Positions 1 through 52,660 of a stretch of 52,660 nucleotides of DNA are shown piece after piece. Where the stretch lies: positions 1 through 52,660 of the forward strand of contig JADIIM010000042.1 of the NCBI GenBank assembly GCA_015351705.1, in the 5' to 3' direction. The position numbers and the translations under genes are program-made. How positions within the stretch are numbered: position 1 is the first letter of the stretch; every line of letters begins with the position of its first letter. The DNA comes from Aeromicrobium sp. Lineage in GTDB: Bacteria; Actinomycetota; Coriobacteriia; Anaerosomatales; Anaerosomataceae. The notes beneath the pieces were generated by a model. It ran no database searches. It had not been told where the DNA came from and was given only the letters and a program-made list of their open reading frames with translations.

Positions 1-667
1 CGAGAACGGTCGCCGCGCGGGCCACGAGCATGCCCGAGTTCCACAGGTAGCCGCCCTCGGCGACGAAACGCCCGGCGGTCTCGCGGTCGGGCTTCTCGAT
101 GAACGCGGCCACGTCGTGGCCCGTCGTGTCGCCCTCGACGGCGCCGGGGATCGCGTCTCCCATGCGGATGTAACCGTAGCCGGTCTCCAGACGCGTGGGC
201 GCGAGGCCGAGCGTCACGAGTCGTCCCGCCTCGGCAAGGCCGATCGCCACGCGCAGCGTGCGCTCCCAGCGCTCGCCGTCCTCGAGCAGATGGTCCGAAG
301 GCAGCACGACCATGATCGCGTCGGGGTCGCGCGAGGCGAGGTACGCCGCAGCGAGCGCGATGGCGGGCGCGGTGTTGCGCGGCGTGGGCTCGGCGAGGTA
401 GTCGATCGCGCAGCCCTTGAGCGCGGACTGTGACTTGAGGTGGTTCTTGAGCTCGTCGCGCAGGCGCTCGTTGGTGAGCACGTGCACGCCGCCGTCCTCG
501 GTCAGGCCGGAGACGCGCTGGACCGCCTGGGTGATCAGGCTCACGCCACCGAAGATGCTCACGAACTGCTTGGGCGACAGCTCGCGCGACAGCGGCCAGA
601 AGCGCGTGCCGCTTCCGCCGGCGAGGACCACCGCGTGCAGATGGGGGATGCGGGCTGACTCGGTCAC
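1..667 (-). CDS. manC: Mannose-1-phosphate guanylyltransferase, 3' part cut by window edge
   Basis: Makes GDP-mannose from mannose-1-phosphate and GTP in the cytoplasm, for mannose-containing glycans. Reading leftward from a GTG at 667, the first 222 codons are present and the C-terminus lies outside the window. The nucleotidyltransferase signature AGGSGTRFWPLSRE is near residues 16-29, followed by the SPKQF block, EPTPRNTAPAIALAA, LPSDH, the ETGYGYI segment and FIEKPD, all in the order usual for ManC. A GGAGGT sits just upstream of the GTG. It is divergent from the phosphohexomutase at 825, whose mannose-1-phosphate product it could use. Identification is secure; the exact nucleotide-sugar specificity is by family. 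Confidence 0.93.
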   Translation of the reverse strand, partial: MTESARIPHLHAVVLAGGSGTRFWPLSRELSPKQFVSIFGGVSLITQAVQRVSGLTEDGGVHVLTNERLRDELKNHLKSQSALKGCAIDYLAEPTPRNTAPAIALAAAYLASRDPDAIMVVLPSDHLLEDGERWERTLRVAIGLAEAGRLVTLGLAPTRLETGYGYIRMGDAIPGAVEGDTTGHDVAAFIEKPDRETAGRFVAEGGYLWNSGMLVARAATVL

Positions 668-824
668 GGGACCTCCGGTCGCGTCGTGTGCGGGGAATGC
701 GAGTATACCGCGCCCTCGAATGCGGGAGCAGGCGGAGGCGCGCCCGCGATTGGGCAAAGCGGGGCCCGATGCGAGACAATGGCCCTACCGCTTGAGGCAC
801 TAGAGCGCGACGCGAGGAGGAGCT
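668..824. promoter_or_regulatory. Divergent intergenic region between manC and the phosphohexomutase
   Basis: This 157-bp gap separates two divergent genes and should carry both promoters. On the minus strand a good -10 hexamer, TATACT, lies at 707-702, about 35 bp ahead of the manC start, but there is no clear -35 at 17 bp. On the plus strand GACAAT (775-780) with TTGGGC (750-755) is a weak pair with a long 19-bp spacer. The strong AGGAGG before 825 is the ribosome binding site of the plus-strand gene. Confidence 0.35.
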
Positions 825-2228
825 ATGAGCACCGCGATCCGATTCGGGACCGACGGTTGGCGCGCCGTGATCGGCGCCGACTTCACCTACGACAACGTGC
901 GGCGTGTGGCCGAGGCCGCGGGGCGTGTGTTCGCGGCCGGGCAGCCCGGTGGTCTCGTCCTCGTGGGCTACGATACGCGCTTCGAGGCGGGCAGCTTCGC
1001 CGCTGCGGTGGCCGAGGTGCTGGCGGCTGCGGGCCTGCGTGTGCGGCTCTCGGACAGCTACCTGCCCACGCCCGCGCTCTGCTGGGCGGTCGCGCACGAG
1101 CCGGAAGCGATCGCCGGCGTGATGCTCACCGCAAGTCACAACCCCGCGCCGTACCTCGGCTTCAAGCTCCGGATGGCCGACGGCGGCGCAAGCCCGGTCG
1201 CGTTCACGAACCGCGTGGAGGCCGCACTGGCGACCACACCGCCCGGGCGCGACCCGGAGGCCGCCGCGCGCGTGGAGACCGTGGACCTCATGGGGCCGTA
1301 TCTCGAAGCGCTGCGCGCGTTCGTTGACGCCGAGGCGATCGAGAAGGCGGGCCTGCGCGTGGTGGTCGACTCGCTGTACGGCGCCGGTCAGGGCTATCTC
1401 GCCGAGACGCTCCGCACCTTCGGCGTGGAGGTCACCGAGCTTCACGCCGAGCGCAACCCCGGCTTCGGCGGACTGCACCCCGAGCCGATCCCGCCGCACA
1501 CCGCCGCGGCGCAGGACCACGTCCGCGAGCATGGCCTCGACGCCGCGTTCGTCACCGACGGCGACGCGGACCGCATCGGCGCGGCCGACGGCAACGGCGT
1601 GTTCGTCAACCCGCATCGCATCATCGCGCTCCTGGCGCGACACCTCGTCGAGGACCGCGGCATGACCGGGCGCATCGTCAAGACGCTGTCCACGAGCGTG
1701 CTGGTCGATCGCATCGGCGCGCAGCTCGGCAGCGAGGTCACCACCACGCCGGTGGGCTTCAAGTGGATCTACGAGGAGATGCTCAAGGGCGACGTGCTCA
1801 TTGGCGGCGAGGAGAGCGGCGGGATCGGCATCCCGTCGCACGTGCGCGAGCGCGATGGTCTGCTCATGGCGCTCCTGCTCGCCGAGATGATGGGGCAGCG
1901 GAAGATGGGCCTGGCCGAGCTCGTGGAGGACCTGCTGGCGGTCACCGGCCCGATGGAGTACGGCCGTATCGACCTCACGCTCACGCAGGAGGCGATGGAC
2001 GCGTTCGTGGCCCGCATGCCCACCGTGGCGCCGGCGATGATCGGCGGCCTCGAGGTGCGCGAGGTGCTGCGCGACGATGGCATCAAGTTCCTGCTTCCCG
2101 ACGACGCATGGCTGCTGTTGCGCACCTCGGGCACCGAGCCGCTCGTGCGCGTGTACGCCGAGGCGCCCAACTTCGGCGTGGTCGACGAGCTTCTGGCGGC
2201 AGGGCGTTTGCTCGCAACGGAGTCCTGA
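825..2228 (+). CDS. Phosphohexomutase (phosphomannomutase/phosphoglucomutase family)
   Basis: Interconverts hexose-6-phosphate and hexose-1-phosphate; with manC next door, mannose-6-phosphate to mannose-1-phosphate is the likely use. The 467-residue protein has all four alpha-D-phosphohexomutase signatures: phosphoserine loop TASHNP (102-107, catalytic Ser104), metal-binding DGDADR (245-250), sugar-binding GGEESGG (about 327-333) and phosphate-binding RTSGTEP (433-439). The ATG follows an AGGAGG by a few bases. Length matches the family. Whether the substrate is mannose, glucose or glucosamine phosphate cannot be settled from motifs, so no symbol is given. Confidence 0.93.
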   Translation: MSTAIRFGTDGWRAVIGADFTYDNVRRVAEAAGRVFAAGQPGGLVLVGYDTRFEAGSFAAAVAEVLAAAGLRVRLSDSYLPTPALCWAVAHEPEAIAGVMLTASHNPAPYLGFKLRMADGGASPVAFTNRVEAALATTPPGRDPEAAARVETVDLMGPYLEALRAFVDAEAIEKAGLRVVVDSLYGAGQGYLAETLRTFGVEVTELHAERNPGFGGLHPEPIPPHTAAAQDHVREHGLDAAFVTDGDADRIGAADGNGVFVNPHRIIALLARHLVEDRGMTGRIVKTLSTSVLVDRIGAQLGSEVTTTPVGFKWIYEEMLKGDVLIGGEESGGIGIPSHVRERDGLLMALLLAEMMGQRKMGLAELVEDLLAVTGPMEYGRIDLTLTQEAMDAFVARMPTVAPAMIGGLEVREVLRDDGIKFLLPDDAWLLLRTSGTEPLVRVYAEAPNFGVVDELLAAGRLLATES

Positions 2229-2262
2229 TGACGTCCGCTCACACCGGAAGGTCGCCCGCCTG

Positions 2263-3417
2263 ATGCGCGTGACCATGCTCAACAAGTACTACCCGCCGCA
2301 TCTCGGAGGCATCGAGTACCACATGCGCGACCTCGCTACGGCGCTGGCAGCGCGCGGCCACGACGTGCGCGCGATCGTGTCGAACGAGGCCTCCTCCGAG
2401 GTCACCGAGACACTCGACGGCGTTCGGGTCACGCGCCTTTCGCGCGCGTTCGCCTACGCCTCCACACCGGTCGCCGGCGCGATGGCGCGTGCGGTGGCGC
2501 AGGCGGCCGAAGAGACCGATGTCTTCCATCTGCACTTCCCGTATCCGTGGGGCGAGGTGTCGTGGCTCGCGTCCCGGGCGGGCGGGCGCGCGCTCGGTCG
2601 GGTCCCCACGGTGCTCACCTACCATAGCGACATCGTGCGCCAGAAGGTCCTCGGCACGGCCTACGCACCACTGCTTCGACGCCTGCTCGAGCGCGTGGAC
2701 CTCGTCATCGCGTCATCGCCGAACATGGTCGAGCACAGCGAGCACCTCGCGCGCGTGTCGGACAAGTGCCGCGTGGTGCCGTTCGGCATCCACGTGGAGC
2801 GGTTCGCCGCCACGCCCGAGCGCGTGGCCCGCGCCCGTGAGCTCCGCTCCGGCCAGGCGCCGTCGGGCGGCGACCGGCCGGTGGTGCTCTTCGTCGGCCG
2901 GCTCATCTACTACAAGGGCGCCGACGTGCTCGTGCGCGCGATGGCCGAGGTGGACGCGGACCTGGTCATGATCGGTACCGGGCCGCTGCGTCCCGAACTC
3001 GACGGTCTGGTGGCATCGCTCGGCATGCACGAGCGTGTGCGGTTCGTCGAGCCGGTGGGCGACGACGACCTCGCCGCCTGGTACCACGCCGCCGACGTCT
3101 TCTGTCTGCCGAGTGTGGCGCGTTCCGAGGCGTTCGGGCTCGTGCAGCTCGAGGCCCACTCGGCGGGCACACCGGTCGTCTCCACCACGCTCACCACGGG
3201 AGTACCGTACGTCAACCAGCACGGTGTGACCGGGCTGACCGTCCCGCCCGGCGACGTGTCCGCACTCGCCCGGGCGCTGCACGAGTTGGTGTCCGACGCG
3301 ACGCTGCGGGAGACGCTCGGCCGTCAGGCCGCCGAGCGCGCGGCGGCGGACTTCACGATCGACCGTATGGTCGAGCGCACGCTCAGGGTCTACGATGAGG
3401 CGCGAGGTGAGGCCTGA
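2263..3417 (+). CDS. GT4-family glycosyltransferase
   Basis: Retaining GT-B glycosyltransferase, probably adding a sugar from a nucleotide donor to a lipid-linked or surface glycan at the inner face of the membrane. The 384-residue protein starts MRVTMLNKYYPPHLGGIE, the usual N-terminal GT4 acceptor-domain opening with a Gly-Gly loop. The C-terminal half has VLFVGRLIYYKG, IGTGPLRPEL and the donor-site E-x7-E block EAFGLVQLE (Glu289 and Glu297). The ATG at 2263 was chosen because the family N-terminus begins there; upstream codons read through the end of the preceding gene. It sits in the polysaccharide cluster between the mutase and the priming sugar transferase. Confidence 0.9.
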   Translation: MRVTMLNKYYPPHLGGIEYHMRDLATALAARGHDVRAIVSNEASSEVTETLDGVRVTRLSRAFAYASTPVAGAMARAVAQAAEETDVFHLHFPYPWGEVSWLASRAGGRALGRVPTVLTYHSDIVRQKVLGTAYAPLLRRLLERVDLVIASSPNMVEHSEHLARVSDKCRVVPFGIHVERFAATPERVARARELRSGQAPSGGDRPVVLFVGRLIYYKGADVLVRAMAEVDADLVMIGTGPLRPELDGLVASLGMHERVRFVEPVGDDDLAAWYHAADVFCLPSVARSEAFGLVQLEAHSAGTPVVSTTLTTGVPYVNQHGVTGLTVPPGDVSALARALHELVSDATLRETLGRQAAERAAADFTIDRMVERTLRVYDEARGEA

Positions 3418-3418
3418 G

Positions 3419-4777
3419 ATGCCCCGAAGCCGGTTCGTGGTCCTGTCGGTCCTGCTTGACGCGATCGTCGTCAACGCGAGCATCGTCGCGGCGTTCTTCA
3501 TCCGTTTCGGCGGCGAGTTGCCGGCGTTCAACTTCGGCGCGTACGCCGCGATGTGGCCGCTGATCACCGCGGTCTACCTCGGCGCGGGGTACGTGTTCGG
3601 GCTGTACGAACCCGAGCGCACGGAGAACCCTTGGGAGATCGCACGGGCGTCGTTCCAGGCCGTCACCCTCGGTACGGTGCTCACGGCCGCCGTCGCGTTC
3701 TTCGCAGGACCGCGGTTCTTCAGCTTCTCCCGTCTTGTCATCCTCATTGCCTGGGCCGCGCAGCTCGCGCTGTTCGTCGGGTGGCGCTTCACGCTGATGC
3801 GCTTGACCCCCATCCGCTGGCCGGAGCAGCGCATCCTGATCGTCGGTACCGGCGAGGTCGCCCGGGAGCTCGCCGAGGAGCTCGAGCAGCGCGCGTCGTG
3901 GGGCTACCGGGTCGTCGGTTTCGTGCGCGGCGCCGATAGCACGGCAGCTGACGATGCGGTACCCGTGCTCTGCGATGCGCACGACATCGCGCAGGTGATC
4001 GCGCGCGAGCGCGTGGACCGCGTGATCGTGGCAAGCCCGCTGGCGCTGCGTGAGGTCATCGAGGAGATGGCGCTCGCCAACGAGTCGGACGTGCGCCTCG
4101 AGGTCATCCCCGAGCTCTACGAGATCTTCATCGGCACGGTGGACAGCACGGTCTCCGACATCCCGCTCATGGAGCTGACGCGCCCCGCCACGCCTGCCTG
4201 GTCCACCGGCGTCAAGCGTCTCCTGGACGTCGGGTTCTCGCTGCTCCTGATCGCGCTGCTTTCGCCGGTGCTCGTGCTTGCCACGCTCGCCGTGCTCCTC
4301 ACCATGGGCTGGCCCATCATCTACACCCAGGAGCGCACCGGGCGGGACCTCGCCCCGTTCCGCGTCTACAAGTTCCGCACGATGGTGCGTGACGCCGAGT
4401 CGCGCTCAGGCCCGGTGCTCGCCGGCGAGGACGACCCGCGGATCACTCCCGTCGGCCGGTTCCTGCGCCGCTATCGCATCGACGAGCTCCCGCAGTTGGC
4501 CAACATCCTGCTCGGCCACATGAGCTTCGTGGGGCCCCGGCCGGAGCGCCCGTACTTCGTCGAGCGGTATCTGGCCGAGATCCCCGGCTACCGGGAGCGC
4601 TTCCGGGTGAAGCCCGGGGCCACCGGGCTCGCGCAGGTGAGCGGCGGGTACGCCACCACGCCCGAGCGCAAGCTGAAGTTCGACCTCATCTACATGTATC
4701 ATCAGACGTTACTCATGGACCTGCAGATACTCGTTGAGACCGTGCGCGTGGTGCTCACCGGCCGCGGCGCGCGATAG
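3419..4777 (+). CDS. Polyprenyl-phosphate sugar-1-phosphate transferase (WbaP/WcaJ-like, priming enzyme)
   Basis: Predicted to start exopolysaccharide repeat-unit synthesis by moving a sugar-1-phosphate onto undecaprenyl phosphate. The 452-residue protein has about four N-terminal membrane helices (residues 1-130), a nucleotide-binding-like middle domain (ILIVGTGEVARELAEEL), a re-entrant hydrophobic segment near 265-295 and the C-terminal sugar-transferase catalytic domain with YKFRTM, RRYRIDELPQLANIL and SFVGPRPERP. The start at 3419 has GAGGTGA 8 bp upstream; an in-frame ATG at 3395 would overlap the upstream gene and lacks a good site. It fits the polysaccharide operon running from 825 to 7141. 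Confidence 0.92.
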   Translation: MPRSRFVVLSVLLDAIVVNASIVAAFFIRFGGELPAFNFGAYAAMWPLITAVYLGAGYVFGLYEPERTENPWEIARASFQAVTLGTVLTAAVAFFAGPRFFSFSRLVILIAWAAQLALFVGWRFTLMRLTPIRWPEQRILIVGTGEVARELAEELEQRASWGYRVVGFVRGADSTAADDAVPVLCDAHDIAQVIARERVDRVIVASPLALREVIEEMALANESDVRLEVIPELYEIFIGTVDSTVSDIPLMELTRPATPAWSTGVKRLLDVGFSLLLIALLSPVLVLATLAVLLTMGWPIIYTQERTGRDLAPFRVYKFRTMVRDAESRSGPVLAGEDDPRITPVGRFLRRYRIDELPQLANILLGHMSFVGPRPERPYFVERYLAEIPGYRERFRVKPGATGLAQVSGGYATTPERKLKFDLIYMYHQTLLMDLQILVETVRVVLTGRGAR

Positions 4778-4786
4778 GAGTCCCCA

Positions 4787-7141
4787 GTGGCCAAGAAGCG
4801 CAAGAGTCCGGCGCCCGCTCCCGCTCCAGCGCCGCGCATGGACGTCTTCGACCGCGTCGCGTGGACGTGCCTGCACGTGCTCGTCGTGCTGGTGCCGCTC
4901 GCGATGTCGAACCTCGGCCCGTTCAACTCGGGCGGACTGCCTTTCACGTTCGACCAGTTCGACATCGTCAAGGTCTTCTCACAGCGCGCGATCATGATCG
5001 TGGCGCTCTCGGCATGGGCGATCGGCATGCTCGTGCGCGGGGGCAAGGTGCGCTTCACGCGTGTCGAGTGGGTAGTGCTCGCGTTCCTTGCGTGGGTGCT
5101 GCTCACCTCGGTGCTGTCGGTCCATCCGCCCACGGCGGTCTTCGGCAAGTACCGGCGCTTCGAGGGTCTGCTCTCGTTCGTGACGTACGCGTCGGTGTTC
5201 TTCGTGGCGCTGCAGTACGCCGACCGTCCGTCGCGCATCCGCTCGCTCGCGCGGACGCTGGCGATCGGCGGCTTCCTCGTCGCGTTCTACGGGATGCTCC
5301 AGGTCATCGGCACTGTGGGCCTCGATCTCGCGCGGGTGCTGCGCCCGCTGGTTCTCATCGGGGGCCTCGGCGCGACCGGAGCGCTCGTCACGCTCGCACT
5401 CACACGCTTCCACTCAGACGCGGAGGCTCGCACGGCCCTCATCGTCGGTGCGGTCATCGCGTTCATCGGCAGCGTGACGCTCTTCGCAGGATTGGGCGAG
5501 CACATCACCTGGGCGGTCGCGCGCGGGATGACCGAGGTGCCGCTCGACCCGGTGCGCTGGGGCACGTTGCCGTTCGAGACGAACCGCGCGTTCTCCACCT
5601 TTGGCAATCCCGACCTGCTCGGCGGGTACCTCATCTTCCCGTGGGCCGTGACCATCGCGCTCGCGCTGTCCGAGCGCCACCGCCTGTGGCGCGGCATCTA
5701 CTGGTCGTTCACCGTCCTGAACGCCTTCGTCGGCATCACGTCGTACGTGCGAGGCGCGTGGATCGGTGCGACCGTCTCCCTCATCATCTTCGTGGTGGCC
5801 TACCTGCGCGCACGGTCGGGAAGCGACATGCGCCTCACCACGCTGGACCGCTGGTTCATCGGCGGCGCCGCGGCTGTCGGCGGTGCGGCGATGGTGATCA
5901 GCTCGCTTCGGCCCGATTCGGTGCGCAACGTGCTCACCCGTGTCATCTCGATCTTCCAGTTCGATCAGGGCAGCGCTCTCACGCGCTTCCAGATCTGGGA
6001 GGCGGCGCGTGCGGCCATCGCCGAGAGTCCCATCGTCGGCTGGGGCCCGGACACGTTCCGCCTGCTCTTCCCGGTGTTCAAGCCCGCCGAGTACGTGGAG
6101 GCCGCCGGGTACCTGTCGGTCGCAGACAACGTGCACAACTACCCGCTGCAGCTCGCCACCGGCATCGGGATCCCCGGGGCGCTGCTGCTCTACGGGCTGA
6201 TCGCGTACGCACTCATCTCCTCGGCCTCCGACGTACTCCCCCGTGGCAAGGGCGTCGAGCGATTGCTGCTGGCCGGATTCTGGGCGGCGGTGGTGGGTTA
6301 CGTGATCCACCTGCTGTTCGGGCTCTCGGTCACCGGCTCCACGATCTTCCTGTGGCTGTCGATGGGCGTGCTCTTGAGCCCGGGCGCGCGGGCGCACGAG
6401 TACGCGGCACCGGGTTGGCGCGCGCTGGCGATACCGGCCGTGACCGCGCTCGCGCTGGTGGCCTTCGTGCTGAACGTGCGGTTCATCTCGGCCGACAACC
6501 ACTACCTGAAGGGCCGCGTGCTCACCCAGGGCCGGGAGGCGGTCTTCGAGCTGGAGCGCGCCATCGCGCTCAACCCGTACAACGACATGTACCGGCTCGA
6601 GCTCGGCTCGTCATGGCAGCGGTTGTTCCAGGCCGCCGCCGAGCAGTACGACGAGACCGGCGACGAGCAGTGGCGCAGCGACGCGCTCGGCTATCTTGCG
6701 CAGGCCGAGGCCGCATACGCCGAGATGTTCGAGTTCGTGCCCGAGGAGTACGACACGTACGTCTTCGTCTCGAACATGTACAACCAGGCCGCGCTCTACC
6801 TCGATCCCGCGTTTTACGAGCAGGCTCTCGACGCGGCCGAGCGCGGCATCGCTGTCCAGAAGTACGGTCCGGCGGTGCGCGTCCAGCATGCGGTGGCGCT
6901 CGCCGGAGTCGGCAGGATCGACGAGGCTCTGACCGAGCTCGAGTTCGCCACCTCGCTCGACAGCCGCTACGTCGAGGCGTGGCTCATACTCGGCGACACG
7001 TACGCGCGTGTCGGCCGGATCGACGACGCCCGCGCCGCGTTCGAGCACGTGCTGCGTCGCTCACCCGATAATCCGGATGCGCTCGGGGCGCTTCAGGCCC
7101 TCGAGTCGGGCTCATCGACGGCCACGACACCCGCGCCCTGA
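4787..7141 (+). CDS. O-antigen ligase/polymerase (Wzy_C) family membrane protein with C-terminal TPR repeats
   Basis: Multi-spanning membrane protein of 784 residues with a GTG start preceded by TAGGAG. Roughly twelve hydrophobic helices occupy residues 30-550. The central part has the Wzy_C features: GNPDLLGGYLIFPW, YVRGAWIGA and the WGPDTFR...HNYPLQLATGIGIPG block. The C-terminal 220 residues contain TPR-like helices (LNPYNDMYRLELGSSWQ; VEAWLILGDTYARVGRIDDA). Such ligase-TPR proteins polymerise or transfer lipid-linked polysaccharide, or glycosylate proteins, on the outer face of the membrane. Linkage and acceptor are unknown. It is the last gene of the polysaccharide run, 15 bp ahead of rex. 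Confidence 0.85.
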   Translation: MAKKRKSPAPAPAPAPRMDVFDRVAWTCLHVLVVLVPLAMSNLGPFNSGGLPFTFDQFDIVKVFSQRAIMIVALSAWAIGMLVRGGKVRFTRVEWVVLAFLAWVLLTSVLSVHPPTAVFGKYRRFEGLLSFVTYASVFFVALQYADRPSRIRSLARTLAIGGFLVAFYGMLQVIGTVGLDLARVLRPLVLIGGLGATGALVTLALTRFHSDAEARTALIVGAVIAFIGSVTLFAGLGEHITWAVARGMTEVPLDPVRWGTLPFETNRAFSTFGNPDLLGGYLIFPWAVTIALALSERHRLWRGIYWSFTVLNAFVGITSYVRGAWIGATVSLIIFVVAYLRARSGSDMRLTTLDRWFIGGAAAVGGAAMVISSLRPDSVRNVLTRVISIFQFDQGSALTRFQIWEAARAAIAESPIVGWGPDTFRLLFPVFKPAEYVEAAGYLSVADNVHNYPLQLATGIGIPGALLLYGLIAYALISSASDVLPRGKGVERLLLAGFWAAVVGYVIHLLFGLSVTGSTIFLWLSMGVLLSPGARAHEYAAPGWRALAIPAVTALALVAFVLNVRFISADNHYLKGRVLTQGREAVFELERAIALNPYNDMYRLELGSSWQRLFQAAAEQYDETGDEQWRSDALGYLAQAEAAYAEMFEFVPEEYDTYVFVSNMYNQAALYLDPAFYEQALDAAERGIAVQKYGPAVRVQHAVALAGVGRIDEALTELEFATSLDSRYVEAWLILGDTYARVGRIDDARAAFEHVLRRSPDNPDALGALQALESGSSTATTPAP

Positions 7142-7156
7142 TCTCGAAAGAGAGGC

Positions 7157-7834
7157 ATGATGGAACGACAGAGCGTCCCGCAGACCACGATCCAGCGACT
7201 GCCCGCCTATCTCCGGTGTCTGTTGCAGGCGCAGGAGCAGCGCATGCCGGTCGTCAACTCGGTGGAGCTGGCCGAGATGTGCGGCACCAACGCCGCCCAG
7301 GTCCGGAAGGACCTCTCGTATCTCGGCGAACTCGGGACGCGCGGCATCGGATATGACGTGAAGGCGCTCATCGCGCACATCTCCAGCGTGCTCGGCATCA
7401 CCGAGCGGCGCCGGGCAGCGGTCATCGGATACGGCCGCTTCGGCGGCGCGCTGCTCGGCTACAGCGGGTTCGCCGAGCGCGGGTTCGAGATCGTCGCGGT
7501 CGTGGACGCCGACCCGGCCAAGGTGGGCACGCTCGTCCAGACGCCGTCCGGCGAGATCGCCGTGAGTGCGATCGACGACCTCGAGCGCGTGATGCAGGAA
7601 GCCGGCGTTGAGATCGCGATCCTCGCCACGCCCGCCAGCGTGACGCAGGGCATGGCCGACCGGCTCGTCGCAGCCGGGGTTCGTGCCATCCTGAACCTTG
7701 CGCCGGTCAGGCTCGTCGTCCCCGAGGGTATCGCCGTCCGACAGGTCTGTCTCTCCACCGATCTGCAGGTGCTCTCGTTCCACCTGGCACAGAACGCGCA
7801 GCACGGACCGCAAGGCGCCGACGAGCAGGAGTGA
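7157..7834 (+). CDS. rex: Redox-sensing transcriptional repressor Rex
   Basis: DNA-binding repressor that senses the NADH/NAD+ ratio; NADH releases it from operators in front of respiratory and fermentative genes. The 225-residue protein has the N-terminal winged helix (QRLPAYLRCLLQ; AAQVRKDLSYLGELG; GTRGIGYD) and a Rossmann domain with VIGYGRFGGALLG near residues 89-101, then VDADPAKVG and a C-terminal helix used in domain swapping. The start has AGAGAGG just upstream. It overlaps or nearly abuts the TPR and NHL genes leading into the cytochrome block, so local control of that block is a reasonable inference. A second, divergent Rex homologue lies at 20988. Confidence 0.95.
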   Translation: MMERQSVPQTTIQRLPAYLRCLLQAQEQRMPVVNSVELAEMCGTNAAQVRKDLSYLGELGTRGIGYDVKALIAHISSVLGITERRRAAVIGYGRFGGALLGYSGFAERGFEIVAVVDADPAKVGTLVQTPSGEIAVSAIDDLERVMQEAGVEIAILATPASVTQGMADRLVAAGVRAILNLAPVRLVVPEGIAVRQVCLSTDLQVLSFHLAQNAQHGPQGADEQE

Positions 7835-7836
7835 GG

Positions 7837-8523
7837 GTGGCAGACGAGGTTCCCATCACAGACGGCGGGCAGGCCGAGGTGTCCGAGCACGCTGAAGGGC
7901 TCGTGCCCGGATGGCTCGCGATCACCGTCCTGCTGCTGATGCTCGCGGTCGCCGCACTCGGCGGTTTCCTGGTTCGCGGGCTGCTCGTGAACGACCGTCC
8001 CGGTCCGCGCACTCCCTCCCAGTACGCGGTGGCCGAGTGGCAGCGGCAGGTCGACGCCGACCCCTCGGATCCTGACGCCCTCATCGGGCTTGGCTACGCG
8101 TTCCAGGAGGAGGGCAGGTACGAGGAGGCGCTCGCGGCCTACGCCGCCGCACTCGAGCTCGCACCGGGCAACACCGGAGCGCTCTACAACACCGGGATCG
8201 TCTACCTCGAACTCGGCCGAGGCGCGGAGGCCGAGGAGACGCTGTGGGACGTGCTCGAGGTCGCCCCTGACCACGTGCTCGCGGCCAAGGCCCTCGGCGA
8301 GTACTACACCGCCAAGGGGCAGTACAAGTCCGCACTCGTGGCCCTTGAGCCGGTCATCGAGGTGCGTCCCCAGTACGCGGACCTGCAGTATCTGGCAGGC
8401 AACGCGTGCGAGCAGCTCGGCATCACGGATACGGCCATCGAGTACTACCGCGGCGCGCTCACCTACCACCCCGACCACCTTGAGGCGCGTGAGGCGCTGG
8501 ACCGGTTGGGAGCGCAGGAGTGA
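7837..8523 (+). CDS. Membrane-anchored TPR protein
   Basis: Protein of 228 residues with a single N-terminal membrane helix (about 25-50, WLAITVLLLMLAVAALGG) and then three to four TPR units (DPDALIGLGYAFQEEGRYEEAL; NTGALYNTGIVYLELGRG; GQYKSALVALEPVI). The topology suggests an extracytoplasmic TPR domain like those of NrfG/CcmH-type helpers of cytochrome c assembly, though no specific family is recognised. GTG 7837 is preferred because AGGAG ends 5 bp before it; an in-frame GTG at 7831 would overlap that site. It is sandwiched between rex and the first NHL gene, with tight spacing that implies cotranscription. Confidence 0.75.
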   Translation: MADEVPITDGGQAEVSEHAEGLVPGWLAITVLLLMLAVAALGGFLVRGLLVNDRPGPRTPSQYAVAEWQRQVDADPSDPDALIGLGYAFQEEGRYEEALAAYAAALELAPGNTGALYNTGIVYLELGRGAEAEETLWDVLEVAPDHVLAAKALGEYYTAKGQYKSALVALEPVIEVRPQYADLQYLAGNACEQLGITDTAIEYYRGALTYHPDHLEAREALDRLGAQE

Positions 8524-8549
8524 GCGACGTCTCGACACAGGAGGGGGTC

Positions 8550-9656
8550 GTGTCCGGGGAGCTGCAGACGAGCACGTCCGGGGAGCTGCAGGCCGAGCGC
8601 CGCCCGCTGCTTACGCCACTGCGCACCTTCAAGATCGTCGCGGTGGTGCTGTTCCTGATCCTGGTCGGCCTGCTCATCTACCTACTTCTGTTCCTGGGTC
8701 GTCCGGACGACCTCTCTGCGCAGGCGCCACGACAGGGCATCCAGCCGGTCTGGCAGGTGTACGGCCCCGGTGAGGGCTCCGCCCCGTTCTTCGACCGACC
8801 GATGGGCGTGGCAGTGGGACGTGACCGCCGGATCTATGTGGCCGATGCCGGCAACAGCCGCGTCTGCGTGTTCGACTCGCAGGGCCGGTACCTGTTCACG
8901 TTCGGCTCCTTCGGTGTGGCAAAGCCGGCTCCCGGTGGCGTGACCACGTACGAGCCGGGCTCGCTCAACTATCCGGTGGGCATCGACACCGACGACGAGG
9001 GCAACGTCTACGTCGCAAGCCTGTACAACGACTCGATCGAGGTCTTCGACGCGGACGGAACGCCGCTCCGGCGCTTCCCGGACCCGCTCGAGGTCACCGG
9101 CAAAGGCGGTTCGGGCGAAGGGGGCCGCGGCATCGCGGTCACCGATGTCGCGGTCAGCGGCGAGCGCGTCTACGCGACCGACGCGTACCAGGTCCTCGTG
9201 TTCTCGCTCGATGGTGAGCTGCTCGACCAGTGGGGCCGTCCCGGGTCCGATGAGACCGGTCTCGACCGCCCCAACGGCCTCGCGGTGAGTGCCGATGGCG
9301 GCAGAGTGTATGTCTCGGACTCCAACAACAGCCGAGTCACCGCGTTCACCTCGACGGGTGAAGTCGTGTGGCAGGTGGGGGAGCCATCGCGGGGCGTAGG
9401 CGACCGCGAACCGCGGGAGATCGACCTGCCCAGGGGCCTGGCCGTCATGTCCGACGGATCGGTCCTTGTGGCGGACGCGTTCGCGTTCGAGCTGGTACGC
9501 ATCTCATCGCGCGGTGAGATCGTCGCCCGGTACGGTGAACGGGGTGTGGAGCCGGGGCAGTTGAACTTCGCCAACGACGTCGAGGTGCTTCGCGGCTTCG
9601 TCGTCATAGCGGATCGCGGCGTGGGCCGGATCCAGATGGTGCGCCTGATCGACTGA
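8550..9656 (+). CDS. Membrane-anchored NHL-repeat six-bladed beta-propeller protein (first copy)
   Basis: Protein of 368 residues with one N-terminal membrane helix (about 28-52, VAVVLFLILVGLLIYLLLFL) and an outer-face domain of five to six NHL repeats, e.g. MGVAVGRDRRIYVADAGNSR, VGIDTDDEGNVYVAS, NGLAVSADGGRVYVSDSNN and RGLAVMSDGSVLVADAF. NHL propellers are binding or scaffold domains; no enzyme is implied. GTG 8550 is preferred because AGGAGGGG lies 5 bp upstream; an alternative GTG at 8520 overlaps the previous stop and would add 10 residues. The gene is directly before the heme cluster, and a second NHL protein of the same layout sits at 13653. Confidence 0.8.
   Translation: MSGELQTSTSGELQAERRPLLTPLRTFKIVAVVLFLILVGLLIYLLLFLGRPDDLSAQAPRQGIQPVWQVYGPGEGSAPFFDRPMGVAVGRDRRIYVADAGNSRVCVFDSQGRYLFTFGSFGVAKPAPGGVTTYEPGSLNYPVGIDTDDEGNVYVASLYNDSIEVFDADGTPLRRFPDPLEVTGKGGSGEGGRGIAVTDVAVSGERVYATDAYQVLVFSLDGELLDQWGRPGSDETGLDRPNGLAVSADGGRVYVSDSNNSRVTAFTSTGEVVWQVGEPSRGVGDREPREIDLPRGLAVMSDGSVLVADAFAFELVRISSRGEIVARYGERGVEPGQLNFANDVEVLRGFVVIADRGVGRIQMVRLID
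8552..8591 (+). repeat. Two direct 16-bp repeats in the NHL gene N-terminus
   Basis: The 16-mer GTCCGGGGAGCTGCAG occurs at 8552-8567 and again, identical, at 8576-8591, a 24-bp period. It encodes two copies of SGELQ in the cytoplasmic tail before the membrane helix. It looks like a small in-frame duplication. Confidence 0.8.
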
Positions 9657-9665
9657 TCTGCGGGC

Positions 9666-9677
9666 GACGATATCGTC
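9666..9677. repeat. Perfect 12-bp palindrome in the gap before the cytochrome genes
   Basis: GACGATATCGTC reads the same on both strands. It lies 10 bp after the NHL stop codon and about 120 bp before the first cytochrome gene. There is no T tract, so a terminator is unlikely; it may be an operator half or chance. Confidence 0.35.
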
Positions 9678-9718
9678 TCATCGGCCTCGCTCATCCGGCC
9701 ATCGGCGCGCGAGCCCGC

Positions 9719-9744
9719 TTGTGAGGCCCGTCATTTGCTATGAT
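9719..9744 (+). promoter_or_regulatory. Possible promoter and Rex-like operator ahead of the multiheme cytochrome genes
   Basis: TTGTGA-GGCCCG-TCATTT (9719-9736) matches the actinobacterial Rex consensus TTGTGA-N6-TCACAA in 9 of 12 positions, with a perfect left half. Directly after it TATGAT (9739-9744) resembles a -10 box; TTGTGA is only 14 bp away, too short for a standard -35. The location, in the 138-bp gap before the 7-heme gene and 2 kb after rex, makes redox control plausible. Both calls are weak on sequence alone. Confidence 0.35.
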
Positions 9745-9794
9745 TACGATGGCTTACAGTGTACGGACGTACCCGGCGTGTGGAGGCAGGACGG

Positions 9795-10913
9795 ATGACG
9801 GCACGGCGCGTCCTCATGATGGTGGTGTTGCTGGCCGTCATCGTGGCGATTCCTGCGCTCGCACAGGCGTATCCGAGCGAAGCCACGCCTGAGATGATCG
9901 AGAAGCTGCCGGCGATGAAGCTGTGGCAGCCCGACCCGGACGGCCCCGGTTCGTGGATCCCGCCCGACCCGGACACGGACTGCTGGATCTGCCACGGAAC
10001 CCAGGAGGCCGACGAGCGCTCCGGTCCGCACGGCAACTACCTCACCACCACCAACAAGTGCGCCGTGTGCCACTCGGTGCATATGGCTCCCGCAGGAGGC
10101 GTCCTGCTCCTGCCTGCTGCAACCGTGAAGGACACCTGCGAGACGTGTCATGACGGCACTGGTGGCCGAGGCGTGTACGGCGCCATCGCCGCACGGGGGC
10201 TCACCGTCGAGTCACAGCACTCGGTCGAGGCCACCAACGCGATCCCCGGCGGCGACCCGTCCACCGGAGCCACGGCGACCGCCACGTTCTCGGGCGCGGG
10301 GGGTACGCTGACGTGCACCGACTGCCATAGCCCCCATGGTAACAACGTGGTCGAGCCGTTCACCGGAGACCGTGCGCGTTCCTCGGTGGACACCACGGTC
10401 ACGTCCACGCGACTGCTCAAGAAGCGCCCCACCACCGGGACCGAGGATGTCGAGCGCTACGGTTCGGACTGGTGCGGCGCATGTCACAAGGGCCGACTGG
10501 CCGGTTCAGGCGAGTTCGGCAACCACCCGGTGGACTCGAGCGTGACGCAGACCGACACCGCGCCGTTCCACTACGACAACGTGGCGCGTGTGGTGGGCGC
10601 ACTCGCGTCGACCACGGAGATGGGCACGCTCGGCAGGAACAACTTCGGCTACGTGATGCCGGACCCGCGCACTCCCGAGCAGGACGAGCACTACCCCATC
10701 TGTCAGCAGTGTCATGAGGACACGCGCGCAGTGGGCAATGTGGAGCTGCAGCAGATCGACACCACCGAACTCTACAGCGTGACGGCCACCGACGGCGTGA
10801 ACGCCTCGGACAATCCGCGCTTCCAGGTCTTTCCTCATGAGTCAAACACGAGACGGCTGCTCGTCGAGCCGACGACCTCGCTGTGCACCAACTGTCATGG
10901 GCCGATGCCATAG
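9795..10913 (+). CDS. Secreted 7-heme c-type cytochrome
   Basis: Protein of 372 residues with a Sec signal peptide (ARR, hydrophobic core, predicted cut after AQA25) and seven CXXCH heme sites in order: CWICH, CAVCH, CETCH, CTDCH, CGACH, CQQCH and CTNCH, the last only four residues from the C-terminus. Several are followed by S/D-P-H type residues as in doubled-CXXCH cytochromes. There is no membrane anchor after cleavage and no recognisable catalytic (CXXCK or reductase) motif, so an electron-carrier role outside the membrane is inferred. ATG 9795 has GGAGG 8 bp upstream and begins the signal peptide; the earlier ATG 9759 would add a non-family extension. It is the first gene of the cytochrome run. 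Confidence 0.88.
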   Translation: MTARRVLMMVVLLAVIVAIPALAQAYPSEATPEMIEKLPAMKLWQPDPDGPGSWIPPDPDTDCWICHGTQEADERSGPHGNYLTTTNKCAVCHSVHMAPAGGVLLLPAATVKDTCETCHDGTGGRGVYGAIAARGLTVESQHSVEATNAIPGGDPSTGATATATFSGAGGTLTCTDCHSPHGNNVVEPFTGDRARSSVDTTVTSTRLLKKRPTTGTEDVERYGSDWCGACHKGRLAGSGEFGNHPVDSSVTQTDTAPFHYDNVARVVGALASTTEMGTLGRNNFGYVMPDPRTPEQDEHYPICQQCHEDTRAVGNVELQQIDTTELYSVTATDGVNASDNPRFQVFPHESNTRRLLVEPTTSLCTNCHGPMP

Positions 10914-10928
10914 TCCCTGGGGGAGTCC

Positions 10929-12398
10929 TTGAGCGACCCGGACATCCACACAGATAACGTGATCGCCGAGGACGACCAGCGTCCCGCCCCGGCCAGCCGT
11001 CGTGGACGGGGCGTCTTCGCAGTCGTGGTGCTTCTGTTGCTCGCGCTGTGTGCGATCACCACCATCACCCAATCCTACCTCGGCAGCGGTGATGACGAGG
11101 TCATCCGGAGCATCGCGCGCAATCTCGAGTGCCTTCAGTGCCACACCGAGCTGATCCCGGATTTCTCTCGCGACATCGTGCACGACCCGTTCATGGCCGA
11201 GCGGTGTACCACCTGCCACACGCCGCACGGGGAGATCCGCACTGAGACGGTGCTCGAGGGCGTCCGGATGGCGTGGGGCCGCATCCGAACGCTCGTGCAG
11301 TGGCTGCCGCTCAAGATCGCGCTCGACGTCTTCGACACGGGAGAGCAGACCGCCGACGAGATCGATGTCGACCGGATCAAGAGCACGACCACGACCGAGG
11401 TGGCCGACAAGCCCTCCGAGCTCGTGCTTCCCGGCAACGACCTGTGCTGGATGTGCCACGGGGGGATGGGCCCGAAACTCGGCGAGGCGTACACGCATGC
11501 GCCGTTCATGAACGGCAACTGCGTGGACTGTCACGACCCGCACGCGTCGGACTTCCGCGGCATGCTGGCGATGGACGTGCGCGACCTGTGTGTCACGTGC
11601 CATCGGGTGGGTCCGGAGATGGATCGCGACCAGGTGCATCCCTCGTTCGCCGCACGCGTGTGCCTGGACTGCCACGACCCCCATGCGTCGCAGTACCGGG
11701 GCATCCTCGTCGATAGCCAGCGCAACCTGTGCTTCACGTGCCACCCGTCGGTGGCCCGGCTTTCGCGTATGGGTGTGCAGCACCACCCGTTCCAGTACGA
11801 CAACTGCACGGGCTGTCACGAGCCGCACGGCTCGAACTTCCGCCCGCTGCTCATCACCGCGCAGCCGGGGGTGTGCTATCTGTGCCATGACGACATCCGG
11901 CAGGACTTCCTGAAGCCGAGTCATCATCCGGTGGGGACCATCTCGCTCAACTGCAGCGACTGCCATGATCCTCACGCCACCAACTACGCCGGTCTGCTGT
12001 ACGCCGAGGATAACGACATCTGCTACGCGTGCCATCGGGTGCCTATCCAGGCCTCGTACGACAAGTCCGCACACCGGTCGACGCCCTGCTGGCGGTGCCA
12101 TACGCCGCACGGCTCTGACTGGGGCCCGCTGCTCAAAGGACCGCAGCCTGAGGTGTGCTTCCCGTGCCACGAGCGCAGGCACTTCGACGACCGCAAGGGC
12201 GGCTACTACAACCACCCCGTGCGGCCGGTCTACTATGATGTGAACGCGAAGAGCCGTCTGTCGTGCACGTCCTCATGTCACGGCCCGCACGGTACCGAGC
12301 ACACGCGCATGCTGCGCTACTACGACGCTCCGTTCGACGGCAACTGCCTGATCTGCCACGGCGTCGTGCCCGGCAAGCGTGTCGGCATCGACTTCTAG
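10929..12398 (+). CDS. Membrane-anchored 15-heme cytochrome with tandem doubled-CXXCH modules
   Basis: Protein of 489 residues, TTG start with GGGGGAG just upstream. A short cytoplasmic tail is followed by one membrane helix (about 28-46) and then a heme-rich outer domain: 14 CXXCH sites (CLQCH, CTTCH, CWMCH, CVDCH, CVTCH, CLDCH, CFTCH, CTGCH, CYLCH, CSDCH, CYACH, CWRCH, CFPCH, CLICH) plus one CX3CH site, CTSSCH, at 446-451. That is about one heme per 30 residues, typical of a linear electron wire. No catalytic motif is visible. It lies 15 bp after the 7-heme gene and 28 bp before the NapC-like gene, consistent with one operon; it may carry electrons from the membrane through the cell wall. 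Confidence 0.9.
   Translation: MSDPDIHTDNVIAEDDQRPAPASRRGRGVFAVVVLLLLALCAITTITQSYLGSGDDEVIRSIARNLECLQCHTELIPDFSRDIVHDPFMAERCTTCHTPHGEIRTETVLEGVRMAWGRIRTLVQWLPLKIALDVFDTGEQTADEIDVDRIKSTTTTEVADKPSELVLPGNDLCWMCHGGMGPKLGEAYTHAPFMNGNCVDCHDPHASDFRGMLAMDVRDLCVTCHRVGPEMDRDQVHPSFAARVCLDCHDPHASQYRGILVDSQRNLCFTCHPSVARLSRMGVQHHPFQYDNCTGCHEPHGSNFRPLLITAQPGVCYLCHDDIRQDFLKPSHHPVGTISLNCSDCHDPHATNYAGLLYAEDNDICYACHRVPIQASYDKSAHRSTPCWRCHTPHGSDWGPLLKGPQPEVCFPCHERRHFDDRKGGYYNHPVRPVYYDVNAKSRLSCTSSCHGPHGTEHTRMLRYYDAPFDGNCLICHGVVPGKRVGIDF
11520..12173 (+). repeat. Five tandem paired-heme modules inside the 15-heme cytochrome
   Basis: Five units start with CVDCH (11520), CLDCH (11661), CTGCH (11805), CSDCH (11952) and CWRCH (12087), giving periods of 47, 48, 49 and 45 codons. 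Each has the form CXXCH-[DET]-PH[AG], then an S/T-x-[FYW] turn, then a second CXXCH (CVTCH, CFTCH, CYLCH, CYACH, CFPCH). The regularity points to growth by internal duplication. Confidence 0.85.
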
Positions 12399-12426
12399 AC
12401 CACGACCGCGAGGAGAACGACACCGC

Positions 12427-13656
12427 ATGGCCTTCAACCCGTTTGCCAGCTTCAAAGACGCTGACCGTCGCCCTCGCGCTCTCATCTGGACCTCCGTGGC
12501 GCTCATCGGGTTCGCCGCGTTTCTCATCGCAGCGCTCGGCGCGACGTCGAGCTACTGGTTCTGCGGCGGATTCTGCCACTCGGTCCAGCTCGACCCGGTG
12601 GTGGCCTACGACAACTCCTCGCACAACATGGTCGCCTGCGTGTCGTGCCACCTTCCGGTCAACGGAGACCCGGTCACGTTCCTCTACCACAAGGCGCATG
12701 CCGGCATCGTCGGTGCGTACGAACTCATCACGAAGACCTACCATGTGCCGCTCAACCCGGTGAGCCACCTCGCGCTCGACGGCGGTCACATGGGCTCGGA
12801 GCAGTGTCTTCAGTGCCACTCGGAGAACCGGACGATGACGCCCACCAAGGGCATCATCATCGACCACGAGGTCCACGAGGAGAACCACATCCACTGCACG
12901 GTGTGCCACAACCGTGTAGCGCATCCTGAGCGTGACCTCGAGATCACGATGGTGGATCCGGAGACCGGCGAGCCGGCGGCCCTGCACGCCGACTTCATGA
13001 GCATGACCGCATGCTTCCGTTGCCATACACTCACCGGCGAATCGCCGTCCGGCGCCGAGTATGCCGCGCCGGGAGAGTGCTCGGCATGCCACCCGGCCAA
13101 CTTCGATCTCAAGCCTGCCAACCACAAGGACGAAGGCTTCTACCCCAAGGGCCACGCCGCGCTGGCGAACATGGAGATCGACCACGCCACGGGCCGTCCG
13201 GCGGAGAACGTCCGCAAGCCCGTCATTCACGGCGAGGACCATGAGAGCACCGCCACGGCCGGCTCGGACTACGCGCCATCGTCCGGTGACGACCACGTGC
13301 TCCACCTGGCGAGCGTCTCGGCGATCGACTACTGCAGCACGTGCCACCTGGTGGACCGCTTCTGCGTGGACTGCCACGGCGTGGAGATGCCGCACCCGGC
13401 GGGCTTCGTGACCGGTCACGGCGATGTGGGCAAGAGCAACCCGGATTCGTGTGCGATGTGCCACCTCGGCGAGGGGCGGCCGGTCGAGACGATGAGTATG
13501 GAGTTCTGCAACGCCTGTCACCACAAGACCGGTGATCCGACCAAGCCATGGATCCCGCAGCACGTGGGTGCGGTGCGCGAGTCCGGCGCCCAGGCGTGCT
13601 TCGAGTGCCACACCCCGACGTACTGCGCCGCGTGCCACGTGCGGGGCGGCCAGTGA
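12427..13656 (+). CDS. NapC/NirT-type membrane tetraheme domain extended to 12 hemes
   Basis: Likely menaquinol dehydrogenase. An N-terminal membrane helix (about 18-40) leads into a NapC/NrfH-like four-heme domain: CGGFCH (46-51, a CX3CH variant at the quinol-side heme), CVSCH (71), CLQCH (127) and CTVCH (157). A C-terminal region of about 230 residues adds eight more: CFRCH, CSACH, CSTCH, CVDCH, CAMCH, CNACH, CFECH and CAACH. At 409 residues it is about twice the usual NapC/NrfH size, so quinol oxidation and a heme wire seem joined in one chain. ATG 12427 was chosen because the family N-terminus begins there, with AGGAG upstream. It sits between the 15-heme wire and an NHL gene. Confidence 0.88.
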   Translation: MAFNPFASFKDADRRPRALIWTSVALIGFAAFLIAALGATSSYWFCGGFCHSVQLDPVVAYDNSSHNMVACVSCHLPVNGDPVTFLYHKAHAGIVGAYELITKTYHVPLNPVSHLALDGGHMGSEQCLQCHSENRTMTPTKGIIIDHEVHEENHIHCTVCHNRVAHPERDLEITMVDPETGEPAALHADFMSMTACFRCHTLTGESPSGAEYAAPGECSACHPANFDLKPANHKDEGFYPKGHAALANMEIDHATGRPAENVRKPVIHGEDHESTATAGSDYAPSSGDDHVLHLASVSAIDYCSTCHLVDRFCVDCHGVEMPHPAGFVTGHGDVGKSNPDSCAMCHLGEGRPVETMSMEFCNACHHKTGDPTKPWIPQHVGAVRESGAQACFECHTPTYCAACHVRGGQ

Positions 13657-14678
13657 CCGACGGGCCTGTCGCGCGCGGCTTCGAGGTCAGGCCGCGCACG
13701 ATCGTGATCGCCATGGTCGCGATCGCGGTCGTGGCTGCGATCGTGCTGGCGCTCTCGCTCATGGACTTCACGCGGCCGGGCAGCATCGAGTTCGCCGAAC
13801 TCGCCGAGGGCCAGACCGTGGGCCTCGCCGGCGTCTTCCCGCCCGAGGGTGAGCCGCCGCTGGCCAATCCACTCGGCATCGTCTGGGACGGTGAGCGGCT
13901 GTACGTTGCCGAGTCCGACGCCGGCATCGTGCGTGTCTACGACGAGCGCGGCGGCGTCATCGGCGCGATCACGATCCCTGTGGCCGAGGGCGTGCCCTCG
14001 GCGTACCCGGCGGTGCTTGCGGTCGCTGGCGACCGGCTCGCTGTGGTGGACAACGCCGCGATGCGCGTGGTCGTCATGTCCGCGGACCCCGCCGCCGAGA
14101 CGGACGCCGGGGACCTGGAGGCCGCGAGCGGCGCGAGCGCCCCGGCGGTCCTGTTCGCGCTCGGCGAAGAGGGCGACCCGCCCCGCCAGCCGACGGCGGT
14201 GACTGTGTACGGCGACGAGTACTTCGTGGCCGATGCCGCGGATTCGGATATCAAGGTCTACGACGCCGGGGGGCGGTTCGTGCGCAGCATCGCGGGCGAC
14301 CTGTCGCCGCGGCTCACGTACGTGGGCGGCATGGTCGTCGACGACCGCGGGCTGTGCGTGGTGGACTCCAACGCCGGCCGGGTGCTCATCGTGGATCCCG
14401 GTACCGGTGAGGAGGTGCTCGAGTGCGAGGAGCGTTTCACGCTTCCCCGTGCGATCGTCTCGCTCGGCGAGGGGGCGGCCGTGGTCGACGCGTTCGCGCG
14501 CTCGGTCTCGATCATCGACGCCCACGGAGCGCTGGCCGAGTCGATCGACGCCGGGACCGTCCCGGAAGGCTCGATGGCCTCACCGCGCGGCGTTGCGTGG
14601 GTTCCTGATCCCGGCCGGCTGTACGTGACCGATACGGCGTCCGGGGTCGTCGTGGTGTTCAATGTCCAGCCCCGATGA
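13653..14678 (+). CDS. Membrane-anchored NHL-repeat beta-propeller protein (second copy)
   Basis: Protein of 341 residues beginning at a GTG that overlaps the upstream TGA (GTGA), a sign of translational coupling to the 12-heme protein. One membrane helix (about 16-36, IVIAMVAIAVVAAIVLAL) precedes six propeller blades, e.g. LGIVWDGERLYVAESDAG, PTAVTVYGDEYFVADAA, GGMVVDDRGLCVVDSN and RGVAWVPDPGRLYVTDTA. It has the same plan as the protein at 8550 but low apparent identity. No heme site or catalytic motif is present. Coupling to the quinol dehydrogenase suggests it is a structural or docking partner of the cytochromes. Confidence 0.82.
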   Translation: MTDGPVARGFEVRPRTIVIAMVAIAVVAAIVLALSLMDFTRPGSIEFAELAEGQTVGLAGVFPPEGEPPLANPLGIVWDGERLYVAESDAGIVRVYDERGGVIGAITIPVAEGVPSAYPAVLAVAGDRLAVVDNAAMRVVVMSADPAAETDAGDLEAASGASAPAVLFALGEEGDPPRQPTAVTVYGDEYFVADAADSDIKVYDAGGRFVRSIAGDLSPRLTYVGGMVVDDRGLCVVDSNAGRVLIVDPGTGEEVLECEERFTLPRAIVSLGEGAAVVDAFARSVSIIDAHGALAESIDAGTVPEGSMASPRGVAWVPDPGRLYVTDTASGVVVVFNVQPR

Positions 14679-14713
14679 CGAGGCTCGTTCGGTGGCGGTG
14701 ACCTCGGGCGTAT

Positions 14714-14742
14714 GTCACAATGTACACGTGGCGGCCTATAGC
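14714..14742 (+). promoter_or_regulatory. Candidate promoter for the 19-heme cytochrome, overlapping a Rex-like half site
   Basis: GTCACA (14714-14719) and TATAGC (14737-14742) are separated by exactly 17 bp and each match sigma-70-type consensus at four of six positions. TCACAA (14715-14720), a perfect Rex half site, overlaps the -35; its expected partner 6 bp away is poor. The 142-bp gap holds no other gene. Confidence 0.35.
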
Positions 14743-14820
14743 TTCGTTCGGCTGCCGATCATTCTGGCACGTGGTCTGCTGCTCGGTCAGCGGTCGAGCA
14801 CAAGGAGTGAGAGCACCCGA

Positions 14821-17800
14821 GTGATTCGAGTACCGACCATCCAGGCTTGCCAGTGGGTCGATCGACTGCCTGGTGAGCAGGCGTACGCGCGCGTGCTGCG
14901 CGTGCTGCTTCTTGGTGTGGTCGCCGCAGTGCTCGCGTCTCCCGCTGTCGCTTTCGCCGCAAGCCCGCACGTGGCATACGACTCCGGCTCGGCGGCATGC
15001 GACGCCTGCCACGCGCCGCACCAGGCGTCTTCCACGCGCTACCTGTTCAACGAGCGCGCCACCGCAGGCGGCGCGCGCGCCTCCCAGGCCGCGCTGTGCT
15101 ATACGTGCCACGACGGGTCGACGGCCGGCAACGTCAAGACCGGGCCGTACTCGTTCGGCTCGGCGAGCGGGCACACCGTCGAGGAGCGCGGCCCGGGTGC
15201 CGCAGGCGCCGACCTCACCGACAGCTGCTCGTCGTGCCACTACGCGCACAACGACTGGACCGACGACGTGCGCCTCCCGCGCCCGACGATCAACGGCCGC
15301 GCGGTCACCGGCGCCGACACGAGCTGGTGCCTGGCCTGCCACGACGACGCGCAGAGCTGGTACGCCTCGACGACCACCACGCCCTACCCGCAGCTCTCCT
15401 CACCTGTGCGCGCTGAAGACGGCTATCCGGCGACCGGCACCTTCCCCGGCGCGACGGTCTACACGGACGCGGTGGCAAACCCCCACGCCTCGATCCCGGC
15501 GAGCATCGTACCGGGCGTGGCCGTGCCGAGCCGTGAGGCCACCCGCGCCGCCGGTGACTGCCTGTACTGTCACGCCGCGCACGGCGGCGTGAGCGAGCGC
15601 GACGGACTGCTCAAGCCCTTCGGGGCCTCGAGCGACTCGGTCGTCGACCGCGAGCAGGGCCGCTACGCCGAGCTGTGCTTCCGCTGCCACGCCGGCGCCG
15701 ACTCCGAACTCGACTTCGGCGTCGCCGACATCAAGTCGCTCGTGACCCACGACGCCGACGACCCGGGGCACACCATCCGCACCGCCGGCGGCACCTACGC
15801 CCCCGGCTCGCCATTGCCGTGCTACGAGTGCCACAACCCCCACGGCTCGGCAGGGGGCAACACCCGCCTGATCGCCGACACGGTGGGCGAGGGGCTGGAT
15901 CCCCGCACGCCGGCCGATCCGGAGAACGCCGGTGCGAGCGCGGATAAGGTCCGCCGGTTCTGCTTCGCATGCCATACCACGTATGACACCGCTCCCGTCG
16001 GACGGCCCTGGGGTTGGGACAGCGAGGCGGGCGAGTATGCTGCGGTGGGGGCGACCGACGACGTGGTCGGCCTTGCGCGGAGCGCGGCGGTGGGCGCCAA
16101 CCTGCTGCGTCTTCCGTCCGCGACCGGCCACAACAAGGACGACCTCAACAGCTGCTACGACTGTCACGGTGACATCCACCGACCGATGGGCGGCGTCTCC
16201 ACCGGTGGGGTGCCGTGCTCGGTATGCCACCAGGCCCTGAACGGTATGGCCCACAACCCGCCGGAGTACTACGGCGACACCGATACCTACCATCACGTGC
16301 TCACGGATCCGAACTGGGACCAGGCACCCGAGGACGGACCCTATCCTGTCTACGATCCGGTCACCTCGCCCACACTCTCGTGCGTGAGCTGCCACATGGA
16401 TCACGGGCAGTATGAGGCACTGCCGGACGGCATCGGCAAGGCGTATTCGCTCAGGAGCAGCGCTCTCGAGGCGTATCCGACGCCGGTCAACACCGATGAC
16501 GGACTGTGCCTGAGCTGTCACGATTACTCGCTCGGCGCGCGTATCCTGCGCAACGAGGAGGGCCAGAAGCCCAACGCGATGACCTCGACCACGGTTATGC
16601 GCGTCGAGGAGAACATGTGGTACGGGGATGCCACGGCTGACCCGCCGGTGCCGCCATCACCGCACAACTACACCGTACCGGGCGACTTCAACGACGGCTC
16701 GACCTTCTACGCCAACTGTGCGAAGTGCCACGGCACGCTCGGCGGGACGCTCTCGAGCGGGCAGTTCGCGGTCCACTTCTCTCCGGAGCAGCGACTCATC
16801 AACGCGCTTGGCGACGCCACCGTCTATGAGATCAACGAAGAGGAGATGTGCTTCCGCTGTCACAGCTACCGGGCCGATGGGCTGGCGGGTGACATCAAGC
16901 CGGTCGACGACAAGGACTGGTACGGCATCGCGGACATGAGTCGTGCGAGCCAGGCGATCTACTCGCAGATGGAGCCAAGTAACAACCAGTTCGGCCACAA
17001 GCCGCACGACTACAAGGGCTTGCACCTGATCGCGTCGGTCGATGAGACACAGGACTACATCAGCAACAACAAGCACGTCGAGTGCGCCGACTGCCACAAC
17101 CATCATGTCGTCGGCAAGGTCCGCCACGTCTACGGCACCGATAACCGCGTATCCGGAGCGCTCAAGGGCGTGCGTGGCGTCGGGTTTAAGGACGGTGCGC
17201 TCGCCACGCTCGCTCAGGACAACTGGGCCATCGCCAACCCGATCTCATACGGGACCGGTGCGAGCGACGAGCTCGAGTACAAGCAGTTCGCCACGTACGA
17301 GTACGAGATCTGCTTCAAGTGCCACTCCTCGGCCAACACACGTCTTGCCGAGTGGGGCGGGAAGATGGTCTGGACCGACTGGTCGAACCCGTCATCGCCG
17401 GGCACGGGCACCAACACCAGCGTGAACAACTGGACCAATGTGGCCCAGGATTTCAACGTGGGTAACAACTCGCGGCACCCGGTCTTCGCCACGCTCGGCG
17501 GGTACTACTACCCGTCCGCCGAGGCCGATACGATGGTGCAGATCTCCGGGTACGCCGACACGGTCACACGTGGCACGAGCTCGCTTGAGGCGTACCAGGT
17601 CTCCAACGGCTGGGGCCAGGGCGACACGATGATGTGCTCGGACTGCCATGGTGACTCGAGCGCGCCCTACGCGATGGTCGAGGACCCGCCCGGGTCGGGT
17701 GTCTGGGTGCCGAACCCCGCGGCGGTGAACGTGCCTCAGGGCCCGCACGGCGCCTCGATCCGCTACTCGCTGCGTGGTCCGGGGACCGACTGGCCCGTCC

Positions 17801-18198
17801 GCACGGATCTGGCCACGCCGCGGCTGATCACGCTGAACGACCTCGGTGATGCGTCATATGCGTCGAACATCTTCTGCAGCAACTGCCATCCGGCTGAGAA
17901 GGCGATCGACAACCGCGCGCACTCGGCAAGCAGGCAGGGTCATGGACCGCGGGCATGCATCAACTGTCATGTGCTGGTGCCGCACGGGTCCAAGGTCTCG
18001 CGCCTCATCGGCGATCGTGAGACCATGCCGGCGCGCCTTGCCTACCAGGGCAACATCAACAACATGATGATGTCGAGCTACCAGAAGGGCGCCTCGACCA
18101 AGAACTCATGCTCCGTCGTCGCCGGCTCCGTGTGCACCGGCGGTAGCGGTCACAGCGTCACCGGCAACCGCACCGGCGGCAACTGGGAGAACTGGTAG
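14821..18198 (+). CDS. Secreted 19-heme giant c-type cytochrome
   Basis: About 1,125 residues with a long n-region, a hydrophobic core at 26-44 and a signal-peptidase site near AFA46. Nineteen CXXCH sites run through the protein (CDACH, CYTCH, CSSCH, CLACH, CLYCH, CFRCH, CYECH, CFACH, CYDCH, CSVCH, CVSCH, CLSCH, CAKCH, CFRCH, CADCH, CFKCH, CSDCH, CSNCH, CINCH). There is no C-terminal anchor. Heme density is low, one per 59 residues, with Ser/Thr/Gly/Asn-rich stretches, so beta-rich domains between hemes are likely. The C-terminus has an extra non-heme Cys pair (CSVVAGSVC). GTG 14821 is preferred, with AAGGAG 13 bp upstream; GTG 14893 is a possible later start. Probably an extracellular electron carrier or terminal reductase. 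Confidence 0.88.
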   Translation: MIRVPTIQACQWVDRLPGEQAYARVLRVLLLGVVAAVLASPAVAFAASPHVAYDSGSAACDACHAPHQASSTRYLFNERATAGGARASQAALCYTCHDGSTAGNVKTGPYSFGSASGHTVEERGPGAAGADLTDSCSSCHYAHNDWTDDVRLPRPTINGRAVTGADTSWCLACHDDAQSWYASTTTTPYPQLSSPVRAEDGYPATGTFPGATVYTDAVANPHASIPASIVPGVAVPSREATRAAGDCLYCHAAHGGVSERDGLLKPFGASSDSVVDREQGRYAELCFRCHAGADSELDFGVADIKSLVTHDADDPGHTIRTAGGTYAPGSPLPCYECHNPHGSAGGNTRLIADTVGEGLDPRTPADPENAGASADKVRRFCFACHTTYDTAPVGRPWGWDSEAGEYAAVGATDDVVGLARSAAVGANLLRLPSATGHNKDDLNSCYDCHGDIHRPMGGVSTGGVPCSVCHQALNGMAHNPPEYYGDTDTYHHVLTDPNWDQAPEDGPYPVYDPVTSPTLSCVSCHMDHGQYEALPDGIGKAYSLRSSALEAYPTPVNTDDGLCLSCHDYSLGARILRNEEGQKPNAMTSTTVMRVEENMWYGDATADPPVPPSPHNYTVPGDFNDGSTFYANCAKCHGTLGGTLSSGQFAVHFSPEQRLINALGDATVYEINEEEMCFRCHSYRADGLAGDIKPVDDKDWYGIADMSRASQAIYSQMEPSNNQFGHKPHDYKGLHLIASVDETQDYISNNKHVECADCHNHHVVGKVRHVYGTDNRVSGALKGVRGVGFKDGALATLAQDNWAIANPISYGTGASDELEYKQFATYEYEICFKCHSSANTRLAEWGGKMVWTDWSNPSSPGTGTNTSVNNWTNVAQDFNVGNNSRHPVFATLGGYYYPSAEADTMVQISGYADTVTRGTSSLEAYQVSNGWGQGDTMMCSDCHGDSSAPYAMVEDPPGSGVWVPNPAAVNVPQGPHGASIRYSLRGPGTDWPVRTDLATPRLITLNDLGDASYASNIFCSNCHPAEKAIDNRAHSASRQGHGPRACINCHVLVPHGSKVSRLIGDRETMPARLAYQGNINNMMMSSYQKGASTKNSCSVVAGSVCTGGSGHSVTGNRTGGNWENW

Positions 18199-18222
18199 AC
18201 GCTCCTGCGGTATCCTGCGAGT

Positions 18223-19536
18223 ATGTCCCGCACATCCGTTCTCGCACGCGTCGTCCGTGCGCTCACCTCCCGTCGCGCCTCGATGGCGCTCATGGCGTTC
18301 GTCGCCGTGGCAGGTGCGGTCGGGGCCTGGTTCCCGCAGCGAGCGCTCGTCTCGCCCGAGGCGATGGCCTCCTGGGAGGTCGATAACCCCGCGCTGGCAG
18401 GCGCTTCCCGGGCCCTCGGACTCGACGCGCTGTTCAGCACGTGGTGGTTCCTCGTCGCACTCGGCGTGTTCTCGCTGATGCTCCTCGTCGCCACCGCCCG
18501 GATGGCCGTCGAGGCCCGTGGCGCGATGGTCGGGCAGGCGGTGGCACCGCATACCACCGTGCCTTGCGTGTGCGCTGATGAGATGGCCGAGCGGGCGCGC
18601 ACCGCGGGCTACCACGAGCTCCGCGGCACCGCAGACGGCGTCCGCGTCTTCATGCGCCACCGATGGGGGCTCTGGGGTCCGACGGTGCTTCACGCCGGCA
18701 TGGTCGTCGCGCTCCTGGCTGCGCTGGCCGCCTCGGCGCTCACCTCGCAGGCCGTCCTCGACCTGTCCGAGGGCGAGGTGCGCGCTCCGGGAGACGACTA
18801 CCTCGTGACCGAGTTCGACGTGCTCGGGCGCGCTCCGGAGGTCGGCCGGGCGATGCGTTTCGACGGGGCGAGCACCGAGACATGGCCGGACGGTTCGCTC
18901 AAGTCGGTCACCGCGACGCTGTCGGTCCTTGAGGGCGACGCTGGTTGGGTCACGCACACGAGCTCGCCGAACGCGCCGTTGAGCCTGCATGGCCACACCA
19001 TCTACGTGCTCCCCGGCGACTTCGGAGACGCGGCCTTCCTGGCTGTCACTGCCGCGGATGGCACCGAGTACCGGCTCCGCACGGAGTTCACGTTCGTGCC
19101 GGAGGGAGAGGCGGGTTACGCGCAGGTCGTCCCGGCGGGAGTGCCGGTGATCGACGCACGCTGGGACCCGCATGGCGTTCGCGGGCCCGCCGCTCTTTCG
19201 CTGCGCCCGGCAGGCGACTCGGGCGCCGAGCCCGTGGCGGTGGCGCCCGGCGAGACCGTCGAGGTGGGGGACTACACGGTCACGCTCGTGGGTATGGCAC
19301 AGTGGATGGCGTTCCGCATCGTCCGTCCCTATGCCATCGGCGTGCTCTTCCTCGGCTTCGGTATCATCGGGCTTGGCTCACTCATGCTCTATCTGTGGGT
19401 CCCGCGTGAGCTCGTGATCGTGCCGTCCGCCGATGGCGTGCGGTACGGCTGGCGAGCGGCGAGGATGGGGCGTACGTACCTTGCCGAGCGAGACGCCATA
19501 CTCGGCCGGGCCCCTGACGCAGGAGAGGACAGATGA
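18223..19536 (+). CDS. resB: Cytochrome c biogenesis protein ResB
   Basis: Half of the system II heme-delivery and ligation complex, with CcsA, at the outer face of the membrane. The 437-residue protein has the ResB plan: two N-terminal membrane helices (about 20-40 and 75-100), a third near 150-172 (GPTVLHAGMVVALLAAL), a large outer domain, and a final helix near 370-393 before a short cytoplasmic tail. The outer domain has the typical LSLHGHTIYVLPGDFGD-like stretch. It is directly after the 19-heme gene and overlaps ccsA by ATGA. No ResA or CcdA gene is next to it, so apocytochrome thiol reduction must come from elsewhere. Confidence 0.88.
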   Translation: MSRTSVLARVVRALTSRRASMALMAFVAVAGAVGAWFPQRALVSPEAMASWEVDNPALAGASRALGLDALFSTWWFLVALGVFSLMLLVATARMAVEARGAMVGQAVAPHTTVPCVCADEMAERARTAGYHELRGTADGVRVFMRHRWGLWGPTVLHAGMVVALLAALAASALTSQAVLDLSEGEVRAPGDDYLVTEFDVLGRAPEVGRAMRFDGASTETWPDGSLKSVTATLSVLEGDAGWVTHTSSPNAPLSLHGHTIYVLPGDFGDAAFLAVTAADGTEYRLRTEFTFVPEGEAGYAQVVPAGVPVIDARWDPHGVRGPAALSLRPAGDSGAEPVAVAPGETVEVGDYTVTLVGMAQWMAFRIVRPYAIGVLFLGFGIIGLGSLMLYLWVPRELVIVPSADGVRYGWRAARMGRTYLAERDAILGRAPDAGEDR

Positions 19537-20366
19537 TGCAGCAGGCACTGGCGGTCGAGACGCCGCTTCACATCGCCGCACTGGCGATCTACGCGCTCGC
19601 GGTGGGCCTCACGCTCTTCGGTGTCTTGATGTCACGTCCGGCGTTCGTGCGAGCCGGGCACATCGCCGCAGTGGCGGGGCTTGCCGTGCACTCCGCAGCG
19701 CTCGGACTACGCTGGTACGGTGCCGGTCATGGCCCGTACCTGACGCGGTACGAGGTCCTCTCATCCAACTCCTGGGCGGCGATGACGCTCTTCGAGCTGG
19801 TGGCGCTGCGCGACCGGCGGATGCGCGGATTGGCCATGCTCATCTATCCGGCGGCGCTGTTGACCCTCGGCATCGGCGTGTACACCGGCCCGGAGGTGCA
19901 GACCCTGCCGCCAACCTTCACCGGCGTCTGGCTCGTGCTGCACGTATGCTTCTACTTCGTGGCGTTCGCCGCGGCCCTGCTCTCGCTCGGCTACGGCCTC
20001 GCACACGTCGCCCGTGACACACGGCTGCTTGCGCGCGTGCCGGCGCTGCCGGACCGGGGCACCCTCGACCGCGAGTCGTACCGGTTCGCCGGCCTCACGT
20101 TCGCGTTCTGGGGCATCGGCATGCTGACGGGTGCGATCTGGGCGTACTACTCCTGGGGCCGCTTCTGGGGCTGGGACCCGGTGGAGACGTGGTCGCTCGT
20201 CACGTGGTTCGTGTACGGTATCTACCTGCACGCGCGCCGGTTCTACGGGCTCAGAGGGCGCAAGGCCGCGCTCCTCTTGCTTCTCGGCTTCGTGCTGGCG
20301 ATCGGCTCGCTCTTCTTTACATCGCTGCTCACGACGTCGCTCCATTCCGAGTACTTCAGCTCGTGA
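19533..20366 (+). CDS. ccsA: Cytochrome c biogenesis protein CcsA (heme-handling synthetase subunit)
   Basis: Integral membrane heme exporter and ligase of system II. The 277-residue protein has about eight membrane helices, conserved His residues (PLHIAAL near the start; VLHVCFYFVAFA), and the WWD motif WGRFWGWDPVETWSL at about 208-222 that presents heme to apocytochrome. AGGAGAGG precedes the ATG, and the start overlaps the resB stop. Together ResB and CcsA would mature all four multiheme cytochromes upstream; two of these carry CX3CH sites, so the pair may tolerate longer heme motifs. Confidence 0.92.
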   Translation: MMQQALAVETPLHIAALAIYALAVGLTLFGVLMSRPAFVRAGHIAAVAGLAVHSAALGLRWYGAGHGPYLTRYEVLSSNSWAAMTLFELVALRDRRMRGLAMLIYPAALLTLGIGVYTGPEVQTLPPTFTGVWLVLHVCFYFVAFAAALLSLGYGLAHVARDTRLLARVPALPDRGTLDRESYRFAGLTFAFWGIGMLTGAIWAYYSWGRFWGWDPVETWSLVTWFVYGIYLHARRFYGLRGRKAALLLLLGFVLAIGSLFFTSLLTTSLHSEYFSS

Positions 20367-20391
20367 ACGGCGCGTCGGGCAAGGAGAGGCC

Positions 20392-20832
20392 ATGAGGGAT
20401 CTGCGAACACCGGTGGTCACCGTGCTGCTCCTCGTGGTGGTCGCCGGCATCCTGACGGGATGCGCCGCCCGCGACGCGAGCGGGCATCCCGCCGCTGCCG
20501 TCGTCGAGGCCCTGCTCGAACTGCGGCGCGCCGATGTGCGCGACCCTGCCTCGTACGCGCCGCTCGTGCGCGAATCTCGCGTGGCCACGGCGCTCGCGTC
20601 GCCGGCCGACGATGTAGCCGGCACGCCGCGGGTGCCCGGGTGGGAGCCGCCGTACGTGAGCGCGGAGACGAGCGTGTCGGCTGACGTGGTCGTGGTGTGG
20701 AGGCCCGACGAGGCGTTCACCGGGTGGCCCGTTGCGACCGTCTTCCTGACCATGCTCGAAGACGGGGCGTGGGTGGTCGTCGACGCGGTCGAGGTCGACG
20801 ATCCGCCGCCTGCCGGTGATGAATCAGAGTGA
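20392..20832 (+). CDS. Small predicted lipoprotein after ccsA
   Basis: Protein of 146 residues, ATG with AAGGAGAGG upstream. The N-terminus is a lipoprotein signal peptide with lipobox ILTGC (Cys24). The mature part is a short alpha/beta domain ending LEDGAWVVVDAVEVDD, with an acidic tail; it recalls NTF2-like or DUF4878-type small domains but no family is firmly recognised. No heme motif. Its ending resembles that of the lipoprotein at 21661 (LEDGAWLVDRVD), so the two may be paralogues flanking the Rex-like gene. Spacing of 25 bp from ccsA supports cotranscription. Confidence 0.75.
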   Translation: MRDLRTPVVTVLLLVVVAGILTGCAARDASGHPAAAVVEALLELRRADVRDPASYAPLVRESRVATALASPADDVAGTPRVPGWEPPYVSAETSVSADVVVVWRPDEAFTGWPVATVFLTMLEDGAWVVVDAVEVDDPPPAGDESE

Positions 20833-20870
20833 ACGCACGAGGCCGTAGAACGCTCACAGATAACGGCTTC

Positions 20871-20906
20871 CGCCTCTGACGTGCTGCGTAAGCGCAGGTA
20901 GAGGCG
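20871..20906. terminator. Nested stem-loop between the cytochrome/lipoprotein run and the Rex-like gene
   Basis: An outer stem CGCCTCT (20871-20877) pairs with AGAGGCG (20900-20906), and inside it CTGCG-TAAG-CGCAG (20884-20897) forms a second stem. Only a weak T-rich stretch follows. Position after the last gene of the block fits a terminator, but a regulatory RNA element ahead of the next gene cannot be excluded. A -10-like TACAAT follows at 20948-20953. Confidence 0.5.
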
Positions 20907-20987
20907 CATCTTCGTTATTGATGTCGCAATGTCTTCTCGCGATGCGCTACAATGCGACTGTCTGCACCTGCCACGGGAGGCCCCGAG

Positions 20988-21644
20988 ATGTCTGACCCTC
21001 GCACAGCCCCGGACGCCACGCTCTACCGGCTGTCGCTGTACCACTGCTACCTCGGAGAGCTTATCAGGGTCGGCGCGCCCGAGCGCATCACCTCTCGCCA
21101 GCTCGCCGAGGAGCTGAACATCAAGGAGGAGACGGTCCGTCGCGACATCTCCTTCGTCGGCGACATCGGCCGTCCTGGCGCGGGGTACGATCCGATCGTG
21201 CTCTACTCCGAGTTCACCAAGTTCCTCGGCCTGTCCGAGGAGTATCCGATCATCAAGGTCGGGACGACCAAGATGCTCGAGGCGCTCCAGGTGGTCTTCC
21301 CCGCGGAGCGCTACGGGATCAAGCCGGTCGCGTACTACTCTGAGCTTCCTGAAGACTCGGGGACCGAGGTCGGCGGAGTCGAGGTCAAGCATCTTACCGA
21401 CATCCCACGTCTCGACGCTGGCCTCGGCGTGTCGGTGGCGCTTGTCGCGTGCTCGCCGGGATGGGTCCAGATCACGCTCGACCTGCTGTCCGGAGCGGGC
21501 GTGAACGGCGTCTTGCTGCTCACCCCGATCATCCGCGTGCGCCGGCCCGAGGGCATGAACGTCACGCAGCTGCGCATGCCGTGCGACTTGAAGTCGCTGG
21601 CGTGCCGGTGCCGTGTGCCCGTGGGTACCGTCGGCACGATGTAG
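20988..21644 (+). CDS. Rex-like transcription regulator lacking the NAD(H)-binding glycine motif
   Basis: Protein of 218 residues, ATG with GGGAGG 7 bp upstream. The N-terminal 80 residues match Rex closely: TLYRLSLYHCYL, ETVRRDISFVGDIG, RPGAGYD align with the rex product at 7157. The expected Rossmann GXGXXG is replaced by IIKVGTTKMLEALQ, so NADH sensing in the usual way is unlikely. It carries five cysteines, including C199-X6-C206-X-C208 near the C-terminus plus C20 and C155, which could bind a metal or cluster or act as a thiol switch; this is inference. It lies between two lipoprotein genes, right after the cytochrome block it may control. Confidence 0.8.
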   Translation: MSDPRTAPDATLYRLSLYHCYLGELIRVGAPERITSRQLAEELNIKEETVRRDISFVGDIGRPGAGYDPIVLYSEFTKFLGLSEEYPIIKVGTTKMLEALQVVFPAERYGIKPVAYYSELPEDSGTEVGGVEVKHLTDIPRLDAGLGVSVALVACSPGWVQITLDLLSGAGVNGVLLLTPIIRVRRPEGMNVTQLRMPCDLKSLACRCRVPVGTVGTM

Positions 21645-21660
21645 TCGGCGCGGCGGGCGA

Positions 21661-22221
21661 GTGGTCGTGCATCCGAGTGCCGCGCAGCGTTCCCGCGATC
21701 CGCGGGCGCGCCGGTGTCCGGTAGCTCTCGTCCTGGCGGGTCTGCTGATCACCGCGTGCGCTGGCTGTGCGGCGCCCGACGCACAGGCCGGTGACGCTGT
21801 CCCGGAGGTGACGTCGGCCCCGATCCCGGTCGACGTCACGTCACCGGAGAGCGCCGTGCGCTCCTATCTGGAGCGGATCAGCTTTGCCTACCGGGTGCTC
21901 GATTCGAGCGTCGCGTCTTCGACGGTGACCATCGCCGAGTCCGTGCGGGTGGACGCGTATGTCCAGCTCAATGCCATGGAAGGCCGTGGACTCGATCAAC
22001 GCGTGGAGGAGCTCGCGATCACGTCGGTGTCGCGAGAGGAGACCTCGGCGATCGTCACCGCGCGCGAAGAGTGGGCGTACCGCTACTTCTCGCTTGAGAC
22101 GCTCAAGTATCTTTCCGAGGTGCTCACCGCGAGCTACGAGACGACCTACACGCTGGTTCTTGAAGATGGCGCCTGGCTTGTGGACCGGGTCGACGCGCGC
22201 CCGCTCGGCGAGATCCGCTGA
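21661..22221 (+). CDS. Predicted lipoprotein after the Rex-like gene
   Basis: Protein of about 186 residues. A GTG at 21661 (or 21667) begins a basic n-region, then a hydrophobic stretch ending in lipobox LITAC (Cys33). The mature domain is alpha/beta with TSPESAVRSYLERISFAYR, a pattern seen in NTF2-like/DUF4878-type extracytoplasmic domains, and ends LEDGAWLVDRVDARPLGEIR. No ribosome binding site decides between the two GTGs. No catalytic or heme motif. Possible distant paralogue of the 20392 lipoprotein. Confidence 0.65.
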   Translation: MVVHPSAAQRSRDPRARRCPVALVLAGLLITACAGCAAPDAQAGDAVPEVTSAPIPVDVTSPESAVRSYLERISFAYRVLDSSVASSTVTIAESVRVDAYVQLNAMEGRGLDQRVEELAITSVSREETSAIVTAREEWAYRYFSLETLKYLSEVLTASYETTYTLVLEDGAWLVDRVDARPLGEIR

Positions 22222-22399
22222 GTCGCCCGCCCGGCCGCACGCGGCTGCCACGCGGACAGCGGCAGACAGAGTGTCAGCCGACGCACGGTGCAGGGCATCG
22301 TCGCCCGGCGTCGAATCCCTGCTCCAGGCACTGTGCTATACTGCGCCGTCGTCGTGTTGGAGACCCCGCGCCCCGCGCGCTTCGAGAGGACCTCACCTC

Positions 22400-24169
22400 A
22401 TGGCCAAAGCGGACCTGGTCCTGCTGCACGCCCCGAGTGTCTACGACTTCCGCGAGACCTCGATCATGTACGGCCCCGTCTCGGACCTCGTGCCGTCGAG
22501 CCCCATCTTCGAGATGTATCCGCTCGGCTTCACCACCATCGCCGAGTACATGGAGCGCCACGGCCTCATGGTCCGCCTCACCAACCTCGCCGTGCTCATG
22601 CTCGCCAAGCCGAAGTTCGATGTAGAGCGGGCCATCCGGGAGATGGACCCCGTCGCGTTCGGCATCGACCTCCACTGGGCGCCGCACGCGCATGGCTCGA
22701 TCGAGATCGCCCGGCTGTGCAAGAAGTACCATCCGGACACGCCGGTGATCTTCGGCGGTTTCACCGCCTCGTACTTCCATGAGGAGCTCGCGGCGTACGA
22801 CTGCGTGGATTACGTGGTCAGGGGAGACTCCACCGAAGAGCCCTTCACGCGTCTGATGTTCGCGCTCAAGCGCGGCGGCAGCGTGACCGACATCCCCAAT
22901 CTCACCTACACCGACTCCTCGGGTGCGGTGGTCGTCAATCCGCTCACCTACGTGCCGGACACGTTCGACCACGTGAACCTGGATTACAGCTTCTCCATGC
23001 GCTCGGTCATCCGCGATCGTGACATGGTCTCGGCGCTTCCGTTCAAGGGGTGGCTGTCGTATCCGGTCTCCGCGTCGCTCACGTGCCGAGGGTGCACGCG
23101 CAGCTGCGTGACGTGTGGTGGCTCGGCGACCGCCTTCCGTCAGCACTACAAACGCGACCGGGTGGCGTTCCGCGATCCCGAGCTCCTCGTCCGCGATATC
23201 GCGCACATCGGCAAGCACATCCCGGGGCCGGTCTTCGTCCTGAACGACTTCCGGCAGGCCGGCGAGGAGTACGTGCAGGCCTTCATCACCGGGCTCAGGC
23301 GCATCGACTTCAAGAATCCCATCGGCTTCGAGTTCTTCACGCCGCCCTCGGAGGACTTCTACGCGCTCCTCGACGAGAACCTGAACGACTACTCCGTGGA
23401 GGTCTCGGCCGAGAGCCACGACGACGCGGTCCGCGCGGCGTTCGGCAAGCCGTACACGTGGGAGGCGCTCGCCGAGTCCGTCGGCCACGCGTTCAAGCAC
23501 AACTGCCAGCGCTTCGACCTGTACTTCATGACCGGCATTCCCACGCAGACCGCCGAGTCGGTGCTCGGCACCGCAGACGCGGTGGCCGAGCTGTATGCGC
23601 GTATCGGCGACGATCCGCGCCTGCTCCCGTTCATCGGGCCGATGGCGCCGTTCCTCGATCCCGGCTCGATGGTCTATGAGGACCCTGAGCGCTACGGCTA
23701 CACGTTGCGCGCGCGGACCCTTGAGGAGCACCGCCAGCGCCTCACGCTACCGTCGTGGAAGCACATCCTGAACTACGTCCCCGACGCGATGACCCTCGAT
23801 GAGATGGTCGAGTCCACCTACGAGGCCGCCATTGGCCTGAACCGCGTCAAGGCGCGCGTGGGAGCCATCGACCCGAAGACGGCCGCAACGACCGAGCGCC
23901 GCATCCTCGAGGCGCAGATCGCCATGTCGCGCATCGATCACATCATGGGACACGAGGAGCCCGAGCGCGGCGTCATGCTCGCCGAGTTCAAGCGCGAGAT
24001 CGACGCGGTCAACGAGAGTACCGTGTGCGAGAAGTCCGAGCTCAACTGGCCCGCGCGCCTGGATGCGGGGCACTTCTTCAACAACGCCGCGCTGTGGCTG
24101 CGGGTCAACCTCGAGACGATCTTCCCACGTCTGCGCCGGATCGACCGCCGGTTCATGGAGGGCCGCTGA
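22400..24169 (+). CDS. B12-binding-domain radical SAM protein (resembles the Ta0216 family)
   Basis: Protein of 589 residues; the ATG has GAGAGGA 9 bp upstream, and TATACT (22337-22342) may be its -10. The N-terminal 150 residues look like a cobalamin-binding domain (GFTTIAEYMERHG; AFGIDLHWAPHAHG; VIFGGFTASYF). The radical SAM core has C232-TRS-C236-VT-C239 as the 4Fe-4S site, preceded by an extra Cys229. A long C-terminal helical region follows. Substrate is unknown. It abuts menG by 2 bp, with a probable futalosine-pathway gene beyond, so a role in quinone or prenyl-lipid modification is possible but not shown. Confidence 0.72.
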   Translation: MAKADLVLLHAPSVYDFRETSIMYGPVSDLVPSSPIFEMYPLGFTTIAEYMERHGLMVRLTNLAVLMLAKPKFDVERAIREMDPVAFGIDLHWAPHAHGSIEIARLCKKYHPDTPVIFGGFTASYFHEELAAYDCVDYVVRGDSTEEPFTRLMFALKRGGSVTDIPNLTYTDSSGAVVVNPLTYVPDTFDHVNLDYSFSMRSVIRDRDMVSALPFKGWLSYPVSASLTCRGCTRSCVTCGGSATAFRQHYKRDRVAFRDPELLVRDIAHIGKHIPGPVFVLNDFRQAGEEYVQAFITGLRRIDFKNPIGFEFFTPPSEDFYALLDENLNDYSVEVSAESHDDAVRAAFGKPYTWEALAESVGHAFKHNCQRFDLYFMTGIPTQTAESVLGTADAVAELYARIGDDPRLLPFIGPMAPFLDPGSMVYEDPERYGYTLRARTLEEHRQRLTLPSWKHILNYVPDAMTLDEMVESTYEAAIGLNRVKARVGAIDPKTAATTERRILEAQIAMSRIDHIMGHEEPERGVMLAEFKREIDAVNESTVCEKSELNWPARLDAGHFFNNAALWLRVNLETIFPRLRRIDRRFMEGR

Positions 24170-24171
24170 CG

Positions 24172-24900
24172 ATGGCGCCGCGCGCTCACGAGCCTGCACC
24201 CGGTCGGCCCACCACCGACCGCGTCAAGCACATCTTCAGCACGATCGCGCCGGAGTACGATCGCTTCAACCAGCTGTCGAGCCTCGGCATCGACCGCTAC
24301 TGGCGGGCGCGCACCGTCACGCTCGCACGCCTTCGCCGGAACTCGCAGGTCCTCGACCTGGCGGCCGGCACCGGTGACCTCACGATGGCGCTGGCCGCCC
24401 GTGGCCGTCCGGCCCGGATACTCTCCACCGACTTCGTTCCCGAGATGCTCGAGGTCGGCCGCGAAAAGGCCGCCGCGTACGAGGGGGAGACCAAGATCGA
24501 GTTCGCGGTGGTCGACGCGCTCGACATCCCGTACGCGGACGAGAGCTTCGATGTCGTCACGGTCGCGTTCGGCGTGCGCAACCTGCCGGACCGCGCGCAG
24601 AACTTCCGAGAGGTACACCGCGTGCTCAAGCCCGGCGGCCGCTACGTCGTCCTCGAGTTCAGCCGGCCGCCGTTCCCGCCGTTCCGCGCGCTCTACCACT
24701 TCTATCTGCGGACCGTCATCCCGTTCCTCGGCGGGCGTCTGACAGGCGACCGCGAGTCCTTCCAGTACCTCAACGACTCCATCCTGCAGTTCCCGGGGCA
24801 GGTGGCGCTTGCCGGCGAACTCCACAAGGCGGGCTTTGCCGAGGTCAACTGGCACAACCTCACGTTCGGCATCGTGGCGGTGCACGTCGCCACGAAGTAG
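24172..24900 (+). CDS. menG: Demethylmenaquinone methyltransferase
   Basis: SAM-dependent methyltransferase performing the last step of menaquinone synthesis at the membrane surface. The 242-residue protein has the MenG/UbiE signatures in order: RVKHIFSTIAPEYDRFN, SLGIDRYWR, VLDLAAGTGDLTM (SAM motif I), FGVRNLPDRAQNFREVHRVL and VLEFSRPPFPPFR. The ATG lies just after the radical SAM stop. Motifs rather than context separate it from general methyltransferases. It supports menaquinone as the membrane carrier that feeds the NapC-like cytochrome upstream. Confidence 0.93.
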   Translation: MAPRAHEPAPGRPTTDRVKHIFSTIAPEYDRFNQLSSLGIDRYWRARTVTLARLRRNSQVLDLAAGTGDLTMALAARGRPARILSTDFVPEMLEVGREKAAAYEGETKIEFAVVDALDIPYADESFDVVTVAFGVRNLPDRAQNFREVHRVLKPGGRYVVLEFSRPPFPPFRALYHFYLRTVIPFLGGRLTGDRESFQYLNDSILQFPGQVALAGELHKAGFAEVNWHNLTFGIVAVHVATK

Positions 24901-24977
24901 GCGGGTGTGGAGCGCGGTGCCGCGAGCGTGTAGGATTGGTTCCCGGTCCGCTCTCGAGCCCGCGGAGGTCACAGACG

Positions 24978-26327
24978 ATGCTGCTGCTTGCCCGGTACGT
25001 GCTTCCTGTGAGCGGCCCTCACATCGAGGACGGCGGCGTGGTGGTGCACGATGGGTCCATCGTTGCCGTCGGCCCGCGTAGCGATCTGCTCGCAGCCTAT
25101 CCTGACGAAGAGGTCGCCGACTACGGCCTGGCCGCGATCATGCCGGGCTTCGTGGACCTCCACACGCACCTTGAGTACTCGATCTTCCGCGGCGTGGTCG
25201 ACGATCTTCCGTACACGCAGTGGAAGATGGAGGTGCACCGCCGGGAATCGCTTCTGTCGGAGCAGGACTGGGCGGACTCGGCGCGTCTTGGTGCCGCCGA
25301 GGCGATCCGGTCCGGGATCACCACCATCGCCGACGTCACGACCTCGGGGGTGTCGGTGGACGCGGCCAGGGACGCGGGGCTGCGTGGCGTCATCTACCGG
25401 GAGATCTCCACCATGGATGTGGACGCCGTGGATGCGGAGCTCTCCGCCGCCTTCGCGGACATGGAGGCATGGGCGGGCCGAGTGGACGGAGGACGGCTGC
25501 TCATCGGCATCGCGCCACACTCGCCGTACACGTGTCATCCCCGTTTGTTCCAGGCGATCGCGGATGCGGTCGGTGACGCGGACACGCGCGTCGCGATACA
25601 CCTCGCCGGCTCGCGCGACGAGTACGACTTCGTCCGGTACGGGTCGTCCCCGCTCGGCCAGGACTTCCGTATGCAGTCCGGCTGGGGCGAGGAGGCCTGG
25701 ATGCCCACGGGCGTGAGCCCCGTGCGGTACGTCTATCAGTGGGGCGTGCTCGACCTCAAGAACGTGCTCGCGGTGCACTGCGTGCACGTGGATGACGACG
25801 ACATCGCCATCCTCGACCGCGCCGATGTCTCCGTGGCGTACTGCGCACGCTGCAACGCCAAGCTCGGCATGGGGACCGCGCCGCTCGGGGCGTTCATGGC
25901 GCGCGACATGCGCGTGGGCATCGGCACCGACTCACCGGCGTCCAACAGCACGATGGACTTCTTCGACGAGATGCGGGTCGGGCTGCTCATCCAGCGCGGC
26001 ATGCGCCCGGACCAGGGCTTCTACAGCTCGGAGACCTTCGTCCGGCTCGCAACGGTCGATGGCGCGCGCGCACTCCACCTCGATCACCTCGTCGGCACGC
26101 TCGAGCCCGGCAAGCGCGCTGACATCATCGCGGTAGACCTCTCTCACAGCTACCAAGTCCCCACCCAGAACCCGTACAGCGCCCTCGTGCACACCTCCAA
26201 CCAGGAGGACGTGCTCATGACGATGGTCGATGGCCGAGTGCTCTACGACCGCGGCCGGTTCGTCACGCTCGACCCGGAGTCGATGCGCGAGCGCATCGAG
26301 GAGATGCGCCTGAAGGTCAGGGACTGA
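24978..26327 (+). CDS. Amidohydrolase, probably aminodeoxyfutalosine deaminase
   Basis: Protein of 449 residues of the ATZ/TRZ metal-dependent amidohydrolase family (COG0402 type), ATG with GGAGGT 8 bp upstream. Metal-binding motifs: H62-T-H64, the GIAPHSPYTC histidine, AVHCVHVDDDD and the GIGTDSPASNS aspartate. This family includes guanine, S-adenosylhomocysteine and 6-amino-6-deoxyfutalosine deaminases. The last is favoured because menG is immediately upstream and anaerobic actinobacteria often use the futalosine route; no mqnA, C, D or E is in the window to prove it. No symbol assigned. Confidence 0.7.
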   Translation: MLLLARYVLPVSGPHIEDGGVVVHDGSIVAVGPRSDLLAAYPDEEVADYGLAAIMPGFVDLHTHLEYSIFRGVVDDLPYTQWKMEVHRRESLLSEQDWADSARLGAAEAIRSGITTIADVTTSGVSVDAARDAGLRGVIYREISTMDVDAVDAELSAAFADMEAWAGRVDGGRLLIGIAPHSPYTCHPRLFQAIADAVGDADTRVAIHLAGSRDEYDFVRYGSSPLGQDFRMQSGWGEEAWMPTGVSPVRYVYQWGVLDLKNVLAVHCVHVDDDDIAILDRADVSVAYCARCNAKLGMGTAPLGAFMARDMRVGIGTDSPASNSTMDFFDEMRVGLLIQRGMRPDQGFYSSETFVRLATVDGARALHLDHLVGTLEPGKRADIIAVDLSHSYQVPTQNPYSALVHTSNQEDVLMTMVDGRVLYDRGRFVTLDPESMRERIEEMRLKVRD

Positions 26328-26333
26328 GCACCG

Positions 26334-26768
26334 ATGCGCGAGCACGGGCAGGTCATCACGGTGCGTGATGGAGCGGTCGACATCCGCATGCAGGTCTCGG
26401 CGGCCTGCGGTGGTTGCAGTGTCTGCTCGCGGGGAGGCGGCGAGACGGTCATGCGCGACGTAGCCGACCCGCTCGGCGTGACCGTGGGCGATGAGGTGGA
26501 AGTCACGATCCCCGACACCATCCGCTCGCGCGCTGCGGTGGCGGTTTTCGTGCTCCCGGTCTTCGCCATGCTTGGCGGATACTTGGCGGGCTTCTTGCTT
26601 GGTCGCTGGCTAGGTTGGAGCCCGGACATGGCGGGGCTGGTCGTCGGTCTGGTCTCGGCGAACATCGCGCTCATCGGCGTGCGCGCCGCAGAGCGCCGGC
26701 TTAAGCGCAACGACCGCTTCTCGCCGCAGGTCAGTGCTATACTCGCGCGAGGCCACGAGCGCACCTGA
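26334..26768 (+). CDS. RseC/SoxR-reducing-system family membrane protein
   Basis: Protein of 144 residues with the RseC plan: a soluble N-terminal part containing a CX2CX2C group (Cys25, Cys28, Cys31 in AACGGCSVCSRGG), then two membrane helices (about 67-90 and 98-118) and a short basic tail. RseC-type proteins accompany Rnf/Rsx electron-transfer complexes and may hold an iron-sulfur centre; no rnf genes are visible here. It follows the amidohydrolase by 6 bp. Confidence 0.75.
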   Translation: MREHGQVITVRDGAVDIRMQVSAACGGCSVCSRGGGETVMRDVADPLGVTVGDEVEVTIPDTIRSRAAVAVFVLPVFAMLGGYLAGFLLGRWLGWSPDMAGLVVGLVSANIALIGVRAAERRLKRNDRFSPQVSAILARGHERT

Positions 26769-26810
26769 CGCGTCGGCCTACAGTATCGACCATCGAGGAG
26801 GTAGCAGCAC

Positions 26811-27245
26811 GTGAGTGACCAGGATTTCTTCTTCGACGAGGAGGACGACGCTCAGCCGTCGCCTGCCCGCCCGGCAAAGACCGAGCAGCGCAAAGCGGCT
26901 CCCGCTCCGCGGAGCACGTCGTCGAAAGGCGAGAGCGCGAGTTCGCCGGCGTTCTTCGAGCAGAGTGTCAGTATGATGGTCGCTGCCCTCATGGCCGTCA
27001 TCGGCTTGCTGGTGGGCGTGATCATCGGCTTCGTCATCGCCCCGGCAGATGGCGGGAGCGCCGTCCCGACGAGCCCCGCGAGCAGCTCCGCACCGGCGCC
27101 GTTGCTCTCACCCGACCAGCTTGAGTCGGGCGCGCTCCCGGAAGGCCATCCGCCGATCGACAGCATGACCGGCGACATGGGTGCAGAGACGACCGAGACC
27201 GCGCCCGTCGAGGACGGGGCCGACGCGGAGTCGGAGACCGAGTAA
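26811..27245 (+). CDS. Uncharacterised single-span membrane protein with acidic termini
   Basis: Protein of 144 residues; GTG with AGGAGGT 8 bp upstream. An acidic, Phe-rich start (DQDFFFDEEDDAQ), a Pro/Ala/Lys linker, one membrane helix (about 52-76, MMVAALMAVIGLLVGVIIGF) and a Ser/Pro/Glu-rich outer tail. No family is recognised. TATACT at 26738-26743, in the end of the previous gene, may be its -10. The next gene (27308) has a similar single-helix plan, so they may act together. Confidence 0.65.
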   Translation: MSDQDFFFDEEDDAQPSPARPAKTEQRKAAPAPRSTSSKGESASSPAFFEQSVSMMVAALMAVIGLLVGVIIGFVIAPADGGSAVPTSPASSSAPAPLLSPDQLESGALPEGHPPIDSMTGDMGAETTETAPVEDGADAESETE

Positions 27246-27260
27246 CCGTTTCGCTTTGAG

Positions 27261-27290
27261 GCCCGACCGCCTCGATCGGCCGGGCTTTCT
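27261..27290 (+). terminator. Intrinsic terminator
   Basis: GCCCGACCG (27261-27269) pairs with CGGCCGGGC (27277-27285), one mismatch, 7-bp loop, followed by TTTCT. It lies 16 bp after the stop of the gene at 26811. Confidence 0.65.
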
Positions 27291-27307
27291 CACTGTATGG
27301 AGGTTCA

Positions 27308-27898
27308 ATGGGATCGAAGTCGCCTATGTCGGTCAACAAGTCGCAGACGCCGGCGTGGATGAAGGTCGTGATCATCATGGTCGCCGCCTCGTTCGCGGTC
27401 GGTGGCGTTGCGGTCATCTTCGCTGGCGCGCTCGGTGGCGGGACGCCCGCCCAGCAGTCGTCGACCGGCGGGGGGCTGTTCGCCGAGTCGTATCAGCCCC
27501 GGGTGGATGCCGCGCTGATCGCCATCCAGTCCAACCCGGACAACCCTGACGTGGTCGCTCAGGCGGGACACGCCTACTATGAGTGGGCCGCCGAGGTCTA
27601 TCAGTCCGGCCAGGCGGCGGCTTCGGTGCCGTTCTGGCTGAGCGCCGTGAGCTACTACGACCAGGTGCTCGCGATGCGCCCCGATGACGAGGTCGTGCTT
27701 GGCAACAAGGCGTTCGCCCTGTACTACGCGAGCAGCCCGGATGCCGCCGCCGCACTCGAGGCGTTCCTTGACGGCGCCGCCGGCTCGCAGGCGCTCGCGC
27801 AGCAGCTCGAGACCGCGCAGCAGATGCTCGCCGAGGTGAACGCCCAGGCGGCGCCCGTGGCACCGGACGGGACGTCCGAGGAGACGGTCACTCCGTAA
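27308..27898 (+). CDS. Membrane-anchored TPR-like protein
   Basis: Protein of 196 residues; ATG preceded by GGAGG. One membrane helix (about 17-40, MKVVIIMVAASFAVGGVAV) and an outer region with TPR-like helices (DVVAQAGHAYYEWAAEVYQ; AVSYYDQVLAMRPDDEVVLG), then a Gln/Ala-rich helix and a Pro-rich tail. Function unknown; TPR proteins of this layout act as assembly or scaffold factors. Its transcription ends at the strong inverted repeat at 27922. Confidence 0.7.
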   Translation: MGSKSPMSVNKSQTPAWMKVVIIMVAASFAVGGVAVIFAGALGGGTPAQQSSTGGGLFAESYQPRVDAALIAIQSNPDNPDVVAQAGHAYYEWAAEVYQSGQAAASVPFWLSAVSYYDQVLAMRPDDEVVLGNKAFALYYASSPDAAAALEAFLDGAAGSQALAQQLETAQQMLAEVNAQAAPVAPDGTSEETVTP

Positions 27899-27921
27899 CG
27901 CGAGCGAGCATGACGCATGAC

Positions 27922-27950
27922 GAAGGCCGACCCGCGACGGGCCGGCCTTC
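27922..27950. terminator. Bidirectional terminator between convergent genes
   Basis: GAAGGCCG-A-CCCG (27922-27934), loop CGA, then CGGG-C-CGGCCTTC (27938-27950): a 12-bp stem with one mismatch. It lies between the 27308 gene and the minus-strand STAS gene ending at 27971. Confidence 0.75.
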
Positions 27951-27970
27951 GTGGTTCTCGATGCCGCACC

Positions 27971-28321
27971 TCACATGCGGGTCTGGCCGAGGAGCGCCCG
28001 TGCCTCCTCCGGCGAGCGCGAGCATGAGAAGATGCCCGTGAGGCGTGTGAGCTCGAGGATGCTGTCGACCGATTCGTTGGTCACGAGTACGAGTCTGCCT
28101 CCGCTTGCCCCGTACTCCTTGGAGAGTGACAGCAGCAGCCCCAGTCCGGAGCTGTCGAGATGGTCGATCGCCGAGAGGTCCACGACGGTCGCCGGTGGTG
28201 CGTGCTTCAGGACCCGGTCGATCGTCATCCTGAAGGACGCGCACTCGCTGTAGTCCAGGTCACCCCCGAGCACCACCGTCCAGTGGTCGGGCGCTTCTTC
28301 GAGGTAGATCGTCAGTGCCAT
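27971..28321 (-). CDS. STAS-domain protein, anti-sigma factor antagonist type
   Basis: Protein of 116 residues covering one STAS domain: LGGDLDYSECASFR at the start, and the phospho-site region DLSAIDHLDSSGLGLLL with the likely phosphorylated Ser in DSSGLG. Such proteins bind anti-sigma kinases in partner-switching systems. No RsbW-like kinase or sigma factor is beside it. The gene is minus-strand, unlike its neighbours, and its leader contains a G9 tract directly before the start codon. Confidence 0.85.
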   Translation of the reverse strand: MALTIYLEEAPDHWTVVLGGDLDYSECASFRMTIDRVLKHAPPATVVDLSAIDHLDSSGLGLLLSLSKEYGASGGRLVLVTNESVDSILELTRLTGIFSCSRSPEEARALLGQTRM

Positions 28322-28322
28322 A

Positions 28323-28331
28323 CCCCCCCCC
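28323..28331 (-). repeat. Homopolymeric G9 tract at the ribosome binding site of the minus-strand STAS gene
   Basis: Nine consecutive C on the plus strand (G9 in the mRNA) lie one base from the ATG at 28321. The tract makes up the purine-rich ribosome binding site itself, so slippage would change its strength or spacing. Confidence 0.7.
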
Positions 28332-28412
28332 TGTCATGGCTCGGCTGCATCCATATCGTACCCGCGGGTGCCCGGCGTCTACCCCAGCTGTGTTCGGCAG
28401 TCCTCGGTGTGC

Positions 28413-28441
28413 TGGTCACCCATGAACCTTGCGGGTACAAT
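28413..28441 (+). promoter_or_regulatory. Promoter candidate for the plus-strand STAS gene
   Basis: TGGTCA (28413-28418), a 17-bp spacer and TACAAT (28436-28441) match sigma-70-type consensus at four and five of six positions. The start codon is about 40 bp further on. Confidence 0.5.
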
Positions 28442-28483
28442 CGGGACGCGAGACCGGCCCCCGGAGAAGGCGGTACCCTCACG

Positions 28484-28819
28484 ATGGAACTCGATGTCAC
28501 CAAAGAGCAGTCGGGCACGACCTGTACGGTCATGCTCAACGGTGAAGTGGATGTGTACACGTCGCCCCGCTTGAAGCAGGAGCTTGGTGATCTCATCGAT
28601 GCGGGATGCGTCGATCTCGTGGTGGGCCTGGACGGCCTCAGCTTCATCGACAGTTCGGGTCTCGGTGTGCTGGTGAGCGCGCTGCGTCGCGCCAAGGAGC
28701 ACGGCGGGACCCTGCGGCTCGTGTGCACCAGCGAAGCGATCCTGAAGATATTCAGGATCACCGGCCTGGACAAGGTCTTCCCGCTGTTCTCCGAGGTCGA
28801 GGAAGCACGCGGGTTCTAG
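28484..28819 (+). CDS. Anti-sigma factor antagonist (STAS domain)
   Basis: Protein of 111 residues, a single STAS domain with NGEVDVYTSPRLKQEL, the phosphorylation loop FIDSSGLGVLVSALRRA and IFRITGLDKVFPLF, close to SpoIIAA/RsbV. It would release a sigma factor by binding its anti-sigma kinase when unphosphorylated. ATG 28484 begins the domain; GGAGAAGG is 13 bp upstream. Divergent from the STAS gene at 27971, whose sequence is clearly different. The kinase and phosphatase partners must be elsewhere. Confidence 0.88.
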   Translation: MELDVTKEQSGTTCTVMLNGEVDVYTSPRLKQELGDLIDAGCVDLVVGLDGLSFIDSSGLGVLVSALRRAKEHGGTLRLVCTSEAILKIFRITGLDKVFPLFSEVEEARGF

Positions 28820-28892
28820 CACGCACGTCCGGCGCATCGGGCAACGGTGACGCCGGGCCGGGCGTTCGATCACACGCAAGGAGTGGTCCGTT

Positions 28893-29417
28893 TTGTTCGG
28901 TATCGGCGGGTGGGAGCTCTTCATCATCGCGGCGCTTGCGCTGCTTCTCTTCGGCCCCGACAAGCTGCCGGAGTTCGCACGCACCCTTGGCAGGCTGGTC
29001 CGCGACTTCAAGAAGTACCAGGACCTGATGGAGTCCACCATCCGTGCCGAGATGTACACCGCTGACACCCGCAAGGACGCGGAGGACAAGCCCGATCCGT
29101 TCAAGAAGGGCAAGGCGTTCCGCGAGAAGGTGCAGTCCGGCGATTACGACACCGCGTCCACGGGCGAGATCACGCGCCCGGAGGGCGATTCCGACGCGGA
29201 CGTGCACGTGGAGGCCGAGGCGGGGCAGCCCGCGTCCGCGGACCGAGGCGAGCTGCCGCCTGACCACCCGCTTCATGATCGCTACGCGGCGGGCGAGGAC
29301 ATCGGCGTGGATGAGGACCTCGATCTGTCGTCGCTCGAACCGGACGACCTGGGATGGGTGCCCGGCGCGGCGAGTGGCGACGACGTGGGAGAGGAGGGGG
29401 GCGAGGACGAGGCGTAA
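28893..29417 (+). CDS. Twin-arginine translocase TatA/TatB-family protein
   Basis: Pore or receptor subunit of the Tat pathway. TTG start with AAGGAG 9 bp upstream. MFGIGGWELFIIAALALLLF is the standard short membrane helix, followed by GPDKLPEFARTLGR and an amphipathic helix (VRDFKKYQDLM). The remainder, to residue 174, is a long acidic unstructured tail ending in Glu/Asp/Gly repeats, longer than most TatA; TatB-like function is possible. It is 18 bp before tatC. Confidence 0.9.
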   Translation: MFGIGGWELFIIAALALLLFGPDKLPEFARTLGRLVRDFKKYQDLMESTIRAEMYTADTRKDAEDKPDPFKKGKAFREKVQSGDYDTASTGEITRPEGDSDADVHVEAEAGQPASADRGELPPDHPLHDRYAAGEDIGVDEDLDLSSLEPDDLGWVPGAASGDDVGEEGGEDEA

Positions 29418-29435
29418 GCCCGGTCCGCAGCTATC

Positions 29436-30203
29436 ATGCCTATCACTCCCAAGCGCATGCCCTTCATGGGCCACCTGAACGAACTGCGCAAGCGGCTCAC
29501 GGTCGTCGCGATCGTGATGTCGGTGCTCACGCTGGTGGGATACCTCTTCTCCGACCAGATATTCATGCTCCTGGTGGCGCCGATGCGCCCTGTGATCGGG
29601 GACCAGAGTGCGTACGTCTTCGACATCCTCGAGGCGATGGTGAACCGCTTCCGTCTCGGGCTCTTCGGCGCGCTCGTGGTCGGCAGCCCGGTGCTCATCT
29701 ACGAGTCGCTCGCGTTCTTCCTCCCCGCGCTCAAGCCCAAGGAGCGCCAGTGGTTCGTGTGGACGTTCATCGCGGCTGTCGTCCTGTTCCTCGCGGGCGT
29801 GGCGTTCTGCTACTTCCTCGTGCTCGAGCCGAGTACCGAGTGGCTGGTCGAACAGAGCGGTGAGACGTTCGAGCTGTTGCTGCGCGCGCAGAGTGCCATG
29901 ACGTTCGCAATGTGGTTCCTGGCCGGGTTCGGCATCGCCTTCGAGGTGCCGGTGGTCGTGTTCTACCTCGTGTACTTCGGTGTGGTGCCCTACGACAAGC
30001 TCCGCAAGAACTGGCGCGTCGTATGGGTCGTCATCGTGATCGTGGCCTCGATGATCACGCCCGACTGGAACCCGTGGTCGATGCTCGCGCTCTCGGGAGC
30101 GATGGTCTTCCTGTTCGAGGCGAGCATGCTCCTCGTCCGTATCATGCTCGCCAAGAAGATCAAGGCCCAGAAGCTCGCGGGCCTGGCCGACGACGTGGAC
30201 TGA
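29436..30203 (+). CDS. tatC: Sec-independent protein translocase TatC
   Basis: Receptor core of the Tat pathway that binds twin-arginine signal peptides. The 255-residue protein has six membrane helices and conserved TatC blocks: MPFMGHLNELRKRL at the N-terminus, PVLIYESLAFFLPALKPKER, and FGIAFEVPVVVFYL. It lies between tatA/B and hypA, consistent with an exported, cofactor-loaded enzyme such as a NiFe hydrogenase. Confidence 0.95.
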   Translation: MPITPKRMPFMGHLNELRKRLTVVAIVMSVLTLVGYLFSDQIFMLLVAPMRPVIGDQSAYVFDILEAMVNRFRLGLFGALVVGSPVLIYESLAFFLPALKPKERQWFVWTFIAAVVLFLAGVAFCYFLVLEPSTEWLVEQSGETFELLLRAQSAMTFAMWFLAGFGIAFEVPVVVFYLVYFGVVPYDKLRKNWRVVWVVIVIVASMITPDWNPWSMLALSGAMVFLFEASMLLVRIMLAKKIKAQKLAGLADDVD

Positions 30204-30206
30204 CGC

Positions 30207-30551
30207 ATGCACGAGGCGGGGATCGCGGCGGGGATACTCAAGACGGTCATCGATGCGGCCGAGGGTGCTGGCGCGTCACGTGTGAACACCGTGGACGTGA
30301 CCGTCGGCGAACTGACCGAGGTCGTGGAAGACGCGCTGCACTTCGCATGGGGCGCCGCCACCGATGGCACCATCGCGCAGGGATCGAAGCTCGAGATCAC
30401 GATGCTCCCCGCACGCTCACGCTGCGCGGACTGCGCGGAGGTGTTCGGCCATGGACGCTATGACGGCGGCCGGTGTCCCGCCTGCGGGGGCTACGTCGTC
30501 GACCTGCTGGCCGGCCGCGAGCTCCGGGTCGACGGCATCGACATCGACTGA
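30207..30551 (+). CDS. hypA: Hydrogenase maturation nickel chaperone HypA
   Basis: Delivers nickel to NiFe-hydrogenase precursor with HypB. The 114-residue protein starts MHE (Ni-binding His2), has VDVTVGELTEVVEDALHF, and a zinc site of Cys73-X2-Cys76 and Cys90-X2-Cys93. Length and layout are standard. It lies 3 bp after tatC and 12 bp before hypB. Confidence 0.95.
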   Translation: MHEAGIAAGILKTVIDAAEGAGASRVNTVDVTVGELTEVVEDALHFAWGAATDGTIAQGSKLEITMLPARSRCADCAEVFGHGRYDGGRCPACGGYVVDLLAGRELRVDGIDID

Positions 30552-30563
30552 GGGTAGGCGAAC

Positions 30564-31232
30564 GTGAAGATCGACATCGGAGAGCGGATACTCGCCGCCA
30601 ACGACGACCTTGCAGCGGGCAATCGCGAACTGTTCGCCGAGCACGGCGTCTACGTGCTCGACCTGATGGCGTCGCCGGGCGCGGGCAAGACCTCCACGAT
30701 CCTTGCGACGATCGACGCGCTCAGGGACCGTTACTCGATCGCGGTCATCGAAGGCGACATCGCGAGTAAGGTCGACGCCGAGAAGGTGCGCGCACATGGC
30801 ATCCCGGCGGTGCAGATCAACACCGGTGGCGCGTGTCACCTTGAGTCCGCGATGATACGCCGCGCGGTGGACACGCTCGATCTTGATGCACTCGACCTCA
30901 TCATCATCGAGAACGTCGGCAACCTCGTGTGCCCCTCGGACTTCGACCTCGGCGAACACGCCAAGGTGATGATCCTCTCGGTGCCTGAGGGGCACGACAA
31001 GCCCTACAAGTATCCGAACATCTTCCAGGTCTCCCGCGCGGTCATACTGAACAAGTACGACACCGTGGGGGTCTTCGACTTCGATGAGGCCGAGTTCCGC
31101 GAGGTGGTCGGCAGCCTCAACCCGCACGCGCCCATCTTCCCGGTCTCGGCGACCAAGGGCGACGGCGTGGACGCCTGGGCCGAGTGGCTGGCCGAGCGGA
31201 TCGAGGCGGTCAAGGAAGGGGGCTCAGCATGA
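30564..31232 (+). CDS. hypB: Hydrogenase maturation GTPase HypB
   Basis: GTPase that drives nickel insertion into NiFe hydrogenase. The 222-residue protein has P-loop SPGAGKT (37-43), the VIEGDIASKVDAEKVRAHG block, the metal-site NTGGACHLES and IENVGNLVCPSDFDLGE, with NKYD near 150. The high-affinity N-terminal nickel motif (CXXCGC) and a His-rich run are both absent, so it is the short form. GTG start; the stop overlaps the next start (ATGA). No hydrogenase structural gene is in the window. Confidence 0.95.
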   Translation: MKIDIGERILAANDDLAAGNRELFAEHGVYVLDLMASPGAGKTSTILATIDALRDRYSIAVIEGDIASKVDAEKVRAHGIPAVQINTGGACHLESAMIRRAVDTLDLDALDLIIIENVGNLVCPSDFDLGEHAKVMILSVPEGHDKPYKYPNIFQVSRAVILNKYDTVGVFDFDEAEFREVVGSLNPHAPIFPVSATKGDGVDAWAEWLAERIEAVKEGGSA

Positions 31233-31783
31233 TGGAGCGCGCCGAGGCCTTCGACCTCACCTGCGCCAGCATCCCCAACCGCAACCTGGTGAACCACTGT
31301 GTCGCCACCGAGGTCATCATGGAGGCGCTGGCACGTCACTTCGAGCTTCCGGAGGCCGACGTCGAGCGCTGGGCGCTTGCGGGCCTGCTGCACGACCTCG
31401 ACTACGCCGAGACCGCCGAGGACTTCGAACGGCATGGCGTGGTCACCGCCGAGATGCTCGAGGGGCGCATCGACGACGAGATGCTGCACGCCATCCTCGC
31501 GCACGCGGGCAAGGCCCCGCGCGAGAGTCTGATGGACAAGGCGCTGTACGCCGCGGATCCCACCACCGGGTTCATCGTCGCGGCAGCGCTCGTTCGACCC
31601 GACAAGTCGCTCGCCAACGTCGAGGTGCGCTCGCTTCTCAAGCGGTGGAAGGAGAAGGCGTTCGCCCGCGGCGCGAGCCGCGAGCAGATGGCCGCGTGCG
31701 AGGAGCTCGGCATGTCACGCGAGGAGTTCCTCGCGCTTGCGCTCGGCGCGATGCAGGAGCGCGCTGCCGAGATCGGACTCTAG
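31229..31783 (+). CDS. HD-domain metal-dependent phosphohydrolase-like protein
   Basis: Protein of 184 residues with the HD signature: His23 in LVNHCVATEVIMEALA, His55-Asp56 in GLLHDLDYAET, and later His68 and the HAILAHAG helix. It resembles small HDIG-type proteins predicted to hydrolyse nucleotides, substrate unknown. The start overlaps the hypB stop, so coupled translation is likely. An ATG at 31232 is equally possible. Confidence 0.82.
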   Translation: MMERAEAFDLTCASIPNRNLVNHCVATEVIMEALARHFELPEADVERWALAGLLHDLDYAETAEDFERHGVVTAEMLEGRIDDEMLHAILAHAGKAPRESLMDKALYAADPTTGFIVAAALVRPDKSLANVEVRSLLKRWKEKAFARGASREQMAACEELGMSREEFLALALGAMQERAAEIGL

Positions 31784-31923
31784 ACGGCAGGCCACCGGCC
31801 GTCGCCCGCTCATCGCTGTCGCGCGCCGAGGGACGCCTTCCGGTAAGCCACGGTTAGGTTCCCGGCTTGACGCGGCGTATATACTCGGCAGGAATCGCCC
31901 CCGTACCGGTCGGAGCCGCACAC

Positions 31924-34422
31924 ATGCGCCTCGTCATCTCTGAGAAGAACATCGCGGCCCGCCGCATCGCCGAGATTCTGGCGGTGGGCAAACCCACGGC
32001 CGAGAAGGTCTACTCCACACCCGTCTACCGCTTCCGCCGTGACGGCGAGGACTGGGTCTCCATCGGCCTGAAGGGCCACATCATGCAGGTCGACTTCGCC
32101 CCGCTGCTCGGGGAGGCGGATGTGCGCGCGCTTGCGGAGTCGGATCCTCGCGTGCTCGCGGGTGGCGCGGACGAGTTGCTCGCCGCCGAGGGCGGACTCG
32201 ACCTCAAGCGCTGGCGTCTGGAGACGCTGCCGGTGCTGGCGCGCGTCGACGTGGAGAAGGTGCCGAAGGAGAAGGGCATCATCCAGTCGATCAAGAACCT
32301 CGCCAAGAAGGCCGACCAGGTCATCATCGCCACCGACTTCGACCGTGAGGGCGAGCTCATCGGCGCGGACGCTCGCGACGTGGTGCGCTCGGCGAACAAG
32401 ACCGTGCCAGTGACGCGCGTGCGCTTCTCGGCGATCACGCGCGACGAGATCGAGCGGGCATTCGCCGAGGAGGACGAGCTGTCCGAGGCGCTTGCGCAGG
32501 CCGGCGAGACGCGGCAGGAGATCGACCTGATCTGGGGCGCGGTGCTCACGCGCTACCTCACGCTCACGCTGCAGAAGGTGACGCGCAAGCCCTTCGGTGA
32601 CGTGCTCTCGTCCGGGCGGGTGCAGACACCCACGCTGAAGCTCATCGTGGACCGGGAGCGTGAGCGCGAGGCGTTCACCCCCGAGGACTACTGGGTGATC
32701 AAGGGCGCGTTCTCCGGCGATGGCGAAGACTTCACCGCCGGACACGCCACGGAGCGCTTCTCGGCGGAGGCCGACGCGCGCGCGGTACTCGAAGCGGTCG
32801 CCGGCGCGTCGGAAGGCGTCGTCGCCGCCGTCAAGCGGACCCGTCGCCAGGCGGCTCCACCGGCGCCCTTCAACACCACTGCGCTCATGGCTGCTGCGGC
32901 GTCTGAGGGACTCTCTCCCTCACAGACGATGCGGGTGGCCGAGTCGCTGTACATGAGCGGCTACATCTCCTACCCGCGTGTCGACAACACCGTCTACCCG
33001 CCGAGCCTGGACCTCAAGGGCATCCTGCGCTCGCTGGCCGAGGTCCCGTTCTACCGCGAGTACGTGCATGGCTTGCTCGCCAAAGACGCGCTGGTCGCCA
33101 CGCGCGGCTCGAAGGAGACGACGGACCATCCGCCGATCCATCCCACGGGCGCCGCGGACCCTGACAAGCTCGATCCGCAGGCGTGGAAGCTCTACAACCT
33201 GGTCGCGCGCCGCTTCATGGCCACCCTCTCGGGCCCTGCCACGATCGAGGGCACCCGCGTGGACCTCGATGTGCGCGGCGAGCGGTTCGTGGCAAAGGGC
33301 GACGTCGTGGTCGCACCGGGCTTCCGGGCCATCTACCCGTACGGGCTGCGCAAGGACGAGCATCTGCCCGCGCTTGCGGAGGGCGATCAGGTGGCGTTCC
33401 TCGGCGCTGAACTGGAGGCCAAGCAGACGCAGCCTCCCGCGCGGTTCTCCCAGGGCAAGCTCATCCAGGAGATGGAGAAGCTCGGGCTGGGCACGAAGGC
33501 CACCCGGCACGACATCATCCAGACCCTCTACGACCGCAAGTACGTGCAGAACGATCCCGTGGAGCCCACGTTCAAGGGCAGGAGCGTGATCGAGGCGCTG
33601 TCCACGTACGCGAGCGAGATCACCACGCCGGAGATGACCGTCGCGCTCGACCGGAAGATGGACGACATCGCCAACGGCCGCGCGACCCTCCCGGAGGTCG
33701 TGGCGTTGTCCCAGGACGACCTCGCCCAGGTGCTCCAGGAGCTCCTGCCGCGGGTGACCGAGGTCGCCGAGAAGCTCAAGGACGCGATCGACGAGGACGC
33801 CAAGGTGGGCAAGTGCCCCAAGTCCGGGGACGACCTCCTCATCAAGTTCTCACCGCGCAACCGGAGCTACTTCGTGGGCTGTGCCGGGTACCCGGACTGC
33901 GATGTGACCTACCCGCTGCCGAAGAACGCCAAGTACCAGGCGGTCGACGAGCTGTGTGGTGAGTGCGGTACGCCCCAGGTGCGCATCATCCAGTTCCGCA
34001 AGCGCCCTCGCGTGATGTGCCTCAACCCCGAGTGCCCCACCAAGAAGGGCCCCGAGATCGTGATAGCCAAGGGCGGCTGCCCTACCGGCGACGGAGGCGA
34101 CTTGGTCGTCCACTACTCACCTGTCGGCAGCCGGTACGTGCGCTGCACCAACTACGAGGACTGCAAGACGTCGTACCCGCTCCCGCAGCAAGGAGAGCTG
34201 GAGCCCACCGACGAGCGCTGCGACTGCGGTACCCCCAAGGTGATCGTCCACACGAAGAAGGGTCCGTGGAAGATCTGTATCGACCCGGAGTGCCCGACCA
34301 AGGCGGCCTCGGACGCCGGTCGCGGCAAGCGCGGGCAGGCGAAGAAGGGGAAGGCCGCCAAGGGCAGGAGCGGGTCGAGTCGTGCGGGCTCCCGCAAGGC
34401 CGTCGGCGGCGAGGGCGCCTGA
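31924..34422 (+). CDS. topA: DNA topoisomerase I, archaeal-type
   Basis: Type IA enzyme relaxing negative supercoils. The 832-residue protein opens MRLVISEKNIAARRIAEIL, carries the TOPRIM motif ATDFDREGELIGADA (Asp138 area) and the active-site tyrosine in GYISYPRVDN (Tyr350). The C-terminus has several zinc-ribbon-like units (CPKSGDD...CAGYPDC; CGECG; CLNPEC; CTNYEDC; CIDPEC) and a Lys/Arg/Gly-rich tail. The N-terminal wording, ISEK-N-AARRIA with a short first domain, is that of archaeal TopoI rather than E. coli TopA. TATACT (31880-31885) is a possible -10 with no good -35 at 17 bp. Confidence 0.92.
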   Translation: MRLVISEKNIAARRIAEILAVGKPTAEKVYSTPVYRFRRDGEDWVSIGLKGHIMQVDFAPLLGEADVRALAESDPRVLAGGADELLAAEGGLDLKRWRLETLPVLARVDVEKVPKEKGIIQSIKNLAKKADQVIIATDFDREGELIGADARDVVRSANKTVPVTRVRFSAITRDEIERAFAEEDELSEALAQAGETRQEIDLIWGAVLTRYLTLTLQKVTRKPFGDVLSSGRVQTPTLKLIVDREREREAFTPEDYWVIKGAFSGDGEDFTAGHATERFSAEADARAVLEAVAGASEGVVAAVKRTRRQAAPPAPFNTTALMAAAASEGLSPSQTMRVAESLYMSGYISYPRVDNTVYPPSLDLKGILRSLAEVPFYREYVHGLLAKDALVATRGSKETTDHPPIHPTGAADPDKLDPQAWKLYNLVARRFMATLSGPATIEGTRVDLDVRGERFVAKGDVVVAPGFRAIYPYGLRKDEHLPALAEGDQVAFLGAELEAKQTQPPARFSQGKLIQEMEKLGLGTKATRHDIIQTLYDRKYVQNDPVEPTFKGRSVIEALSTYASEITTPEMTVALDRKMDDIANGRATLPEVVALSQDDLAQVLQELLPRVTEVAEKLKDAIDEDAKVGKCPKSGDDLLIKFSPRNRSYFVGCAGYPDCDVTYPLPKNAKYQAVDELCGECGTPQVRIIQFRKRPRVMCLNPECPTKKGPEIVIAKGGCPTGDGGDLVVHYSPVGSRYVRCTNYEDCKTSYPLPQQGELEPTDERCDCGTPKVIVHTKKGPWKICIDPECPTKAASDAGRGKRGQAKKGKAAKGRSGSSRAGSRKAVGGEGA

Positions 34423-34513
34423 CCCGTCGTCCGCGCGGTCGCCGGTCCCCGTGAGCCGCCGCTCTCCGGTGGGCATCATCTTCATGCATGTCGCCGTCCG
34501 AAAGGCCGCTTCC

Positions 34514-35197
34514 GTGAAGATCGCCGTCGTGCAACACGCACTGCGTGCCACGCCCGCCCAGGACCTGGAGGCGCTCGTCGCCGTCTCGGCCACGGCCGCC
34601 TCTGCCGGTGCGGACATCGTCGTGCTGCCGGAGGTGACCGCCGTCCGTGAGGGTCCGCTCGGCGACGAGCTGTGGCGACGTCTCGAGGACGTTGCTCCCG
34701 ACGCTGCGGTCATCTGGTCGCGGGGTGCCGCCGAGGGCCCGGAGACCGCCGTCGTGGCCGAGGTCCCACCGCTGGGCGCCACGGCGCTTCTCTCAGGTGA
34801 CGCGTGCATGGATCCGCAGGCGCTCACGGTCCTTCTTGCCGAGACGCCCGAGGCCGCGATCCTTGCGCCTCGCTCGGAGTCCGAGCTGCAGGCGCAGGCC
34901 GTGCTCGAGCTCGCGATCGGGCTGTCGACTTCGCTCGCATCGCTCGTCGTGATCGCCGAGCCCGCCGGCTCCGATCTCGGCGAGCCAGGCCACGGCGGTT
35001 CGGCGATCATCCACCTCGGCGAAGTGCTGGCCGAAGCAGTGGCCGCTGACGACCTCCTGCTTGCCGAGGTGCCCGGTCCGCTCGGTGCGCCAGAGCCCAA
35101 GGGGCCGCTTCCCGTGGTCCCTCCGCTCCTGGTCCAGCGTCTGGCGGCCCATCGGGGGCAGAAGGTGGCGGTCGACTACCCGGCGGACCTCGACTGA
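34514..35197 (+). CDS. Degenerate nitrilase-superfamily-like protein
   Basis: Protein of 227 residues. It opens KIAVVQHALRATPAQDLEAL and has Glu40 in IVVLPEV, as carbon-nitrogen hydrolases do, and Cys98 in GDACMDPQAL at the nucleophile position. There is no lysine between residues 40 and 98, so the third member of the Glu-Lys-Cys triad is missing. The ending GHGGSAIIHLGEVL is nitrilase-like. It is shorter than usual (260-290), so it is probably inactive or altered. GTG 34514 is preferred; ATG 34484 is possible. Confidence 0.6.
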   Translation: MKIAVVQHALRATPAQDLEALVAVSATAASAGADIVVLPEVTAVREGPLGDELWRRLEDVAPDAAVIWSRGAAEGPETAVVAEVPPLGATALLSGDACMDPQALTVLLAETPEAAILAPRSESELQAQAVLELAIGLSTSLASLVVIAEPAGSDLGEPGHGGSAIIHLGEVLAEAVAADDLLLAEVPGPLGAPEPKGPLPVVPPLLVQRLAAHRGQKVAVDYPADLD

Positions 35198-35318
35198 ACG
35201 CCGTGACCGGGCCGCAGCGAGTGTGACCGCGGACCGCGCTCGGTCGCCGTACGCCATCGTCGCACGGGCCGTCCGTGGCGGTGCCCGTGATAGAATCCGG
35301 GCGATACCGGACACGTCG

Positions 35319-35343
35319 CGCGCCGCCGCACGCAGGCGGCGCG
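35319..35343 (+). promoter_or_regulatory. GC-rich stem-loop in the mdh leader
   Basis: CGCGCCGCC (35319-35327) pairs perfectly with GGCGGCGCG (35335-35343) around a 7-base loop. It ends 7 bp before the GAGAGGGGA ribosome binding site of mdh. TAGAAT at 35291-35296 is a possible -10 placing the hairpin in the 5' leader. Confidence 0.5.
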
Positions 35344-35366
35344 TGCTCATGAGAGGGGACCCGCAG

Positions 35367-36302
35367 ATGCCGCTTCGGAAAGTCACGGTGGTGGGTGCTG
35401 GCCAGGTGGGGGCGACCGCCGCATTCATCATGGCGCTCAAGCAGACCGCCGATGTCGTGCTGATCGATGTGGCCGAGGGCATCCCTCAAGGCAAGGCGCT
35501 CGACATGATGCACGCGCGCTCGATCGAGGGGTTCGGCGTGACGGTCACCGGCTCGAACGACTACGGGCCCGCCGAGGGTTCGGACGTGGTCGTCATCACC
35601 GCCGGGCTTCCCCGCAAGCCAGGCATGACGCGTGAGGACCTCCTCGCCGCCAACGGCGCCATCGTCCGTTCGGTGATCGCCGAGGTCCGGGAGCGTGCGC
35701 CAGAGGCTGTCGTCGTGTGTGTGACCAACCCGCTCGACATCATGACGCACCTGGCGTGGCGCGCGTCGGGCTTCCCGGCCTCCCGCGTCCTCGGGATGGG
35801 CGGTGTGCTCGACTCGGCGCGCTTCGCGTACTTCATCGCGCAGGCCACCGGCGCCCCGGTCACTGACATCGACGCGGTGGTCCTGGGCGCGCATGGCGAC
35901 ACGATGGTGCCCCTCACGCGGCACTCCACCGTTCGCGGCATCCCGCTCGCCGAGGCCCTGCCCGCGGCGGCAGTGGCCGAGGTCGTGAGCCGCACCATCA
36001 ACGGCGGCGCCGAGGTGGTCTCGCTCCTCAAGTCCGGCAGCGCTTTCTACGCTCCCGGCGCCTCCGTGGCCGCGATGGTGGCCGAGATCCTCGGTGACAC
36101 TGGTGCGGTGATGCCCGCCTGCGCGCTCGTCGATGGAGAGTACGGGCTGAGCGGCCTGCACATCGGCGTCCCGGTCGAGCTCGGATGCGAAGGAGTGCGC
36201 GCGGTCCGGCAGTGGGACCTCGACGATGCCGAGCTGGCGGCGCTCCGTGCCTCGGCTGGCGGCGTGGCCGATGTGCTTGCGACGCTGGACCTCGGAGTCT
36301 GA
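35367..36302 (+). CDS. mdh: Malate dehydrogenase (LDH-like type)
   Basis: NAD-dependent oxidation of malate to oxaloacetate, or the reverse in reductive metabolism. The 311-residue protein has VVGAGQVGATAA (residues about 8-19), the substrate-selecting Arg block ITAGLPRKPGMTREDLL that marks malate over lactate, VTNPLDIMTHLAW, GMGGVLDSARF and the catalytic His in GAHGDTMVPL. ATG 35367 has GAGAGGGGA 7 bp upstream. It directly precedes the fumarase alpha subunit, so malate-fumarate conversion is coordinated. Confidence 0.95.
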   Translation: MPLRKVTVVGAGQVGATAAFIMALKQTADVVLIDVAEGIPQGKALDMMHARSIEGFGVTVTGSNDYGPAEGSDVVVITAGLPRKPGMTREDLLAANGAIVRSVIAEVRERAPEAVVVCVTNPLDIMTHLAWRASGFPASRVLGMGGVLDSARFAYFIAQATGAPVTDIDAVVLGAHGDTMVPLTRHSTVRGIPLAEALPAAAVAEVVSRTINGGAEVVSLLKSGSAFYAPGASVAAMVAEILGDTGAVMPACALVDGEYGLSGLHIGVPVELGCEGVRAVRQWDLDDAELAALRASAGGVADVLATLDLGV

Positions 36303-37142
36303 GTGCTCACCACCGACGACATCGCCCGTGCGGTTGGCGAGGCGATCGCCACCTCGGCGGTCACGTTGCGCCCCGATGTGTTGGCGGCGATGGAGCGCGC
36401 GGCGGTCGAAGAGCCCTCCGAGCGCGGCCGCGAGGTCCTCGGGCAGCTCCTCGACAACGCCCGCATCGCGCGCGCGGACCGCGTCCCGCTGTGCCAGGAC
36501 ACAGGGACGGTGTGGGTCTGGGTCGAGCTCGGAGCGTCCGAGTGCCTGAACGGCGACCTCCAGGCAGCTGTCGACGAGGCCGTGCGTGCGGCGTACCGCT
36601 CCAACGGCCTGCGCATGAGCGTGGTGCGCGACGCGCTCGGCGACCGGGCCAACACGGGTGACAACACCCCGGCGTTCGTGGATGTCACCGTGCGTCCGGG
36701 CACCGGCGCGACCGTGCACGTCATGCTCAAGGGCGGAGGCTCGGACAACGCGAGCGCGCTGGCGATGCTCGATCCCGCAGCCGGTGCCGAGGGCGTGCGG
36801 CGCTTCGTGCTCGAGACCGTCTCGGCCAAGGCGACCGGGGCGTGTCCGCCGCTCGTGGTGGGCGTCGGCGTCGGCGGCACCTTCGACACGGTGGGCAAGC
36901 TCGCGAAGAAGGCGCTCCTGCAGCCGCTCGATGCCCCGCCGGTCTCAGCGGCCGCCGAGGCGCTTGAGGCGCGGTTGCATGCGGACATCAACGACACCGG
37001 CATCGGCCCTGGCGGGCTCGGTGGCCGCACGACCGCGCTCGGGGTCCGCGTGCTCTCCGCGCCGTGTCACATCGCCGCGCTGCCGGTAGCCGTGAACCTC
37101 GGATGCTCCGCGATGCGCTCGGCCACTGTGGAGCTCGCGTAG
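36303..37142 (+). CDS. Class I fumarate hydratase, alpha subunit
   Basis: Iron-sulfur catalytic subunit of a two-subunit fumarase. The 279-residue protein has VPLCQDTGTVWVW (Cys64), TGACPPLVVGVGVGG (Cys181) and LGCSAM near the C-terminus (Cys268), the three ligands of the 4Fe-4S cluster, plus GGGSDNASALAML. The GTG begins on the base after the mdh stop. The beta subunit is not next: it lies at 38630, after an MFS gene. Tartrate dehydratase is related but less likely beside mdh. Confidence 0.92.
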   Translation: MLTTDDIARAVGEAIATSAVTLRPDVLAAMERAAVEEPSERGREVLGQLLDNARIARADRVPLCQDTGTVWVWVELGASECLNGDLQAAVDEAVRAAYRSNGLRMSVVRDALGDRANTGDNTPAFVDVTVRPGTGATVHVMLKGGGSDNASALAMLDPAAGAEGVRRFVLETVSAKATGACPPLVVGVGVGGTFDTVGKLAKKALLQPLDAPPVSAAAEALEARLHADINDTGIGPGGLGGRTTALGVRVLSAPCHIAALPVAVNLGCSAMRSATVELA

Positions 37143-37143
37143 C

Positions 37144-38637
37144 ATGAGCGGCAGCGAAGCCGGCATTCCGGTCGTGCGCAAGACGCCGTACGGGGCGGTC
37201 CTGCGCAATCGGCGTTTTCGGGCGCTGTGGCTCTCGCAGTTCGTGAGCGGACTGGGTGACTGGCTCGTCATCGGCCTGCTGATCCCGCTGGTCACCACGC
37301 TCTCCGGCGGCTCGGCGTTCGCTGTGGCCGGCATCATGATCGCGAAGATCATCCCGTCACTCCTGTTCAGCTCGGTCATCGGGGTCTTCGTGGACCGGTT
37401 CGACCGGCGGCGCCTCATGATCGCATGCGATGTCGTCCGTGCGTTGCTCACGCTGATCCTGCTCTTCACAAGCAGCCTCGCGCTCATCTACCTGACGGTC
37501 CTGACGATGGAGATCGCCTCGCTGTTCTTCACTCCCGCTCGCAACGCCCTCATCCCGCGGCTCGTCGCGGCCGAAGAGGTGACGGTCGCCAACGGGCTTG
37601 CGTACACGACGCAGCAGGCGAGCATGCTCATCGGTCTCACGATGTCAGGCGCTATCCTGGCGGGATTCGAGGCCATCGTGCGCTGGGTGCTTGCGAGCGA
37701 GTTCCCGTTCGTGGACGTGCTGGTCGGCCCGCTGGCGCCGGCGCTGCTCGGTCCGCGTGCGGGCGTGGTGCTCAACAGCCTCACATTCGTGGTCTCGGCG
37801 GTTCTGCTGTGGTCGATCAGGATGTCGGTCCGTCCGGACCGCGAGGTGGGGCGGCTCGACCCCGCCCTCATCGGCCGGGACGCGCTTGATGCATTCCGCT
37901 TCCTGGCCGAGCACGCCGAGCTCAAGGGGCTGCTGATCACCGTGGGTCTGGCGCTGCTCGGCGGCGGATCGATCATCTCGGTCGGGCTGGTGTACGTGCA
38001 GCAGAACCTCACGGGCGGGTTGCCGATCCTCGACCAGTTCACGGCTGTCAGGAACCTCATCGCCGCGCCGCAGACATTCGTCCTCGTCCTCCTCGCGCTC
38101 GGAATGGTGATAGGCGCCGTGATGGTGCCGCGCCTGGCCGAGCGGATACCGCTGCAGCTGCTGTTCCTCGGCGCGGTCACGACGTTCGGCGCGACGATGT
38201 TCGTCTTCGCCAGCGCGAGCCAGTACTGGGTGGCGGCCATCTTCGGCGTGACGGCCGGCTTCTGTATCGCGTGCCTGACGGTCGCCGGCAACACGTATGT
38301 GGCGCGCACGGTCTCCGACGACATCCGGGGCAGGGTGTTCACGGCGCTCGAGTCGGTCATCCGTGTCGCACTGCTGGTCTCGATGGTCGTCGTGGCGCCG
38401 CTGGGCGATCTTCTCGCGGCGCTCGTGCAGGCGCTCAGCACCGACCTTACGTGGGCCTCGTGGTTCACGGGTCCGCGCCTCACACTGCAGATCGCCTCGC
38501 TCATCGTGCTCGGCGCGGCGTACTATGCATACCGTACCCTCAATTGGCGTTCGGCCGAGCCCGCCCACGGCGCGTCGCCCGCACCCGAAGGGCAGGCCGA
38601 GGCCGATGCCCGCGCGGAGGACCTCACCGATGTCTGA
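37144..38637 (+). CDS. Major facilitator superfamily transporter
   Basis: Protein of 497 residues with about twelve membrane helices, an MFS loop motif GVFVDRFDRRRLMIACDV after helix two and LRNRRFRALWLSQFVSGLGDWLV at the start, like MFS_3/enterobactin-exporter-type permeases. Substrate unknown. It begins 2 bp after the fumarase alpha stop and overlaps the beta subunit by 8 bp, so it is cotranscribed with, and probably translated with, both halves of fumarase. Confidence 0.85.
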   Translation: MSGSEAGIPVVRKTPYGAVLRNRRFRALWLSQFVSGLGDWLVIGLLIPLVTTLSGGSAFAVAGIMIAKIIPSLLFSSVIGVFVDRFDRRRLMIACDVVRALLTLILLFTSSLALIYLTVLTMEIASLFFTPARNALIPRLVAAEEVTVANGLAYTTQQASMLIGLTMSGAILAGFEAIVRWVLASEFPFVDVLVGPLAPALLGPRAGVVLNSLTFVVSAVLLWSIRMSVRPDREVGRLDPALIGRDALDAFRFLAEHAELKGLLITVGLALLGGGSIISVGLVYVQQNLTGGLPILDQFTAVRNLIAAPQTFVLVLLALGMVIGAVMVPRLAERIPLQLLFLGAVTTFGATMFVFASASQYWVAAIFGVTAGFCIACLTVAGNTYVARTVSDDIRGRVFTALESVIRVALLVSMVVVAPLGDLLAALVQALSTDLTWASWFTGPRLTLQIASLIVLGAAYYAYRTLNWRSAEPAHGASPAPEGQAEADARAEDLTDV

Positions 38638-39196
38638 CCCGATCGCCATAACCCTTCCCGCCGACGCGGGGCGCTTGCGCTCGCTTCCGGCCGGAACCGC
38701 AGTCGTGCTGTCGGGGCCGGTGTTCACAGCCCGTGACGCCACGCATGCGCGGATCGTCGCCGAGCTCGAACGTGACGGCGTGCTGCCGTACGGTCTTGCA
38801 GGGCAGGTGCTCTTCTATGCCGGGCCCACGCCTGCGGCGGCCGGTCGCCCGGCCGGCGCGGTGGGCCCCACCACCGCCAAGCGGATGGACGCGTGGACGC
38901 CGGCGCTCCTGGCCGCGGGCATCGCCGCGACGATCGGCAAGGGTGCGCGTTCGGACGCGGTTCGCGCGGCGTGCGAGCGGTACGGCGCCGTCTACCTGGC
39001 CGCCGTCGGCGGCGCGGCCGCCCTGCTCGCGACTCACGTCGCCTCGGCCGAGGTGGTCGCGTATCCCGAGCTCGGCACCGAGGCGCTCGTGAGGATGGAC
39101 CTCGACGCCTTTCCCGCGTGGGTTGCCGTCGACGCCACCGGCGCCGACCTGTACGCGGTCGCACGTGGCGAGTGGGAGCGGGGGCCGCACAGATGA
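38630..39196 (+). CDS. Class I fumarate hydratase, beta subunit
   Basis: Protein of 188 residues matching the C-terminal half of class I fumarase: AGTAVVLSGPVFTARDATHAR, VLPYGLAGQVLFYAGP, GAVGPTTAKRMDAW, IGKGARSDAV and AVGGAAALLATHV. It has no iron-sulfur cysteines, as expected, and works with the alpha subunit at 36303. The ATG overlaps the MFS stop by 8 bp; its own stop overlaps the tmk start (ATGA). Confidence 0.9.
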   Translation: MSDPIAITLPADAGRLRSLPAGTAVVLSGPVFTARDATHARIVAELERDGVLPYGLAGQVLFYAGPTPAAAGRPAGAVGPTTAKRMDAWTPALLAAGIAATIGKGARSDAVRAACERYGAVYLAAVGGAAALLATHVASAEVVAYPELGTEALVRMDLDAFPAWVAVDATGADLYAVARGEWERGPHR

Positions 39197-39831
39197 GCGG
39201 GCTGTTCATCACGTTCGAGGGCGGCGATGGTTCGGGCAAGTCGACGCAGATCTCGCTTCTGGCCGAGCGGCTCGAGGCGCTCGGCCACGATGTCCGCACG
39301 TTCCGCGAGCCCGGCGGGCTTGAGCCCGGCGACGCGGGCGAGCGCATCCGCGACATCCTGCTCGATCCCGTCCACACCTCACTCGACGTGCGCGCCGAAC
39401 TGCTGCTCTACGAAGCCAGCCGCGCCCAGCTCGTGGCCGCTCACTACCGTCCCGCACTGGCCGAGGGCGCGATCGTCATCGGGGACCGCTACGCCGACTC
39501 GAGCGTCGCGTACCAGGGCTACGGGCGTGACGTGCTGCCGGTCGCCGAGGTCCACGAGCTCAACCGCATCGCCACCGGCGGGCTGGTCCCGGACCTGACG
39601 CTGCTGCTCGACATCGAGCCCGAGGCCGGCCTCGGGACCATCGCGCACCGCGGGGCCGACCGGCTGGAGGCGGCCGGTCTCCCGTTCCACGAGCGCGTGC
39701 GCGCCGGCTACCTGACGATAGCGGCCGAAGACCCCGGACGCGTCAGACTCGTGCCGCGCGGCACCGTCGACGAGGTCGCCGCGGCGGTCTGGGCACATGT
39801 CGAGCCGCTGCTTTCGGGGGCACGGAGGTGA
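39193..39831 (+). CDS. tmk: Thymidylate kinase
   Basis: Phosphorylates dTMP to dTDP. The 212-residue protein has P-loop EGGDGSGKST (about 9-18), the DRX-type FREPGG, and the active-site GDRYADSSVAYQGYGR. Length and motifs are standard. Start overlaps the fumarase beta stop and its stop overlaps the holB start, so it is part of a run of coupled genes. Confidence 0.95.
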   Translation: MSGLFITFEGGDGSGKSTQISLLAERLEALGHDVRTFREPGGLEPGDAGERIRDILLDPVHTSLDVRAELLLYEASRAQLVAAHYRPALAEGAIVIGDRYADSSVAYQGYGRDVLPVAEVHELNRIATGGLVPDLTLLLDIEPEAGLGTIAHRGADRLEAAGLPFHERVRAGYLTIAAEDPGRVRLVPRGTVDEVAAAVWAHVEPLLSGARR

Positions 39832-40952
39832 CGCGCTGCGTGTGGGACGATCTCGTCGCGCAGCGGCGGGCCACCGCACACCTCAGGCGTGCGGTCGAGA
39901 CCGGCGCCGTGAGTCATGCGTACCTGTTCGTGGGACCCACGGGCGCGGGCAAGAAGAGCGCGGCCAGGGCGCTCGCGTGTGCGCTGTTCTGCGCTGACGG
40001 CGGGTGCGGGAGCTGCAGCGCATGTCGCCGCGCGCAGGCCATGACCCATCCCGATCTCCACATGCTGCGCCCCGAGGGCGTGGCCGAGTACCTGATCGCC
40101 CAGGTGCGTGACATCGTGCGAGACGTCCACCTCAAGCCGATCGAGGCACCGTACAAGGTCTACGTCTTCGACGACGTCGGACGTCTCGCGGGCGAGGCCG
40201 CCAACGCCTTCCTCAAGACCCTCGAGGAGCCACCGGCCGACGTCGTCATCGTGCTTATCGCCGACGACTACGACGACGTGCTGCCCACGATCGCGTCGCG
40301 CTGTCAGGTCGTGCGCTTCTCGCCCGTGCCGGTCGGCACGGCCCGGGCGCTCGTGACCCAGCGGACCGGTGCCGATGAGGTCGAGGCCCGGGCGGCGCTC
40401 GCCGCCTCGGGTGGCGTGGTGCCCCGCGCTATCGACCACCTGCGGTCACCGGGCCGCCGGGCCGCCCGCGCCTCTGTGCTCGATGTGCTCAAGCGTCTCG
40501 AGGTCATGGACGGCCACGACGTGCTGTTGGCCGCTCGGACACTGCTTTCCGAGGTGCGCGCGCCACTCGATGAGGTCAAGGCGGCACAGGCGGAGGACCT
40601 TGAGGACGTCCGTGAGTTCCTGACCAGGGGCGCCGCAAGCGAACTGGAGCGCCGGCACAAGCGTGACCTCACCGCTCGTGAGCGCGAGGGGATCGGCGAG
40701 ATCATGAGCGTCACCGAGAGCTGGCTTCGCGATTGCTTGGTGATGGCGCGCGGTGCAGGCGAGTTGGTCGAGAACGCGGACGCCGCTGACGCCACCGCCG
40801 AGGTCGCCCGGGCCCTCAGTGTGCCAGCGGCTGTGCGGGCGCTGGACGCGGTCAGCACGGCTCGGCGCCGCATCGCCTATAATGTGAGCCCCCAGCTGGC
40901 CGTCGAGGCCATGCTGTTCGACATACAGGAGGTACTACGATGCCCACGGTAG
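39828..40952 (+). CDS. holB: DNA polymerase III delta' subunit
   Basis: Clamp-loader subunit. The 374-residue protein has an AAA+ core: Walker-A-like GPTGAGKKSAARAL, a zinc-type Cys cluster (CALFCADGGCGSCSACRR), YVFDDVGRL as Walker B, FLKTLEEPP and the SRC motif ASRCQVVRF. GTG start overlaps the tmk stop. The C-terminal half is a helical region typical of delta'. Its last 13 bp overlap the ricT start, and TATAAT at 40878-40883 within its end may act as a -10 for ricT. Confidence 0.92.
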   Translation: MTRCVWDDLVAQRRATAHLRRAVETGAVSHAYLFVGPTGAGKKSAARALACALFCADGGCGSCSACRRAQAMTHPDLHMLRPEGVAEYLIAQVRDIVRDVHLKPIEAPYKVYVFDDVGRLAGEAANAFLKTLEEPPADVVIVLIADDYDDVLPTIASRCQVVRFSPVPVGTARALVTQRTGADEVEARAALAASGGVVPRAIDHLRSPGRRAARASVLDVLKRLEVMDGHDVLLAARTLLSEVRAPLDEVKAAQAEDLEDVREFLTRGAASELERRHKRDLTAREREGIGEIMSVTESWLRDCLVMARGAGELVENADAADATAEVARALSVPAAVRALDAVSTARRRIAYNVSPQLAVEAMLFDIQEVLRCPR

Positions 40953-42085
40953 TGGGAGTGAAGCTACGCTACGCCAACCGGGTCCTGTGGTTCGACCCGG
41001 CAGGTCAGACGCCCGCCGAGGGCGACAGCGTGATCGTCTCGACCGAGCGCGGCCAGGAGTTCGGTGAGGTGGTGACCGCACCGAACGAGGTCGCTGACGC
41101 CGAGGTGAGCGTTCCGCTCAAGCCGGTCCTGCGCATCGCCACCGACTCGGACCGCGAGCGACAGGAGATGCTCATCGGTCGAGAGCGCGAGGAGCTCGGC
41201 GTGTTCCGTCGGCTTGTCAAGGAGCACAAGCTCGACATGAAGCCCATCGGCGTCGAGCATCTTTTCGACGACTCGAAGATCGTGTTCTACTTCGCCGCCG
41301 AGGAGCGGGTGGACTTCCGCGAGCTCGTCCGCGAGCTCGCTTCGGAGTTCCACAACCGGATCGACATGCGCCAGGTCGGCGTGCGTGATGAGGCGCGCAT
41401 GGTCGGCGGGCTCGGCCACTGCGGCGAGCAGCTGTGTTGCTCGCGCTTCGCAGGCGAGTTCCAGCCTGTGTCGATCCGCATGGCCAAGGAGCAGGACCTG
41501 CCGCTCAACCCGTTGAAAATCAGCGGCCTGTGTGGCAGACTCATGTGCTGTTTGCGGTACGAGTACGATGCGTACAAGGACTTCAAGCAGCGGGCGCCGA
41601 AGTGCGGCACGCCGGTGGAGATGCCCTCGGGCAGCGGCAAGGTGGTCTCACTGAACTGCCCGCGCGAGACGGTGACCATCCGGCCGGCGCAGGGAGGCTC
41701 GCAGGTCACGGTGCCGCTCGAGGCGTTGGACTGCAGTGCCGGTCGCGGATGTCCATGCGTCTTGACGGCCGAGGCGATGGCGGCTCCGGTGACGAGTGGT
41801 GTGGCGCACGGGACCACGCCGACGCTTCGGGAGGCCGAGCGTTTGCCGGAGGCCGGCGGGTCGCGGCGTTCTCGCCGCAAGCGCTCGACCGGAGGCAAGG
41901 ACGGCGGGGACGGCAAGGCCGCAGACAGCGGGCAGAAGCAGCAGTCGCAGCCGCGCAAGCAGCAGGACCGCACGGGCGGGGAGCAGAAATCCCCGGCCAA
42001 GGCGGACGGAGACGCCCCGAGCGGGGGCCGCCGCCGACGCAGGCGCCGCCCGCGATCGGGCGGCACGGACGGATCGTCAGCGTGA
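40940..42085 (+). CDS. PSP1/RicT-family protein
   Basis: Protein of 381 residues. The first 270 are the PSP1 domain (GVKLRYANRVLWFDPAG; VIVSTERGQEFGEVVTAP; GLGHCGEQLCCSRF; GLCGRLMCCLRYEYDAY), with the Cys pairs that in the family bind 4Fe-4S as part of the Ric complex. The last 100 are low-complexity, rich in Lys, Arg, Gln, Gly and Ser, probably nucleic-acid-binding. AGGAGGT lies upstream of the ATG. holB next to ricT is a common neighbourhood. The tail is not seen in shorter family members. Confidence 0.9.
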   Translation: MPTVVGVKLRYANRVLWFDPAGQTPAEGDSVIVSTERGQEFGEVVTAPNEVADAEVSVPLKPVLRIATDSDRERQEMLIGREREELGVFRRLVKEHKLDMKPIGVEHLFDDSKIVFYFAAEERVDFRELVRELASEFHNRIDMRQVGVRDEARMVGGLGHCGEQLCCSRFAGEFQPVSIRMAKEQDLPLNPLKISGLCGRLMCCLRYEYDAYKDFKQRAPKCGTPVEMPSGSGKVVSLNCPRETVTIRPAQGGSQVTVPLEALDCSAGRGCPCVLTAEAMAAPVTSGVAHGTTPTLREAERLPEAGGSRRSRRKRSTGGKDGGDGKAADSGQKQQSQPRKQQDRTGGEQKSPAKADGDAPSGGRRRRRRRPRSGGTDGSSA

Positions 42086-42092
42086 CCGATAG

Positions 42093-42168
42093 GCCGACGT
42101 AGCTCAGCTGGTAGAGCAGCGCACTCGTAATGCGCAGGTCAGGGGTTCGAGTCCCCTCGTCGGCTCCA
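42093..42168 (+). tRNA. tRNA-Thr (anticodon CGT)
   Basis: Complete cloverleaf: acceptor GCCGACG (42093-42099) pairs with CGTCGGC (42158-42164), D arm, anticodon stem GCGCA/TGCGC with anticodon CGT at 42126-42128 reading ACG, T arm AGGGG-TTCGAGT-CCCCT, and an encoded CCA (42166-42168). It lies 7 bp after the ricT stop. Confidence 0.97.
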
Positions 42169-42178
42169 CACAACAGAC

Positions 42179-42203
42179 CGGCCCCCGGCGCACCCGGGGG
42201 CCG
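42179..42203 (+). terminator. Terminator after tRNA-Thr
   Basis: CGGCCCCCGG (42179-42188) pairs perfectly with CCGGGGGCCG (42194-42203) around a 5-base loop, followed by TT. Position directly behind the tRNA supports termination. Confidence 0.75.
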
Positions 42204-42260
42204 TTGCGTATGTTCGGCGCACCACGGGGTAAGCTTCCTCGTGAAAGGATGGTGACCAGG

Positions 42261-43475
42261 ATGGACATCTCCGATGGCGGGCACGGGCCTCCCGAGGTGG
42301 CACCACGCCCGAAGGGGCGCGGCGTCTTGGCGCTCGTGTTCTCCGGTGCGATCATCGGCGGGTTGCTATCCGCACTCGTGGTCGGCGGCGCGTTCGTCGC
42401 TCTCTACGGACTTCCCGGTGGCGATGCCGTCACCGCGCCCGAGCCCACGACCGCACCTGAGCAGGCCCCGGCTCCTCCCGTGGCCTCCGTCGAGGTCGAC
42501 GGGGAGGACCTGACCTTCGCCGAGTACGTGGCCGCCAAGGTGACCCCGTCGGTCGTGAGCATCGCTGTCGAGCGCTCGGTCTTCGATCCGTTCACGGGCC
42601 GCTCGGTCACGCAGCGGACCGGCAACGGCAGCGGCGTCATCATCCGTGCTGACGGGCACGTGCTCACCAACGATCACGTGATCGCCGATGCGGACCGTCT
42701 GTTCGTGACGATCGGGATCGATGAGCTGCCCGCCACCGTCGTGGGGCGCGACCCCTCGAGTGACCTGGCAGTGATCAAGGTCGAGCGCACCGGGCTTCCG
42801 GTCGCCGAGCTCGGCTCCTCGGCGGACCTGCGTGTGGGACAGCCCGTCGTCGCCATCGGGAGTCCCTTCGGTCTCGACAAGACGGTCACCAGCGGCATCG
42901 TCTCCGCACTGGGCAGGACGAGCTTCGCCGAGAGCGCCGAGGCCCAGCTGACCGCGTATACGTCGCTCATCCAGACCGATGCCGCGATCAACCCCGGGAA
43001 CTCCGGCGGCGCGCTTGCCGACGCCGAGGGTAGGGTGGTGGGTATCAACACGCTCATCCAGTCGCCGTCCGGCGCCGTGGGGGCCCCGCAGTCCGCCGGT
43101 ATCGGGTTCGCCATCCCCATCGACTACGCGCGTCAGATCGCCGGGGAACTGATCGAGACGGGGCGCGCGGCGCATCCGTACATGGGTGTCGGCACGGTCA
43201 GCATCACCCGCGCCATCTCGCGCGAGTACGGGATGCCGGTCGACGCCGGGGCGTTCGTCCAGGAGGTGCAGCCGGAATCGCCGGCCGAGCGTGCGGGGAT
43301 CGAGCGGGGCGACATCATCGTGCGCATCGCGGGCACGACCATCCGGGGGACCGAGGATGTCTTCGCAGCCGTCAGGAGCGAGCGGATCGGCGCGGTCGTG
43401 GAAGTCGTGGTCGTCCGTGGTGACGAGGAGCGGACGCTGAGTGTCACCCTCGGCTCGGATGCCGATCGCCGATGA
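42261..43475 (+). CDS. HtrA/DegP-like membrane-anchored serine protease with PDZ domain
   Basis: Envelope quality-control protease. The 404-residue protein has an N-terminal membrane helix (about 22-48), a Pro/Ala-rich linker, a trypsin-like domain with His139 (TNDHVIA), Asp168 (SSDLAVIKV) and Ser248 (NPGNSGGAL), and a C-terminal PDZ domain (VQEVQPESPAERAGIERGDIIV). ATG 42261 was chosen as the residue before the cytoplasmic tail; ATG 42249 is an alternative 4 codons up. Stop overlaps rlmH (ATGA). Confidence 0.92.
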   Translation: MDISDGGHGPPEVAPRPKGRGVLALVFSGAIIGGLLSALVVGGAFVALYGLPGGDAVTAPEPTTAPEQAPAPPVASVEVDGEDLTFAEYVAAKVTPSVVSIAVERSVFDPFTGRSVTQRTGNGSGVIIRADGHVLTNDHVIADADRLFVTIGIDELPATVVGRDPSSDLAVIKVERTGLPVAELGSSADLRVGQPVVAIGSPFGLDKTVTSGIVSALGRTSFAESAEAQLTAYTSLIQTDAAINPGNSGGALADAEGRVVGINTLIQSPSGAVGAPQSAGIGFAIPIDYARQIAGELIETGRAAHPYMGVGTVSITRAISREYGMPVDAGAFVQEVQPESPAERAGIERGDIIVRIAGTTIRGTEDVFAAVRSERIGAVVEVVVVRGDEERTLSVTLGSDADRR

Positions 43476-43936
43476 AGCTCGATCTCATCTGCGTGGGCCG
43501 CCTCAAGGAGCGGCACTGGCGCGAGGCCGCCGACGAGTACCGCACACGAATCACGCCGTACGCGCGACTGTCCGTGACCGAGGTCGCCGACCGGGACGTC
43601 ACCGCCGACGAGCAGCGGGCGCTCTCGGCCGAGGCGGGCGACGTCCTCCGCGCGATCGCGCCCTCGGCGTACGTGGTCGCCCTCGACATCGAGGGGACGT
43701 CGCGTTCGTCCGAGGCGTTCGCCGCATGGCTGTCCGGGCTCGGTCTTGCGGGCCGCAGCCACGTGGCCTTCGTGGTGGGTGGCGCGGCCGGGCTGCACCC
43801 TGATGTGCTCGCGCGCGCCGATGAGCGCCTCTCGCTCGGCGCCATGACGCTCCCTCATCAGTTCGCCCGTGTGGTCCTGCTCGAGCAGCTCTACCGCGCG
43901 TTCCGCATCATGCGCGGCGAGCCCTACCATCGCTGA
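43472..43936 (+). CDS. rlmH: 23S rRNA pseudouridine1915 N3-methyltransferase
   Basis: SPOUT methyltransferase acting on the large-subunit rRNA at helix 69. The 154-residue protein has MKLDLICVGRLKERHW, DIEGTSRSSEAFAAWL, FVVGGAAGLHPDVL (SAM loop) and the C-terminal LPHQFARVVLLEQLYRAFRI with GEPYHR. Matches family length and endings. Overlaps the htrA stop. Confidence 0.95.
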   Translation: MKLDLICVGRLKERHWREAADEYRTRITPYARLSVTEVADRDVTADEQRALSAEAGDVLRAIAPSAYVVALDIEGTSRSSEAFAAWLSGLGLAGRSHVAFVVGGAAGLHPDVLARADERLSLGAMTLPHQFARVVLLEQLYRAFRIMRGEPYHR

Positions 43937-43939
43937 CCG

Positions 43940-44371
43940 ATGGGGCCTGACGTCCACTTCAAGCTGACGTACCGCTGGGCCGTCGAGGAGGGCTTCGGCC
44001 ATGAGGAGGCCGAGCGTGTCGCGGCTGCCGACGTCGGCTACGATGAGCTCTATCCCGCGCGCCGCTCGCTTGCGAACATCACGCGCCACTTCGCACCGTG
44101 GGCGTGGCTGTGGTCGCGCCACTACTTCAGGCGCTCGATCCGGCTCGACGACCTCGTGCTGCTGGGATGGGCGCTGCACTGTGCGCAGGACGCGGTCGCG
44201 CACGGGACGCTCGGCGAGAAGCACCTGCTGCTTCGGGCACGCCTCGGCCGGGATCCCGATTCATGGACCGGGGCGCCTTCCGGGGTGAGACGGCGCGTCG
44301 AGGCGGTCAGCCGCGAGCGGCTGGCGGCCTACCGGGGCATGGTGGAGCGCAACGTCAGACCACGTAGGTGA
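43940..44371 (+). CDS. Uncharacterised His-rich protein, possibly zinc-dependent
   Basis: Protein of 143 residues, start 3 bp after rlmH. Contains FKLTYRWAVEEGFGHEEAERVAAAD and HCAQDAVAHGTLGEKHLL; the H-x3-D...H spacing recalls zinc-dependent phospholipase C or P1-nuclease-type helices, but the protein is much shorter than those. Function unknown. Its 3' end overlaps the minus-strand gene at 44355 by 17 bp. Confidence 0.6.
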   Translation: MGPDVHFKLTYRWAVEEGFGHEEAERVAAADVGYDELYPARRSLANITRHFAPWAWLWSRHYFRRSIRLDDLVLLGWALHCAQDAVAHGTLGEKHLLLRARLGRDPDSWTGAPSGVRRRVEAVSRERLAAYRGMVERNVRPRR

Positions 44372-44588
44372 CCGTGACCTCGACGCCCCACTCTCCAGCG
44401 AGTCGGCGACCGAGATCCTCGGCGCTCTCAAGGTCGGTGAACATGCCTGACGGCTTGGTGGACTCGTCCTCGAAGGCGAGAGCCACCCACCACAACTCCT
44501 TGCCGCCGGCGTTTCCGATCCGGTCGACGCGCACGTGCGTCACCCGGCGACCGTCGGTGGGGATGTCGGGAGTGTCGAGGAGTCCCAT
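44355..44588 (-). CDS. Small uncharacterised protein, minus strand
   Basis: Protein of 77 residues, MGLLDTPDIPTDGRRVTHV..., with an alpha/beta pattern and an acidic helix before a VEVTVTYVV end. GAGAGGAA lies 4 bp upstream of the ATG, which supports a real start. TTGACA at 44638-44633 could be its -35, with a poor -10. No family recognised. Convergent overlap with 43940 and divergent from argS. Confidence 0.6.
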   Translation of the reverse strand: MGLLDTPDIPTDGRRVTHVRVDRIGNAGGKELWWVALAFEDESTKPSGMFTDLESAEDLGRRLAGEWGVEVTVTYVV

Positions 44589-44728
44589 GGCGTTCCTCTC
44601 GTCCGTTGCGAGTGCGACCGGGCCGAATGATGTGTCAAGTATCGGGCATCGGTCACCAAACCTTGACCCTTGTCTCGGCATGGGAGTGTCGCGGACGTTC
44701 GATATGGTGCGCATTCCGTGATGCCACG

Positions 44729-44757
44729 TTGCCGCACGGGTGCGCCGACGGTATCGT
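44729..44757 (+). promoter_or_regulatory. argS promoter candidate
   Basis: TTGCCG (44729-44734), 17-bp spacer, TATCGT (44752-44757): four of six matches in each hexamer at optimal spacing, 36 bp before the GTG start. Further upstream GTCAAG (44634-44639) and CTTGAC (44662-44667) form an inverted repeat with a 22-bp centre in this divergent gap. Confidence 0.5.
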
Positions 44758-44793
44758 AGATGGCCGACTGTCCACTGACGGGGGAGCACACAC

Positions 44794-46527
44794 GTGCGCG
44801 AGATGCTCAACACCACGATCGCCGAGGTCATGACCGCCGCTGTCACCGAGGGGCGCGTGTCGCTCGAGACGGTCCCTCCGGTATCGGTGGAGCGCCCGCG
44901 CGACCCCTCGCATGGCGACTGGGCCACCAACATCGCGCTCGTCTCGGCCAAGGCCGCCGGCATGCCGCCGCGCGCGATCGCCGAGATCGTGGCCGAGGGG
45001 CTGCGGGAACGGCTCGGCGCTACGGCCGAGGCCATCGAGATCGCGGGCCCCGGATTCATCAACATCCGCCTGGCGCGCGGTGTCCTGGCCGATGTGGTCA
45101 CGCGCGTCCGCGAGGAGCGGGACGCGTTCGGTGCAGGCGCGCGGACCGGTGCGCGCGTGCAGGTGGAGTTCGTCTCGGCCAATCCCGTGGGCCCGATGCA
45201 TGTCGGTCACGGCAGGTGGGCCGCGCTCGGCGACAGCATCGCGCGCATCCTCGAGCACGCCGGCGACGAGGTGCAACGCGAGTTCTACGTCAACGATGCG
45301 GGCGTCCAGATGGACATCTTTGCCGCGAGCGTCTCGGCACGCTATCTGGAGCTGTGCGGGCGTCCGGGCGAGTTTCCCGAGGACGGCTATCGGGGCGCGT
45401 ACATCACCGAGATCGCGCGTGAGATCTACGAAGAGGAGGCGACGTGCTGGCTTGATGCCACGCCCGCCAGCCGAGAGGCCCACTTCAAGGAGAAGGCCTA
45501 CGCGCAGGTACTTGCGCACCTCAAGCGCGTGCTGCACGGCATGGGTGTGGACTTCGACGTCTGGTTCTCCGAGCGCACGCTGCACGGCCCGGGCGAGGGC
45601 GGCGGACCGAGCGCCATCGACCGTGGCATCGAGCGGTTGCGTGAGGCGGGCCACGTCTTCGAGCACGAGGGCGCGGTGTGGTTCCGCTCCACGGAGTTCG
45701 GCGACGACAAGGACCGCGTGCTCAAGAAGGCGGACGGGTCGTACACGTACTTCGCAGCCGACGTGGCCTACCACGCCGACAAGTACGATCGCGGCTTCGA
45801 TCTGGTCATCGACATCTGGGGCGCGGACCACCATGGGTACGTCAAGCGGATGGAGTCGGCCGTGGCCGCGCTCGGTCATCCCGGCAAGCTCGAGGTGATC
45901 ATCGGGCAGCTGGTGAACCTCTTCCGCGATGGGGAAGTGGTGCGGATGTCCAAGCGCACCGGTGAGATGGTCACGTTCGAGGACCTGCTCGATGAGGTGG
46001 GCGTCGACGCAGCGCGCTACTTCTTCCTCCGGCGCTCCACCGACCAGCCGCTCGACTTCGATATCGGCCTGGCCAAGGAGCGCTCGGCGGACAACCCGGT
46101 CTACTACGTGCAGTACGCGCACGCGCGCATCTGCTCGATCCTGCGCAAGGCCTCCGGTGCGGACACGGCCGATGAGAGCGTGGATGTCGCGGCCGTTGCC
46201 GCGGGCATCACCGCCGGTGCCCGCGAACTCGCGCTTCTCGGCGCAGAGCCCGGGACGCTTGCCGGCGAGGCCGAGCTCGCGCTGCTGCGCAAGCTTGCCG
46301 AGTTCCCGGAGGTCGTGGCGCTCGCGGCGCGCCAACGGGCGCCGCACAAGCTCACGACGTACGCCGAAGACCTCGCTGCTGCGTTCCACGGCTTCTACAC
46401 GCATTGCCAGGTGGTCGTGGACGACCCCGCGCTCCGCGGCGCCCGGCTCGCACTGGCCGATGCGTCGAGGATCGTCCTCGCCCGCGCGCTCGGCCTGCTT
46501 GGCGTGAGTGCGCCGCAAAGGATGTAG
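44794..46527 (+). CDS. argS: Arginyl-tRNA synthetase
   Basis: Charges tRNA-Arg. The 577-residue protein has the class I HIGH variant in ANPVGPMHVGHGRWAALGD, GADHHGYVKRM, the KMSKS-type RMSKRTGEMVTFEDLL and a C-terminal anticodon-binding helical domain (YVQYAHARICSILRKA). GTG with GGGGGAG 7 bp upstream was chosen over ATG 44803. Standard length. Confidence 0.96.
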   Translation: MREMLNTTIAEVMTAAVTEGRVSLETVPPVSVERPRDPSHGDWATNIALVSAKAAGMPPRAIAEIVAEGLRERLGATAEAIEIAGPGFINIRLARGVLADVVTRVREERDAFGAGARTGARVQVEFVSANPVGPMHVGHGRWAALGDSIARILEHAGDEVQREFYVNDAGVQMDIFAASVSARYLELCGRPGEFPEDGYRGAYITEIAREIYEEEATCWLDATPASREAHFKEKAYAQVLAHLKRVLHGMGVDFDVWFSERTLHGPGEGGGPSAIDRGIERLREAGHVFEHEGAVWFRSTEFGDDKDRVLKKADGSYTYFAADVAYHADKYDRGFDLVIDIWGADHHGYVKRMESAVAALGHPGKLEVIIGQLVNLFRDGEVVRMSKRTGEMVTFEDLLDEVGVDAARYFFLRRSTDQPLDFDIGLAKERSADNPVYYVQYAHARICSILRKASGADTADESVDVAAVAAGITAGARELALLGAEPGTLAGEAELALLRKLAEFPEVVALAARQRAPHKLTTYAEDLAAAFHGFYTHCQVVVDDPALRGARLALADASRIVLARALGLLGVSAPQRM

Positions 46528-46643
46528 GGGCCCTGCTGGCGTCCGGTCGAGTGCCTCGCCGCCCTCCTGTCGCGTCGCCCCCGCGGCCGCACTCGTGTAT
46601 CCTCTCCCGTACCTGATGACGCCGATGGGGAGGAACGCCCGCC

Positions 46644-48005
46644 ATGGCCAAGCCGTCTGCTCCGCGTCCGCCTGCGCAGCCTGACCAGCGCACCGGGCAC
46701 GACCTGCTGCCCGTCCTGCCGATGACGGCCGAGATCAAGGACGGCCATCTGTGGATCGGCGGCGTGGACACGGTGGAGCTCGCCCGCGAGGCTGGGACCG
46801 CGCTCTACGTGATGGACGAGGCGACCATCCGCCATCAGCTCTCCGAGTACGTGAAGTGGACGCGCTACCACTGGAAGGACGTCGACGTCGTCTACGCGGG
46901 CAAGGCGTTCCTGTCGCTCGCGATGATCAGGCTCGTTGAGGAAGAGGACTGCTGCCTGCTCTGCGCCTCGGGTGGCGAGCTCGCCTATGCGGTGCGCGCC
47001 GGCTTCCCGATGGAGCGTGTGCAGATGCACGGCAACAACAAGACGCCCGCCGAGCTCGCCGAGTGCCTGGATGCGGGTATCGGCCGGGTGGTGGTCGACA
47101 ACTTCGAGGAGATGGAGCGCCTCTCGGCGCTGGCGGCCGAGCGCGGCACCACTCAGAAGGTGCTCGTGCGCGTCACTCCCGGCGTGGAGGCCGACACCCA
47201 CGACTTCATCATGACCGGTGCCGAGGACTCCAAGTTCGGCTTCGGGCTCAACCAGGGCCTCGCGATGGAGGCCGTCAGGCGCGCGGTCGCGTTGCCGGGC
47301 CTGGAGTTCGACGGTCTGCATATGCACATCGGCAGCCAGATCTTCGCGCTGCACAGCTACGCGAAGGCGATCGAGGTCATGGTCACCTTCATGCGCGACA
47401 TCGAAGCTGAGACCGGGCACGCCGTGCGCATGCTCGACGTGGGCGGGGGCCTCGGCGTGGCCTACGGCGCGCCCGACGAGCCCTCCACGGTCAAGGACTT
47501 CGGCAAGGTCGTGGTCGACGGCATCAAGGAGGAGTGCGAGCGCCATGGCATCGCCGTGCCGCGCATGGCCGTGGAGCCCGGGCGTTCGATCGTCGCGCGC
47601 GCTGGCGTCACGCTCTACACAGTGGGCTCGGTGAAGGAGATCCCCGGCATCCGTACGTATGTCGCCGTCGACGGCGGTATGTCCGACAACATCCGTACGT
47701 CGCTGTACGACGCCCATTACGAGGCACTCGTCGCCAACAAGGCCGACCAGCCGCGCGAGATGGTTGGCACCATCGCGGGCAAGCACTGCGAGAGCGGCGA
47801 CATCGTGGTGCGCGACGCGCCGCTGCAGTGCCCTGAGGCCGGCGATGTGGTGTGCGTGGCGGCCACCGGCGCGTACTGCCAGTCGATGAGCAGCAACTAC
47901 AACAAGCAGGTGCGTCCCGGCGTGGTGTTCGTGGCCGACGGCCAGTGGCGGTGGGCCGTGCGACGCGAGACGTACGACGACCTCATGCGGGCCGACCTGG
48001 GATAG
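46644..48005 (+). CDS. lysA: Diaminopimelate decarboxylase
   Basis: PLP enzyme converting meso-diaminopimelate to lysine. The 453-residue protein has a Pro-rich N-terminal extension, VVYAGKAFLSLAMI with the PLP lysine, HMHIGSQIF, the MLDVGGGLGVAY loop, VEPGRSIVARAG and CESGDIVVRDAPL. GGGAGGAA is upstream of the ATG. In the lysine/threonine-branch neighbourhood of hom and thrB downstream. Confidence 0.95.
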   Translation: MAKPSAPRPPAQPDQRTGHDLLPVLPMTAEIKDGHLWIGGVDTVELAREAGTALYVMDEATIRHQLSEYVKWTRYHWKDVDVVYAGKAFLSLAMIRLVEEEDCCLLCASGGELAYAVRAGFPMERVQMHGNNKTPAELAECLDAGIGRVVVDNFEEMERLSALAAERGTTQKVLVRVTPGVEADTHDFIMTGAEDSKFGFGLNQGLAMEAVRRAVALPGLEFDGLHMHIGSQIFALHSYAKAIEVMVTFMRDIEAETGHAVRMLDVGGGLGVAYGAPDEPSTVKDFGKVVVDGIKEECERHGIAVPRMAVEPGRSIVARAGVTLYTVGSVKEIPGIRTYVAVDGGMSDNIRTSLYDAHYEALVANKADQPREMVGTIAGKHCESGDIVVRDAPLQCPEAGDVVCVAATGAYCQSMSSNYNKQVRPGVVFVADGQWRWAVRRETYDDLMRADLG

Positions 48006-48011
48006 CAGCTC

Positions 48012-48431
48012 ATGGGAGAAGCCGACGAGCTGGCCTACAAGTGGCCCTGGTGGACCACGGAGACGGTGAACGAGCGGTTGGCTTCAGCCTTCGCCGCACC
48101 TGACGTCCCCGCCGCGTCGACGCTGCTGGCCGCGCTCGTTGGCGAAGTCCCCGAGGCCGACCTCGAGGCGTCAGAGCGCGCAACGTGTCGTCTGATGCTC
48201 GCCGCGCTCAAGGTCTCCGAGGGCGACCTCACGCGTCTTGCGCTGTGGATCGAGGTGGCGCGCACGGACCCGCGCGACCTGATCGGCGCTGCAGAGTACC
48301 GGCGGGAGTTGACCGGCGAGGGCGAGAGTGTCCGCGATGCCGACCTTGCCGAGTACGTCGCCTGGTGTGCGCATGGCCCCCGGCATAGTGAGGCCCTGAT
48401 GGCACCTGACTCGCTGGACCCGATGGTATGA
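48012..48431 (+). CDS. Uncharacterised protein between lysA and the YbaN-like gene
   Basis: Protein of 139 residues, 6 bp after lysA, mostly helical and acidic (ETVNERLASAF; VPEADLEASERATCRLMLAALKV), no membrane segment and no recognised motif. Its stop overlaps the next start (ATGA), suggesting translational coupling. Confidence 0.65.
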   Translation: MGEADELAYKWPWWTTETVNERLASAFAAPDVPAASTLLAALVGEVPEADLEASERATCRLMLAALKVSEGDLTRLALWIEVARTDPRDLIGAAEYRRELTGEGESVRDADLAEYVAWCAHGPRHSEALMAPDSLDPMV

Positions 48432-48880
48432 AGCATGCGTGGAAGTACATCTGCCTTGCCCTGGGAACGCTCTCTCTTGTGCTCGGCATCATCGGCATCT
48501 TCATACCGATGTGGCCCACGACCCCGTTCCTTCTGCTCGCCGCCGCGTGCTTCGTGCGCAGCTCCGAGCGTCTCTATACCTGGCTTGTCGAGCACGAGCA
48601 CCTCGGGTGCTACGTGCGCGACTACATGTCGGGCCGGGGGATCCCGCTTCGTGCGAAGCGCATCGCACTCGGCACGATGTGGGTCACCTCCCAGGCATCG
48701 TGGATGATCATCATGGCCCACGTTGGGGTCCGGCCGTGGACCATCGGGTATGCCGTCTTGCTGTTCGGAGTGGCGCTCGGCGTCCACTATTACATCGGGT
48801 TCCGCATCCCGACCCGTGCACCCGGTTGCGCGAAGCATCACGAGACGCCTGCGCTCGAAGCCGAGGAGTCGTCTGCCTGA
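48428..48880 (+). CDS. YbaN/DUF454-family small membrane protein
   Basis: Protein of 150 residues with the DUF454 signature GIFIPMWPTTPFLLLAAACFVRSSERLYTWL shortened here to its key parts IGIFIPMWPTTPF and FVRSSERLY; two to three membrane helices and a His/Glu-rich tail. Family function is unknown. It overlaps the preceding gene and ends about 140 bp before the cyclase. Confidence 0.85.
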   Translation: MKHAWKYICLALGTLSLVLGIIGIFIPMWPTTPFLLLAAACFVRSSERLYTWLVEHEHLGCYVRDYMSGRGIPLRAKRIALGTMWVTSQASWMIIMAHVGVRPWTIGYAVLLFGVALGVHYYIGFRIPTRAPGCAKHHETPALEAEESSA

Positions 48881-48946
48881 CCGCTCGGCAGCGTGATGAG
48901 ACGGCCGTCACGACGCGCCACTCGGCGCAAACATCCTTAAGTAGGG

Positions 48947-48973
48947 TAAAGAACGGGCTGCTCAGGGCGATAC
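48947..48973 (+). promoter_or_regulatory. Possible sigma-28-like promoter for the GGDEF gene
   Basis: TAAA (48947-48950), 15 bp, GGCGATAC (48966-48973) compares with the flagellar sigma consensus TAAA-N15-GCCGATAT, six of eight in the -10 element. It lies 47 bp before the GTG. No sigma-70-type pair is visible in the 139-bp gap. Confidence 0.4.
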
Positions 48974-49019
48974 ATGGAGTAGCACATCGCCTGCTCAGTC
49001 ATGACCCGCAAGGAGCATC

Positions 49020-50498
49020 GTGACCGACCACGACCATGGGACCCTGAAGCTGCGCGGCTGGTCCGTGCGCCGCCGGCTCGTCGTCTTGTTCGCCATCATG
49101 ATCATCCCGTTCGTGGGCTTCTCGGTGTACCGCACCTACGACATCCGAGAGCACCTTGAGGCGGACGCCCTGGAAACCAACCTGCGGCTCGCCCGCAGTG
49201 TCGCTCACTCGATCGACGACTACCTGTTGTCGACCGTGGGCATGCTGCGGATCGTGGCGGAAAGTGAGGTCGTCCGCGGCGGCGACATGGCAGCGCTCGA
49301 TGCGTGGCTGGTGACGACCCTGCCCGAGCACCCCTACTACCAGAACCTCATCTACGTGGACAACGAGGGGAACATACGGGCCGCCGGCCTCAAGCCCGAG
49401 GACCCGGGTGCGGTCGTCAACGTCGCGGACACTGCATACTACGTCCGCTCGATGGAAAGCGCCGGGGTGGCGATCGGCGATTTCATGTACGGCAAGATCT
49501 CCGGCAATCCCGTGGTGCACATCTGCTACCCGGTCTACGCCGCCGATGGTTCGCGAGCGGGGTTCGTCGCGGCCGCGATGAATCTTACCCGGGTACAGGA
49601 CCGGCTGATGCGCGAGCAGACCGAGGCGCACACCTCCATATCGGTGCTCGACCGCTCGGGCATGGTCGTCGCGCGCAACCACGATCCGGAATCGTGGGTG
49701 GGCAGGTCCGTGTGGGACGAGTTCCGGGTCGCGGAGATGCTCGAGCTCGGAGAGGGCTCCGGTGAGACGGTGCTGGAGGACGGGACCCGTCTCGTGTGTT
49801 CGTACACCGAGGTGGAAAGCGCGCCCTGGTTCGTCCGTGTCGGCGTCAATGAAGACCATCTTGCGCACCTCACGGCAACCGAGATCGGGGCGCACTACGC
49901 GGTGTTCGTGCCTATCGCGCTCATCGCGGTCGCCGGCTGGCTGTGGATCGGCCGCGACGTGGACAGGCTGCATCAGGACACCCAGCGCCTCTCGCTGATC
50001 GATCCCCTCACGGGACTGTGGAACGGCCGCGCCATGCGTGACGACATGGCGCGTGTCCACGGTGAGGCCGAGCGGGTCGGCGGGCGCTTCGCGGTCTTGA
50101 TGGTGGACCTCGACAACTTCAAGGTCTACAACGACCGCTACGGCCACGCGGCGGGCGACGAGGCGCTCAAGGTGGCAGCGGCCGCGTTGCGTGAGGCCGT
50201 GCGAGTGGGCGACCGGGTCTTCCGTTACGGCGGCGAGGAGTTCTGCGTGGTCCTGCCTGATATCGAGCCCGACGACGCGACGATGGTCGCCGAGCGCGTG
50301 CGCGAGGCTGTCGCGCACGTCGTGATCATCCCGCGCCCGTCCGCGCAGCCGGTGCCGCTTAGCGTCTCCATCGGCGTCGCGTCGTATCCCGACGACGCGC
50401 CGACCGTCCACGAGCTTATCCAGCGTGCTGACGAGGCCTTGTATCACGCCAAGCGAACGGGCAGGAACCGGGTCGTCGCGTACCGTCCGGCGGTGTGA
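49020..50498 (+). CDS. Cache-domain transmembrane diguanylate cyclase
   Basis: Predicted receptor that makes cyclic di-GMP. The 492-residue protein has a membrane helix (about 18-40), an extracytoplasmic dCache-type sensor (LSTVGMLRIVAESEVV; VNVADTAYYVRSMES), a second helix (about 298-316) and a GGDEF domain with LIDPLTGLWNGRAM, GGEEF at 404-408 and an I-site RVGD at 395-398, so product feedback is expected. GTG with AAGGAG close upstream. Ligand unknown. Confidence 0.92.
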   Translation: MTDHDHGTLKLRGWSVRRRLVVLFAIMIIPFVGFSVYRTYDIREHLEADALETNLRLARSVAHSIDDYLLSTVGMLRIVAESEVVRGGDMAALDAWLVTTLPEHPYYQNLIYVDNEGNIRAAGLKPEDPGAVVNVADTAYYVRSMESAGVAIGDFMYGKISGNPVVHICYPVYAADGSRAGFVAAAMNLTRVQDRLMREQTEAHTSISVLDRSGMVVARNHDPESWVGRSVWDEFRVAEMLELGEGSGETVLEDGTRLVCSYTEVESAPWFVRVGVNEDHLAHLTATEIGAHYAVFVPIALIAVAGWLWIGRDVDRLHQDTQRLSLIDPLTGLWNGRAMRDDMARVHGEAERVGGRFAVLMVDLDNFKVYNDRYGHAAGDEALKVAAAALREAVRVGDRVFRYGGEEFCVVLPDIEPDDATMVAERVREAVAHVVIIPRPSAQPVPLSVSIGVASYPDDAPTVHELIQRADEALYHAKRTGRNRVVAYRPAV

Positions 50499-50584
50499 GC
50501 CGGTCCTGTCCGGAGTCCCGATGGGCTAGAATGTCGCATGCGGTCGTGCGGCCGCCATGCTCACAGCCCCACGGAGGGACCTTC

Positions 50585-51871
50585 ATGCGCACCATCAGAG
50601 TCGGACTCATCGGCCTCGGCACGGTCGGAAGCGGCGTCGTCGAGATCCTTCAGCGGCACTCGGCGCACTTCCGCACGCGCGCAGGCGTCGATCTCGTGCT
50701 GGAGCGGTGCGCGGACCGCGATCCCGCGCGTGCCGCGGCTCTTGGCATCGGCCCGGAGTCCTTCACCACCGATGCCGCTGACATCATCGGCGACCCGGCG
50801 ATCGATGTGGTGGTCGAGCTTATCGGCGGCACCGGCGCGGCGCGGGAGGTCGTGCTCGACGCGCTGAAAGCCGGCAAGGCGGTTGTCACGGCCAACAAGG
50901 CGCTCATGGCCACCCACGGCCGCGAGGTGATGGACACCGCCGCCGAGCACGGTGTCGACGTGCTGTTCGAAGCGAGCGTCGGCGGTGGGATCCCGATCAT
51001 CAACCCGCTCAAGCACAGCCTCGTGAGCAACGAGATCCAGGCCGTGTACGGCATCGTCAACGGCACCACCAACTACATGCTCACCCGGATGGCCGAGGAC
51101 GGCCTGGACTACGACACGGCGCTCGCCGAGGCGCAGGAGCGCGGGTTCGCCGAGGCAGATCCCACCGCGGACGTGGATGGGCTCGACGCGGCGGCGAAGA
51201 TCGCGATCCTCGCGTCGATCGCGTTCAACTCGCGCGTGACCTTCGCCGACGTGCCTGCCGAGGGAATCCGCTCGATCACTCCGGGCGACATCGCCTACGC
51301 GCGCGAGACCGGGTACGAGATCAAGCTGGTGGCCATCGCCCGTCGAGTCGACGGGGGCGTCGACGCCCGCGTCCAGCCCACGATGATCCGCACTGACCAC
51401 CCGCTCGCCAAGGTGAACGGCGTCTACAACGCGATCTACGTGATCGGAGACGCGGTCGGCGAGACCATGTTCTTCGGCGAGGGAGCGGGTTCGCTGCCCG
51501 CGGCCTCGGCCGTCGTCGGCGACATCATCGAGGCTGCGCGCCACATACAGAGCGGATGTGCCGGCCTGGTGGGCTGCACCTGCAGCGAGGAGCTGCCGGT
51601 CCGCGACATCGCCGATCTTGAGACCGCGTACTACGTGCGGCTTCACGTCGCCGACGAGCCGGGTGTGCTGGCCTCGGTGGCCGGCATCTTCGCCGAGCAT
51701 CGCGTGTCGCTCGCCTCGGTCATCCAGCGCCACGTCGAGGACGGCGCGGCCGAGATCGTCTGGATCACGCATCGGGCCGCCGAGCGCGATGCCCGCGCAG
51801 CCCTCGATCGCATCGCCGCCCTCGACGTCGTGCACGGCATCGGCTCGGTCCTGCGGGTCGAGGAGCTGTAG
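50585..51871 (+). CDS. hom: Homoserine dehydrogenase
   Basis: Reduces aspartate semialdehyde to homoserine. The 428-residue protein has GLIGLGTVGSGVVEIL (NAD(P) fold), VVELIGGTGAAREVVL, TANKALMATHG, FEASVGGGIPIINPL, NGTTNYMLTRM and a C-terminal ACT domain (VADEPGVLASVAGIFAEHRV) for threonine feedback. ATG 50585 has GGAGGG 6 bp upstream. TAGAAT at 50527-50532 is a possible -10. It is 4 bp from thrB. Confidence 0.96.
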   Translation: MRTIRVGLIGLGTVGSGVVEILQRHSAHFRTRAGVDLVLERCADRDPARAAALGIGPESFTTDAADIIGDPAIDVVVELIGGTGAAREVVLDALKAGKAVVTANKALMATHGREVMDTAAEHGVDVLFEASVGGGIPIINPLKHSLVSNEIQAVYGIVNGTTNYMLTRMAEDGLDYDTALAEAQERGFAEADPTADVDGLDAAAKIAILASIAFNSRVTFADVPAEGIRSITPGDIAYARETGYEIKLVAIARRVDGGVDARVQPTMIRTDHPLAKVNGVYNAIYVIGDAVGETMFFGEGAGSLPAASAVVGDIIEAARHIQSGCAGLVGCTCSEELPVRDIADLETAYYVRLHVADEPGVLASVAGIFAEHRVSLASVIQRHVEDGAAEIVWITHRAAERDARAALDRIAALDVVHGIGSVLRVEEL

Positions 51872-51875
51872 TCCG

Positions 51876-52660
51876 ATGCGCGTGCGCGTGCCCGCATCGT
51901 CGGCCAACCTCGGGCCGGGCTACGACACGTTCGGCCTCGCGCTCGCGCTGCACAACACCGTGGAGGCCGAGCTGGCCGACGAGTGGCGCGTGGAGGTCAG
52001 AGGCGAGGGTGCCGGGCAGCTGAGCGCCGGGCCGGACAACCAGGTCGCCGTGGCGATGGCGCGCGTGTTCTCCGAAGCGGGGCAGGACGGGCGCGCCGCC
52101 GACGTCGTCTGCCACAACGGCATCCCGGTCGGACGCGGCCTTGGCTCCTCGTCTGCCGCCATCGTTGCCGGACTGGTGCTCGGCGATGCCCTGTGCGGCG
52201 CGCGGCTCGGACGCGACCGGCTGCTGGAGATCGCCGCTGAACTCGAAGGCCACGCCGACAACGTCGCGGCGGCGCTCCACGGTGGCTTCACCGTCGTCGC
52301 GACCGGGCCTGAGGGCGTCATCTGCGCTCCGGTCGAGCCCGCCGGCGGCCTGGCGGTCATCGCGGTGCTCGGCGAGCACGAGTTGCCGACCGTCGAGTCG
52401 CGCAAGGCCCTACCGGCTGTGGTCGCTCACGACGCCGCGTCGGGCAACGCCGCACACCCCGCGCTCGTGGCGCTCGGAATCGCGCTCGGAGACGCGCGCC
52501 TCACGTCCGCGGGCCTGCACGCCGCCATCCACGAATCGCACCGTGAGGCCCTCGTGCCGGACCTACCCAACGTGCGCCCGCTGTTCGAGGCCGCCGGCGT
52601 CGGGCCGGTCGTGCTGTCCGGGGCCGGGCCGTCACTGGTCACGCCCGTCCACGGCCCCGC
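51876..52660 (+). CDS. thrB: Homoserine kinase, 3' end cut by window edge
   Basis: GHMP kinase making O-phosphohomoserine for threonine. The first 261 codons are present: VPASSANLGPGYDTFGLAL and the ATP loop PVGRGLGSSSAAIVAG are characteristic, with GHADNVAAALHGG and AVLSGAGPS-like ending LSGAGPSLV. The C-terminus lies outside the window. Just after hom, completing the homoserine-to-threonine order. Confidence 0.94.
   Translation, partial: MRVRVPASSANLGPGYDTFGLALALHNTVEAELADEWRVEVRGEGAGQLSAGPDNQVAVAMARVFSEAGQDGRAADVVCHNGIPVGRGLGSSSAAIVAGLVLGDALCGARLGRDRLLEIAAELEGHADNVAAALHGGFTVVATGPEGVICAPVEPAGGLAVIAVLGEHELPTVESRKALPAVVAHDAASGNAAHPALVALGIALGDARLTSAGLHAAIHESHREALVPDLPNVRPLFEAAGVGPVVLSGAGPSLVTPVHGP

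Follow-up and report, generated by a model that had tools for sequence, protein, structure and literature searches.

A multiheme cytochrome locus of a single-membrane actinobacterium framed by Rex and by a Rex-fold protein lacking the NAD(H) motifs

A stretch of 52,660 nucleotides from an Aeromicrobium sp. assembly (GCA_015351705.1, contig JADIIM010000042.1; GTDB lineage Actinomycetota; Coriobacteriia; Anaerosomatales; Anaerosomataceae), hereafter called the window, carries four genes for multiheme cytochromes within about 15 kb, together with two Rex-type genes (Table 1). What do these cytochromes do in a member of a single-membrane class, and which signal governs their supply? To our knowledge, the regulation of extracellular electron conduits in single-membrane bacteria is largely unknown. 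The explanation that best accounts for the whole, to which we assign a probability of about 0.62, takes the locus to code for an electron conduit in a single-membrane actinobacterium, framed by Rex1 and by an NAD-independent Rex paralogue, Rex2. The conduit type itself is already known; the new part of the locus is Rex2, apparently an unnamed branch of the Rex family.

Table 1. Features of the locus and its neighbours, with positions in the window.
Feature	Position	Strand	Basis
Rex1, Rex with GxGxxG intact	7157..7834	+	NCBIfam Rex; residue table
TPR protein, membrane-anchored	7831..8523	+	Pfam TPR; N-terminal hydrophobic helix read directly
NHL1, membrane-anchored NHL beta-propeller	8520..9656	+	Pfam NHL 4e-26
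Cyt7, secreted 7-heme cytochrome	9795..10913 (ORF from 9759)	+	7 CXXCH; Paired_CXXCH
Cyt15, anchored, MtrA/DmsE-like	10929..12398	+	14 CXXCH + 1 CX3CH
NapC12, NapC/NrfH-like, N-terminal membrane helix	12379..13656	+	11 CXXCH + 1 CX3CH; PF03264
NHL2, second membrane-anchored NHL propeller	13653..14678	+	Pfam NHL; synteny
Cyt19, secreted 19-heme cytochrome	14893..18198 (ORF from 14662)	+	19 CXXCH, no CXXCK
ResB, cytochrome c maturation system II	18223..19536	+	PF05140 6.9e-18
CcsA/CcsB-like heme lyase	19533..20366	+	PF01578 2.2e-34
Small lipoprotein 1	20392..20832	+	Lipobox LTGC by eye; no family match
Degenerate dyad copy ACGCTCACAGATAACGG, 8/10, proposed operator	20850..20866	+	138 bases before start 20988
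Rex2, Rex-fold regulator without NAD(H) motif	20988..21644 (ORF from 20952)	+	Residue table; AF2 model
Small lipoprotein 2	21664..22221	+	Lipobox-like N-terminus by eye; weak NTF2-like match
B12-binding radical SAM protein, neighbour	22400..24169	+	TIGR04190 618 bits
UbiE/MenG menaquinone methyltransferase, neighbour	24025..24900	+	TIGR01934 245 bits

Gene content and cytochromes of the locus

A recount of heme motifs in the four cytochrome ORFs gave 51 CXXCH and two CX3CH, or 53 in total (7, 14+1, 11+1 and 19 in Cyt7, Cyt15, NapC12 and Cyt19, respectively), and thereby reproduced the figure of an earlier sequence-only reading of this DNA. Shuffled residues of the same proteins held on average 0.02-0.13 motifs, with a maximum of three. 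Pfam and NCBIfam models likewise recovered the TPR, two NHL, ResB and CcsA proteins (Cytochrom_C_asm/CcsB-like) named in that reading, along with Rex, Paired_CXXCH, NapC/NNT and a second Rex-like protein; its two small lipoproteins were recognized by eye from their lipoboxes. The B12-binding radical SAM gene adjoins Rex2 in many relatives, and its product probably stands outside the conduit itself.

Cyt15 scored 169 bits against the DmsE/decahem_SO model, below the cut-off of 192. Its middle region matched the profile of 6r2q_A (2.7e-24), which we take to be MtrA of an MtrCAB complex, although the depositor's molecule name differs. Cyt15 thus resembles MtrA/DmsE in this region but has 15 heme motifs instead of ten, a count identical in every orthologue listed, and a membrane anchor; no annotated gene of the locus was seen to encode a beta-barrel (porin) partner. 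NapC12 exceeded the threshold of the four-heme NapC/NirT domain (PF03264, 27.6 bits over 24.1), and its membrane helix could be read directly. It reached 44.4 bits against the NrfH model, below the equivalog cut-off of 134.2, and gave a profile match to NrfH 2j7a_C (1.9e-4). From these similarities, NapC12 is a putative menaquinol oxidase. The probable start of Cyt19 is the GTG at 14893, near which its signal peptide begins, and the protein scored 81 bits against the Pfam model of MtrC/F domains II-IV. A PDB sequence search with single-sequence Cyt19 or NapC12 returned no match, and an AF2 model of Cyt19 built from 16 sequences had a mean pLDDT of 37 and was set aside.

ResB and the CcsA-like protein (157 bits against the CcsB model, cut-off 187.6) together form the pair typical of cytochrome c maturation system II. 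The genome holds five CcsA-family genes, four of them outside the locus, and NapC-like paralogues occur on other contigs. Since genes for maturation and quinol oxidation are therefore not exclusive to the locus, its earlier description as a self-contained module was overstated.

In the proposed conduit, NapC12 would take electrons from menaquinol in the membrane, and the anchored Cyt15 wire and the secreted Cyt7 would carry them outward through the wall zone. At the far end, the large secreted Cyt19 would receive them and would give electrons to, or take them from, something outside the cell. The NHL and TPR proteins may hold or assemble the complex, while ResB and CcsA would attach the hemes.

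Related clusters and the direction of electron flow

A synteny comparison showed that the gene order is kept across Anaerosomatales/OPB41 (Coriobacteriia), an order of actinobacteria from the subsurface that is little known, with gain and loss of modules, so that the conservation in actinobacterial genomes on which the sequence-only reading had staked its proposal was found within the host's own order. The constant core is Cyt15; Cyt7 is found in part of the syntenic clusters, and the NapC12 gene is absent from many of them. Hence the complete menaquinol-to-exterior route proposed earlier agrees with the NapC/NrfH-like signature and the MtrA/DmsE-like core, but is unsupported as a fixed unit.

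Very probably, clusters orthologous to the locus have already been described in Parvivirga hydrogeniphila Es71-Z0120 (MCL4079323-32) and Anaerosoma tenue M08DHB (MCK8114672-75) (PMC9686372). These clusters come from the same order as the locus and have MtrA- and OmcH-like multihemes, joined in Parvivirga by quinol-oxidase-like multihemes, genes for cytochrome biogenesis and a regulator of the Rex type; as in the window, a phosphoglucomutase gene lies a few genes away. A 33-heme cytochrome, however, takes the place of Cyt19 in the likely Parvivirga genome, and the core there lacks Cyt7 and NapC12. In the core of A. tenue, neither Rex1 nor NapC12 was found. That one Rex lacks the NAD motifs is not mentioned in PMC9686372. 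P. hydrogeniphila reduces Fe(III) and A. tenue does not (PMC9686372); because clusters that are very probably orthologous occur in a reducer and a non-reducer, the conduit type is known but respiration of Fe(III) by the locus is unproven.

Comparable systems are known from other bacteria. In the Gram-positive Dethiobacter alkaliphilus, clusters 1-Fe-T to 3-Fe-T likewise join MtrA-like and CymA-like multihemes to proteins of the NHL and TPR types, but they belong to another phylum, include flavoproteins and ABC transporters, and are described without mention of Rex (PMC10376724). Carboxydothermus ferrireducens OmhA/SmhA-C and Thermincola OcwA are likewise single-membrane surface multihemes without a porin-cytochrome complex, yet they are other cytochromes with other heme numbers, and no Rex is mentioned with them (PMC7829351).

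The extracellular role suggested by the sequence-only reading gains from the likeness to clusters related to extracellular electron transfer in Gram-positives (PMC10376724, PMC9686372), and is weakened by the presence of the core in the likely A. tenue genome. The latter observation also bears on a rather unlikely alternative, in which the cluster serves a soluble acceptor such as thiosulfate, sulfite or nitrite: A. tenue respires sulfur compounds, thiosulfate, like ferrihydrite, elicits a response of the Dethiobacter NHL/TPR/multiheme clusters (PMC10376724), and Cyt19 has a weak profile match to an NrfA-type enzyme (E 0.014). However, the CXXCK catalytic heme of classical NrfA and of octaheme nitrite or tetrathionate reductases is found in none of the four cytochromes, in which every CXXC precedes His; Cyt19 matches no enzyme family model of NCBIfam, and Cyt15 is nearest to wires of the MtrA/DmsE type. 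Electrons might instead run inward, with a cathode or Fe(II), say, as donor, which we regard as quite improbable. The EMTCatB1 genome carries this locus (BDLO01000001, 1,034,000-1,046,000), and this organism dominates an electromethanogenic biocathode, where its multiheme cytochromes are highly expressed and electron uptake has been proposed for it (PMC7943316); the cytochromes expressed may not be those of this locus, however, and the isolate of Parvivirga in culture couples H2 or formate to Fe(III) (PMC9686372). An outward conduit to an external partner is our preferred reading of the cytochromes.

Rex2, a Rex-fold protein without the NAD(H) motifs

The sequence-only reading had placed two Rex-type regulators at the locus. 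Formally this holds, but the second departs from an ordinary Rex. Rex1 scored 266 bits against NCBIfam Rex (cut-off 226), and GxGxxG is present in 20/20 Rex1 proteins. Rex2 reached 104.9 bits against the best NCBIfam Rex model, below the cut-off of 126, while its winged helix was recognized by PF06971 (44.6 bits over 27). The AF2 monomer model (pLDDT 91) has the overall Rex fold, matching the Rex/DNA/NAD+ structure 3ikt_B with Z 19.8 over 206 residues. Like the Rex proteins of T. aquaticus and T. maritima, Rex2 has the VRxD of the winged helix-turn-helix, and its DNA-binding Arg51 and Asp53 are kept in 53/53 Rex2 relatives. Unlike them, it has lost GxGxxG, the NAD Asp, Tyr98 and Asp188. The second and third Gly of GxGxxG are changed, and the NAD Asp is replaced by Ser, in all 53; both features are kept in 50/50 canonical Rex/Rex1 of the comparison set. 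Judging from these residues, NAD(H) binding of the known kind is probably lost in Rex2.

The switch residues have changed as well. The switch of T. aquaticus Rex makes two contacts, Asp188-Arg16' in the open state and Asp188-Tyr98' in the closed one (PMC6125430). Asp188 is lost in 53/53 Rex2 and Tyr98 in 52/53, whereas a Cys at the Arg16 position and another at Asp188+3 (Cys20 and Cys199 in the window) occur in all 53, a set that diverges to about 28% identity, and neither occurs in any of the 50 canonical Rex/Rex1. We propose that Rex2 regulates the electron conduit locally and, though derived from Rex, does so independently of NAD, perhaps through thiols. Rex1, which retains its NAD(H) pocket, and Rex2 would then be two local regulators, the latter switching by a signal other than NAD(H). 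Our preferred guess is thiol/disulfide chemistry, or metal or heme binding, at the two invariant cysteines, mapped to the Arg16'/Asp188 interface; cytochrome supply would then track the redox state of the envelope or of maturation, not NADH.

That Rex2 is instead a dead or dominant-negative Rex, acting as a constitutive repressor or as heterodimer partner of a Rex1 that alone brings the redox signal, seems doubtful to us. Such a protein could well have lost all tested NAD contacts and kept its winged helix-turn-helix, and Rex1 lies close by in many clusters, itself with Cys for Asp188 in the window and in 14/20 Rex1 of the window's family (f1). A dead sensor, however, would hardly keep two cysteines invariant across so divergent a set, and Rex2 is found without a recognized Rex1 in several loci (L063-L065) and outside the order. 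The literature searched held no published NAD-independent Rex paralogue tied to multihemes, though subscription papers may hold one.

Genomic context and candidate operator of Rex2

Rex2 genes mostly adjoin multiheme modules, inside and outside the order. Outside it, 9 of the 12 loci with Rex2-like genes adjoin multiheme genes, mostly a 12-heme and 10-heme pair, and the OAgLig-like/12h/10h/NHL/4h/3h order of these loci reappears in one genome (G005), where it forms a second module next to Rex2. Four loci (L078-L081) have no multiheme gene within 10 kb of Rex2. Proximity alone is weak evidence within the order because many canonical Rex control loci there (11/15) likewise have a conserved 21-22-heme gene at a distance of 4-6 kb; the clean controls are only the five canonical Rex loci of family f42, none of which is near multihemes.

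Upstream of Rex2, a CCGTT-N7-AACGG dyad is conserved in family f1; 11 of 38 upstream regions carry it with at least 9/10 positions (shuffled mean 0.3). A perfect dyad precedes Rex2 in all seven genomes scanned and is the sole perfect copy in three; as these genomes were picked for a perfect copy at rex2, only the rarity of the dyad elsewhere in them is informative. No f1-like dyad was found before the f42 Rex2 genes, some of which are preceded by a TTGATAATTATCAA palindrome instead. The canonical Rex box TGTGAA-N4-TTCACA had three matches at up to three mismatches in the window, fewer than expected by chance. A modified Rex-type dyad in front of rex2 itself is the probable binding site of Rex2.

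Tentatively, and at somewhat less than even odds, Rex2 may be the founder of a Rex-derived subfamily in which a cysteine-based switch (thiol, metal or heme) at the Arg16'-Asp188 interface has replaced NADH sensing, and which is specialized for the control of multiheme conduits and of cytochrome c maturation, both in one entire order and in two or more other Actinomycetota families. If so, Rex2 would be a natural case of a sensor domain that has swapped its signal, with the NADH site gone, the DNA-binding residues kept and two cysteines fixed precisely where the allosteric contact lies. The conserved dyad, together with the co-occurrence with cytochrome modules, may also serve as a marker for such conduits in uncultured lineages.

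Gene content and conservation of the multiheme locus

The locus comprises 13 tightly packed plus-strand genes over 15 kb, matching the Pfam and NCBIfam families Rex, TPR, NHL, Paired_CXXCH, NapC/NNT, MtrC/F-like domain, ResB and CcsA/CcsB. Long intergenic gaps occur at three places only, 5' of Cyt7, at the Cyt19 start and 5' of Rex2, so internal promoters are likely there. As the sequence-only reading had counted, the four cytochromes, named by heme-motif number, hold 51 CXXCH and 2 CX3CH motifs (Cyt7, 7; Cyt15, 14 + 1; NapC12, 11 + 1; Cyt19, 19), far above residue shuffles of the same proteins. Its term 'self-contained' was an overstatement: elsewhere in the genome lie four more members of the CcsA family, together with several NapC-like paralogues, so the locus is not the sole such equipment.

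Gene order, on which that reading could have failed, proved to be conserved across the 40 loci compared, with blocks lost, inserted or duplicated: OAgLig - Rex1 - TPR - NHL1 - (Cyt7) - Cyt15 - (NapC12) - (NHL2 - Cyt19 - ResB - CcsA) - Lip1 - Rex2 - Lip2 - rSAM. Every Cyt15 listed keeps 14 CXXCH and one CX3CH. Among named public genomes, Cyt15 occurs in some 35 Coriobacteriia, Anaerosomatales and Actinomycetes assemblies, its closest relatives beyond these being in Geobacterales (26%). Parvivirga and EMTCatB1 probably belong to the genus in which a 33-heme cytochrome replaces Cyt19 (Table).

Two isolates have been described from the new order Anaerosomatales (PMC9686372). One of them, P. hydrogeniphila, reduces Fe(III) obligately; its cluster MCL4079323-32 combines MtrA, OmcH and quinol-oxidase homologues with a Rex-type regulator and genes for cytochrome biogenesis. 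The cluster of A. tenue (MCK8114672-75) encodes MtrA, OmcH and CFE_2239 homologues; phosphoglucomutase is found at MCL4079339 in P. hydrogeniphila and at MCK8114681 in A. tenue (PMC9686372). A phosphoglucomutase gene lies in the matching position beside the locus in the window and in G005 and G016, two genomes carrying the locus. The published clusters are thus, on strong but indirect evidence, its counterparts, and the conduit is of a known kind, already described in outline. Fe(III) is not reduced by A. tenue (PMC9686372), so the cluster should not be equated with Fe(III) reduction. EMTCatB1, whose genome carries the locus, was dominant on a biocathode and expressed multihemes there (PMC7943316).

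The proposed role in electron transfer is likely, though partly known already, and the protein families suggest how the conduit may work. In NapC12 a membrane helix is combined with a first four-heme part of NapC/NrfH-like type, and Cyt15 matches MtrA/DmsE wires. Cyt19 is secreted and matches general multiheme domains only; a motif scan of its sequence found no CXXCK. Multihemes of other Gram-positive clusters are likewise found with NHL and TPR proteins (PMC10376724). The UbiE/MenG methyltransferase and B12-radical SAM genes directly downstream fit a menaquinone setting, and menaquinone modification may be tied to the conduit.

Features with coordinates
Feature	Position	Remark
Phosphoglucomutase	window 825-2225	beside the locus
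Rex1	window 7157-7834	NAD pocket motif intact
B12-radical SAM (TIGR04190), UbiE/MenG methyltransferase, deaminase	window 22400-26324	3' of Rex2
33-heme cytochrome	L048:6265-10218; also L046, L047	F5/8-type C and carboxypeptidase-regulatory-like domains
Rex2 adjoining DsbD_2 and cupredoxin membrane protein	L078:2634-5898; L079:1170-2980	no multihemes nearby
Three diverged Rex2 copies in tandem	L056:6486-8649	adjoining cytochrome genes
Palindrome TTGATAATTATCAA, perfect	L129:9886; L131:13085	upstream of f42 Rex2 genes
Third, canonical Rex, 4-6 kb from conserved 21-22-heme NapC-like gene	L181, L182, L184-L191, L193; G000:C40:16593-25264	most genomes of own order

Sequence features of Rex2

Rex2 has a full-length Rex fold and fails the curated NCBIfam cut-off for Rex. 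Residues were compared in a joint alignment of 53 sequences of the Rex2 family and 50 canonical Rex or Rex1 proteins. For T. aquaticus numbering, Rex2 columns were matched through helix 1, which aligns without gaps, and through the Rex alignments. All aligned sequences retain the wHTH Arg and Asp. In contrast to canonical Rex, the Rex2 family lacks the NAD(H) motifs and has two invariant cysteines. In 53/53 members the second and third Gly of GxGxxG are altered, the NAD Asp is Ser, Asp188 is changed, and cysteines occupy the Arg16 position and Asp188+3; Tyr98 is changed in 52. Neither cysteine occurs in any of the 50 controls. Since Asp188 of T. aquaticus Rex contacts Arg16' in the open dimer and Tyr98' in the closed one (PMC6125430), both cysteines map to the allosteric contact, and they may lie near each other across subunits. 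In a tree, a long branch with full support separated all Rex2-family rows from the rest, although the tree carried a warning about long rows. Among Rex1 proteins of the contig's own family (f1), whose NAD pocket motif is intact, 14 of 20 carry Cys at the redox-switch Asp188.

Rex2 neighbourhoods and candidate operators

Across 298 genomes of the class, Rex2 orthologues were found in about 42 of the own order (approximately 47-85% identity), and none above ordinary-Rex level in the other orders. A phylum-wide scan added Rex2-like proteins in two outside families, f42 (11 genomes) and f74. Multihemes accompany 9 of the 12 such loci read, mostly as a 12-heme and 10-heme pair, after which TPR, NHL and small cytochromes often come; the same unit adjoins Rex2 in G005. 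Canonical Rex loci of f42 have multihemes in 0/5 cases. Within the own order, a 21-heme gene is often found 4-6 kb away from canonical Rex as well, so there the Rex2 neighbourhood is only supportive. Two of the own-order Rex2 loci that lack multihemes, L078 and L079, were checked, and in both a DsbD_2 gene of cytochrome-biogenesis type stands close to Rex2.

A CCGTT-N7-AACGG dyad lies about 90-140 bases upstream of rex2, matching at least 9/10 positions in 11 of 38 upstream regions (shuffles: mean 0.3, at most 1). It is perfect in seven own-family genomes, chosen for that copy, and in three of them this is the sole perfect copy; the window copy is degenerate (8/10). At locus L078 the dyad stands upstream of rex2 and of the DsbD_2 gene alike. 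Some distant members have an 18-bp form, TCGTT-N8-AACGA. We infer that Rex2 itself binds the dyad. The f42 palindrome is possibly a different operator.

Rex2 and its relatives form a candidate new Rex subfamily, without NAD(H) motifs and linked to multiheme modules, a result added to the heme-motif observation and the partly known electron-transfer reading.
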